Source: Deuterostichococcus epilithicus
Lineage: Eukaryota; Chlorophyta; Trebouxiophyceae; Prasiolales; Stichococcaceae
Assembly (NCBI GenBank): GCA_033439295.1
Contig: JAVTLE010000007.1
Coordinates: forward strand, 1,116,001 to 1,180,000
Direction: 5' to 3'
DNA: 64,000 nucleotides
In this document: in pieces, positions 1 to 64,000 of the stretch
Layout: each line of letters opens with the position of its first letter
Position numbering within the stretch: position 1 is the first letter of the stretch
Made by a program: the position numbers and the translations under genes
The notes under the pieces: model-generated
The model's database searches: none
What the model saw: only the letters and a program-made list of their open reading frames with translations
Told to the model about the DNA's origin: nothing

Positions 1-1537
1 TCGGACTGCCTGCAACCTGACACAAAATGCAAGCATGCGCTCAGCAGGTAGCGGGATGGCATCAACAAGCGTCCCATTGTCTGCACTCCGACATAGGGCA
101 GATATCACCCGTTGATGGGTAGGGTGTCTGATGACGGGGAGGGCGCAGCATGCCCCACTACTTGAAGGTTGGCAGCAGAGTTCGCTTTTCGGTGACGCAT
201 CAAAGGAAAGGACTTGCCCATGTCAAATGTAATCAGTCTTGGTATGGGGCCTTACCGAATTGAACACGAAGGCTGCCGCCAGCCAGGGGGCGCAGCCCCA
301 GGCGAGGATGAAGCCCACGGTAGCTGTGTGCCGCAGCACCGGGGGTGTTAATTCCTCCACTGCATGGGCAGGGTCACAACAGACAATGGAATGCGAGCTA
401 TAGACGCAGAAGACGGAGCAACCTGTAATGCATAATGCACAGACGGAGGCTGTTCAAACATCAGGTATCTTTGCAGTTGTGATGGCATGTCACTCAACTG
501 ACACTGACGCCTGCATACCAGATACTGGCAACAGCGCACTTTCGATCATCAGGCCCCATGGACCCACGAGAAAGAAGAAGCAAGCTGAAGGGACCGCCAG
601 GAGGCCGGTCCACCTGCATGCGCAATATCCCTGCTGTGCAACAGCGATATCGGAATCGTGCATCAACCCCGTATCGCCCGCAGCCAAACTCATCCCTTGG
701 TCGCCGCAGAACAACGTGTATCCCGTCATGACATGCATGAGCGGGCAGTGCGGCCTGACAATTTCAAGGCGTCCGTTCAGGGCAGCAATGACGTCAGTTT
801 AAAAGACATCAATCGTCCTGACGCACCAGTTGAGGTATGTGTATGTGAGCGGCCTCACAGCCGTCCCAAAGACCTGGAGGGTGCATGCCGCCAGCAGTGC
901 GGTGGCGCACCCGACCACCTGCACGACCAGGTTGGTCCGGAGGACCTCGCCCCCGGCAATAATCTGCAAAGCAGAATGCTGCACAGCTTCAGCACAAAAA
1001 TCGCCAGCGCAAGTGCGCATATATAGGTGCACCATTGCAGCTAGGCACAGACACGCAAGCATTGGAGACGATCCATGTGTGCCGGGGTAAGAAGCAGCTT
1101 TCAGCAACCGCCTGCACGCACTTGAATCGAGGACAGGCTGATGCACATGTACCATGCGGCAGCCGCACAGTACCTGCAGCAGGACGACGGTGGCGGCGAC
1201 GGCCAGCCACTCCGGGGCGGCGCCAACCTCCTGGCGGAACACCATTGCGATGCCGGCATCCACTCGTAAGCAGCCGGCAAGCGCGGCGGCGCTGCCAGAA
1301 ATTGGTGCCAGTGCCCTAGCACACGCCTCAGCTGCAGGCGTAAGCACTATCAGTCCAAAGCATCAAGCTCCGATACAGGCACGGGCTATATACATGTACG
1401 TAGTAAGACATGAGCATCTCGCTGTGCAAGCACATCAGGGCGCACTGGACTGAGGCCAGCGAGCAGGCAGGGGGACCAGCTCGAGAGCAAAACAGAAGCA
1501 CCCACGGCACGAGCTTGTCAGGAGGTCTATGCAGCAT
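1..1537 (-). CDS. Unidentified polytopic membrane protein, partial at the left edge
   Basis: Exons inferred on the minus strand: 1400-1537 (start ATG at 1537, MLHRPPDKL), 1174-1326, 874-963, an unresolved exon somewhere in 640-870, 519-613, 256-359 and 1-16, where the gene runs off the window. Phases agree across the first three exons and across the last three. The product is hydrophobic: several stretches look like membrane helices, such as WLAVAATVVLL, VVGCATALLAACTL, ACFFFLVGPWGLMIESALL and TVGFILAWGCAPWLAAAF. I do not recognise the family. The C-terminal half, with a GLMHD motif in an open frame just before the last helices, faintly recalls MBOAT/wax-synthase proteins, but that is speculation. 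The hydrophobic exons and good splice sites make a real gene likely; the function is unknown. Confidence 0.45.
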
Positions 1538-3239
1538 TGCTGCTATCTTACCATAAATGGTCAGGGTAGATAGGCGGCTGAACCACAGAATGATCCTGCG
1601 TAGCGCCGCTGCGGGTTGCAGGACCCTGCTCAGGCTCTGCTGGGGAGCGTGGCGATGTGACATCAATGCCCTCATCTGACGAACGAATGGTCAACGCAGT
1701 TAACGACACATGGTGCGAGATTCTAGATGCAGCTCGGCGAACACCATACCAGCTTGGCGGACACCAGCGCGGTTCACACCATTGCATATATGCAGGTCCG
1801 TACCTTGGGGCTGTGGCGAGGCTAATTTAATAAATGCAGCGGTTGGTAAATTCGGATTGCGTCGTTCATTACTCCTGAACCTGCTGCGGCTGTCATCTCC
1901 AATCATGGCCGTCACTGGTGCGGACCTTAGCGGCATGTGGCGTCCACTCATAGCTTTCGGCAGGGTACGCTGTACACACAGTTTACATCAATGCCAGAAG
2001 CGCATATGGTCAACTTCAACCAACAGCACATCGTGTATCATGTCGTAGTCTGCTGCATGGCCATCCAACGACAGGCAAGGCTGCGTGGACTGATGGGTCT
2101 AGTTGCATTTTCTCGATTTATACATTGGTTGCTTTGATATTATGAAGATTTGACAGCCACCTGCTGCCGCCGTATGAACAGCCGCACCTGAGATGGGACA
2201 GCAATGGTCTTTGTCTGACCTGCATGGTCGCAACACCGGCATTTACTGCTCAAAACTTCATCGTGGAGAATTTTTTTCTTTCCTTCCTTTCTCGCATGCA
2301 GAAGTGTTATTTGACGCATGCAGCACATACCATTCTGTACGAAACCCGCTGCCGCCCTCCATCCGACGCACGGCTGCATTGCTGGCAAAAGAGGAGCGTG
2401 CCCACCAAAGCAGCTCTAAGAGACAACGGGGTTTTAGAACTTGATTTCTTAGGTCAATCGAAGAAATGCTCTCAGTAAGCAGCGATTGCAAGCTCTGGCC
2501 GCATGCAGGATCCTGCTTCGAATACGTTCGCCAAACCTTTTGGATCCGAAGCTTTCAGCGAGCGCAGCGGCAGTGATGATATGACCTCAATTGCATCGAT
2601 GAACAACGCACCCAGTGCGGCTCTCGAGCTGCAACGCAAGCGGAGAGGAAGCGTCGTGCAGACGCTCCCTCTTCTCTATCACCGATTTGCAGCTCCCCTC
2701 CCGTTCAGTGCTTGTGCAGCGGCTACCGCTTGAATGACCCCCGAGTAAGGGCTCCAAGCGAGGGTCACAAAGCCCAACGCCTGGACAGGGCAAGTGCGCT
2801 CAGGCGAGGCTCGGATAGAGGGCGGAGATGCCCACCTAAACCTCTCAATTGGGAAAAGCACACCGCACAGGGAATTGGTGCAACATGCATGGCCCATCCA
2901 TATGGCCCTTCATCTACCTAGGTATCTGCCGCCATGGCAAAGACTGGCTGAGATGCAGCTGGACTTGAGCCCACAGGGAGATGCTGTGAGATACTGATAG
3001 GAGTACGAATGCGACTTGCACGGTTTTCACGAACTGCCCAACAACTCGTTCTCAAGGCTCGGCACAGAAATGCCGGTCAAGAATCTCAGCACCGTCTGGC
3101 AAAGCCACGCGTGCACAGTTGAACGCAGTGCAGGCCAACGGCCGATGCCCAAACTGCATGTTCCGCCCAGCCAAAGCAATGTCGCCGGCCCGATTCCTTA
3201 TGCGTATGCATCTGGGCCGCCCCGCACGGCGGTCTCGAA
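1538..3239. other. Intergenic stretch without a recognised gene
   Basis: Lies between the start of the membrane-protein gene and the stop codon of the CDKG-like kinase. Open frames here are short, have no recognisable motifs and do not join across plausible splice sites. It should hold the promoter of the left gene and the 3' untranslated region of the kinase. I see no RNA gene or mobile element. Confidence 0.4.
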
Positions 3240-6200
3240 TCACTTGGGAAAGCTGAAGATGCCGCCGGCCTCCTGGGCCTTGCCTAGCGCCGCGCGGCGG
3301 CCGTCCACGATGCGCGGATCGGGCGACGCCTGCTGGTGCGCCCGCATCTTGTCCTGCCGCGAGGGGAAGGTCGGCATGAGCGCCTTGTCCTTTGCTTGTG
3401 GCCCCTCCTTGAACCTGCGGCCATGAAGCACATGAGAACTGTTTCAGCACCATTTGCGACACAGTGCGTTCCACGCAGACTGGGAGCAACGAAGGCACTC
3501 AGCACCAGCGAGCAGTGCCGCAGGCGCTGGAAGGCCCCCCAGCCTGTGCCGTGCCGAAATGATACTGCTGACAAGAAGCACACTTTCAAATCGGGTGCGG
3601 CGCACCAGTCGTGCACGAGCGCCTCCTTGGCGGTGATGCGGCGGGAGGGGTCCAGCGTCAGCAGCCGGTTGAGCAGGTCGAAGCCGGCGTCCGACAGCCC
3701 GGCCGCGCCGCCCAGCGCCCCTGGCGCTGGGAACTTGGTGCGCAGCAGGTTGTACGGCTGTGACGGGAATTTGATCTGCGCGTGCACAAAGTCGCAGTGT
3801 CGGTGACGTTGTCAGGCGGGCCTGACGGATGTCGACCGATGGCACAGCATGCCGCGGTCAGCTCAGGCACAGCGCGGCAGTAGCTGCGAAGTGTTAAGCT
3901 GCTCAAGAGCTGTCCAGGGTGAAATGGGTGCAGCCACCAGGGCGCCGCAAAGTACCGGGCACGCGAGCATTGCTGCGGCAGGCTCCGCACAACACAGTGC
4001 AACTCCACCCTGCGCAGCGCCGAGCTCGGCCGCGCTGTGTTCCACATAGATTCTTCTTCAACGAGGAGCCTTGCAGGGGCAGCGACTCGCCTTGGCGGCA
4101 TTGGGAAGCTTGGAGAGGCCGGGCCAGATCTTCTCGTTGGGCGAGCCCAGCAGCTTGAAGATCTTGTCCAGCTGGTCCAGCTCGCTGCGGCCGTCGAACA
4201 GCACCTGCACCCGGCGGCATGAGTTGCATCATTAGAAGGCTGCAAGCTCGGGGTTTGTACAGCATCAGCAAATTGCAGAGCAAAATCATCGCAGCGAGCA
4301 AAATTGATGGCTGGGCCATTGATGCTGGCGCACCTTCTTCGTCAGCAGCTCCGCCATGATGCAGCCCAGGGACCACATGTCGACCGCCGTTGAGTACTCT
4401 TTCGCGCCTGCAGACCGCGGCACCAGTACAAGGAGCAGTCAGAAAGAAACTTCGGAGGGTTTGTGGAAGCTCAGGCGTTGCGCAGCGACACGGGCGGCGG
4501 CGGGCGTCAAACGCATGCCGACAGAGCTCGGAGTGCAATGGGTGTGAGCGACCGCGCAGCGTTGTACACAGCTCCAACAGGTGCTGACGCAGGCTGGAGG
4601 CGGCGGCGAGGTGCAGCGGGTACTGCCAACATTGCGGCGCACAAGTCAGTTGGTAGCGACGGGAAACAAGGATGCAAATGTGGGGCGCACCCAGCAGCAG
4701 CTCTGGGCAGCGGTACCACAGGGTAACCACCATGTGGGTGTAGGCCTGCAGCGGCGAGCCGTACTGCCGCGCCAGCCCGAAGTCGCAGATCTGCACCCGA
4801 GCACACATACGCATGATGGAGCCATGGTCGCGTGCTCTCGTCACAGCCTGAGCAGGCGGAAGCCCGAGCAGGCGGAAGCCCGGGCCGGGAACAAGCGTCG
4901 CAGGTGCATGATGGCGACCAGATGCGAATGCAACGCCACTACCAAGACATAACGATGCTGCCCTGTGGAGGGGCTGGCAAATGATTAGGCCCAAAGCTTG
5001 TTCCTGATGCACAGAGATGGGGCCTGATGGTAAAACTCGACACGCCTTAAGCTCCCCGCAGCTGTTGTACAGGATGTTGGAAGTCTTGAGGTCGCGGTGC
5101 AGCACCCAGTTGTCGTGCAGGTACTCAATGCCGTCAAACAGCTGGAACATCAGCGTCTTCGTCTGCACGCGGCACGCGAGCCACCGTCACACCTTCTGCT
5201 CGACACCAGCGCTTTGACCAGGCGTTGAAACACAGGCATGCACACACCAGCAGCAATGGCAGATGCGCAATCCCACGGGCACACATGTGTGCGGACGCTT
5301 GCCCTGCTGGCTCGTGCACCGAGTTCATAGAGATTACGGGGCCGCACAAAGCCTGTCCTCACCTCGGCGATGGAAAAGGGCTGCGGCATGTCCTCCATGA
5401 GCTGCTTCAGGTCGTGCTCCATGAACTCCATGACCATGAACATGCTGTCCAGGCTCTTTCCCACCACCACCTGTACAATCGGCACGGGAGACTGTAAGTA
5501 TCAAGCAATCCTCTGACTGTTCCGCAGACTGCGAGCCTGTACTGTTGCTCGCCCACCATGCCGCAAACGACTGCCATGCTGAAATTCACTGCAGTTTGCG
5601 GTGCAGAGTTTGTGTTCGAATTGTGTTCGAAAGCAAAGGTGCTGCCCAAGCACCAGGGCTGTGCAATGGCATGATGCATTTCGCAAGGTATGCATACTGC
5701 TGCTCGAAGACGTTCACACCCGTGCTGCAACTCTGGGGACATCTGGAAGCCAGCTTGCAGCTTGTGATGCCATGCAGAGTATGTGATAGGAGGAACGCAC
5801 CTCGGATACGTCCACGATGGCGGCGTGGTGGAAGGACAGCAGGATGTTGACCTCTCGGATGGCCGTCAGCGGGAAACCGTCGCGCTCCTTGTCCATCTTG
5901 ACCTGGGGTCATGAACATCGCACGGTGATCAGATTCAGAGGTGCCTGAACCTCGAGTCACAGGCGAGACATTCAAATGGAGACCACACACTGGCTGCTTG
6001 TCTGTGGCTGCAACAGCGGCTGCACTGCACCTGGCAGCGTTGGGAGTGGCATGGGAGGCTGCCGAAGGAGCCGGGTCACCCTGATGAAGGCACCCTGATG
6101 AAGGGGTTTAGGGTTCAAGGCGGCGCAGCCCTTCTTCATTAATTTTCACCTTTTTGAGGGCCACAATGCGGCCGGTGGTCTTTTCTCGGGCGCGGTACAC

Positions 6201-9200
6201 GATGCCGTAGGTGCCCTCGCTGATGCGGTTCAGCCGCTCGAACTCCTCCACGCTGCGGCACTCCTGAAGCATGGACACCCCCCTGCGAATAGCAGAGGGG
6301 GTCGCTTACATCAGGAACCGTGCGGAGGTCTGCCGCCTCGTCAGGCCAGTTTCAGCTCTCTGCCGACATCTGTGCAAATGTCAGCAAAGGACCCATCTGC
6401 GCTGAGCCTTCCAGAACTGCACTCGGAAAGCCAAAGTCAACGAAATGCGGGCACCGGCAGCACTCAGCTCCTGTCTGAACGGTTGCAGGAGGGCCAAGGA
6501 GGGCACCTGACGGGGGCGGGGGCGCCCTCCTCGCCGTCCGACTCGCTGGCGGCGCCGTCCGAGGCGGGGCGGCTGGCCTCCTCGCCGCCCTCGAGGCTGG
6601 CCAGCTCCCGCGCGTTCAGCTGCGCCACGGCCGCCTCCGCCTCCGCCGCTGTCTCGCCGCCCTGCCGGAGGTGCAGGTGAGTGAGGGTTACTGCAGGTCC
6701 AAGGGACTGCATTGTTGCTGCTGGCCAGCTTCTGCGCACTGGGCGCTGCGACTACCGCATTTCCTTCTGCCAGCCATCTGCCTGCCCTGCGGCGGCCCAC
6801 ATGGGCAGCGTGACTGGGGCCAACGCAAAGGGGCAGCATCGACTCAGCAGACCAAGCCGCGGAGCGGTCACTTCGAACAACATAGCAGCAGCCTGCTTCC
6901 ATGCCGCCGCTGCCATTCCCCCTGCCGCACCGCCATGACACGCTGCAGCCACAAGTCCGTCACCATAGGTTTTTGAAAAAGCATGCAGCATTCCCCCAAA
7001 AACAGCAGTTGCTGCTCCTACCGTGGCCTTGTCGTTGGCGATTTCCTCCTCGTGCCAGCGGCTCTTGCCGCCAACACCGCCGCTGCCGTCCTCCAGCGAT
7101 GCCTCCGAGGCCGCATCTTCATCACCGCGCGGCGCTGCGGCTGCTGTGGGCCGCGGCGCAGGCACCCGCGCGACCGCCTGCGGAGGCGACCCCTCGTCTG
7201 CAGGCACGAAACAGGTGTTGTGGCGCATCAAGACGTATTGCAACTCGTGTGTACTGGTGTCATCGCTCTCCAAAGTCCATGCATTGTTGGCAGTGTTCTC
7301 GATGCTCTCGGGCATCCTATCTACTTCTGCACTGGGGTGGTTTGCAGGGCAGTCGCTCAGAGAGGCGACCAGCAGCATCGTGGGATCCAAGCAGGGCTGT
7401 GTCCCTGCNCCCCCCCCCTCCTCCCCACAGGGTTTAGGCACCATCAAGCACCAAGGGATATGGCCCAGTCAGCTGCAAACCCTCTGAGCCGGACGGCGAC
7501 GCCTTCATGGCGGCCGGCGCCGTTGGGTCGAAGTCCAGACCATCGGCCGCCATGGTCGCCTGGAAGTCTGCCAGCTCCGCCGCCGCGATGTCCGCCGCAG
7601 AGCGTGGCGGCTGCGCCGACGGGGGTCGGGCGAGCGAGCTGCCGGGCCGAGGCGCCGGACTGACTGGCGCTGAGCCGCGAGCGCCGATGGCGCTGCTCGG
7701 CCGGCTCGGCGGGCTGGTGCCGCGCGCTGCGGGTCGGCCGCCGCCGCGGCGGCGCTGCCGCGGTGGTCCAGCGCGCCGCTCGAGCCAGCGCCCTCTTGCC
7801 GCCGCAGCGCCGCGGTGCGCAGGCCCTGCAGCTCGCTACCGGGCGTCAGGACCGCCGGCAGGTCTGCGGCGGCTGCGGCTGCCTTCAATGCTGGGGAGGC
7901 GTCCCTGTCGACGCCCGTCGCCTCACTGTGCTCCCTGCCGCGCTGCCTACCGCTGAGCCTGCCGCCGTCCCTGCCGCCATCGCGACCCCTGCTCCTGCCG
8001 CGTTCCCCACCACCTCCCTGGGGGTCATCACCAACATCGCCGCCGGCCTCTGGCGGCGCTGCACCGCGCCACACGATGGGCTCGTGCCGGGCGCGCTTGG
8101 CGGGCGCGTTTGCCGCTGGCAGCTCGCCGNCTTCAGCGGACGACGGCGAGTCTGCCGCCGCCGCCGCGTCATCCGCGTCCCCTGGGTCGTCGTCCACCCA
8201 GCGCCCCTTCCGCTTGCCCTCCGCAACTGCAAGGTTGACAGGTATGATCATGTGTCAGGTTTGACGAATTTGGCATGCAGAAGCCAGTGTGTGCGAGGCG
8301 CTGCCGCTGACAAGCCCGGTCGACATCAGGACTCATTTTGAGTGACGAGTCGGCAATCTTACGTGCTGTACGGATGACGCCAAAGTGTGCTACAGCTCAC
8401 CGGGTGGAGGCGAGTCATCCGCCGCAGCCAGCCGCGCCGCTGCGGCGTCACGTGCGGTGCGCTCCCGGACCAGCCTCGCCGCATCGGCGACGAGGCTGCT
8501 GTGCCGCAGACCGCTGGCGTCTGAGGACGGGGGGCGGCCGCCCGGAGGGGTGGACCTGCCTGAGAGGGGCTCCTGAGAGGCAGAGGCGCGCCCGGGCGGG
8601 CCCAAGGGGCTGCGGACGCCAGATGCTGAGGCAGGACGTGCCAGCTCCCGCCCGCTGCGGTCCCTGCGGAATGGAGGAAAGGATGCAGCCTTTCTGTGAG
8701 GTGCTAGGGAGTTGAACGACTGCCTTTTCCGGCTCCAGCTTGCAGCATGGCGTGCTGGACGCGCCGATGGAATATGGCTTGTGGTGAGCAGCACACCGTG
8801 CATGCAACAGAGTGCGACAGGGTAGTTGCTGGTGAACGACAGGGCAGCGTCTTCCATTGCAAGGTTCAGAGGAAAGAAGGTTGTGCGTAGTATGCTTGTG
8901 CGCAGATTTTAGAAACTACAGAGCATGCTCAGTGAATCACAGCCGCACCTGTCACGGTCGCGTCCCTCCTGCCTGTGCCATGCCCCGTGGGTATCACGGC
9001 CCCTGTGGCGGCAGAAGAGCAACAGGTTGTCGGGTCTGTCAACGCAGCATCATATGAGGGATGCAGTCGTCCAGTCTGCGATCAGGACTGTGCCCGCCTG
9101 ACTGTCAACTGTCAACTGTCAGATGTAGTACCAGCCGCACCTGTCCGCAAATTCGCTGCCACCTCTGCGCGTGTCAGAGCCCCTGTCACGCTGCCAGCTG

Positions 9201-9325
9201 CCGCCGTACTGCTGCTGGCTGCTGCGACCCGGGGCCCCGGCCGAAGGCCTGCCGCCGGCGTTCATGCTGCGCTGCCCGCTGCCGCCGCGCTGTGAGCGGT
9301 CGCCCTGCTGCTCTGGGGGCGCCAT
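3240..9325 (-). CDS. CDKG: CDKG/CDK11 (PITSLRE-type) cyclin-dependent kinase
   Basis: Fourteen exons (minus): 9141-9325, 8401-8663, 7481-8226, 7022-7197, 6507-6661, 6150-6282, 5801-5902, 5363-5470, 5046-5162, 4691-4790, 4334-4407, 4091-4204, 3606-3775, 3240-3414. The N-terminal half (about 500 residues) is rich in R, S, G and D, as in CDK11/CDKG. The kinase domain follows the plant CDKG order: [18 protein letters not shown], glycine loop [12 protein letters not shown], cyclin-binding helix PLTAIRE (PITSLRE/PSTAIRE equivalent), [19 protein letters not shown]-loop [32 protein letters not shown] and a [12 protein letters not shown] tail. The family acts in the nucleus in transcription, splicing and the cell cycle. 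The introns after 5046 and 4091 use GC donors. In exon 3 the frame changes at about 7700-7790 ([10 protein letters not shown] in one frame, [12 protein letters not shown] in another), either an indel in a GC-rich run or an unseen micro-intron. The start is ATG 9325, the first in-frame ATG after an upstream stop; an extra 5' exon joined at a possible acceptor near 9357 is not excluded. Confidence 0.9.
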
Positions 9326-10047
9326 CACAGGCACGGGCGTTCCATCCTCCAAACCTACGTGTGATTATCGCAGTGCGACCGAGAGACCATTGGCCCAGGA
9401 GAGTTGACAGCTGCGCATGTGGCACGCAGCTGTCAACAAAACTCCGACCCGGCCGGCCACGTCCAAGGTGTCTCCCTCAGAAAAGTCAGAGATGGCTAGA
9501 CTGCCTCTGGCAAGATTGGCTGCTCAGAGATGGACAGAGGCCTGCAAAAGCCACCCACTCGCACAATCGGAGGTGTGAGGACGCCAGCTTTGGAGCTTCA
9601 AGAAGCTTGTTGGGCTGTGCGCTACAAAGAGGAAACCCAAGTTCGCTGAGCTGCGCAAGCAGGAAATGAAGCAGCGGGGTGCCAACAACTTCAGGTTTTT
9701 GGGCTGACTTATGCCAGCGGGAGCAAGAACGGTGAGCAAAGTCAGTTCGCGGCGTCGTGGGCTACTGTTTTGACAAAAATTCTTCATTGATTGCAACGAC
9801 CACCGCAGTTTGTCCCTCGCTAAGGTCTGAGTGCTGTACTTCGCCTGACGACAGAGGATTCCGACGCTGGCTTCGCTTGAGGGAGTGACGTCTGGACCGT
9901 AGAGCACGAATCGTGCTTGTTATCGAGTGCACGTCTGAGCTCGTCGAACGTGCTGCATTTGCCGCAGCTCAGCCGCAGGGTGCATTAGCCAAAGGGGACC
10001 CACTGTGACGAACCTTGAACAGCAGTGCCCTCACCGCTCGCCTTGCG
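9326..10047. promoter_or_regulatory. Shared upstream region of the CDKG kinase and PP6 phosphatase genes
   Basis: About 720 bases separate the two divergently read genes, so both promoters should be here. No TATA box or known operator stands out. CTGTCAACTGTCAACTGTCA near 9102-9122 is a short tandem repeat at the kinase side, inside or next to its first intron. The assignment rests on gene orientation only. Confidence 0.4.
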
Positions 10048-12402
10048 ATGGGGGTGGACCTAGACAAATGGACAGAGAAAGTCAGACGCTGCGAGTACCT
10101 GGCAGAGGACGAGCTCAAGGCTCTGTGTGAATATGTGAGTATCCTTGGCTGCGCTCGAGCTGCACGGTCGCAGGCCTCTGTGCTGAGCATGTCTGAGGCT
10201 CATCTGCTACGCAACATTGCGCAGGTGAAGGAGATACTGGTGGAAGAGTCGAATGTGCAGCCCGTCAACAGCCCCGTGACGGTGCGCATGCCGCAACTCT
10301 CAGCATGTGCGCCCAGCCTGCTGCGTTCATGCCACCTGTGCAGTGCAAAATGCTGACGTCTGCATTCCCGGACGACGCAGGTGTGCGGCGACATCCACGG
10401 GCAGTTTCACGACTTGCTAAAGCTGCTAGAGACGGGCGGGCAGCTGCCGGAAAAGTCCTACATCTTCATGGGCGACTTTGTGGACCGGGGGTGAGCTTCC
10501 GATCGAACGAACAACGTGCAACTCAACCTGCAACTGTGATTGAGTTGGCTGCAGTGCTGCCCTCCGCACACTTTCTGTATTCTTGTGTGCGGGCACAGCA
10601 TCGTCAAACATACCAGGGTGCCGCACAGCGCGCGCAGGGTGATTATCTAGCTTCACACCAGACGTTTTTCCTGGTTCTGACTGCGCAGGTACAACAGCCT
10701 GGAGGTGTTCACGCTGCTGCTGCTGCTCAAGGCGCGGTACCCGGCGAACATGACGCTGCTGCGCGGGAACCACGAGAGCCGGCAGATCACACAGGTGGGT
10801 GCTTGCAGCCAGCCACATCAGACCCTCCCGTCCACAGCATGCTCACACGGCAGCCTCTGTGCTGGGCGTGGCCCTGCAATGAGCAGGCGGGCCCATGCTG
10901 TGCCTCACGAAGCGTCCTGCGCTGTGCAGGTGTATGGCTTCTATGACGAGTGCCAACGAAAGTACGGCAACGCCAATGCCTGGCGGTATTGCACAGAGGT
11001 GTTCGACTACCTCACGCTCTCGGTGAGTGTGCCCACCGCATGCGATATGCGGCCACCTGGCCTGGAGTCTTCTGCTCCTGTCCTTCGTGATGCGCATCGC
11101 TGATCGCTCTGTGACGTGCGGCGCCTCCGCCGGCGCACTTCTCCGTGCACAGCCACCCCCGCACCGTCACTGCATCGCCCGGCTCGGCCCGGCACCCTGC
11201 TCGCACACTGTGCGCATCCTCCAGGCACCAGCACACGTCTCGCGCCCGTCGTCGATCATGCTGTGCTCTTGTGCCCCGCTCCTGCAGGCGCTCATAGACG
11301 GCCGGGTGCTGTGCGTGCACGGCGGCCTGTCACCGGACCTGCGCACACTAGACCAGGTTCGTGGCAGACACCTGCTACGTGCCCTTGCGTGCTCGACGTC
11401 CCGCACCTCATCTGTTGTTTTAGCAGCTCCAAGATACAAACTATCGCTGGTGCACACCTCGAATGAGCGCTGGGCGAGCTCTGGAAGTAGGAAGCTCGAA
11501 TTCCTGGTATTGACGCTGCAGATACGGACAATTGAGCGGGTGTGCGAGATCCCGCACGAGGGACCCTTCTGCGACCTCATGTGGTCCGACCCCGAGGACA
11601 TCGACACCTGGTGGGTGTCTCCTGCCTCTGTGCACTGCTTCTTAGATCTCGGACTGTTGGAGCTGGAAAGCATGAGCGTGTGGCTGCCACTGCTCTGCAT
11701 GTGCGGGCAGGAGCCCGCTACCAGGTCAAGCACAACTTGTAGCACTTGGCAGGCAGGGACGTCGAACCCTGGCTTCACACGTGTCTTTCCAAATTGCACC
11801 CTCCCGATTGGCGCAGGGCCGTCAGCCCGCGGGGGGCGGGCTGGCTGTTTGGCGGCCGCGTGACGGCGGAGTTCAACCGCGTCAACGGGCTGGACCTGGT
11901 GGCGCGCGCGCACCAGCTGGTGCAGGAGGGCCTCAAGTACATGTTCGCCGACAAGAGCCTGGTCACCGTGTGGTCCGCGCCAAACTACTGCTACAGGTCA
12001 GTCTTTGGCCTGCGACGGCCACTCTCGACCTGCAGGCGCCCTTGCACGATTGCGCCTCCTCTTCAGCGCCTGTGCACTGCGTGCTGGCCTTTCTCGGCAA
12101 GCACGTGGGCAGCCTGGCGCACCGACACGGCGACAGCATGGCGGCACACTTCGGCCTCGGGCATGCCGCTGCAGGCGCTGCTGCGAGGGCTGCCCCCCCT
12201 CCTCAAGTCGCTTCCTTCCAAACGCTTCTAAGTCCTGACGGCTCAGAGTTCCAACAGCGTTACGCTGCCGCGCAGGTGTGGCAACGTGGCAAGCATCCTG
12301 TGCTTCGGCGACAGCCTGGAGCGCGAGGTGAAGTACTTCACGGAGACGGAGGAGAACAGCACCATGATGGCGCCTCGCAACGCCGTGCCCTACTTCCTCT
12401 GA
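10048..12402 (+). CDS. PPP6C: Serine/threonine protein phosphatase 6 catalytic subunit (FyPP-like)
   Basis: Nine exons: 10048-10134, 10225-10281, 10381-10490, 10689-10794, 10930-11022, 11288-11356, 11522-11610, 11817-11996, 12276-12402. They add up to 918 bases, or 305 residues, the family length. All PPP metal-site motifs are present: [32 protein letters not shown] and a late histidine in [36 protein letters not shown] and the methylatable C-terminal YFL end are also kept. [20 protein letters not shown] and [20 protein letters not shown] fit PP6/FyPP rather than PP2A or PP4. It removes phosphate from Ser/Thr in cytosol and nucleus with SAPS-type regulatory subunits. All introns are GT-AG. 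The ATG at 10048 gives the expected short N-terminus. Imperfect copies of the gene's last 40 bases follow the stop codon. Confidence 0.95.
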
Positions 12403-12550
12403 GAGAAGGTGGTCCTGCGCGGGGCGAAGATCAAGGGGCACCTTGCGACGCTGTGCCGTACTTGATCTGATCCGTCGCGGCGGGGCGGGGCGAGGCGAGG
12501 CAATGCTGCCATGGTGGCGCCCCGCGACGCCGTGGCCTAATTCCATCGAT
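12361..12550 (+). repeat. Three imperfect tandem copies of the PP6 gene end
   Basis: The last coding bases (12361-12402, encoding [10 protein letters not shown] and stop) are followed by two degraded copies at about 12430-12475 and 12506-12550. All three share a core like CACC/GCC-ATGNTGGCGCC-NCGCNACGC-GTG-CCTA and G-rich spacers. Copies 2 and 3 resemble each other also downstream of the core. The unit is about 75 bases. They lie in the 3' flank and are not expected to be translated. Confidence 0.7.
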
Positions 12551-13217
12551 CCTTTGGCGCGAGGCAGGGCGAGGGGCATTTTTGCCCGTGTCCGGCCAGC
12601 CCTCCTCTCAAGCGCGTCGCGCGCGGGGGGCCATGCGTGTAGCGGCATGCTGCCTTGCATCATGGTAGCAGATGAGCGGCGCGGCTGCAATTGCTGGCAG
12701 TTCGCTGGACTGGCAAGGACACTTGGCTGGAATAATGGCAAACACATTGTGTGAAGCGCATTTGGGAGCGCTTCAACCTAGATTGTAGGCAGTATGTTCT
12801 GTCCCGATCCCTGAGGCACACTCTCATCTAGTCCTTTGTCAGCCAGTCACGAAGTTTGGAGGTCCTTGTGCAAACCCCGTTGACTCCTGCTCGTGCTGAT
12901 AGCACCGCCCGCTCCTGCTGGTGTTTCCGAGGCAAGCGGGGCAGGAAGACTCCAGATTCGAACCATCATGCCTTCCGCGATTGTTGGCATGTAAAGACCT
13001 TGAACATGCAGCAAGCGTCCTTTGGTCAATGACGGCATGACATGTGCAAGTGGAATCGATCCTGCGGCGTGATCGCTCATCGCCTTGCAAGCACACTCAA
13101 GGATCAGTTGAACAGCGTGTCAGGCACTCCATTCCGCAAATCCACGGCCGCCTTGCAGAGCCAATCGGTCAGGGCAGGTGAATGTCAATCTGCGACGCAG
13201 GAAAGCCGAGCGCAGCT
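12403..13217. other. Tail-to-tail spacer between PP6 and leucyl aminopeptidase
   Basis: Both flanking genes end here, so this interval should contain two 3' untranslated regions. The first 150 bases hold the degraded PP6 tail copies. The rest has only short open frames without recognisable motifs. Confidence 0.4.
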
Positions 13218-16200
13218 TCACGATTGCCCCTCCAGAATGGCCCACTGCGCCAGCAGCGCTGCACCGTACCCGGTGGCGCCGCCCAGCTTGTCATCCCACG
13301 CCGTCCTGCCCAGCGGAAAGGAGCCATCAGGTCTATCCTGATACATGAGCGAAGTGCAGCCACAGGAAAGAATGTGCCAACAGGAATGCGTGCAGGCACC
13401 CAGGCCGCCAATTCTCACATCGAAAGATCGCCGTGAACACACACATTCCTCGTAACGATGGACAGCAATCCCAAGGCGCGAGCGGGTAGGACGCCATGCA
13501 CACAGTAGGACTCGAGCCTCGAGGGACGTGAGCGAGGGGGTGCCATTGAGCAGCGGCCGCACCCGGCGATGTCGATGTGCGCCCACTGCACCTTCTCGGT
13601 GTCCACGTACTGCTGCAGGAACAGCGCCGCCGTGATGCTGCCCGCATACTTGTTGCCCGCATTCTGCACCATACGAATTTGTTGCATCTCAAACAAGCAC
13701 CTGAGTCGAGTGGCATGCTCAGGAGGCGCCGAGCATGCGCCGCATCCCGTGCTGGCAGCGGATGCTGCCCCGAATGAGCTGGAGCTTGAAAAGCCATAAG
13801 AGTGACAACCTTTCATGACTCGCGAGGGCAACTCCAGGACTTCTTCAGACGGCGAACCTTCATGTCAGCGATCGGACTCTTCATGATGTCCCAGTAGGAG
13901 TCCTCCACAGGCATCCGCCACACCTTCTCGCCTGCAAGTCGCAAACCAGGGCGCGGCTGAGTTCAAGGTTCCTGCGCTCGCCCGATCATCCAGCAAGGCA
14001 GCGCGGGAGGCACCTTAATGCCCCAGACAGGCTGTGGTGCGCACCGACATGACTGGAGGCGGTCTTCAGCTTGTCGGCGAGGGCGTCGCTGGGAGTGAAG
14101 GCGCCAGCGATGCCCTGTCCCAAGGCGATCATCATCGCGCCCGTCTGCGCATCGACGACACATGGTATTGTAGCCATTTCGGCTGGCAGCGGCAGGCCAT
14201 GCTGCTGTCCAGCAAAGTGGAGAGTCAACAAGCGTGGCCGCTACTCCCAACTGCTCGAAGCTGTTCACAGCCTCCACAAACATGCCAATCCCCGCGGCTG
14301 CCTGGTCGGCGAGGGCACAGGAGCCAAGCGCACGGCGCAGCACAGGATGCATGCACGAAGTGGCACAGAAGCGGCGCGCCCGACGCACCAGAGTGGCGAT
14401 GTCGACGACGGCCTCCACCTTGGCGTGCTCCTGTGCGAACCACAGCCCGTCCGCCAGCGTGAGCCGCCCCTGCAAAAAGTGCACCAGCGCCAAGTCAACT
14501 TCAGTGATTCCTAGCTGAGTTGTGGTGTGAGGAGCATGTAGCGGAGGCAGCAGAGCGTCGCCACGCCGCTGTGCTACTGCCATTGCTCCGCATTGCATGG
14601 CTGCGAATGGCATGAAAGAACATAGCGAAATGCTCTGTGCAACTGCACTGAATAGACAGGTTGACAGCTGAAAGGGCAAATTTGAGAGAGATAAGCTGAA
14701 AGGCGATCGGACCAACCAGTCCAGCCTGATGACATGCAGTGAGCCAGCTTCTCGCGCCGCCTGTGAAGTTTCTTGAACTCTGACAGGAAGACAGCTGAAG
14801 GCACGAGCCGACAGGCGATTGCTGCCAGCTTTTCACATGATCCTTGCCGCACCTCAGCGTCAGTGTTATTGACCTCGACAGTCATGCCGTTAGCCGCCGT
14901 GAGCACATCGCCAGGCCGCGTCGCCCGCGCATCAATCATGTTCTCGCACGCCGCCACGATGAAGTGCATCTGCAGCAGCAGCAGAGCCCTGCGTCGAGTG
15001 TCAGTTGAACATAGGTGTGACAGTAAGCGCCTCGAGCGCAGGCGACGCAGGCCGTGCAGCAGTGGTATCCACGACGAAAGCCGGCATGCCCCGAGCGTCT
15101 GCAGGCGGCGGTGGCGGTAAGGGCAAAATGGACCCCACCTCCACGCCGGGAGGCTGCAGCGCTGCGAGGGCGCGTGCTGCTCCAAGGGTGGCGCCACTCC
15201 CACCCTGCAGCGCGACAAGCCTTCTTTTTTAAACTGTTCAGTGGTCCACTGCCGCCCCTAAGAGGGCGAGGGGCGGAGGGGGGGAGGGGGGTGTGTTGGT
15301 GGCGGTGTAACATAAGGCCACATGACTGCAGCAGCAGCATCCGAAACTCGAAACTGGGCACGGTAGAAACATCCGCACCATGTCAAACTTCATCATCTCG
15401 ATCATGGAGCCGGCACCAGCCTTGATGTTCAGGCCGCCGCAGTCGAAGGTGACGCCCTGCTCACAGCGAGCACCAGCGATCAGGCATGCTCACGTCAGGA
15501 GGAGAGCAGCAGCAGGCCATCCTCGCTGGCGTGCAGGCGGTCAAGGGGCGGTCAGCAGCGGTGTGCAGCTGTGGCAGGAGACGGGGCCGCCCGGGCAACA
15601 CACCTTTCCGACGACACCAATCCGCCGCTTCACCTCGCCTGCGCGTAAGAAATTCTCGAAGTCCTCAGTTTGCTTGTGCAGCAGCATGCAGATCCCGCCC
15701 ACAAGGGATGACAGGCGTCAGGCATGATGGCCAAAGCCCTGCAGGCGCACCTTTCGGCTTGTAGGTCAGGTGGATGAGGCGGAGGTCGTTGCCGCCCTCT
15801 GCCGTGGCCTGCACTGGTGCCACACAGTTCTCAACTAACGAAGATAACAAAGGAACGGTCGCTGTGGGCAGAAGCCCGCCGATCGAACAGCAAATTGCCA
15901 TGCTGTTGGTCCATTCTGATCTCCATTCTGGTCTCTTTCCTGGTCAAACTAGGCAGCGACATGCAACTGGGTCTTCGAGAATCCCAGGGCTCGGACCCAA
16001 CACTTGAGATCGAAGCAGGAGCGCACCTCGGCAACGCCCAGGTAGAGGCCCATGCCCAGCTTCTCCACGGCTGCCCGCTCGTGCACGTCCAGGTGGAAGC
16101 GCTCTGGCGCCAGCGCCGCGATGCGCGCTGCCGTGTCCGCCAGGTAGGCCGGCGTACAGATGTTGGCCGGCGTCTCCACAAGGTACCTGCCACGAAGCAA

Positions 16201-18625
16201 CGAGATTCGTGTGGTTTCATGTCGAGATTCTGTTGACTGGGAATCTGGTGCGGCGCACCGCCCGCCTGGTGCTGCGGCGTGCAGATGGTCTCTGCCGGAT
16301 ACATGTTCTGTTTGGGCAGACGGTCGATCTGGGGAAGAAAGCAGCAATTTGCAGCCCCATGAACGCGACATAACGAAGCCTAGAACTGCTGGAGTATTGG
16401 CCGGCGTGTCCACCAAGTCCCAGTTTGCGCTACGGTGCCGCCCCATGAGGAGGGCCCACCACGGACATGAGCCACCGCAGGCCCTCCCGCCGTCAGAGCC
16501 TGACGAAGCAGCCGCCCAAGGACTGGCCTTGACCGGCGGCATGCTGCAAGGCGCTGCTGTACCGCAGCGGTGCCTGCAGTCGCTGGCGGGCGCCGGCCGG
16601 CAGGGGCGTCGCAAAGAAGGGTTCCTGAGTTCCTGAGTTTCGTGCGACCAAGTCCCCGCACCCACCGTGTGAGCGTGGTGCCTGCAGCGAGGCCCGCAGC
16701 GGTCGCGATGGCGGCATGCGCCGCGTTCCTATCGCCGGCGGTCAGCACCTCTAAGCTCTCCAGGCGGCTGAGTGTCGGCTTGGCCTTGAAACGCGTCGCC
16801 TCGTAGGCCCCCGTCAGCATCCCCGCAGCCACCTTGCCCGCGGCCGCCGCCTGTCGGACGCGGGACACGGGAGGCTGTCTGTGTGCTGACTGAACACCCG
16901 TGCGTTGCCTCCGGCAAGCAGCCTCCTTCATGTGACACTGCCCTCTATGTGCCGCCACCCATGCGGTGGACGTTTGGAAATGGCAAACCCGAGCAGGTGC
17001 GCATTGCGCTTGCAGCTGGCTTCCAAGCAGCAGGCACAGGAAGCTGCCACAGCAGTGCAGAACGCCCGTGAGGTTGCATCCGAGCGCCACGCACCTTATC
17101 AGCGTCATTCGAGGCTGGAAGGCCCAGGAATGCGACCGCCGCCGTCTTAGCGCGCAGCCTCTTTGCGGTGGCGGCGATCGTCGCGCCGGCCGCCTGCACG
17201 GCCGCAAGTAGTGTGTTTGCTATCGCCGAGCCTGTCGAAGCTGCGCTGAAGGCTGTGCGGTGAGCCGGCACAGGCCTTCAGGTGGGGTGAGGCCTGCTGG
17301 TTGGCGAGTGTCGTACCACGCAGGCCACGGGAGCTCGTGGGACCCAAAACCTGCCCAGGATGCAACCCAGCGGCTGTATGCGCAACTGCTGTGCAGACGG
17401 CAGTGCGGAGGCGGAAACGCAACACTACCTGGAAGGGGGATGCGCCCCAGGTAGGCACCGCCTGCGCCTTTTTTGCCGGCCCCAGGCCGATGACTGCAAC
17501 GCTGCGCGCCTTGCCGCCAACGCGCGCCACCTCCGAGCTGCCCTGCGCAGGCCGGGCGCACATGCGGCCTCAGGTCGGCGGCCGCTGATGCGCACGAGGC
17601 GCCGCGGCCAGCCTCGCAGCCCTGCCGCCAGTTACGGTGCGCAGGTTCAGCCCGCTGCCGGCGTGAGCCTGGGCGCCCCTCAGTCGTGGGAACTCCGCCA
17701 GCCTTGCCCTTCCGCAGGCTGTGTGCTGGCGGCCTTGACGCTTCAGCATGCAAATGCACCATGCAATGTGCCGGTCACAGCAAGGCGCGCACCGCCTTGC
17801 CGGCAAACTCGTGGATCTGCACGAACTCGGTGACGATGCCACCCAGCGCCTCGTCCAGCGCCTTCAGTTCTGCGTCCTTGATCGACGGCGAGTCGCCTGC
17901 GCGATGTACAAGCAAGGAGCGAGAGTTTATGCTGCGCCGCGACCATGTCGAGGGCCCTTGATGGACGGCGAGTCGCTTGCGCGACATCCATGCAGAAAGC
18001 GAGAGTTCATGCTGCGCCACGACCATGTCGAGGGTGCCGTCACACGAGGCGCGGACGCCGAAGACAGGGCTGAAAATGCAGCAGAATGTCTATGGTGTGC
18101 ACGGGCCGGCGCCTGATGCGGCGCAGCCCATGGGGCTTCGCATGCCGGCATGGGCCGCCGGCGGTCCCGTCCCACAATCCAGGAAGAGCACCCCTGCTCC
18201 GAGGACTCTCGATGGATTGGGACATCGACTGCGGGGCGCACCGATGGTGTCGAATGCCTCCTCTGGCACGGCCAGAACCAGCAGATCGCCGCTCCAGTCC
18301 TGCGGCGCTGATGTCGCCGGCAACACCGCCGCGACCTTCTCAGGCTCCCAAACCTGCATGTACAGGCGCACTCATTGAGAGTGTCATGGTCATGCGCACA
18401 TGCAGCTGCCAGTGGCAACAGATGAGGTCGCAGAACAGACGGCATTCATGTTGCTTGGGACACGCGGAACTTTTGACAAATGCGTCCAGGTGACTGACGA
18501 GCAAGATGCAGTTGTGCGGGCGAACTCACGAGCTCTTTGTTGCCCACGGTGGGCGTAGTGCCTGTCGCGCTCATGACGACCACAGACAGGCCACGCGCTG
18601 CAGACCGGGACCCTGCGTGTTGCAT
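13218..18625 (-). CDS. LAP: Leucyl aminopeptidase (M17, cytosol aminopeptidase family)
   Basis: Eighteen exons (minus): 18530-18625, 18242-18353, 17793-17896, 17636-17668, 17459-17542, 17096-17194, 16666-16850, 16027-16186, 15751-15808, 15604-15638, 15379-15456, 15139-15204, 14853-14969, 14389-14469, 14045-14144, 13858-13931, 13563-13663, 13218-13305. Phases agree throughout and give 556 residues. M17 landmarks in order: [54 protein letters not shown], metal/active-site [50 protein letters not shown]. The enzyme removes N-terminal residues from peptides with two bound divalent metals, usually as a hexamer in the cytosol or plastid. The N-terminus ([13 protein letters not shown]) is short but basic; another in-frame ATG at 18679 would lengthen it, so plastid import is open. 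Exons of 33 and 35 bases occur. Two introns contain copies of the next exon's start. Confidence 0.92.
16160..16421 (-). repeat. Degraded copy of an exon start inside the preceding LAP intron
   Basis: The exon beginning at 16186 reads TACCTTGTGGAGACGCCGGC (YLVETPAN). At 16394-16421, inside the intron upstream, lies ACTTGGTGGACACGCCGGCC (LVDTPAN) followed by similar bases. The intronic copy has no good AG acceptor in front, so it is probably not spliced in. It looks like an old local duplication. Confidence 0.6.
17884..18034 (-). repeat. 79-bp tandem duplication across a 3' splice site of the LAP gene
   Basis: Copy 1 (17884-17955) and copy 2 (17963-18034) have a period of 79 bases and roughly 85-90 percent identity by eye, with shared blocks GACGGCGAGTCGC, GCGAGAGTT, ATGCTGCGCC and GACCATGTCGAGGG. 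Copy 1 holds the acceptor and first bases of the exon 17793-17896. Copy 2 lies wholly in the intron and has a changed acceptor region (GCGCAAGCGAC against GCGCAGGCGAC). Confidence 0.8.
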
Positions 18626-19886
18626 ACAACGTGCATTAGAGTAGCAAGGCGTGATTTGACCTTCGTCAGGTGGTTTCATGTAAGGTTGGGGGCGCCAGGT
18701 CTGATCTCACGGCGGAACGGACCTTGGTAGGGCGCCTGCCGTTCTCTCAACGATGGCGCCCTGGAGCTCGATGTGCTGCAGGTGGGCACCATCCACAAGT
18801 GAGGACATGCAGGTGGCCCACACGACGCATGACAAACCATCCGCAGATGATGACGCAGATGCTGGCTTGGCGATCGCCACTCACCGTGGGCTTGCGACAC
18901 CGCTATTGCAGCGATCGAGAGGTGCAACCGGAAGCGGCCTGCAAAAGATGCACTGTGATCAGCAGATCACACCGTGTTTACTGTGTCAGGCTGCCAACCA
19001 GCTCAACAGGGGAAGCTCACCAGCGTCGAAAGCTCGGAAATGATCGAGCCAATCGAATGTTCGTGAGGGTGAGGCGGTGGGCCATCAAAGTAATTCGTTG
19101 ACAACTTTCGAAAGTTTGTGGCCACACTAGAATAGAATGCCATGAGGGGCACCGCTGTGACTTCGGAAACAGGGGGCACGTGTTGCAATGCCACGTCAGT
19201 GATCAGGGTCTTGCCCTCCCACTAGTCAAGCACAGACAGCATTTCACCTTGTTGGTCGTCAGTGCAATTTACAGCCGGCTGGGGACAGGCATGCAATCGA
19301 CAAAGGAGACCGTGATGTCAAAGCAAACCACTGCCAAACATTTCTTCTCAACAATACTACCAAGGTACCAGCAAAAGGCGCCGAGGTGTGACGGCGAACT
19401 GACAAGAAGGAAACCGCCCCCCTCAATCGGAGGCCACGCAGTTCATTCTGAACGACGCAGAGGCAACCTACAGCCCTGCTGCGAGGCCTGAACTATAGCG
19501 TCGAGTGAAAAGGGGGAATGCCGCCGCGCGGAAACGCCGGGGTCCTATGGCAATGCACAGATGGTGTGCAAACTGTACATGTGCGGACGTGACGTGCGTG
19601 CGCACAGGAGATACCAAGTCCAGTGTTGTTGGAATTGGTATCCCCTGGTGCGCAGTCAGGCCCGCACCGGCTGCTGGACAATGCTTGACGTTCGCAGCGC
19701 TACCCAAGTGCTGCATGCTGCCGAACCATTTGACGGAGAATCGCACTCAAAAACTGGTGCCGCTGACCCAGCCCGAGGAAAGGGTTATGATGATCGCCAC
19801 CTGCCGTTTCCTCCATTTCCACAGCAGCAGCCGCTGCTGCTGCAGCCGCTGCTGGCGTGCCGTCCCTAAGCGTCCCTTTGCCGCCG
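18626..19886. other. Spacer between the LAP start and the AP2/ERF stop
   Basis: About 1.26 kb between two genes read in the same direction (minus). It should contain the LAP promoter and the 3' end of the AP2/ERF gene. Open frames are short and none joins to a recognisable domain. Nothing resembling a tRNA or mobile element was seen. Confidence 0.4.
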
Positions 19887-22800
19887 TCACTTATACTTGC
19901 GGTTGGCTGCGCGGGTGCCTGCATAGTGACAGAGCGTTGTGGGGCAGGCAGCCGAAAGGCAGCTGCTCACAGGGCTCGCTGCTGTGATGTATGGTTTGTG
20001 TACCTATGCAGATTCGGGAATCTGCCAAGACACACCTGGGCAAAGCAGCCCAGCACCCTGGTGGCTTGGCCACATGCACAGACAACCCCTGGTTATGAAA
20101 AACCGAGACAACAAGGAGACGGCAATGCTTGCGTTGCGGGGAGGAGGCAGCTGCGCACCGGTGACGGTGCGAGTGGTGTACCGGCGGCCGCCGGCGCTGC
20201 GCGGGTTGACGGTCAGGTTGTCCTGCAGCTGCAGCAGGATCTCCGCCACCTCGTTGAATTCCTCTCCGTCCTCCCCCTGCGGCACAGCAGGGTTTAGGGT
20301 TTGGGAGTCAAGGTTTCAAGTGGCTTAATTGAACTCCTCGCCGTCCTCGCCCTGCAGCGGCACAGAGTGGGGCAGGGCATCTAGGGTTTAGAGACAACAG
20401 AACGACGGCCCCAGCCGTGCGTCACCGGATGCCGGCATGTGGGAGGCATGGCTCGGTGCAAGCTCAAAGGACTCGAATATTGCACATCACCAGCTTCTGA
20501 TCCGGGAGGACTGCCTGCAGAGAGCCGAATCTGCTCCCTGCCCAATATCCAGGCAGCGATGAAGAGGGTACCTGCATGGCGGCGGGCTGCGACTCGTCAA
20601 TGTCCATGCCGCCAAACAGCTCCTCGTCCATCTCGCCGCTGTCGCCACTCAGCGAGGAGCTGCTGGCCTGCACCTTCATTGCTGCGCCGTTCGCCCTGCG
20701 GCAGCGCGTAGCCGGTGGGTCAGGCAGGCTGCTTCATCGCCCTTGCAGCAGCTGATGGCTTTGCATGGTGATCATGGCGGCTGCCGGGAAACCCACTGCA
20801 CTCCAGACGTGCAACTTTAGAAGACCCATGCAATGGCTAAAGTCACTTATTAAGTGGCAATGGCTGAAGTCACTTATTAAGTGGCAATATTGAGCCCTCA
20901 CCTGGCCGCCTCCCCGTTGACTGCCTTTGCCGCCCCGTCGTTCATCGCCGCGGCCGCGNCCAGCGAGCCAATGGCCGCCTCGCGGCCGCGNNANNNCGCC
21001 GGCGGCGCCACGAAGAAAGCCGCCGGCGCGGAGCCAGCCACAAAGCCGCGGCCGGCCCGGCCGCCGCCATAATGGTGGTCCTCCAAGTCTGTGGCGACAT
21101 CTGAGCCCGCCTCCGAGGCCGGCTGAAAGTGCTGGAAGGCATTGCCTGCCGCCGGCATCGACCCTGCACCATGGCAGGTATCAGGGTGAGATCATCAAAC
21201 ACATCGTCCCTACTAGTGACAAGCAGCCAGCTGCAACGCTCCCGGATGAACATCTTACAGGAACTCCGCGGAGTCTTACAGGGACCCGCTTTCCATGCCA
21301 TTCAGGGCTATGATGCCTGTGGTCCCTCGGCTTGGCAGTAGCTCAACATGCCAGCTGGCTCAGGTACCTGGGATGGTCGTCGCCGCACTAGCGCCGCCGC
21401 TATGCAGCGGCTGCGGCGGTGGACGGCCGTCATCAGGAAAGTTGCACACAGCGCTGGCGCCGCGGATACGGCGTGCCGCAGCGTCATACGCTCGAGCCGC
21501 CTCCTCGGCCGTGTCAAAGGTGCCCAGCCACAGACGCGCGCCCTGCATACACAGGGACCCCTGACGTCAAGTACTTGTTTGATTGATGTACCAAAGTTTC
21601 AGGACCTCTACGGATGAACTGCTTGCAGCTGGGATGACTTCCAGACATGGCATCACAGACGCACAAGATGTGGATCCATCCAGTCTGCAGGACCTGCAGG
21701 CTCCATAGGCATTATTGTAAAAGTTAGCGGCCTGCCTTAGTGGGGTCCCTGATCTCGGCGGCGAACTTGCCCCATGGGCGCTGCCGCACGCCACGGTAGC
21801 GGCTGTTGCCGGTGCCAGAGCCGGCAGCGCCTTGCGAGGGCCGGCCGCGGCCGCGGCACGCACGCGGCCGCAGCGCCGCCGGGCGAGCGCTTGGTCACGC
21901 CCGGCTGGCTGGCGCGGCGCAGGCTGTTGCTGCCGCCCGGCTTGAGCAGCGAGCTGGACAGCGAGGACCTGCATTGCAGCAGCAATGCTTGCTGCAGGCG
22001 GCGTTGATGACGGTGCAGCAGGAGTGGTGCTGCTGCTTTATCAATGCTATTCGGCTGCTGGCACTCAGCGTGTGCGTGCAGCAAAGGTGGTTGCAACTGA
22101 CTCTGCTAAGGCCAATGCATTCATCCCTCAGCAGACGCNGNCCNTCTGGGGGGGGACAACTGCAGAGGCATGGGTGGCTCATCAAAAGGGAAGGCACAGA
22201 AACGCGACTGAAGCAGTCGCGACTCACTTGGGATGGTGGTTGTCCGGCAAGGAGCCGGCGTTGAGACCCGTGAGGCTGGAAGCGGCGGAGGCGGCGCCAG
22301 AGGCGTCTGTCCGCGTCGCAGCAGCGGCACCTGTGCTCGACAGCGCTAACGGCGCAATGTCCAGCGCCGGCGTCGACGACGCTGGCCCGCCAAAGCTGCT
22401 CGACAGGGCGCCTGCACATAGGCTTCACGTCAGCCTCCCATGACTCATGCAGGCAGAAGCCTTGAGTTTCCGCGTATTGTATCAGTCCAAATTGGCCTCG
22501 TTTCTGCACAACTTTCGGCAGGCTTCGCTGCGATTGCTCACCTGAGAAGCCGCCGGGCACGGAGCTGCCTGCTGGCGGCGTTGAGGCGCCGCCAAAGCTG
22601 GCGCCGGCGCCCATGATGACGGATNAGGACCGCGGCGGGGCGCGCGGCGGCAGCGCTGGACCCTGCCAACCGCCCAGGCATGCCAAGTCAGGACTTGGTG
22701 CACAACAGAGGGAGAGGGGAAGGGGGGCGTTGTCAAGGTTGAGCCGCACATCAAGGTCAACAAAGCTGGCAGGAGCGATTACTGCAGCGTCAACTCACCG

Positions 22801-23983
22801 GCATGCTGCTGCTGACCAGGCTGCGGTGCCCGGCGGGGATGGGCACGACCTGGCGACCGCCCAGGGCCGAAGCAGGGAAGGAGCACGCCGGCAGCCCGGT
22901 GCGCAGCTGCGCCGGCATCGGCAGCGGTGAGCTGCTGGTGGCATACAGCTGGGCGGCGCTGGCAAAGCCGCCGCTGCTGCTGCCGGGCTGCTGGAAGAGG
23001 CTGGGCGGCGTGCCAGGGAAGCTGCCCTTGGCGGCCGCCGCGCTGCTGTTGCTGGTGAAGCTGCCGGCGCCTGGGGCAAAAGCAGTTGAACGGTATCGAT
23101 GGCATGTGCAGCCATTTAGCCTGACCAACATGTCCAGATCCGTTGCAGTTGGCAGAGTCGGCTGCTTGCACACGGCATGTCATCGCCCGTGTGTTTGATC
23201 AGGCAGGAGTTGACGCAAAAAGGCAAATATGTGCTCTTCATTGCCGGAAGCACTCACCAGGGCTGGCCGCCGCGCCGGGCGAGAACGGGCTGCCGGCGGG
23301 GAAGCAGCTGCCAGCAGCGCCNGCGCCNGCGCTGCCATGCGAGGCCGCGGTGCTGGAGTTCGAGCGCGGCGGCGCAGAAGAAGGCGGGATGGCCAGCGGC
23401 GCCGTCGGCCCCGGGCTGACCTGCATCGCCGCGGGCCTGCTAGCCACTGGGCTGCCAAACACGCGCTGCAGCTCTGCGAGCGCCTGGCTGGAGACCGGCT
23501 CCAGCTGTGCGCCTGCACAGGATTGGCAGTCAAGGCTGAGTGCATGTCTGTGCCTCTAGCCCATCAGCAAGGCGGCGGTGTCCTCGAGCCCATGCCTCTT
23601 GAAGCAGCCGCATCTGACCATGCTGAACCGCCTAGCCGGGCAGGAGGAACCGGCTGTGTCAGCACTGTGGATGCACCAACCTGTCTGCAGGCTGCTGATG
23701 CCCATCAGGGCTGCCTTGGCGTCCAGGGCTGCGGAGGCGAAGGGACTTTGCGCGCCGCCGGGTGCCGCAAAGCCGACCGTGCCGGCCCCCTGGAACGTCT
23801 GTCGGGGGACGAAGCCGTTGCTCGCAGCGGCGGCAGCAGCTTTGCTGCCGCAGCCTGGGGCTGCAGGGACGTCCCCTGCGGACTGCGTCTTGACCGGCAT
23901 GACGCCGCTTCCGCCCGCGCTGCTCGGCTTGCTGAGCTGCGCCACGGCGTCCACAGCCGTTTCTACGCTGCTAGTATCCGCTC
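19887..23983 (-). CDS. AP2/ERF-domain transcription factor
   Basis: Exons (minus): 23681-23983, 23258-23512, 22799-23070, 22542-22662, 22227-22411, 21736-21968, 21368-21542, 20902-21163, 20572-20695, 20159-20276, 19887-19918. The DNA-binding domain is split over two exons: [20 protein letters not shown], then [20 protein letters not shown] and [15 protein letters not shown], an ERF-type GCC-box/DRE binder. The intron inside it has a GC donor (AAG|GCAGGC). About 400 residues of Ser/Ala/Gly/Pro-rich sequence precede the domain. Acidic segments follow ([15 protein letters not shown] and [17 protein letters not shown]), possibly for activation. The protein ends [10 protein letters not shown]. Within 21830-21880 the frame changes between [10 protein letters not shown] and [13 protein letters not shown], probably a base-call error. 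N bases sit at 20959, 20991-20996, 22139-22144, 22625, 23322 and 23328. The first exon found begins in phase 1, so a 5' exon is missing. Confidence 0.85.
20256..20388 (-). repeat. Duplicated exon start in an AP2/ERF intron, with telomere-like bases
   Basis: The exon 20159-20276 starts GGGGAGGACGGAGAGGAATTC. In the preceding intron, 20328-20388 carries GGCGAGGACGGCGAGGAGTTC with its own AG acceptor-like site. Each copy is followed (in plus orientation) by GGCACAG and a TAGGGTTTAG-type motif. The intronic acceptor could in principle be used. Confidence 0.65.
20830..20883. repeat. 27-bp direct repeat in an AP2/ERF intron
   Basis: Two adjacent copies of CAATGGCT(A/G)AAGTCACTTATTAAGTGG differ at one base. 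CACTTATTAAGTG is itself nearly palindromic. The repeat lies just beyond the donor end of exon 20902-21163, inside the intron. No function is evident. Confidence 0.8.
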
Positions 23984-25491
23984 CTACAACAACGGAGATT
24001 TAGGTTTGCGGTGCAGTGTAGTGTTTCGCAGGCTGCGGACTCCACATCAAGCGCCCACAGACTGCAGCGACTCGTCGTCCCGGTCAGACGTACCGTCGCG
24101 GGCTATTGGCGGCCTGACGGAGACTGGACCGGTCGAGTCGGCGGCCAGAAGCGGTGACGCAGGAGATCAAAACGAAGGGATCGGGCATCGCAGCTCATTC
24201 GGAGAATGCGCACCGGCTCGGGACAGATCACCGGTTCGATGTTAAAACGAGGCTCGCGGCGACATCCCGCTATTGCACCGCTGCTCAGCACGCCTGGAGT
24301 CTTGCAGCAAAAAGCAACCCCCTTTCGGATTCTGATTGCGGCACCGCTGATCTTCTGCCAGCGCGCAACTGAATGAAAGTCGCCACGCGCCAAGTGGAAA
24401 GCCGCCACCTCGCCGACGATACCCTGCCCCGCGTACCTGACTAGACTGATACTTGCACAAATCAGCAAGCGCGAGGACTTGAAAAAACTCGCTGCAGATG
24501 TTCTAGCGAGGCCCCGTGTCGGAGCCGCTTCGAAGTCACTGCCAAGTCCAGCTCAGCTGGACTGACATTCAGGGTCCGCGCCCCTCGGCCTTGCAGAGCC
24601 GCCATCTCTGGCTGAACAGCAGAAAGCGTACCGCTCGCATCGTACACAGCCGCACGGTCGGGCCCATCCCGCTGCCAGGAAGTTTGACACGGGTCGGCCG
24701 AGGCGCACTCTCGTGAACGGAGCTGTGTCTTCTGCTGCCGGTCCGATGCACCCTTCATCAGAACACTGTGCATTGCAACCCCATTGCAGAGGCACAAGTC
24801 CCGAATCTGCGCCCCGGAAAGCCTGTAAACTCTGATCTGTTTTCGAACAGACTGGACGAAGCAGCCGCCCTGAGGCTGCTGCCAAGGACCCATGTCTCAC
24901 CGTGATTACAAAGAGACCAGCGTTGGCGCTGACGTCCAGCTCCCTCGATCACCGTCCCACAGCTGTGGTGTGGGCGTTGTCAGCTTCACCCGGCAGCACG
25001 TGTGCTGCTCGCGCAGCGACGAGCCCACGCAACCCTGCCCGCCTATCGTGCTGCTGCAGCGGCTGTGCTCTGAGGCTGTAATGGCAGGGTGCAAAGCGCA
25101 GGGTTCCGGATGGCCAGGCACAATATGCTTTGGCACTCGGTCTGGATGTGGTGATGATCTGGCAGAGGTGGCGACGCACGTGATTGCCACTTTCCGGTCC
25201 AAAACCTAGCGAGAATCTAGAGGATATGGTCAGATCAAGGGCTCCGCTCAGCAATAGACCAGTAGTGCAGCAACCATGCGATCTTCATCATGCAGACGCA
25301 CGAAAGATTGGACGAATAACTAAGCTGACAACGACATTGCTGCACGCTCGACTAAACTCCCTGCCTCCTTGTTGTCATGGCCCAAATTACTGGCGCCGCG
25401 AGATGGATGCTGACTCGCTTTCAGCTGCTCTGCGCAACAACCACGCCCATCAGCTCTCGCACCCTTGGTCGCATTGTCGCACTTCGGGTCA
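23984..25491. other. Region upstream of the AP2/ERF gene and downstream of the transporter
   Basis: A strong GTACGT donor on the minus strand near 24093 suggests that a 5' exon of the AP2/ERF gene ends there, but the frame before it closes without an ATG. Longer open frames at 24462-24893 (minus) and 24892-25209 (plus) have no recognisable motif. The left part probably holds the missing 5' exon and promoter, the right part the transporter's 3' end. Confidence 0.35.
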
Positions 25492-28400
25492 TCAGCAACG
25501 ACGTTCCTGCAGGTTCTGCAGCATCAGGACTGGCGCACATGCGTGCCACCCACCCGTGAGCAGCAACTCGGACGGCCGCCGCCGCATGGTGGGCGCCGTC
25601 GCCGCCACAGCATATAATTCCCCCTCCGAGCCCCGCGACTGCCGCTTGTTGAAGCGGTTAGCCACCGCCTTGTCCCTGCAGCAGTGGGACATGGCTGTGA
25701 CGCCTCGCAGGCTAGCCATCTGCCTTTTACAATGCCAACGGATTACTCAATGGGAGTGTACTGCATTGAGACACCAGGTCTGCAAAATCCAGTCCATGGT
25801 CTCGGCCTTCTGGTCGTCGAATCAGCAGGGTGAGCAGCTGCGGTGTGCAGTGAAAAAGGCGCACAGCGTCATACACGCCGAGGATGCGGCACGCACCTGG
25901 GGTAGCTCCATAATGCGCCCGTGTAGGACAGGAAGCAGAAGGCCCAGGGCACCAGCATGCACACGAAGAGGCTGAGCGACAGTGCGTGTGCATTCTGCCG
26001 CCGCGCGTAGTCGCCCTCTGGCGTAGGATCCCCGCTGGCCACGACCCCCTGCAGGCGCATGGAGAGCGCATCACCGAGCCAGGCAGGGCACCCCCGACGT
26101 GTGGACCAGCGGCACTGCGAGCGGCGCCAGGGACGGAAGCGCCTGTCAAGAGCGCCTGCAGCCACGCTGAGATGCGTCGTGCAGCCCAGCGCACGGGTGC
26201 TCACAGGACATGGTTGATGTCACTGCACACGGCCGGCCACAGCCCCTTGTGGGGCTTGCGTGTCCGCGAGCGTGTAGGGCTGCCGATGCGTGGCATTGAA
26301 AGCGACACCTGGAAACCGAATGAGCGCTCGGCAATGATACCAACGAGCGGGGCTGCACAGGCAGCGACCCCGCCCTCGAACGACCGGTCAAAGGCGTAGA
26401 CCGTGGATCGCAGCGGCTCGGGTGTCACGTCCGCCATGATGGCCGAGTTGCACGGCCCGCACCTGCGGCGCGCCACATGAACGACTCGAAACGCTGTGCG
26501 GGCAGCCAAACCGCTTCGCCGGCAGACAATTGCCGTCTTCAGGTTTGCAGCCAGGTCACACCCATGGCACCGTGCACTTGTGCCCAGCGCTTGCTGCCCG
26601 GTCTGTATCACGAGACCCACAAGGGCATCATCGTCGCTCACCATGTGATCAGCACGCCCATGACGGCGAATGTCGCGGCGAATGCCCACCCTGCTGAGGC
26701 CGGATTCGGGAGGCTCGGCAGCACTCGCAACAGCAGCCAGCACAGCGGCAGCCCCATCAGCACGCTGGCTTGCGCGGTGATGACCCGCCCAACTTTCGGG
26801 AACCTCCTGACCAGGTGGTCACCTGCGACGAGGTATTCGAGGGTGAGTACGAGCCATCAGGACCGCCCTCTCCAGAGTGTTCACTGGTTTCACTTCGCAG
26901 CTGCCTCAGCTCCCAGCATTGCACCTCATTGCACAGCACTGCAAGAGATAGGGTGTCTCAGGGAAGGAAGACTCACCAATCGAGCCGCCTAGCACATGGC
27001 CAAACGAGGTGCCAAGGGCAAAGACCGCCATCAGGCTCGATGCCGCTAGGTCTGCATACGAAGACGAATGCTCGTCAGGGCTGTTAATGCTGCGCTTGAA
27101 AGTGCGTGCGAGTGCCTCCAAGCACAAGTCTCAAGCCAGGCGCACCTGAGAAGCCCAGCAGCTGCAGCCACAGCGTGAAATATACCATTGCCTGCCAGGG
27201 TAGGGAGCCGACAACACCCTGCATGCACAAACCAGGCACTGTCAGCTCCCTGCCGAACACTTGTGCGCTGCGCCGGAGCCTCGGCGCCCCATCTGCATGA
27301 CCTCAAATCATTGGAGCCATGCACCAGGTGCGGGTTTGCAGCCACCTAACAGCGCAATGTTTCCTGACCAACGTCGCCTTTAGCCTTCAGCAGCTTGAAG
27401 AGACCTCAGCAGTCGACCTGGAGCACGATGATCCTAAACGTCGCAATGCCGAGCACGTGCTTGACGTCTGCGAGCGCCTCGCCGCAGCGGGACCTCCAGT
27501 CCGGCGGCGCCGGCCGGCGCGTCAGCACCGGCAGCCCCCCGCGGCCGCCCCCGCCGCTGCCGCTGCGCTGCAGCTTGCCGCCTGCAGGGTCGACGGCCTT
27601 GGCTGCAGCCTTTGCCGCCGGGTCGTCCTCCGCCGCCAGCTGACTGTACCTGGGAGTCGATCGGGTGCACCATGTGTCAGCCGCCGGTCGGTACCCACAT
27701 CATCCGAGTGCAGTAGGCTGCTGCACCCTGCCTTTCTTCAATCTGTCAACGCAAAGCCTCCATGACGTGCACCGTATGACCACCTGGAGCCACTCCTCCG
27801 CCGCTCGTCGCCCAGCTGCAGCGGCGAGATGACGGCGCGCGCTGGCAGCCTCGGGTCCACTGCCCACTTGAGCACCAAGAACGTTGTGAGAAAAGCCACG
27901 GCCGCCATGGCGTGGAACGCCAGCCGCCAGCCCTCGATGCCCAGCGGGAATGTGGACCCGATGTTAGTCGCGAAGAAGCCGCCCAACATGCCGCCTGCCA
28001 AGGGATGGCAGCCTTGTCTCTGCCGCCGGGCAGTCCAGCCAAGACGAGACGTGGCAAACGGGCCCTTACACAACAGACAGTCTTGCAAAGAGGTCGTCAA
28101 ATGGCACGTCCACTGCATGCAGCGTCCGCCAACCCCAGCACATGGCGAGGAGCACTCTTGCAGGCAGGAGGGCATTGACAAGTGTCTTGCCTAGGGAGCC
28201 GATGCAGAAAAGCCAACCAAAGGCACGGCCCCGCTGTTCAATCCCGTGAAGGTCGGCAGTCAGGCTCTGCAGGCACGGTATCACAAGAGCTAGGCCCAGC
28301 CCATTGAAGCCGCACGCCACCATTGCCTGCGCAACAGCAAATCAGCGGTTGCTGCTTTGCACCCTCGACACATTCAGCCTGAGCAGGCAGCAGACCGGAC

Positions 28401-29118
28401 ACGGCGCTCCTGGTTCACAGAACAGAGCAGGATATCGGCCTTCTGGCAGTGCCCGCGTCTGACGGTGCTACAGCGCATCACCTGAGGCATGGAGGTGCTG
28501 AACCCGATAGCGCTGGTCATGACTCCCCAAAGCGCACACCCAGCTGCCACAACCTGTGTCCGGTCAGCCTTGTCGCCGATCAGGCCGCTCAGCGGCGACG
28601 CCAGCGCCTGCGCGCAGCCGTTGCGTGTGGCAAGAGCACACATAGCACGCGTCGTTGCGCATCAAGACGGGCGCACACATGCAGCTGCAGGCCCAGGCAC
28701 ACACCTGCACAAGCGCCCGGCACAGAGTCAGGGTGCCGAGCTGCGAGGGCGTCGCATTGAGCGATCTGCTGATGAAGTAGAAAACCGCTGGCAGTACCTG
28801 CATGGCACAGCCTTGCTGAGCGCCGAAGGGCATGTGAGATGCATATTCTGGTCAAACCGGCTCCAGAATATAGCACTGGATACGCCCGTGCCTGTTCGTC
28901 GGCCTTCTCCACCACGGACGCCAAGTTGATCAGCACCACAGTGCGCCATCGCGGGTCCCTTAGGGTTGCAGCCTGCACGACACGGGATCAGTGTCTGCTG
29001 TCCCTTCACAAATCATACTGCCTCAAGTGCCGCAAATGTGCCGTGCAGGCTTGCACGCATCATTGCGCTGCGCCGCAACGTTTGCATTCGCCGCACCACC
29101 GGCTGCTTGGACTTTCAT
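25492..29118 (-). CDS. Major facilitator superfamily transporter, plant spinster-like type
   Basis: Thirteen exons (minus): 29057-29118, 28892-28958, 28705-28797, 28482-28607, 28191-28326, 27784-27994, 27418-27649, 27146-27218, 26977-27051, 26642-26822, 26309-26462, 25897-26048, 25492-25675. Phases agree and give 581 residues. It matches remembered plant MFS proteins such as Arabidopsis AT2G18590: VLINLASVVEKADEQ at the first helix, CGFNGLGLALVIPCLQSL, RGRAFGWLF, GGFFATNIGS, VKHVLGIATFRIIVLQ, LGGSIGDHLVRRFPKVGRV (the second-half MFS loop), VTPEPLRSTVYAFDRSFE and a final helix before YPRDKAVANRF. About twelve membrane helices are expected. The substrate is unknown. The introns after exons 28892-28958 and 28191-28326 have GC donors. 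The start ATG at 29118 is chosen because it joins in phase to DPRWRTVV. Confidence 0.85.
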
Positions 29119-29762
29119 AGACCCGTTTTAAAGCCTCACCAGGCTGGGCAATCCGCTTTGCATCAAGTGAAGAGCAACCGCCTGTCGCGCGCTATAACCG
29201 CTCACATTGGCTCGGCGATTGCGCGCTCAGCCACAGGATGGATATTGCGGCAAAGCAATAACAGCAGTCACCAAATGGTCATTGCAGATCAGTCAGGAAT
29301 AGTTTGAGTTTGAACCAGAGCCGGGCTACAACTTCCTGAAGCCAGTGCTACTGCAGGCGGTCAGTTGCCGAACCAAAATCGCAAAGGCCTCAAAGTTTCT
29401 AGCAAGAATTGATCCTATCGAAAATGTTCAATGATCAACTGCCAAGACAGGTCTGCTCGTGCGCAATGCTGGTCAGCAAATGACCAGACGTTGCTGCACG
29501 CTGGTTTCCCAGCAACATTCACCAGCGCTTTCACGCCAGATCATTTCTGCGCCAACCTAGTGCTGCATCATACTTGCACTTTGTGATAGTTCCACACGCA
29601 GCACTGCGGGCCAGGTCTAGACAAGCTGCAGGTGCAAGTTGCAATCGTTGCAAACGTCTGGCACCTCACTAGTTGCACATTGCGGAGCGCGCTGCTACCA
29701 CTGTGATGTGCCACTGCAGACGGAGGAGCTAGTCAGGCTGTAAGCACTGTCGCAGAGCAGCA
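29119..29762. promoter_or_regulatory. Divergent promoter region of the MFS transporter and EH protein
   Basis: These 644 bases separate two genes transcribed away from each other. The stretch is less GC-rich than the exons around it and has no long open frame. GTTGCTGCACGCTGG and CCAGCAACATTC near 29490-29520 form an imperfect inverted match. No defined promoter element could be recognised. Confidence 0.4.
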
Positions 29763-32700
29763 ATGACAGAAATCAGGACCGAAATCGATCTGCTCGATTC
29801 GTGGTTCCGCATCGCTGACCGCGACGGCGATGGACGCGTTCACGGAGGCGAAGCAGTGGACTTCTTTCAACGGTCAGGGCTGGGGAAAGAGCCGCTGTTC
29901 CAGGTGCTCGCGGCGTTGTCCTTCACACGACAGATCTTGCCACACCACCAGCTTCAGGCGAGGACCGCACTCGCTAGCGCTGACGTGCACGTGCTGCTCG
30001 CGTAGATATGGAACGCCGTGGCGGGCAACAACCCCTTCCTCTCGAAGCAGCAGTTCTACACCTCCATGCGGCTGGTGTCAGCGGCGCAGGTGCGGCAATC
30101 TTGCATTGCGGTTTTTAAACCTTACTGGATCGCGAAGAACCTGTCTGCATCCTCCCTCAAGAAGAGTCTGTTCCACATCTAGAAGTTGTTCACCTCTCCT
30201 CGTGCAGAGAGGGGGAGGCAAACTGTCAGAAGCAGAGGCGCGGTCTATCCTCATTGGCCTGGGCCCGGCGCTACCGCCGCCAACCATGGCAGGCCTGGAG
30301 GGGCTGAAGACCGCAGTGCCGCAGATCCTGCCGCAGGTGCTGGCTGGGACATGCGCACCCTCGCCCAAACTGATTTCACACCCTGTCCCGGCCCTCCGCA
30401 CATCCCTTGGTACAAGGGCCCCTGCAGACCTAGCAGGGATGCCGCAGGCACGAATCTGACAGCTCGTCATGCGAGGCGACCGCAGGCTCAGGCAGCGCCG
30501 GCGCCGACGACATCGCAGCCTGACAAAAAGCCGGACGGTGGCTTTCCTCCCATGTCGGGCGATGATGTGCAGCGGTACCAGGGCCTGTTTGCGCGGCTGG
30601 ACACCGACAGGGACGGATACGTTCTGGTGCGTCGATACCCCCCCTTGCGTCTGGCTGTTGCACCTCAACTGTTTCGCAAATTCGCACGAGCGTGCACTGA
30701 CTCCCGGCCTGAAGGTGGACTGCACGCCATGTCGCCAGCATCAAAGGGGTTCATGCAGGCGTAGGCACGACCCACCATCCTCCGGGACCGAGAGGGGCTC
30801 GTTCTCATTCTCGGACGTAGGGGCAGGACTGCTTCGGCACCTTCATGGAGTGGGGCCTGCCGAAGGAGGTGCTGCGGGAGATCTGGGCGCTGGCGGCGGG
30901 GCAGCAGGGGCAGCTGGATGCGCGCCAGTTCATCTCGTGCGTCTACCTCATGGACAGCGTCAAGAAGGTTCGCCGCTCGGTCTGGGAGCTCCGTTTTGGA
31001 CAAAAATAATGTGAACAAACATGCAGTGCAAGCATGCGCGGGCGGGCAAGGTGGTTGCGAATGAGCGGGGGCAAGCCTGCGAGGAGTGCAGAGCCTGGAG
31101 AGTGTGCAGAGGGGCAAGCTGCTGACCAGTGACTGGCAAGGGTGTGCCAGTCACTAATACCCGTTCCTGTGTCCCGTCCAGGGGCTGAAGCTGCCGCCGG
31201 CACTGCCAAGCAAGAACTTCCCACCGCTGTCGTCCGACCTGGGCGCCGACGTCACCGTGACCGACATCCTGGTGCGGCGCACCTCCTGCCTCGCGACTGA
31301 TTGGCCCGCCCTCCATCGCAGTGAACAAGCGCCACCATGTCGCATTGTGAGTATGCCACTTTCGGGTGCATGGCCTGCTTGCCGACTCACGCTCAGCGGC
31401 TGAGCCGTCCAGGCTCAGCAGACGCTGATGCGACCACCTGCGCTCCTTGCAGGCGGGGCACGCCGCGGGGCAGGACGTGTTCTCGCGCCAGATCGCGGTG
31501 CCGCCGCTGCCCGGCAAGGCGCGTTTCGCGGGCGGCCCCGTGGGCGCCGAGGCGCCGCCGTCGCGGGTGCCGCCCGCGGACGAGGCCTCCCTGGCGGCCC
31601 TGGAGTACTCTGACCGCCAGCGGCTGGTCAAGGAGCGCAGTGAGGCTGCCGGCGTCGACCGCGGCTATGCCAAGGTGTGCTGTGTCTCATCAGTCTCGTT
31701 TGCGGACGGTGGCTTGGCACGACCATGACTGGGGCCGGCTGCTTGAAGGAAATGGACGCTTGCAGCGCTTGCGTCGTTCATGGGGAGGAACACCATTCCG
31801 GCTCTCGAGGAGCGCTGTCGCTTGCGTGTCCTCTGACAGCCATGTGGCAGCCAGCACAGAGAAGCGCATGACGATGTGACGGTCCCAAGGGCAGGGCTCA
31901 ACGTGCTGCGATGCTGCCCAGGCACAAGCGGAGGTGGAGGCGGCCAAGAAGCAGCAGGCCTTCTTCCAGCAGCACCTGCAGGAGCTGACGCTTTTCAAGG
32001 CCAAGACCAGCGCCGCGCTGCTGCAGGCGCGCAGCCCCGCGCTGTCAATCTGCTGTGTCGAGTCATCACTAAATATATACTCTTCCAGACTGCTGAGACA
32101 AGCACATGCACGACGGCAGCTGCCTGGTCCCTGTCTCGCCTCGGGGCTCAGGTTTGCTTCTTGCCGATTTTCTGGACGAGGTGGTCGAACTTGAAAGTGC
32201 GAGGCACACGGATTTCGGCATGATGCGGCACAGGCGGAGGAGTGGGCCAGCCGGGAAAAGAGCGAGGCAACGGCGCTGCAGCAGCGGTACGACACCACGT
32301 ACACGCAGGCGGAGAGCCAGTTCCAGGGCTCCCGCACCCTGCTGGCCGACATCCAGGTGCATGCCTCGGCCCTTGTCTCGACTTCCTGGTTGCTGCCAAA
32401 CATGGCATCCTGTGCGTCCAGGACATCCGAGAATGTCGCGTCAACGTGAGCGTGCCCCGCTGGGTCCACCCCGCGACTGCGCTGCAACGGCGGCCTGCTC
32501 CACATCGTGAGGAGCAGCGCACAAATAGGTCCGTCGAGCCGACACCGCCTGTGCCCCGCAGGCGGCGAGGGCGAAAAAGCTGGAGCTGCAGACGCGGCTG
32601 GAGGCGCTGCAGAAGGACCTGGCGCAGCTGTCCGACCTGAAGCCTGGGCAGCTGCGCTCCGAGAATGCGGAGATCCAGCAGCTCAACGAGGTGTGGCAGG

Positions 32701-35231
32701 CGGAACTTTAGGGTTCAGTGCTTGTGGCGTGTTTTGTGCAGTGCCCCCCCCCCNTTGCAGTTTCCCTTTTTGGCGGGCGTCATTGCCCCGTGGGCCGTAC
32801 ACAGCTGAGCCGGCTGCGCTGCCTTGAGATGCGGAGATCGAACGTAGAGATCCAGCAGCGCTCTGAGGCACCGCCTGCACTGTGGCAGTCTTATGCCGCC
32901 ATGGCGGCAGCTTGTCGGCGCCGCATGCATGCTTGCTGAGCGCTGCTGTTTTGGTGCCGTGCAGAGGCTGGCAAACCATGATTTAGTGTGTCAGTGAGGA
33001 GCGGGTCTGAAGTCGGCCAGCGACCCAAACGATCCAACGCAGTACGCTCCGGCGCAGCACTTGCTCTCTGACCGCAGACAGCACAGGGCTGGGTGCGCAG
33101 CTGGAGCGGGAGGAGACATGCGGCGGGCGCTGGAGACAACTGCTCGCACCCTAGGCCGCTGCTATGCACAATGGCACTTGGACCTGACATGAACTGGGCC
33201 CACCGCCACTGCAGAAAATCGCCGAACTGGAGGCGCAGCTGGAGCGGCAGGACGTGCGTGGCAGCGCGCTGCGGGCGGCCATCGCCAAGCTGGAGGACTA
33301 TGCTGCCGGCGCCACAGGGAAGGCGGAGGAGGCGGACGCGGACCTGCTGTCCCTGGACCGGGAGCTCACCATCCTGAAGGCCAACGTGAGCTGGGGTTTA
33401 GGGTTTGTTTTAGGGTGTAGAGCTCCACGATGACGCTCTCCTGCTGTTGATCAGGCTCCTGCAGCAAGTGCTCGCTGCTGCTGCCCCGGACCGGGTGCTC
33501 GCCTCCTTCGTGGCCACCCTGAGCTCGAGCAGCGCCCTCGCCGTCGAGCTCCTGTCCGCCGCCCCCGTGCTGCTGCTTGTGCGTGACCGCCTCAGAAGCA
33601 AGGTCGGCCAGAGGATGTAGTGAGCAGCTCGCTTGCGGCAGCTCGGCATGGTTTCTGCCTGCTGCTACCTGAACGCCACACACAAGGAGTCGATCGAGTG
33701 TCTTTATCAAGCAGGTTTCTTGAGGGCCTCCGCGGGCAAGCAGCGGTGTGCAATTCGACTTTGTGTCACTTACCGTAGTTCACGGCAGACGACGGAGACC
33801 ATGTGCTGGAGCTGCGCCGGCTGCTGGCCGTGGCTGCTGACACCTACAACAGCCTCGTGGAGCAGGTGCGATCACCCCTGCAGCAAGCACGATGACGCAA
33901 ACCAAGTCCAACACCTCGCCATCCTGCAGACTGTCTTGTGCGGCGTCTTAGCCGCCTGCTGGGGGCGGCACATCTGCACACGCACAGGCGGCGGCAAAGG
34001 GTGTCACCCCTGCGGGGCAGCCCTGCCCATCCTCGGGCGTGGGTGTCCCAGCCGCCTCAAGGATGAGTTGACTGCACCGCAGGCGACGGCAGCGGGGGTG
34101 ACGCTGCCGGCAGATGCGCAGACGCATGTGCCGCCGCCAGACCTGCGCCTGGAGTGGGACAATCGTGCGGCGGCGCTCGCCGCCGACTGGCACGACTTTG
34201 AGGACGAGGGTGCGTCTGCGCCTCTCCCTGCTCTTTTTCGTGTGCTCGTTTTGCTTCTTAGAGTTTTCGTTCATCTTTGGGAGATCATCCTGTCTGCGTG
34301 CGTAACGTAGCAATGCTGAGCCGATCCACTTTAAGAAAGACCTGCAATAGCTGGCAGGTTGAAGGGTTCAGGCTAGTAGGCCGTACAACATGGACACCTG
34401 CCGAGACCGCGTCGCAGGCTTGACCTGGCATGGCACCGTCACAGTGCACCATTTGTTCCACGACCTCTGCGGCATGCGTTGTGCCTATCCGACCACCACA
34501 ACCCTCCATCCCCAAATCGCAGGCTTCACCGTCGTCACTGCCACCGAGGAGTACAGTAAAGCTGCCGCAGCCGCCGCTGCAAAAAAGTCCATCGAGGACG
34601 CCGCTGCGGCGCGCGCGGCCGCCGAGGCGGAGGCGGCGGCTGCCGAGGAGGCAGCGGCCGCAGCGGCGATGGACGCCGCAGCTGCCGAGGCGGAGGGGGC
34701 GGGCTCGGACGCGGAGTCGACGGGCACGCACCACGAGGCACAGGTGCTGATGGCTTGCATCGGCGGCATCCTTGCTCCCGGCGGCACGAGTGCCCCGGTG
34801 GCACGAGTGTCGCGACGACGCTCACTTCGGCACCTGGCGTTGCTGTCTCAGCTGGCCAGAATGGCTGTGAGAGACTTGCTGGGCAATTAAATAGAGTGGT
34901 GCGCAGTCTCTTGGCGGGCTCACCCTCCAAGTGCGCGGGACTCGAGACCCTTCACTGGACTGCCCCCCGGGACTGCCTGCAGGACATGGAGGGGACGAGC
35001 CCCGCAGCGGCCGCCGCCGCTGGCGACGCCGAAGTGGACATGCTGGGCATGGACGACGAGCAGGAGGCCGATGCGGTGGCCGCCGTCAGCCCCTCGGCCT
35101 CGGCTGCCGCCGGCCCGCCCGCCAACGGGCACGCCAACGGCGGCGTTTCGCTGCTCGACGGCTTCGGCCAGCAGCCCTCCTTCAGCGAGGGCTCTGTCTT
35201 CTTCAACAAGCAGGCCTTTGGCGGCAATTAG
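29763..35231 (+). CDS. EH-domain endocytic protein, AtEH1/Pan1-like (TPLATE-complex type)
   Basis: Fifteen exons: 29763-29903, 30006-30089, 30208-30336, 30486-30626, 30821-30967, 31182-31271, 31453-31674, 31922-32026, 32234-32356, 32562-32690, 33215-33385, 33779-33865, 34083-34209, 34523-34743, 34983-35231. They total 2166 bases, or 721 residues, with matching phases. Two EH domains come first: residues about 1-115, with EF-hand-like loop DRDGDGRVHGGE, and about 130-250, with DTDRDGYVL, GQLDARQFISCVYLM and GLKLPPALPSKNFP. A long coiled-coil region follows (KKLELQTRLEALQKDLAQL, KIAELEAQLERQD, ELRRLLAVAADTYNSLVEQ), then an Ala/Glu-rich and acidic tail ending FNKQAFGGN. Such proteins bind NPF motifs and lipids and build clathrin-coated pits at the plasma membrane. 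The protein carries an NPF of its own in the first EH domain (GNNPFLSK). The intron after 32026 has a GC donor. Confidence 0.9.
32660..32869 (+). repeat. Copy of an EH-gene exon end in the following intron
   Basis: Exon 32562-32690 ends GAGAATGCGGAGATCCAGCA and so on. At 32825-32869, inside the next intron, stands GAGATGCGGAGATCGAACGT followed by AGAGATCCAGCAGCGCTCTGAGG. The intronic copy has a small internal insertion and no GT at the matching place. Confidence 0.6.
33095..33258 (+). repeat. Copy of an EH-gene exon start in the preceding intron
   Basis: The exon from 33215 contains GCGCAGCTGGAGCGGCAGGA at 33233. The same intron's tail carries GCGCAGCTGGAGCGGGAGGA at 33095, followed by a similar CATGCGG/CGTGCG block. 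Both would encode a coiled-coil peptide of the type AQLERQE. Confidence 0.65.
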
Positions 35232-35554
35232 GACGACGGTGAAGCTGTGTCGAGGGGGCCGGGCCAGGTGCTGCCCAGCTACCGCAGGAGCCACAGGCAG
35301 CAGCAGCTGCTTCCTGCAGCCCGTACACTCGCACCAAGCCCGTTAAGTTTTCCTGGGTGGTGAGCTTGCCGTTCTTGGTGTGCACCGTGTTGAGCGACGC
35401 GATGGCCCGTCGCAACAGATCTCCTCAACCCATGTATGTCTCAACTCGCATTTTCCGCACCAATACAGTAGCAGTACTGAAGGCGTGACGGATTCTTGCC
35501 GAAACTCAACCTTAGAGATGCGCAACAAACGGAACACAGATTGAATAGCATGAT
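35232..35554. other. Short spacer between the EH gene and the ZRANB3-like gene
   Basis: Only 323 bases separate two genes on the same strand, so the 3' end of the EH gene and the promoter of the next gene must be packed here. No terminator or promoter motif is obvious. Confidence 0.4.
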
Positions 35555-38500
35555 ATGCCAGTCGACTGGGATGACGAGGGAGAAGACGATCTGCTGAGCA
35601 ACATCAACTGGTACGTATGCTGCATCGGCTTGCGCTGCCGTGGTTATGACATGCGCGAGTTTGGCAAACGAGAGCTTTGTAGCTCTAGAAACCAAGCAAA
35701 CGATTGCAAAACATTATAACAACACATGCAACCCGTCAATCTGCAGGGACGAGGTGGAAAAGCAGGCTCTGCAGCAGGCGCGGTCCGGAGCAGCAGCGTC
35801 GGCGGCAGCGGAGCAGCCCGCAGCGCACTTGCCGGCTCGTCATGCATCACCGGCATCAGTGCAGCAAGCCGCACACGCGCCAGGCCGCCCGCTAGCCGAT
35901 GGTCAGGAGCCATGCTGTGCTCCTGCTGGGCATGCTTCGGCCAGGAGCAACGACCTGGCCGCTGCAGGCCGGCCCCGATGGACTAGAGGCGGCCTCAGGA
36001 GCCAACAGAACCCCCTCAGCGGGCCGTCACAGCCTGCAGCACGGCCGCCCGCCGCGGGACCGCTGCCGGCCTTTGCGCAGATTGGCCTGAGCCTGCCGCT
36101 GCGGCCATACAATCCGCATGCGCCGCGCCAGCCACTGCAGGGCAGCCTACTGCAGTCGCCGCCGCGGCCCGCTGGCTTGGGCCCCGGTGATATGCCCAGC
36201 TGGCTGCCGCAGCCGTGCGGGTTGCCGCACACCATGTCGCTGACGTGGCAGCAGCAGCAGCAGCAAGGGGCAGTGCAGGCAGCAGGACCAGCGGCAGGTC
36301 ACCAGACGTATTCAGCTGTCGTCCCGCTGCCTGCCCCGGATGGTCACCTGCGCCCGCCGCTGCCACAGCGGCCCCTCAACGGCTCCAAGCCTGCGCCGCA
36401 TTGCACGGGGCCGCCGCAGCCTGGACGCCACGATCCCTTTACAGGAGCACAATCGAATGAAGGCGTGTTTGCAGGAAGCATCCCGGTCCAGTCAGTGCGC
36501 CGTCCTGCTCAGGTGGGCGTGCGCCATTCATAGCTCCCGTGACTCCTTCTATGTACCACAACTAGGAATTGCAGTGTCCTCCATGACCCAGCGAGAAAGA
36601 CTTGCACTTCAAGTTTGCAAACCTGTCCACACGCAGGCAGCAATGCAACATGGGCAGCCGCCGACGCTGTACCACCCAGATCATCAGCGTCAGGGCCCAG
36701 CACTGCCACGACCAACCGGACCGCCGCCGCTGCCGCCGCCGCCGCTGCTGCCGCCGCCGCAGCAGCAGCAGCACCAAGAGCAGCACCAGGAGCAGCAGAC
36801 GAGGCCACCACCAGCAGCAAAACCAACAGAGCAGCATGCAGCCGCACAGCGGGTGCAGGCCAGGATTGCAGACTTCCGTGAGGTTGTTCCGCACCTGCCG
36901 CCGCCGCCGCCCAGCCACACAAGGTCCGCACTTCATGCATTGTGCATGGTAGCAGTCACTGGCTTACTGCATTGCTGCTGCAACAGAGGCAGTCGACGCG
37001 CAAGAAATCTCGATTATAATGAAGAAGCACGGGGAAAGGCGACGGCTTTCATTTCACGGGAGTGCAGCCAGTGTGCAAGGGTGAACTGTTGGCAGGTGCC
37101 CGGGCGTCTACGGCAAAAACACGGGTTGCGGGGGCACCCTGGAGTGGGTGCGCTTCAACGTGCACCACCAGCAGAGCGCCAACGTGCAGGTGGTTCCCTC
37201 ACGCGTTCAAAGCCTGGCGCCGAAGTCAACCATCAGTCTGTTGGCTTGCCGCGCTCGTCACACACCCTGGTTAACCTGTGCATGCCAATTGCATCCCATT
37301 CGAGCCGGCTGGTCCTCAAAGGCAGCATGGCGTGCGCCCACATTGCCGCACCTGTGTTTCGCAACCGGAGTCCCAAGCGCTCTTCTTGTCGTCCCTGCAC
37401 CGCAGGACGCGCAGGGTTGTTGGGGGTGTAGCAACATGCGAGGCGAGTGCGATTACCGGGAGATGGTGCCCGCGCGCCAGCTTTCGCCGCAGGTGGCCCT
37501 GGAGATCGTCTCGCGCGACACCTTCAAGGCACAGTTCCCAGCATTTCCTGTGTTCGAGGAGCTGCTGCCGCTGCGTCCATGCCCGTTCATGCACATTCCG
37601 GCTGGTTCCTCAGGCGCCTCGGCAGGGGCGAGGATGGTGCTTGGCAATGGGCACCAGACGCCACCGGTGTTATATGTGTGCAATGTGGCTGGTTGAAGTC
37701 TCAGAAAGCAGCCTTGCCCATAGCATGCATCCATCAAGTGCACCCATTCTGGAACCGCTTGTCATCTGCCGCTGGTGTCTGCAGATGGTGGCGGCGCCGG
37801 GAGCGGAGGATGTGATGCGCCACTGTGGCGGCCTGCGCGCAGTGCTGTCCGCCATTGCCTTCGACTTCCGGCTGGCGCTTCTGCCGCAGCCGCAGGATGC
37901 AGCGGCAGCGGCGACGGCGGAGGCAGCGCATCCTTGCTCCGCTGCAGTACAGCATGTGGCGCAACCCAGCGATGCAGCCGCCCTGGCAGAGGCTCCGGCG
38001 GGTGGGGAACAAATCGATGCGCAGCCGGCAGTACTGGCGCAGGGCATTCCAGGGGCAGCGGCGGCGGCAGGCAATGCGCAGCGGGCCGGCATGGAGGATG
38101 CAGCTCCGGCTGGCAGCACAAATACAGCCGAGCCAGGCGGTGGGCACGTGCAAGCCGGCGCCCCATCTGTGGCGGCAGACGCGGCCGCTGACCGTTGCGT
38201 CTCAGGCGGCCAGGGACACAAGATAGCCGCACAGCAGGCTGCGCCACAGGGTGCAGCGACGGACGGCGACAGTGGCAAAGACCACCTGCTCTTCCGGCTG
38301 TCCGACTACGAGCGGGTGGGTTACCGGCTGCAAATGCAGAGACCCTGTCTTGCTGTGTCCTCTGCGTCGGACAAGTGGCGACTTGACGAATGCCCTGCTG
38401 CCTGCCAGGGGCCAGCTAGGCGCTCTCATCGATTCATCCCTCATCAACAAGACTGGCTCTGAAGCACTGATCATGCAATGCCATTGCAGGTGCGTTCCGC

Positions 38501-41500
38501 GCTGCAGCTGGGCATGCAGCTGGGCCTCAATCTGCTTGGCAACCGCTGGGCCCTGGTCCCCGACATCACGCTAGCCTCCTACCGGTGTGTGCTGACCAGC
38601 TGCTAATCGTTTGATAGCCCCCTCCAGGAGCACTGCTGCATAGTTCGGTTGCAACCTGCCGGGGGTGCTGCAATCATGCAGCCTCCATACGAAATTTCGG
38701 CCGAGAGGAAGCGAATGTGTCCAACAAATGAAGAGGCCTACCTACAGATGGCAATGTGAGGCAGTCAACCACTCTCCCGTCATTCTCGAATGAGCTTGAA
38801 GCCCCCTTGCTTTGCTCCAGGGGCTCAAACCTGCGCCATGAGACAACGGAGGAGGTGGATCGGCGCTACGCGCGGATGCCGGCCAGCCTGGCGACGGCGC
38901 TGCTGCCGTTCCAGCGGCAGGGGGTGCGCTACGCCATCGTGCGGCGGGGCCGATGCCTCATCGCAGACGAGATGGGCGTTGGCAAGACGCTGCAGGCCAT
39001 CGCCTTTGCTTCCTGCTACCAGGTGGGCCGTCATGCCCCAGGGTGCCCTGTCGCAGCCACCCAGTAGGATAGGAAGCATCGTGGCATGTATTGCCAGGGG
39101 CTGGCCGCTCTAGGAAGACGGCGGATGGTGCAGGCTGGGGTGCTGGCTTCGAAGCCGGTGCAACAGAGCCGCGCAGCGACGGCCGCCCATCTCAAGCCTC
39201 AGCTGTGCCCCTGTGCATGACAACTGTTGTCCGTACGTTCCGCCGCGACAGGAGGAGTGGCCGGCGCTGATCGTGGTGCCGGCGGCGATGCGGCTGGTGT
39301 GGGCGGAGGAGCTGGAGCGCTGGCTGCCGGCGCTGCGCCCCGCCCACATCCACATCATCGAGTCCAAGGCCGACCGCCTGCAGGTGCCCGGCCCACACCC
39401 GCTGCAGCCTGCTACTGGCCATGCCAGAGACGAACTTTTGGTCGATCCACGCGCCAGGTTGGGAAAGTCACTCCCTTCAGGATGGCGTTGCAGAGCTTGA
39501 GAGTTGCCCCTGCAGCAGCAGGATAGGGTTGCGTATGTGAAATCGCCCCCCCCTTTGGTTGATTTTTGTCACGAATGCAGGGCACGGAGGAGCTGCCGCG
39601 GGTGGTGGTCACCAGCTACGACATGCTGCACCGCCTGACCTGCGAGCCCTGCAAGACCGGCAACATGGCTGCCTGCACCGGGCGCCTGGTGCGCTGCTGG
39701 ATAGCTCGACTCCTAAACCCTAGATACCGTCTGTGATCGAAGGTGCCATGCTGAGACAGCAGCCACACCTCGTGGACCGCCAGGGCTGCTGCACAACTGC
39801 CTTCGATCTGTCTGGAGCGCTGAGTTGGCGACCTTGACTTCCAGCTGCGGCAGGCTGGATAGCGCTGACGGCACTGGGAGGCGCGGGCCAAAGATGTCCG
39901 CCCGCCCTGCCCGGCAGTCGCATCTCGCAGTCCTCGAGCGTTGAAGTGCTGCGCCGGCTCATCGCAGCACTGCATGGCGGCGATGGGCTGGCAGGTGCTG
40001 GTGGCCGACGAGAGCCACACGCTGCGCACCAGCAGGCGGCCCCCGGACGCACAGCACACAGAGGCGCTCGCGGCGGCGGCACGCCGCGCCACCCGGGCGG
40101 TCTTCCTCAGCGGCACGCCGTCGCTCAATCGCCCCTTCGATCTTTTCCGCCAGGTCCGGCCATGCTGGTTTCGCAAGCGTCACCAGCTTGTGTTGAGGGG
40201 GCCTGTCCAGTCTTGCTGCATCCAGGCCAGCCACAATCGCTTAGGATTGACCACCGCCTGCCTTTCCGGAGCCCGCCGACTGGTCGCTGGGCAAAATGCT
40301 ACCTCGTTTCAACGTCCAGTCTCTAGCGCAACGTCCAGTCTCTGGTCTCCGGTCTAAGCCGTGGTCTGAAAAAGGACAGGGAGCGGCTCGAGCTCTGACA
40401 CAGGATGCCTGGATTGCTTCTGCTCAGGTGGACCTGCTGCGGGAGGGGCTGCTGGGTGCGACGCGAGACGACTTCGCGCACCGCTACTGCGGGCGGCGGC
40501 TGGTGCCGGCGCGCGGAGCCCGCGGCGCCGCCGGCGGCCGCTACTACGACGACTCGGGCCTCTCGCGCGGCCAGGAACTGCACGGCCTCCTGAAGCAGGC
40601 GAGAATTTGTCATCAAACGGAGCCGAAACTCACGAGGAAAGCACCACAACCACATATGTGCCCTTCGTGCCTCTTGAATGCTCTTCGCCATGTCTCGCAC
40701 TGCCCTTCATAAACAAGCGGACGGGCCCAGTATCCAGATCATGTTGTTGGCTGTGCCTGGGTGTGCTCGCCTGCTGCGCCTTCAGCTTTGCAGAAGGCTC
40801 ACCAGAGCACTCCGCCTCCCTGCTGTGTTGTAATTCCTGTCCCCGTGTTGTGCACGTGGAGGAGGGTTCACAGGGCCGGCCCGCCTGCAGGAGGTGATGC
40901 TGCGGCGGCTGAAGCGGGAGGTGATGGCGCAGCTGCCCGCCAAGCGGCGCCAGGTGGTGCGCCTGCCGCGGCCCCAACCCTCCGACTGGCCCGCCACCGG
41001 TGAGCTCCCTCTCGACACCCAAACCTGCGACTGGCCCGCCTGCCGGCGCCTGCACTCCTTTTGGTGGGGGCCTCAGCACCGGCTGCGCTGTTGAGCGCAC
41101 TCCCAAGCTGGCAGTGCCACAGAGCTCGCGACGCGTGGGCGTCGGCGCAAGCTTGGGAGCGATGTGTGAAGGCTGTCCGGGTTGGCTTCACGCCAGGGCA
41201 AGCAAGCGTCTGGGTCCGATCTTCGGCGCCATGTCTGCTGGCCACCATGGCTGCGGGCATTTGGCTGCAGGAATGGCGTCCTGGATCAGCTCTCGTATGA
41301 ATGGCGATCACAACGCAAGGGCCCCTGTGTGCATGTCACTCCCGATGGTGATATACGCGGCCTGTTGAGAGTAACACTTAGGGTCGTCAAGTTGCAGTAT
41401 CGCCCAATGGTGATGCATACTCCCAATCCCCACAGCCGGCTTGGGCTCAAAGGTATGTTTCTGCGCTGCTCAGAGGTGCCCAGCGATGAGGAGGCATCAG

Positions 41501-44500
41501 ACAGCGATGAGGGCGGCGGCGGCGAAAGGGCCGCAGCCGCTGCCGGCGGGGCCGCAGCAGCTGCGGCGGCGGCCGCAAGACTCGCTGGCGCTGCTTCCGC
41601 CGCCCCTGCCACCTGCTGGCCGCTGCGGCAGCGCACCGGCATGAGCCGCGACCACCGCACGGGCCTGGCCAAGATCCCCAGCGTCGTGGAGTGGCTGCTG
41701 CTGGCGCTGGGGCTGGGCAAGACCACCCAGGCGGCGTGGCCTGCGCGGTGACTGCCTTCTCAGGCCTGCTGCTGGGCATCTGTGCTATGACTGGTGCCGA
41801 GACCGCACGCCAATTCTGGCACAAGGCCACAGCCGGCCCCTGGCTGTGTGTGCTGAGTCCTTGTGTAAAAGCTGTTGTGGGTTGCCCTGATAGAGACCCG
41901 CCTGCTGCGCCATGTTGGGAGGCTCACCTGCTGCTCCACATCAGGAGCTGTCCTATATTGCATTGATGCAGCCAAGGCTGTGCCTCTTATTCGGACGTTC
42001 CACAATCCCAGGGGCCACGGCAGCAGCAGCGAGCAGGCTGGCGAAGAAGGCGGCGACGGCGCATCGGCTGCCGCATCAGACGGGACGCCCCCAAAAGTTC
42101 TGGTGTTCGCCCACCACAAGTGCGAGCCCTGCACCCTCCACTCCAGCGCTGGATGCACATATCTGACAGCATTGCTGTAAGGCTTGATAAGAAGCAGTCA
42201 CTCCTTGCAGTGTGATCTTCGTAGCGGCAATGCTGAGTAGTAAGGCGACGACGCAGATGACCGCTTGACTCCAGAAGCTTGGCTGCACTAACCAATGACG
42301 AGGCTTGCCAACACCCTATGAAAACAACACAGGTGATCATCAGCGCAACTTCGTTCTCTCCTGGCTTGAATCCAGATGTGAGGGTCGTGGCTGCAGGGGA
42401 CCTGATGACGAAGGTCTTGAGACAACAGTGATACTGCCTCACCGCAGCCCTCATCCGGGTCATGGTTTGGATTCGAGCTGCCCACGCCTGTTCTGCAGGG
42501 ATGTGATGACGAAGCTGGCAGGGACCCTGGAGGAGTGCAATGGCGGCGCTGGCGTCCCCTTCATCCGCATCGACGGCGCCACCGACAGCCGCGACCGGCT
42601 GCTGGTACGATTGTGACCCGCCTGTGTTCCTGCATCTGTGGTGATTGAGCGTTGTTATGGCAGGCATGGTGAGGATTTGTAGATGCAGATGTGCACAGGC
42701 CTCTGTTTCGTCCTGCTGCTGCGTTTACAGGATAGCTGCCTGCGCTACTCCTTTCCAGACTAGCGGCTGATTCCGTCTGTCGCATCTGTGGCAGATGACG
42801 CAGCGCTTCAAGAACGAGCCAGCGCTGCGGGTAGCGCTGCTCAGCGTCACTGCCGCCGGCACCGGTCTCGACTTTTCCGCCGCCAGCCTCGTCGTCTTTG
42901 CCGAGCTGCCCAGCGAGGTGCCGCACATGATTCAGTCCTGGCAATAAAACTCAATCTCGCGTTGCCCTGATGCCCCGTGCACTGCCGCCGCATCCGATGC
43001 CGCTTCCACCGCGCTTGCCTGACGAAGATTGCACACAGCAGCTCGCCATGGATGTGCGTCCGAAGCCCGTTATCCACGTGTGCAGCCCAGTATGCACACG
43101 AGATGTCCAACTCTCGAGCGAGCCTTGAAAGGTTGTTGCCATCATCTCGAGCTATGCATCGTGCCGTTGGACGCAGTGTTGTCAGTGTTGTCAGGCACTG
43201 CGCACATGTTGAAATTGATGCGCCGTGCACAGGGCGCGGTGGTGCGGCAGGCGGAGGACCGCGCGCACCGGAAGGGGCAGCAGCTGCCCGTCAACGTCTA
43301 CTTCCTGTGCGCCAAGGGCACCTCTGACGACCGCCGGTGCGCCTGCCGCTGCCAGTGTTGAGGGGATTGGCATGCAAAACTGTTCAAGTGTGGCAGCGTC
43401 TGAACTCCCGCTGCAAGGTCACGCAACCGCTCCGAGCCTGCCAGCCCCAAGTGCAGACAACACACCCAATTTGTTTGTCTAGCAGCTTGCAATCAGGTCC
43501 AGCGTGCTGCCGTGTATCATCACTCTACAGGAGCTTGCAGCTGCAGGCTCCTGTTTGTGGCGGTGCCCGGCACGCACTCTGGGCCCTCTTTGCCGGCGGC
43601 TGTAGTGCCTCCAAAGCATTTGGAAGCACGCATTCTGAATCAGGAGTGAAGCCTCTGCAACAATGCAACGATGCCTCCCCTACAGTCCTAGTTCTCTGAC
43701 CAGCGAACCTGCTATTGGTGATCCGCTGCTGCAAGGTGTCAGCTGCATCAGCTTGTTCCACTGGGGGCGCCCGGTCTGGCATGAGCGCTGCACATCCCCA
43801 CGCTGTTCTCGCCAGGTGGGAGGCGCTGAATCGCAGCCTGCAGCGGGTGGACGTGGTGCATGACAACCGTGCGGGCACTGGCGCCGGCCTCCCCCTCGAC
43901 AGGGTGACCTTCAGATTATGTCCACTCGTGCTGGCATCGGGCACTCTCGTAGGACGTGGTCAGGCGCTGCAAGTTTGCAGAGGCATGTGCGACTCTGAGG
44001 TTATCTGTATGCATGCCGTCCTGAGCGTGCTGAACGCCCAAACACGCGCCTTTCCCACACATCCAGTAGTCGGAATAGTGAGTTCTCGCACACCTCACAC
44101 CAACGCACATTCATTCTGTTACGAAGGTGCTGGACATGCAGCGGGACCGCCGCACCGGTAATCTGCGGCCCTCCAGGCCGCTGCTGCCTTCGCAGTTGTC
44201 ACCGGCGTTCAAAACGGAAGTGCGCGCCGCTACCGCGGCCACAGGCGGCGTGGCTCCCGGCGATGCAGCAGCAGCCATCCCCAGCCCTGCCGCAGCTGCT
44301 GCCTCCCAGCAGGATGCTGAGCTGCCTCGGGCGGTGGACGAGGCAACACCCGCGGCAGAAGGCATCCCACCGGTCGCGGTTGAGGGTAAGCCGGACGGCA
44401 GCGACGACCAGCCACAAACCCAAAATCACAGCTCTCAGGTGCCAGGCCTGGCCGTCCAGGCCGGTGACGCACCTGTCAGTCCGGCGGCTATGTCGCCGAT

Positions 44501-47500
44501 GCTGGCAGGCATGCAGCTCAGCGTCACACAGCCCCTCGGCCGCCTGCCGGGCAGCCAGACGTCGCCGAGCCAGTCGCAGGCAGGCACGCGGCCAGGCAGC
44601 CAGCCGCAGCTGGACGTTTTTACGTCCAAGCGCAGCCAGCAGCAGGGCAGTCAGCCGCGCCGCAGCCAGCCGCCGGCGTCCCCGTCGGTCATCGACCTGG
44701 CCAGCGACAGCGACGGCGATGAGGACATGACGCCGACAGGGCATACGGAAGCCCAGGTCACCCAGCTGCTTCCTGCTTCCCCATCCCAGCTGCTGGACTC
44801 CCCGCGGCCCGCGCCACCTGCAGCAAGCAAGGCAGCCCAGGCCTCGCAGTCGCCACCGGCTGCCGGCAGGCACCCGGGGCCGGCTGTGGCGGACCCAGGC
44901 AGCCCCGCAGCTGGGGCCGCTCAGGCTGCCAAAGTCAAAGTGCAGCAGCCAGCTGCGGCCAACGTCGCGCCAGGCGGCCAGGCATCGGCCGGCGCTGAGG
45001 CGGCGGCAACTGAAGGCGAGGGAGCTGCTGCGGCTGCTGCTGTGGCAGATGGCACCGCAGTCGATGCTGCAGCCGCCGCTGTGGCTGAGGAGGCGCTAGA
45101 GCCGGGCATATGGTTCGAGGTGCGAGTCGCCAGATGCCTCTTCAGCTGAATTGCAGTTGTCTGCAGCATCAGCTGCAAGCTTTCGCTCGCATGAGCCAAT
45201 TTTATGTGACCTCACAGTCCATCCTCATCACCTGCAGTACACGCTCGTCTAGCACACTGTGCTCTCCAGGGCATCCAAATTCTGCCCTGCAGGTGTCGGC
45301 ACACACCACCCGAGTTCACTTGCATGGCACGGCCGACGGCAGCCGGCCGCTGGGCGCCAGCTTGCCGCTGGAGGCGCTGCTGCCGGCCTGCCAGCCGTCT
45401 GCCGCCGCCGCCACGCTGCTCGCCGCCGCAGAGGCCAGGTGGGCCGCAACAGCGGGCACTGCACCTGACCTCGCAGCATAGCTGTGCGCACCCCTGAGGT
45501 TTCTCCAGCAAAGCGTTCCCTCATCCGCGCCCTCAGTGGCAGCTCCCTGCTGTGTCAGCCCACACCGTCGGGCAATCAAACACTGGCAAAGTCGCACCAA
45601 GCACCGCTGTGTGAAACCGCACGCGGTGTCTGGCAACCTGCTGAGAGGCCTCATGTACTTCCTCAACCTCCCCGCGTCTCTATGCAGGGAGCGCGGCGCC
45701 CAGCCGGAGGCCAGCGGTGCCTTTGCGCTGGACCCATCAGTGGGCCCTGAGCGGCTGCGCGTCATCCTGGCGGCCGCCTGCGAGTTTGCCGCCGAGTGGG
45801 CGGAGCTGCGCTCGGTGTTCCAGAGCCGCCTGTACGGCTGCGTGCTGCGGTGAGTGGGTATGACGCAGGGGCCCTGCCCAGCAAGGCCTGCCCATTAACG
45901 CTGCTCCACGCTGGCGTAATAGAGGGCACAGCTCGAAGTGCGTCGCAGCTATCTGGGGATCTCCACCCCAGGTGGGTCGTGGATGGATACGTGCATAACA
46001 CCGCAACCCGATGTGCTCGTGGGAGGGGCAGCACGTTTGCAGGCAACGGAGGTGGGCTGCAATCGGCCGCACATCAAGCTGACTGCAAGGGATGCGAGAC
46101 GCCTGGTCGTCCAGCGGAGCTCCCTCCTCCGCCGCAGGACCCCGCTGCAGGAGGAGGTACACCGGCTGATGGCGCAGGCGGNNGCGGCNGGCGNACTTGT
46201 CGTCGGGACCGACCGCTACGCCTCCGGGCCGCCCGCGTCGGCGCTGCCGCCCGGCGCCGTGCTGCGCCCCGTCCGCGTGTCCTACCCCAGGCACGGACAG
46301 AGAAGCCCCTGCTGCCTGTACAGCTGGCATGCCATCGACCCATCCTCGCCGCAACTATGTGACAAACCATCCTGCCCATGCTTGCTCAGCTGCCGGCTGC
46401 GCAGTCACTCTGCTTCGAGCGGGCTGCCCTCCAACAAACATGTGTATGTCGAGCAGACCCTGAGCCAACCCTGTGAGCAGGCTGCGCAAGGAGGTCGAGT
46501 ACCAGCAGGCGTTCAGCGCCGCGGGGGCGCGGCTGTGCCTGGTGTGCCTGGCGCCGGTGGCAGAGTGCGCCCACCCGCCCGACGCCGTGCTGCGTGGCGG
46601 CATGGACCTCTTCTGCGGGTGCGCTGCTCGCTGTATGCCAATAGTGTGCCTGGAATGAATTCAGAAGCTCGTGGACATCTTCCGCGGGTGTGCTGCTTGC
46701 TCTCTCCCAACGGGGTGCCTGGAATGAGTCCAGAAGCGCTTGCTGCTGCCCTGCTTGACGCACAGTCGTCTTGACCGTACAGTCGTCAAACCTCATTTGG
46801 CAAAACTGAGCTCTTCACAGCGCCTGGTGGAGTCAAGGCCATACACAGCATGACAAACGGATTGGCACAACAGTCATGCTTCTTCACTTTGACCGGCTCT
46901 GCCGCAGGCCTGTGCAGACAGGGCAAGGTCCGAATGTGCGTCGCAGGCTGGACTGCGAGAGCAAGTACGGACTGGCGCGAGGCGGCGGCGCGATCCGGCG
47001 GGCGCTCTTCAAGCTGGAGCGGGGGGTGTGCGTCAAGTGCGGCGTCGACTGCCACGAGCTGACGCAGCGGGTGCAGGGCATAGAGAAGGGCAGCCGCGGG
47101 TGGGAGGACCGCCGTCGCGGCCTCATCACCCGCCTCGCGCCCCGGTGAGTCTGAATTTTAGGCTCGCAGACAGTTGAAACGTGCTGTCTGCGCGCTGTAA
47201 CTCCTGATCCGGGCTCCGATCCAATTCCTGAGACCTTGCATTTCATGGTGCGGCAGCACGGAAATGCCAAATCACACTTGCAGTGTGCTCCAGGCAGAAA
47301 ACACAACAGTCTGGCGCTGTGCTCCAATCGTGCGGCGATGCGAAGCCTGGTTCACGGGCTTGCTGTGGACCGGTATGGCAACCAGCAGCAGGAGTAGAAA
47401 GCATGATGCACACGGCACCTTTTGTGGTGAGTCGGACGCGCGTGCCGCAGCTTTGGCGAGCGGGGCTACAAGGCGCTACTGGAGCGGCTCGTCAGGGCAG

Positions 47501-48635
47501 CGGTGGAGGGCAACGCCTGGAATGCGGACCATGTGGTGCCGGTCTTCCGCGGCGGCGGCGCCTGCGGCCTGGAGAACCTGCGCACCCTGTGCACGCCCTG
47601 CCATGCGGACGTGACGAAGGCGCAGGCCAAGGAGCGCGCCGCCGAGCGGTGTGACTCCCGTTTCTGTTGTGGGTTTTGTGTCATACCATTGGCGTTATCA
47701 CAGGGAGAGTGGGCGTCTGGGCAGGGGTTGTGGCGGCGCCCGCTGGACTGGGCGGCCCTGTGTGAAAACCCTGACCAAACTGGCTCGTGCCTCTGCGGCC
47801 TATTCGATCTGCGCGGTGCCGGCCTGGGATTCCCAACGTGGATTTCAGCAGAGCCAGAGCACAGCATCTATGCTCTTGCTGCAGGCTGATGCGCAAGCAG
47901 GGCACGCTGGATGCGTTCCTGAGGGCGCCGCCCGCTGCGAGGGCGCCGCGACCGCCGCGGCCCCAGATGAAGCGCCTTTATGCCGACGCAGGTGGGGGTT
48001 CCTCCTGGGCGCCAGCTTGCCTGCGTTCCAGCCTCCTCTCCCGCACTGTGTCTGCATGATTGTGCTGTCGAGCCCCAGCGCGGCTTTTCCGGCCCCAGTC
48101 ATGGCAAGTTTACTTATACACCCTCGGCAGGACTTAGTTCCGGCCCCTTCTGTGTCTCGTCAAACTGCTGGTCGCTGCAAATCAGACGACAGCGCTATAG
48201 TTGAGACCTGCCCTGCCATGCGCAGGTGACGACCCGGACAATGGGCTGCTAGTCAGCATCTCGCAGACGCAGGAGCCGCCGGCGCCGCAGCCATCGCAGC
48301 CACAGCGCCAAACGCCGCCGCCGCCGCCAAAGCGGCAAAAGATGCTGCCGCTGGTGATGAAGGACGGTTCTGAGAAAGGTTTAGGTTCCCAGACGGCGCC
48401 CAATGGGAGTGGAGGCGGCAGCGGCGGCAGCTGCGGCAGCGCCTGCGATACTTCTGCCGGTGGCAACCGTGGCGGCGAGCCCGGCGGGCACGCCGGCGAG
48501 CCCGGCAGACATGCCGGCCGGACCACCGGCGGCAGGGGTAGCACCGTGGGGGCGATCGCCTCCGGGGGCAAGCGGACGGCGGAAGGCACATCAGGCGAAG
48601 GGAAGGTGAGGGCGGCAAAGCGTGCCGCTAGCTGA
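35555..48635 (+). CDS. ZRANB3: ZRANB3-like SNF2 annealing helicase with C-terminal HNH endonuclease
   Basis: About 28 exons, main ones 35555-35610, 35747-36512, 36637-36923, 37096-37189, 37406-about 37549, 37785-38315, 38490-38584, 38821-39022, 39252-39383, 39581-39688, 39968-40153, 40428-40598, 40891-40999, 41474-41747, 42012-42119, 42499-42604, 42795-42935, 43233-43336, 43816-43855, 44127-45119, 45293-45438, 45688-45849, 46138-46290, 46481-46618, 46947-47144, 47451-47648, 47885-47991, 48226-48635; roughly 2050 residues. Helicase motifs: DEMGVGKTLQAI, VADESHTLR (DESH box), FLSGTPSLNRPFDL, KVLVFAHHK, FIRIDGATDSRDR, AAGTGLDFS, QAEDRAHRKGQ. The HNH nuclease (WNADHVVPVFRGGGACGLEN, then LCTPCHADVT) and four-Cys cluster CLVC/CVKCGVDC match plant AT5G07810. 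It should remodel stalled replication forks in the nucleus. QGTLDAFL after the nuclease resembles a PCNA-binding PIP box. GC donors follow 40598 and 46290. The splice after 42935 is not canonical, and the exon-5 donor is uncertain. Confidence 0.9.
36715..36805 (+). repeat. CCG/CAG triplet-repeat tract inside a ZRANB3-like exon
   Basis: A run of CCG/CTG units followed by CAG/CAC/GAG units encodes a Pro/Leu block and then a Gln/His/Glu block. Another CAG run lies at about 36250-36267. Both sit in the disordered N-terminal part of the protein. Such tracts often change length between strains. Confidence 0.85.
40976..41055 (+). repeat. Duplication of an exon end and donor site in the ZRANB3-like gene
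   Basis: The exon ends CTCCGACTGGCCCGCCACCG followed by GTGAGC. Some 45 bases downstream, inside the intron, stands CTGCGACTGGCCCGCCTGCCGG. The second copy lacks the GT donor. Confidence 0.55.
46605..46738 (+). repeat. 66-bp tandem duplication across a donor site in the ZRANB3-like gene
   Basis: Copy 1 begins GACCTCTTCTGCGGGTGCGC, holding the last exon bases and the GTGCGC donor. Copy 2 begins GACATCTTCCGCGGGTGTGC, with a potential GTGTGC donor. Both continue with GTGCCTGGAATGA and TCCAGAAGC-like blocks. The period is about 66 bases. Confidence 0.75.
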
Positions 48636-49365
48636 GGCGCGCCCTGAGCCATGGTGCAGGCGTTGCTGGGAGTGCGTCCATGCGGGCCTCTCCGGGCCGG
48701 GAAGCACTGCTAGTCTAGTTCAATTTGTGATGATGCAGCCATCCGACGCGGCATGCATGAGCAAACAACTCCATGCCTGACTTTGCACCACCGCCAAGAG
48801 AAGGGCATGTACATACTATTAATCGCTTTCTGTACGGGTGGCGTTGATGCACCTGCACTTCTGGATTGGAACTGCGACCATATGGAGTGAGGACGCCTGC
48901 CTTCCTCCGGTCTGGCATCAGGAAGAGAAAGCATTTCTGAGATATGTTGATGCCTGGTGCTGTCAATGGCGCTGGCGGCGCATCAACTACCAGAGGCTAC
49001 CTGCCTGATTCGGGGCAAGACCAGCGGCGCCAGTGCTGCAAAACGTCGTCGCCAGCGGTATGTGCGGATGCAGACCGTGCGCAGCAGTATGCGCTACATG
49101 TGTGGCTGCGGCAGAGGCACGCTGGCAGGTAGCAATGGGGATAGGCTTGGGGGCCACACATTTTGATCAGACACGTACGTAGTGTGCGTGTAGACAATAC
49201 ACATCCTACAACACACAAAGGCCGAACATGCAGCTCATCAGCTGGAGGCTTCAAGACCAAGCCTAGGGTTGAGTCGTCAGGAGCAGCCATGCTGCGGGAG
49301 CTGTCCTGGAGCGAGGTATGCCCTAAATTGTCAATGCATGTCCATGTTGCAGTTACTGGGCGGTG
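48636..49365. other. Convergent spacer, 3' ends of the ZRANB3-like and P-loop genes
   Basis: The flanking genes point toward each other, so this interval should contain both 3' untranslated regions. Open frames are short and without motifs. It is less GC-rich than the surroundings. Confidence 0.4.
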
Positions 49366-51495
49366 CTAGGCCAAAGAGGTCCACAACACGCGCTGGTCAA
49401 CGAGTCGGTTGTCCTCGGCCCCGACAAGCTGCGCCTCTGCCGCCGCGGCAGCGTGCGGCGCCACGACCCACACGAGGCGCAGCGGCTTGGTCGCATCAGG
49501 CAGTGCTGCTTGGATGTCCTGCAGGCTCCCCTGAAAGCCGGTGTCGCCTAGCAGTCGTGGAATGTCGCTGGCGTCCGGCACCGCGTGGAAAACGCAGCCT
49601 GCGCCTGTGATGGCATGCGTCGCCGCAGCGACGGCCGGGTGCCTGGGGATGCACAGTGTGTTGGCGGTGTGGTGCGCCAGCTCAGAGAGGCTCCAGATCT
49701 GAGCTTGCAGGAAATCGGCAAAGTCGAAACCATGATTGATCTTGCCGGCGTCTGCATCGCCAGGGGCCGTGCCTGCGGCGTTGCGACTCTCTGTGACATC
49801 AATTGATCGCAAATACCCATTCATCTTCAGACCATATCTCCAGCACCATGCTCTGATGAAATTTGCATATGCCCAATTCAAACGAATAAACTTGCCTGTT
49901 TTGCCGCCGTCAGGCTCGCCCTTGAAGGCCCTGCCCTCGATAGCGAGTTTCTGAAAAAAGACTCGGAACAGGCTGCGCCGCAGGAACGCATCAGCCTGGC
50001 CCTCATCTGGCGGCGGCGGCGCCAGCAGCCGCCGGACAAACTCCTTTTCGTCATCAGTCAGCAGCTGTTCCATCACTCCCACAGCCAGGCGCTCTGATGC
50101 CAGTGCCTTGTGGGCCTCATCAAAGCGGCCGGATTCGGACACCTGGCTCAGAAGCAGAGACAGTCAGCAAGACTTGCATGCTCAGCAGATACTTATAGTC
50201 GACGATTGACGCACTTTGGCGGTGTTGGACATAATTGTGGCGGTCAGCAGCAGCATTCCACTCTGCTGACTTGGTAGGTTGCCCTGATGCGAGGTCGAGG
50301 AAAATTCAACAAAGAGACCGCCATTTATACCTGGATGTGGAACATTGCAGCAAGTTCGGGATCTGAGGATGCGGCCAGCAGGCGCCCTGCAGGGCCGCCT
50401 GGCAGCTTCACGGTGCCATAAAGCGAGCGCTGAAAGCTGGCCGAATAGAAAGGGTCGGACACCGGACGTGTCATGGCGCTGTTGAGAACCTGTAACATTT
50501 GCAAAAGATGAGATTTCATTCATCCGCCAGCCAGGACGATGGCGTTAGGGAGGCCGCCAGGGAGGAGGGGGTCGATGCATGAGACCCCCAATAGGATGAA
50601 ATAGCGAATAACATCATCACCTCGTATGGTCGGCCACCAACCGTCAGGAAGGCGTTTGCAACGTCAGTGGAGCTTATGTACGGGTGGAGGAGCGCGCGGC
50701 AGGCCTCCAGCTCCGCCAGAATCCACAGCGGGTTGAACAGCAGCTTCGCATCCGGGTTGCCCTGGAAATGGATGAAAGTAGTTGCCCACAAGCAGCACCT
50801 GGCTTTCTGTTTAGGGTGTTTCCTTTTCTGGGTTTGCCGGTCACTGGCGAACAGGGCCAAGCACTCGCCAGAGCTTCATGGGGAATGGCAGGCATCGTCT
50901 GCAGTGCTGTAGAAGGTCTGGGGCAAGAGGAATGCCTGCGGCTGCTCTGGCGAGCAGTTTGTGGTGGAGAGGAAGAAGGCTGCGCCCGTGCTTCCAGTGC
51001 AACCACCGTCGCCGGCCTTCAGGAACCATGTGCCAGGAGTGCTCAGCAGGCCGGCAAACGCGCTGCTGTCTCCTCCAAGCACAGGTTGCCCACTGCAGAA
51101 CGCCAGCCGCTCATACTCTCCAGATCTAGGCTGCACGACGATCCCGACAGTGTACGATCCTGTGCCAACTGATGCATGGCGTACAGCAGCATCGCCAACT
51201 TGCCAGTGCCGTCAGTGCCGCCAAGTGCCACGCCCTTGGTGTCTGGCGCAGCCGCCGCGGCCCTCATCTCGGCCCACAGGGCCGGCCAGCAGGGGCGGAC
51301 GAATGTTTGTTTTTGCATGCGCACACCGTTCAGCCACGGCATCATGTGGTCAAGCTCGAGGACGCCTGAGTCGTTGACACTGGCCTGCTGCATGTCGGTC
51401 CAGAAGTCCTGGACGGTGTCGGGCGCCTGATGGACTGCATACATCGCAGACCGCACGCCGCTCAATAATACACCGCTTGCGCACACGCATAGCAC
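49366..51495 (-). CDS. P-loop protein resembling the Crinkler/RHS type, copy A
   Basis: Segments (minus): about 51043-51495, about 50876-51136, 50621-50761, 50330-50490 and a long final exon 49366-50143. The first part has TFVRPCWPALWAEM and a Walker-A-like GGTDGTGK, followed by LAMLLYAMHQLAQ, as in Crinkler/RHS NTPases (conserved W/R...L then GTPGIGKS, with L in place of S/T here). Next come YERLAFCSGQPVLGG and a strand-rich stretch with TWFLKAG, then WILAELEACRALLHPYIS and FLTVGGRPYE, which parallel the family's ELxxC...GGxPR segment. The C-terminal exon (FLRRSLFRVFFQKLAIEG, IWSLSELAHHTANTLCIPRH, KPLRLVWVVAP) is unknown to me but is shared with copy B. Reading frame is not continuous between the first two segments, so an intron, base error or decay must intervene. 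Family placement is from memory and moderate. Confidence 0.55.
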
Positions 51496-53092
51496 AATGC
51501 TCGAAGCCTGTCAACTCGACTCAACACGGAGATGTATGCATTGTTGATGATCAAATGATTCGGCTTGACGCCCACCTGCGCCTGTGTCTCTGTCCCCTCC
51601 CGAGGCAGCGCTGCAGACCACAGCTGATTGGTGGCAGCTGGGTGGCAGCAGGCTGCGAGTTGCGGTGCATGGAGCCGTGCCCTGGTTGCAGCCACCAGCA
51701 GACGACGATGCAAACAGGGGGACGGCGCTGGCAGCAGCTCTTGTCATGTCGGCATCAGCAGCATACTGACATGCAGGGCCGCTGACGCGGGCGGACCGCA
51801 GCGCGGCACCTGCACGAAAGATCAACCTTGGCAGCGTTCATAAGACGTTCATTTTGGTTTGAAGAGACCGCGGTTTCACTGATTATGATGCTGGAGCTCA
51901 ACCGCAGTTACTGTTTGATGCGGTGCCACAAACTTGTGTGGAGATGGCATCGAATCAGGGTAGGAGGCAAGCTGCACCTGCACGGGACACTCTTGTGCGC
52001 CAAGGGCTGGCATGGATTTCGCACGCTCGGCGAACGTGCTTTGAACGAGCACAACTTCCCGCACCAAGCGACGACCCCCTCCAGTTCTCAATGGCCGCAA
52101 TGCCGCCAACAAGGCTGCTGCAGCTCCGTTTGTGCATTGCAGCGGCTTTCGCCACGCAGACTGAAGCGAAGAAACTGGCAGTGCAAAATGCAAAGAGTTA
52201 CGGCCTGTCTTGAGCACTAACCTCGAATGCCTAGGATGCGTCGGTGTCCACCCTTGCTCAGAAGCTTCGCTGCCTCGGAAGGCTCGACCCCATCGCTCTT
52301 AGCGCCTGCCGCCGATAAATATTACATGTGCACAATTCAGACGAAGCAACAGCCGCTATTCTACAATCGCCGTTGCTGTGTCTTTTTCTACTGATTGTCT
52401 GGACTGCGGCGAGCTTTGCGCGTTCCTCTGGACAGCTGAAAGTAAATTTGTGGCCTGTCACTAAAGCGGGTCACAATTTCTGCGTGTTCGAAGCGCTCAC
52501 CCAGCCTGGCAACCATGCCGCCGCTGATGCGCGGCTTGCGAATGTCAACTAAGGGTGTGTAGCCTTCACTACGCCGCTGCTTCATCCATTCAAATTTCTG
52601 AACCGTTATCCGTTCAAGCAGCCGATTGATGGTTTTGTCGGCAGGCTGCTGTGTGGGGAGTGTTGCCGACATGTGCCGGCAGGCGGCATCAGTGCGCATG
52701 ACCCTGCAGGCTGCCCCACGGCCGCTGCGGCTGCGCACCGGCAGGACGGGCAGCTCGGCATGGTCGCCACGACGGCGCCTCCCCGCACTCAAGTCCTTGG
52801 CGCCAAAGTCACCTGACGGGCGAGAGGAGGCAGGGAAGCCGCGTGCGACATTGTATCATTTGCGCACATGCCCTGCTGCGGTTGCTGGCCTGCCACAATC
52901 CCGAGAGCGTGCAGTGACAGGCAGCATGAACGTAGTGTACTCCTGACAGAGATGCGTGCATAATGCTTGTTGAGAAATCACCAGCAACGGCAGCCGTGCG
53001 CTGCAACCACCTCGAAAGGGATGTGGTTGAATGGCTGCCTATGTGCGACTGCACTTCAAGGCATCATACTAGTGCGCTGTGTGCAGGAACTC
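51496..53092. other. Region between the two divergent P-loop proteins
   Basis: Should hold the 5' ends of both neighbours. The most protein-like frame is 52388-52792 (minus), containing KTINRLLERITVQKFEWMKQ and GERFEHAEIVTRF; it could be an N-terminal exon of copy A or a small separate gene. I do not recognise it. Other frames here look like noise. Confidence 0.3.
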
Positions 53093-55264
53093 GGGAGGCA
53101 GAAGAATGGGCCCAGCAGCTGCGGGTCGGCTTGCAGCAGAGCGCCAGCGCGGGGCAGGGATCCGTCTTCCGACTGGGCGAAGGCTGTCCAGGCTGGAGAC
53201 GGGATGCCTGGCCGTGGATGGGCGGGGCTGCCGCGCTGCGGAAGGGAATCATCATGCGGCCCTTCTGGCCCGCGCTCTGGGCGCAGCTGCAGGCGGAGAC
53301 GGCCTCGGACGACGGCACTCGTAAGCGCCTGGCGCTGGCTGCTGCCGGGACGGGCGGCACCGGCAGGCGGTTCATGCTGCTGTTCGCGCTGCAGCAGCTG
53401 GCGCAACTTCCGAGTGCCGTCGCCGCCGTCGTGCACATCAGTCGCAGCGAGCGTCTGGCGTTCACTCGCGGTAAGCCGGTGTACGCTGGGCATAACCTCG
53501 ATTTCGCCGCCTTCCTCGGCACATGGATCCTGGGCCACGAAGACAGCCATTGGGAAATGAGTCACAAGTCCGGCTCTGCACACAAGCTGATGCTGACTTC
53601 CTGACGTACATCACTCACTTCCCGCACCAGCGCCAGGTGCTCCCCTGGATTGCTGGTACTTCATGTTGCTGTTCTGCAGCTGGTGTTTGCATGCGTGACA
53701 TGCATCACCTTGAGCATTTCGGCATGCAAGCCACCACATTGCAGTTTGTGTTCCACAGGACCTCATCCGCTTGGGCTGAAAGATCTTCTTTCATCCGCCA
53801 TGGAATCTGCCTGATGAACTGGAATGCTGTCGGGCAAACTTGTTCATGCAACCACTGCCGCCGGATGCTGTAGCGCGGTCGTTCCTGCTGTGGGGCGGAC
53901 TCACTAAAAAGGCGGTGGCATTGTTCAAGCTACTTGTTTAGCATCGTCTGCAAGTGTCATGCATGGCACATGAATGGACGAGCTCAGGCATTGATGCATT
54001 GGCATCGAAAACGGTTTTGTTTTGCACGCTCTGAAATGCAGCTGGATGCTGGGCAGCAATCTCAAGGTGATGGCCCAAACTGTTTGGACACAGTTTCTGC
54101 ACAGGTCATCTAGATCGGTGTCCGCAGCCCCGCTGGTGACGCAGCTGCAATGGACTTGCAGCCCGGACCAGCTTCTCGCAAATGCAGAAATTTCAGCACA
54201 CAGATATGGAGGCTTCTTTGATCTGCAGGCACGTCCCTGTTGACAAAGCATCATTGCGAAAGTAGGTCGCCTCTAATGCCTGAAGCCTTGCACAGCTGCA
54301 TTCTGCATCACCGCTGCGGTTTTGGTGCCTCAATGCGTGCATGTCAACGTCAACAATTCAGAATTGTGGATTGGGGTTCTCGGTCGTGCAGCAGGTGGAC
54401 AAGGCTGACTTCCGAAGGGCGAGTCCGCCCTGACCTCTGAGGCAGCCACCATTGGCCTGCTGTGCAACCTGCTGCGCAAAGACAGAAGCCGGCTCCTGGC
54501 GTGGCTGCTGGAAGAACCGTCAGCCGGCCGCAGCCGATTCGAGCTCGTCCGTCGCGCCTTTTTCTGGGCATTGCTCCAAAAGCTCGCCCGAGACGGCGTG
54601 CTGTTGCGCATGCGCCGGCTCGACACCCCTGGTGAGCCAATCATGGCAGCTGAAGCCTGTCATGCTGACGGGAATGAACCTGTCACCGCTGCAAAGCCAC
54701 CTGGTGCTGTCGTGTCTTATTGGCAGCAGCTTGGCGAAGCAACGTGCAATGAGCCGACAAGGCTCGCCACAGCCGGATCGCCTGTGCCACAGACGGAGAC
54801 TATGCGCATGTCAAAACGAAACGTTTCAATGCCGCTGCAGGCGATTTGGCCGAGCCGCCAATGGCAGTGGGGCAGCAGCACACCACCTCGACTTCTCGGA
54901 CCACCTTCCTGCTGCACGAGTTCTGGGACCTGTCCGAGCTGGCGTCCCAGCCGGCGGACGGCTGTGCATTCCCAGGCATCCCGGTGCGACGCCGCTCGCG
55001 CACACGCTGCTGCCGTGCGGGTGGGCGTTCCGGGCAGTGACGGACGAGGACAAGGCCGTCTCAGCTGAGGATGTGGCGGCGCTGGTGGCGGCAATGCCGG
55101 CGGCGGCCGGCCCGCTGCGGCTGGTGTGGTGCGTGCCGCCGCGCCTGTGGTCGGGGTTCAGGGCTCGGCGGATTGTTCCTGCAAAGGGTGCGGCAGAGGG
55201 GCTGGGTGCCGAATTCGATGCGGAGAGGGTTCAGCAGTATGCGCAAAATTTGCGGGCCCATTAG
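53093..55264 (+). CDS. P-loop protein resembling the Crinkler/RHS type, copy B, possibly decaying
   Basis: Segments on the plus strand match copy A in the same order: about 53093-53520 (EEWAQQLRVGLQQS, IMRPFWPALWAQLQAE, P-loop-like AAAGTGGTGRRF, MLLFALQQLAQ, RLAFTRGKPVYAGHN), about 53780-53940 (WNLPDELECCRANLF, FLLWGGLTKKAV), about 54430-54630 (LLCNLLRKDRSRLLAWLLEE, RRAFFWALLQKLARDGV) and about 54840-55264 (FWDLSELASQPADG, CIPRHPGATPLAH, GPLRLVWCVPPRLW). The Walker A motif departs from the consensus (GRRF in place of GKS/T). The frame is interrupted in a few places and part of the middle, present in A, is not found. It may therefore be a decaying paralogue, or the local sequence may contain errors. 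Together with A it forms an inverted, divergent pair. Confidence 0.45.
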
Positions 55265-55644
55265 AAGCCCGCCAGTGGGGGCAGGCCTGGCGCGGGCCTG
55301 GCGCTTCTGGTCTCCTTGGCTCTTCAAGCGGCATGATCGATGGGCTCCACGAGCCATCTGGAGTTTTCTTCTGTACTGTTTCGTGACACATACCTAGCCA
55401 ACTGCTGCGCTGGCGTGCATGCATCATAAGGCAGACATCTCACGCTGCTATGACCCACCTGCTAGTACTTGGCATACACGCCATAGCTATGCTCACGCTT
55501 TTCGCGACCCTCCCAGTGGCCCAACGATCCGATGATCCTCACCTCAAATCCATCGACGTGCGCATATATATGTAGCCTTGCATCCGGCGGCAACGCAGTT
55601 GTGTCCCAATTCGCCACCAGGTCCTGCTGCATGCTATCTCGGCC
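55265..55644. other. Convergent spacer between copy B and PIG-S
   Basis: These 380 bases lie between the stop of P-loop copy B and the stop of the PIG-S gene. They should contain both 3' untranslated regions. Nothing else is recognisable. Confidence 0.4.
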
Positions 55645-58461
55645 TCACGCAGCTGCCGGCCTCCTGACGGCGCGCCTGGCCTCCCGCAGCAGCCCGACCG
55701 CCAGCGGCAGCGTTGCCGGCAGGAAGAAAGGCAGGTAGACGGCCAGCTTGTGCTGCGCCGGGAAGCTGAGCTGCGCGAGAATGCTGTGGTGGAAGAACGC
55801 CGCCTCCGCCGTCTGCGGCATGTGCAGCACAGCTTGAGCGAAGCCACCACAATGGGCAGCAAGGACGAGACACGTGGGGGTTCTCAGCTCGCCGAGCTTG
55901 CCTCTTAACAGGCATAAGCGCGCATCCAGGCCGCCGCGCCGTGAGAGACCCGCACAGGCCCCCGGGAAAGTCTGCAGCCGAAGGCCCACAAGTCGGCTGG
56001 GCAACACGGCGTCAACAGCCCTGTGCCGGAGGTTCACCTCCCGAGCCTCCTGGCTGGCGGCCACGGCCTGGCGGAGCTGCTGCGGTGAACGCGCCAGCAA
56101 CGCCGCCCGTGCGAGCGCTGCCAGTGCCTTCCGCACCTGCGGCAGCATGGCGTGAGACCTCGAGTGATCACTTGAGTCCCCCACTCAGAAATCCCTTGCT
56201 GGCAGCGACGGCGGATATTGGGGTAGCATGCGGAATGCAATGCAGGGCCGGGACCTTGCAAGCCGCTGAGCTCGCACCCAACTGCAAATGCAGTCGTCAT
56301 TAGCTACTGACCTGGTCCCCGACTAGGTCCGGCATGGCCAGGTTCGGCAGCGCCTGTATCAGCCGCGCCAGTGAGCCCAGGGTGCCGCCGGCGGTCGCGC
56401 GGTTGCCAGCCAGCGCCCGCCTAAGCAGACCGTCCACCTCGGCGGACGTGAAAGGCGCGCTCGGCAACACAGCTTCGACGGCCGCCGCCGCCTGGCAGCC
56501 GGCCCCGCTGCTGTCTGGGCCCGCCGCCGGGCAGCTGCCTCGGACGCTGTCTGCGCCTGCAACCGTGCAGCCGCCTCGGACGTTGTCTGCCGAGGAGCTG
56601 CTGTCGCCTCCCGCCAGCGCAGGGCGGCTGCCGGGCAGGCCCAGGACCTGCCGCAGCTGCGCCGTCACGATGCTGAAGACACCTGCAGGCGATCAGCCAT
56701 CGTTGCCAGCCCCGCTGTCGCCCAAGTAGACTCTGAGCCTGCTCAGGGGAATCTCTCTTCGCTGCAGGGGAGCAGCGGCCTGCAGGCGAGCGTATGCGTC
56801 ATGGCCTGACATGTTGGACGGTCTGCATGCCCTTATCCCTTGCACTCGAAAGAGTAGCGCTCACCTTTGAGCTGTGCGGGCGCAAGCACGGTGGTGCCGG
56901 GCCGCCCGCCAGGCGTGGCGTCCGCGGCGGGCGTCGACGGGTTGTGTATGATGACGCCTCCCCAGGATGGTATGACGTAGCTGTCTGTCGGCGACAGCTC
57001 GCCTGCGAGCGGTGACAGCTGGGCGGTGGCAGCTCAGTATCTCGAATCTCAGATTCTCTTCATGGTCCTACAGCAGATGGGTGCGACATCTGGGTGCCCT
57101 TCCTGACGCGCTGTCGAGCGTGCGGCGAACGATGCAAGAGCCGTGGCGCAACGCTGCTGCGGTCAGTGCCTGTTGACGTTGTGTGGCAGGCGGCAGCGCT
57201 GAGAATGCGCTGGGCCTTGCACCTGAGGGCAGCACCACCCGCAGCGGCCGCTGGCTCAGCGGCGGCACATACACCATCCAGTTGAGCGTCAGCTGCTGCC
57301 CCGCTCCATCTGGGCCCGCCCCCAGCTGCCCTGCATCGTGCACCAGGACCATTGAACTGACACTCTGGGTGGCCGGCTCGTGTGTAAAAAGTCCAACAAG
57401 CGTCATCGGTTCTGAACCAGTTCGCAGAGAGCCATGTTGTTGAGGTTGTTAACAGGAAGCAGGAAGCAGGAAGCCGGCTTACCTGCGTCAGGCGCCCAGC
57501 TGCGATCGAGGAAGAAGGGCAGGTCCTCGAACCGCAGCAGGTGCGCCTGGTGTGCTGCCGACCATGTTCCGTTCACCTAAGTTCATGGGGCCGCTGTCAA
57601 TGCATGCGAGATGGCACTTTCCAGGGGGCGCTGGGAGGCCCCATGTCCGCCGCACTGGAGCTGATTCATACAGACATTCAGGCTGCAGGTGCAGACCGGA
57701 CGGCACGTGGATGTGCGGTGATTTCTGATCCGCACCTGGGCTGCAATGTAGTAGAGCACCTGGCTCTGCACCGACAGTGCCACTAGCGGCCGCAGAGCTG
57801 CGACTGCAGGCCGCAGGAAGCGCTCCTGCAGTGCTGGGAAGTCCCAGCTGTATATGCCCCTGCGGTCATCAATCGGCCCGTGCTCACATGGCACAGCCTG
57901 GCACGCACAGCTGCAGCCAGTGGCGCGCACACAGACAATGCCACCGCTCATGTGATGCGAGTCGTTGGCTCAATGCGCCAGAGGATGGTGGCGCGAGCGC
58001 TTGCCTGGAGGGGTCGTCGTTGCAGAGGCTGAAGGATAGGACGCCCCTGCTCAACCCTAGCGCGTCGTCACCTCGACCAGGGCGATCCGTCGACACGCCG
58101 GCATCTGCCCGCAGAAGGCTAGCTGCTGACCGGGGCACACAGTCCACGCAGGGGCTCTAAGACACGCTCGGGACACGAGCGCTTGTACTTGCAGAGTATA
58201 GCGCAGCCGAAGAACTTTGCACCTGCTGCGAGCATGTCGTCGAATGGCAGCGCTGGCCTGTGTATGGTGGTCAGGCGCCACCAGATGGGAACACCTGCAG
58301 TTGCAAAACATGCAATATGCGGTCATGTCAGCATGCTGGTTTATGGACTCAACATGCCTGTCTTGAATAGCATATAGCAAACAATCCTGGATACCTGCCA
58401 CGTAGTATAGCGCGAGCCACGCGACAGCCAGCAGTCGTTTGCTGCATCGTGTGCCGCGCAT
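55645..58461 (-). CDS. PIGS: GPI transamidase subunit PIG-S
   Basis: Ten exons (minus): 58395-58461, 58223-58294, 58005-58125, 57736-57859, 57483-57576, 57223-57411, 56865-56984, 56312-56682, 56038-56136, 55645-55812; 1425 bases, or 474 residues. The first helix RLLAVAWLALYYVAGVPIWW and following TTIHRPALPF match PIG-S. So do YSWDFPALQERFLRPAVAAL, SQVLYYIAAQ, LTLNWMVYVPPLSQRPLRVV, PSWGGVIIHNP, FSIVTAQLRQVLGLPG, ASQEA and the last helix KLAVYLPFFLPATLPLAVGL before a basic tail. PIG-S is a two-helix ER membrane protein of the complex that attaches GPI anchors to proteins. Compared with human PIG-S (about 555 residues), much of the luminal part after the first helix (some 150 residues) is missing, although the exon phases join cleanly. 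The intron after 58005 has a GC donor. Confidence 0.9.
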
Positions 58462-58901
58462 GTCTGGGCAACCTTGACCTCAACCCACAGGATCACAGCA
58501 GATTTAATCCCGCGTTCATCTCTATGTATGTCCCATTCTGCTATTTTGGCGCTGCAAGCGATCAGTCTATCGGGACGCATGTGCAGGACCGGAAATGGAT
58601 TGCAACATCTGAAAATCATATAGAGCTGTTGACACCATCCGCGACATGTGAACACTCGCGAGGTAGGCTGATAGGTAGGTGGGCAACGAAACGACTGTGC
58701 GACGCCAATTGCCCCTCAGCAGGAGACACGGCACAGAGGAAGGAGTGGAAGCAGCGTGGCGCGCACATGGCTAGGGCATTGCCTATCGCTGAAAGTCCTT
58801 TCAAACGTGGCAGCTCGAGACAGAAAGGACTTCAAACAAGTTGACAAAACATGAGCAAACGATATGTCAGCAGATCTGCTACAGAATCGCATGTGCCAGC
58901 G
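58462..58901. other. Spacer between the RIO2 stop and the PIG-S start
   Basis: About 440 bases between two genes on the minus strand; it should hold the PIG-S promoter and the RIO2 3' end. No motif or RNA gene is evident. Confidence 0.4.
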
Positions 58902-62392
<3,491 letters not shown>

Positions 62393-63424
62393 GGTTGCTT
62401 GTATCTCCTACGACATATTTCGCTGCAAAGGACAACTCCTCGCCCACAACTGCAGCGCCAGGTTTCGGAACGTCAACGCCAAAGCAAGCGGCGCAGCCAC
62501 CGGACACCTGAGAGGGACAAGGGTCTCTTACTATGTTCAGTGAAATGAGACGGCTTCGATTTTAGAACAATCGAGGCTCGGCAGGCGAGCCCTGAAATAT
62601 TGGTACACAAGAGTGCACACCGTAAACCCTGGAAATCCCCGACAGCTCCACGTGGACTGTGATGCTGCCAGCTGGTACAATTCCAGAAGTCCGACCCACT
62701 GCTGCGTCTTGAGTGCACGGAGGCGGCATCTGACAGCGTCGTCATACGGCAGACCCATACTCGCTTGCGCAGCGGCAGGACCGGCAAGTCGGCCTGGAGT
62801 TGGCACAGGAGTCGCGCAGCTGTCAGCCCAGCTGCGGTAGGAAAGACGCTGCTCTTTCGAGGGCTTGTCACATGTAATGCGCAAGTGTGGGAATGGCGTT
62901 TGCATGTGCCCAGGCGCCGACGGCTGGCGAATGCCATGCCGTCCCCCGTTTGTATTGCTGCGGTTAGTCAAGCTGATGGGCTTCGTCACTGCCGGCGCCA
63001 GGCCGCGGTCTCATGATGCAACTGCATGCGCATGACAGCCTCGCCAATCAGCCGGATAATTTTCGCAGCGTGAGCGGGGCGAATGTTGCTATTGAAGCTG
63101 CAACGCCTGCTTGCACCTGTGGCTTCCCAATTAGCGCCCATACGGGCAAGAGCACATCGGAAAGTAGCGACGTGTCACACTGAATCTACACGCATTGCAG
63201 AATCACCGCACAATTTTCTAGGATACCGGCAGCTGTGAGACAGCGGCTGCGGGGCGAAGGACGGAACGGCCTTGAGCAGCTGGGTAACTGCTGTGTCCTT
63301 CGCGCCAGGTGTCAGCGTAACACACAGCGCAGCGTTCGGGACGTGGCTGATCGAGGCGTGCTGATCGCTTACTCGCGTCGCGGGCCACAGCCGGCGGCAG
63401 GCGCCCTTTCCGGCGGGGCTCACC
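62393..63424. other. Divergent spacer between RIO2 and the metalloprotease gene
   Basis: About 1 kb upstream of both genes. A long frame at 62537-62989 (minus) has no recognisable motif, a biased composition and no splice context, so I do not call it a gene. Promoters of both neighbours should lie here. Confidence 0.4.
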
Positions 63425-64000
63425 ATGCAACGCTTCAGGCCCGCTTCATGCTGCCTGGCGCTGCTCGCAACAGCGCTGCAGCTGGCGCTGCTCACGAGCA
63501 GCTCCGCGGAGCCAACCATCAGAGTGTGCGGCACGCCGGAGATGTCGACGGCATCGGCGCAGGCCATCCAGGCGGAGCTAAATGCGACGATGCAGACCAT
63601 GCTGGGCACAACGAACCAGACGCTCGCAGCCCAGCGCCTGGCCAGCGCCGCCGCCATCGAGAGCTCGTCTCGTGTGGCGGAAACCAAGCCCGCTACCGGC
63701 ATCATCGTGAACGTCTACTTCCACGTGCTCAACCAGGGCAGCGCGGTGGCAGACGGCAATGTGCCAGACTCGATGGTGCAGGCGCAGATCCAGGTGAGGA
63801 TGCCCGATTGTCAACGCAGCATGCCGTCACTTTACGCGCGTGTCGGCTGCATCTCAGCATGATGCATGATGCGCAGTCTTCAGCCTGCAGCAGTATGCAG
63901 TGCTCTTGGCGCCATCTGGATGGCATGCACAGATCACATGCAGACACTTGCAGTCTGTCACAGTGAACGCCTACGTGGCCGTCCTGCACGCAGACCCCAC
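63425..64000 (+). CDS. Secreted M43 (pappalysin-like) metalloprotease, N-terminal part
   Basis: Exon 1 is 63425-63793 and exon 2 starts at about 63954 and runs off the window. The first 28 residues form a signal peptide (basic MQRFRP, hydrophobic CCLALLATALQLALL, likely cut after SSA). Then come RVCGTPEMS and IIVNVYFHVLNQGSAVADG-NVPDSMVQAQIQ, the N-terminal pattern of secreted M43/PAPP-A-type proteases (VCGTP, then VYFHV and QIQ). The second exon gives SVTVNAYVAVLHADP. The zinc motif HEXXHXXGXXH would lie beyond the right edge, so activity cannot be judged. Such enzymes in algae may act on the cell wall or secreted proteins. Confidence 0.7.

Follow-up and report, generated by a model that had tools for sequence, protein, structure and literature searches.

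The window, that is, the whole stretch of 64,000 nucleotides that was analyzed, includes the genes designated PP6, LAP, AP2, EH and ZRANB3-like, in which short blocks at exon edges are found a second time in the neighboring intron or flank. A reading made from the sequence only had listed eight such blocks (PP6, two in LAP, AP2, two in EH and two in ZRANB3-like), and all of them were found at the given places (Table 1). Five of the eight passed the main filter described below and were far above chance, and the other three were weaker. In EH, the 33089 pair had a score of 37 and was absent from the entropy-filtered list, while the 33344 pair, with a score of 34, was under the main filter. The LAP 16163 pair scored 15.0 on one scale and about 30 on the scale of the main filter. 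The blocks ranged from full tandem units to decayed copies, in agreement with the earlier suggestion that several stages of decay may be represented. They were also, as it had proposed, local duplications at exon edges that are unrelated between genes.

Table 1. Duplicated blocks and a related tandem repeat in the window.
Feature	Position	Strand	Remarks
PP6 coding-sequence end, source copy	12362..12397	+	in last exon 12276-12402; complete 305-aa frame, PF00149
PP6 3' flank, decayed middle copy	12437..12470	+	steps of ~74 bp
PP6 3' flank, second copy of PP6 end	12509..12544	+	86% identical
LAP complete tandem unit with the beginning of exon 17793-17896 and 58 bp of intron	17876..17954	-	80 bp period; edge backed by alignment
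LAP tandem copy of 17876-17954, entirely intronic	17956..18034	-	86% identical; acceptor CAG changed to CAAG
LAP source copy at the beginning of exon 16027-16186	16163..16187	-	predicted exon and protein alignment
LAP decayed intron copy of 16163-16187	16397..16421	-	234 bp apart; under main threshold
AP2 source copy at the beginning of exon 20159-20276, with 11 bp of intron	20254..20287	-	AP2 domain barely above cut-off
AP2 gene intron copy	20329..20365	-	75 bp period; remnant intron homology adjoining
EH source copy at the beginning of exon 33215-33385	33227..33252	+	EH domain match
EH gene, upstream intron copy of 33227-33252	33089..33114	+	138 bp apart; low-complexity, weak
EH source copy covering the end of exon 33215-33385 and its 5' splice site	33344..33392	+	predicted exon
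EH gene, intron copy of 33344-33392	33478..33525	+	134 bp apart; placed by gene finder inside exon 33465-33578
ZRANB3-like source copy at the end of exon 40891-40999	40973..40995	+	SNF2/Helicase_C domains
ZRANB3-like gene, intron copy of 40973-40995	41018..41040	+	45 bp apart
ZRANB3-like complete tandem unit with the end of exon 46481-46618 and 50 bp of intron	46603..46668	+	69 bp period; HNH in same predicted protein
ZRANB3-like tandem copy of 46603-46668, entirely intronic	46672..46737	+	82% identical; donor GT kept
Young tandem repeat, intron only, away from any edge	20830..20888	.	27 bp period, 97%

Duplicated pairs were accepted when their gapped local score was at least 36 and their trinucleotide entropy at least 0.8 (main filter). 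The sample comprised 323 kb in all of the 46.8 Mb green-alga-like genome, and subsets of 244 kb and 284 kb were used for some counts. In the 244 kb subset, consisting of the window and 18 sampled stretches, 37 pairs passed the filter (the window contributed 7), compared to 2, 0, 0 and 0 pairs when the stretches were compared with sequence 1, 2, 3 and 4 kb off and a mean of 0.0 pairs in 10 local dinucleotide shuffles. Further controls with offsets of 1500 and 3000 bases gave 3 and 9 pairs, respectively. The latter was thought to be contaminated because 3.1 kb loci wrap onto themselves, and the chance level was taken from the 1-4 kb offsets and the shuffles instead. Local duplications are common in the sampled genome, far above chance. 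The complete sample held 42 independent ones, mostly 45-155 bp apart, and 30 of these touched a predicted exon edge. The edges are predictions by a gene finder trained on the sample itself, and they are backed by protein relatives for LAP and EH; the gene finder fuses adjacent genes and sometimes labels intron copies as exonic, e.g., the EH exon 33465-33578, which is contradicted by relatives.

An exon edge was located inside a copy in 24 of the 35 independent pairs found in 284 kb, while 13.3 ± 2.7 were expected under random placement and none of 2000 random placements attained the observed count. Twenty-five of 34 edge blocks ended at most 8 bp from the junction on the intron side. Four of the 34 were full head-to-tail units with 42-100 bp of intron, and in four the gap between copies was shorter than 20 bp; in the others most of the intron-side homology had disappeared, as it does in simulated old duplications, with remnant likeness in a few further ones (PP6, AP2 20276, L021 3348 and L027). 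The spacer resembled neither the flank on the intron side (mean percentile 0.57, 4/30 above 0.95) nor the exon interior (mean percentile 0.51, 3/30 above 0.95). Ten extra loci (12 kb), taken from a check on telomere-type motifs, included 4 duplications where about 1.6 were expected at 42 per 323 kb, a difference that is not decisive, and 3 of the 4 were at, or at most 9 bp from, a predicted exon edge. The telomere-type motifs themselves were considered as scars of breaks and rejected. Five of 25 ten-mers were within 100 bp of edge-duplication spans (0.92 expected), two of them sharing one duplicated unit and two having been spotted beforehand, and these motifs cluster on their own at intron ends, which can explain the overlap.

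The exon-edge duplications are real and essentially ordinary. We consider it probable (roughly 0.77) that the blocks are the remains of small tandem duplications that fell at random, with those at edges preserved by selection on the exon copy. Duplications with units of mostly 45-155 bp would strike the genome at random, possibly through fill-in at staggered double-strand breaks. When a unit crosses an exon edge, one exon part would stay coding and under selection, while the other would turn into intron or 3' flank and drift. Since both intron copies drift, their likeness would be lost first, and later only the exon end and the splice-site consensus would still be visibly double, which is why the block would seem to end at the splice site and favor exon edges. 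The gene would end up with a longer intron bearing a decoy splice site, and splicing probably ignores the intron copy.

When randomly placed tandem duplications were simulated and aged to about 0.2 substitutions per site, the edge preference and the ending of alignments at the splice site were for the most part reproduced. Of 16 settings, the best had K = 0.2 per lineage, 0.3 indels per substitution and a mean indel of 10 bp; the rates and the indel length were picked from a small grid, and the fit is no proof. When compared with the 30 observed pairs (score of at least 36), this setting gave an overhang of at most 8 bp in 65% (observed, 70%), a gap of at least 20 bp in 87% (87%), an identity of 0.827 (0.833), a length of 46 (47) and an indel ratio of 0.095 (0.098). 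The upper tail of the observed scores was heavier, with a 90th percentile of 80 versus 72. Random placement led to edge to noncoding-only detections of 499:107 (K 0.2) and 436:61 (K 0.25), and 26:3 were observed at 45-170 bp. Other ages resulted in an excess of intron-only cases (edge to intron-only, 877:470 at K 0.15 and 556:291 at K 0.1-0.3). With evenly spread ages (K 0 to 0.3 or 0.6), the units were long and complete (median length of 71-83 versus 47) and intron-only cases were as common as edge cases (789:780). For the simulation to fit, the duplications must form one cohort, all similarly old, and too few young duplications were seen for a constant duplication rate. The comparison of edges with random positions, which the sequence-only reading had named as able to refute it, did not do so in raw counts. 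The excess stood, but decay and selection account for it in an old cohort (K of about 0.2 or more); younger or evenly spread ages leave it unaccounted for in the simulations. Exon-only duplications were rarer than simulated (2/31 versus 179/830), a scarcity ascribed to putative selection.

It is unlikely, in contrast, that the edges themselves anchor the copying, i.e., that splice junctions are sites of breakage or template switching from which a block reaching from the exon interior to about +5 is copied to a place some 100 bp away. The number of blocks that end within 8 bp past the junction would favor this mechanism, and so would the concentration of copies in the terminal exon. Copies of the terminal 40 bp were found at 24/1109 edges, and those of deeper exon stretches at 15/997 (21-60 bp), 3/873 (41-80 bp), 0/711 (61-100 bp) and 0/568 (81-120 bp), while copies of the adjoining intron (6-46) were found at 6/1185. 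Moreover, a third match above 99% of the controls was present at 10/34 edges, several in steps of about 100-115 bp. The more specific idea that splice-junction breaks repeatedly copy the exon end and consensus into the intron in steps of about 105 bp, and that introns grow outward from exons, is as doubtful. Simulation rejected a steady-state model of decay: the first simulations, with ages from zero and mild constraint, spoke against decay and pointed to edge anchoring, but a fit was obtained once the exons were put under strong constraint and the age was fixed at an older value. Without anchoring, decay in an old cohort yields the junction stop, the gaps and, for the most part, the seeming lack of intron homology, and the four complete units extend well into the intron. 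A per-pair test on 28 pairs had also seemed to exclude a tandem origin (Fisher p of 1e-12 at 0.2 indels per substitution and 2.5e-7 at 0.5). This test was discarded as biased because simulated tandem duplications gave similar values (mean -2 ln p per pair of 6.01, 6.53 and 5.46 in three sets versus 5.88 in the 28 observed pairs). Against the decay account, intron-side scores were somewhat lower in the observed pairs than in the simulated ones (mean of 2.5 versus 3.2-3.6; score of at most 2 in 68% versus 51-55%), and 5 of 6 pairs scoring at least 60 were almost without intron-side likeness, versus 65-75% simulated.

The sequence-only reading had suggested duplication of exon pieces with AG|GT-like sites as a path to new introns and shifting splice sites. 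In such a birth, the sites come from the duplicated exon piece and the sequence that separates the copies turns into an intron. The process has been documented in other systems (PMC4974935, PMC3443670), and both copies were called exonic in 4 of 33 intron cases (L020 1346, L022 5674, L011 8823 and EH 33385). An intron born in this way should run from copy to copy, and the copy was instead 69-883 bp from the opposite splice site in all 29 measurable cases, the other four being those in which both copies were called exonic. The host introns are long rather than unit-sized (median of 427 bp versus a median unit of 107 bp) and are longer than their siblings within a predicted gene, with a median excess of 160 bp (n = 29), which points to growth of existing introns. 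The EH case looks like an error of the gene finder, since exon 33465-33578 is missing in two relatives. At this one site, LKSN is followed by V in the MMETSP-derived protein P0003, as would be expected of a retained intron; the transcript of this third relative appears to keep an intron at the same place. The suggestion was therefore left unsupported and intron birth is quite improbable; existing introns look like they were lengthened by tandem duplication rather than new ones having arisen.

Mismatches between exon and intron copies were found at 58/444, 57/450 and 89/438 of the first, second and third codon positions, respectively, indicating that the intron copy changes evenly and that the exon adds mostly third-position changes. 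Intron copies evolve neutrally, and a number of them include frame-shifting indels. In L012, the mismatches to the exon in four of six edge copies number 6/146 at first and second versus 19/71 at third positions, a bias that the account of random duplication and decay does not explain; the other two lack it (10/54 first and second, 4/26 third). Retention of the intron copies for a function, e.g., as decoy or alternative splice sites, would agree with the preservation of GT or AG in 20 of the 25 copies where these were aligned, although about 17 are expected from the mean identity of 0.83 squared, and the equal change at positions 1 and 2 together with the frame shifts makes it very improbable. 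A mobile or introner-like family, favored by the several unrelated genes affected, can practically be dismissed since the tested units are single-copy: six queries at five loci had no genomic match beyond their own locus or second copy in a search that skips very common words, as anticipated from the unlikeness of the copies between genes, and no homology elsewhere in the genome was found for one L012 spacer or for the L022 and L031 flanks.

These findings imply that an ordinary type of mutation can mimic a special exon-edge process, because duplications straddling an edge outlast others when selection holds one copy. They call for caution in surveys of intron gain that rely on exon-intron direct repeats. 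They also provide a rough figure for intron lengthening in a compact algal genome, 29 recognizable intron-edge cases (score of at least 36) per 636 predicted introns. The scarcity of young cases, if confirmed, would mean that the duplication rate changed over time.

Among the matches listed in a search of the open-access literature, there was no report of exon-edge copies in green-alga introns. Schimmel et al. 2021 (PMC8355091) described small tandem duplications that result from the repair of staggered double-strand breaks and are made by CST/Pol alpha fill-in; among the short insertions (<100 bp) of the human genome, short head-to-tail direct duplications are the commonest according to that paper. 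The units found here are likewise short and direct, probably head-to-tail in origin, and single-copy in the genome at the five loci searched, but they are mainly old decayed copies, both at edges and away from them. Rogers and Bendich 2025 (PMC11782384) reported direct repeats of 4-30 bp (mean 11.4) near splice sites, around the two borders of an intron. Those described here are also near exon-intron borders, but they have a greater length, and one copy is at an exon end while the other lies inside the neighboring intron. Introners, which alter introns and have been reported from green algae as well as other organisms, form repeated families with many similar copies across genes (PMC9860276), unlike the single-copy units at the five loci. 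In the potato RdRp gene, an RNA-supported intron gain occurred via duplication across an intron-exon boundary, and an 83 bp tandem duplication within an intron left the gene structure unaltered (PMC4974935). As in potato, the duplicated segment runs across the 3' splice site of an intron that was already present; there a new intron was formed, whereas here the existing one seems merely to have become longer.

Eight local duplications that the sequence-only reading had placed at exon edges (PP6 3′ end, LAP twice, AP2, EH twice and ZRANB3-like twice) were all found in the window, G000:C6:1116001-1180000, which has a GC content of 62% in a genome of 46.8 Mb and 21 contigs. The gene finder was trained on stretches sampled from this genome and the exon edges are predicted; a second run gave 704 exons and 636 introns with a median predicted intron of 234 bp. 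It returned PP6 as a 305-aa frame, and predicted window proteins carry M17 peptidase (LAP), AP2, EH, SNF2 and HNH domains. The best LAP relatives, from sources that include Myrmecia, Parachlorella, Micractinium and Chlorella, share 52–61% identity, which points to a probable trebouxiophyte-like green alga.

Local duplications are widespread in the sampled sequence. In 244 kb, 37 pairs passed an alignment score of 36 and the complexity filter, while offset controls gave 2, 0, 0 and 0 pairs and ten shuffles a mean of none. Of the 53 pairs separated by at most 1500 bp in 323 kb, 46 had their copies within 300 bp, and the 300–500 bp range held none. With four pairs added by hand set aside, 42 independent pairs remained at distances up to 300 bp, and 30 of these touched an exon edge. 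The view that the copies do not form one mobile family held at the five loci searched, where six queries found no other genomic match for the duplicated units.

Raw counts showed an excess at exon edges, with an edge inside a copy in 24 of 35 pairs against 13.3 expected from random placement of pairs. A probe-by-probe scan found the terminal 40 bp of exons copied into the neighbouring intron at 8/558 (last) and 16/551 (first) edges, and exon stretches 61 bp or deeper not at all. Intron stretches just inside the edge were copied at 2/584 and 4/601 (chance about 0.9 each), and those further in at 3, 5, 2 and 3 of 558–585.

The edge cases (30 from the scan and the four added by hand) involve a 5′ splice site in 15 instances, a 3′ splice site in 18 and the PP6 stop in one. 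The alignment reached at most 8 bp into the intron side in 25/34, and the copies were separated by at least 20 bp in 30/34. A third match scored above 99% of controls at 10/34 edges, some perhaps by chance. The abrupt stop of alignments at splice sites first suggested a copying mechanism bound to the edge, and models with duplication ages starting at zero were rejected. However, simulated old duplications with constrained exons, at a fitting age of about 0.2 substitutions per site in each lineage, reproduced the overhang, gap, identity, length and indel ratio. Random placement also gave the ratio of edge to intron-only pairs, and the simulated pairs showed most of the same lack of intron-side homology, although observed scores were still slightly lower than simulated. 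Given that age, ordinary tandem duplication therefore suffices as a model, without an edge mechanism. Mismatches between exon and intron copies (13%, 13% and 20% at codon positions one, two and three) look as expected for a neutral intron copy and an exon accepting mainly synonymous change. Ordinary duplication leaves open the scarcity of young duplications and the third-position bias in four of the six edge copies of the sampled stretch L012, where differences from exons fall mostly at third codon positions. By its sequence, this stretch appears kinase-like.

Coordinates of individual features
Feature	Location	Detail
Telomere-type motifs (9-mers of TTTAGGG)	window 6104, 7429, 20289, 20382, 32707, 33394, 39712, 50809	also at sampled loci
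Motif recurrence near C11 start	G000:C11:1181-19601	every 2.2–2.3 kb
L012 edge duplications	L012:1987-8738	six in one 10 kb stretch, one just under threshold
L020 block	L020:1248-1272 / 1335-1359	25 bp, 100% identical; predicted exon end and inside next predicted exon

The suggestion that these duplications are a route to new introns was not supported. All 29 measurable copies lie 69–883 bp from the opposite splice site, and they appear to sit well inside already existing introns rather than to be new ones. The median length of host introns is 427 bp, compared with 234 bp for all introns; set against the other introns in their predicted gene, they are longer by a median of 160 bp (n = 29). All five algal proteins compared aligned gap-free across the YLVETPAN join of LAP, and three did so across the GDSPSIK join, next to which P0021 and P0035 have one or two additional residues; nothing similar to the intron copy was found in any of the five. 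An extra predicted EH exon is missing from two relatives' proteins, and the transcript-derived relative P0003 reads into apparently the same intron. With K about 0.14 substitutions per site, we infer that the EH duplication is far younger than the protein divergence to P0003. The copies in sampled stretch L020 are separated by a 48 bp predicted intron, and this block would be the strongest individual candidate for a recent duplication that alters splicing.

Unusually many predicted introns (68/636, which may include gene-finder artefacts) have GC in place of GT donors; the usual share is about 1%. Telomere-type motifs occurred in predicted introns at 30/30 sites in 323 kb, although merged gene models may turn some intergenic sites into intronic ones; the reversed motif had 2 sites. 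A TTTAGGG array starts contig C1, and the recurrence on contig C11 suggests a subtelomeric repeat array. Ten motif sites were at most 30 nt from a 5′ splice site versus 3.9 expected, and nine at most 40 nt from a 3′ splice site versus 5.1. At loci chosen by motif alone, 8/10 had one that near a splice site. The C-rich strand is in the transcript at all nine 3′ sites, and therefore CCCTAAACCCTG may, as a guess, act as a branch site together with a pyrimidine tract.

Small tandem duplications are ascribed to fill-in at staggered breaks (PMC8355091), and tandem duplication is reviewed as a route of intron gain (PMC3443670). In potato, duplication across an intron–exon boundary created a new intron (PMC4974935); the present duplications are probably the same kind of mutation with a quieter outcome.
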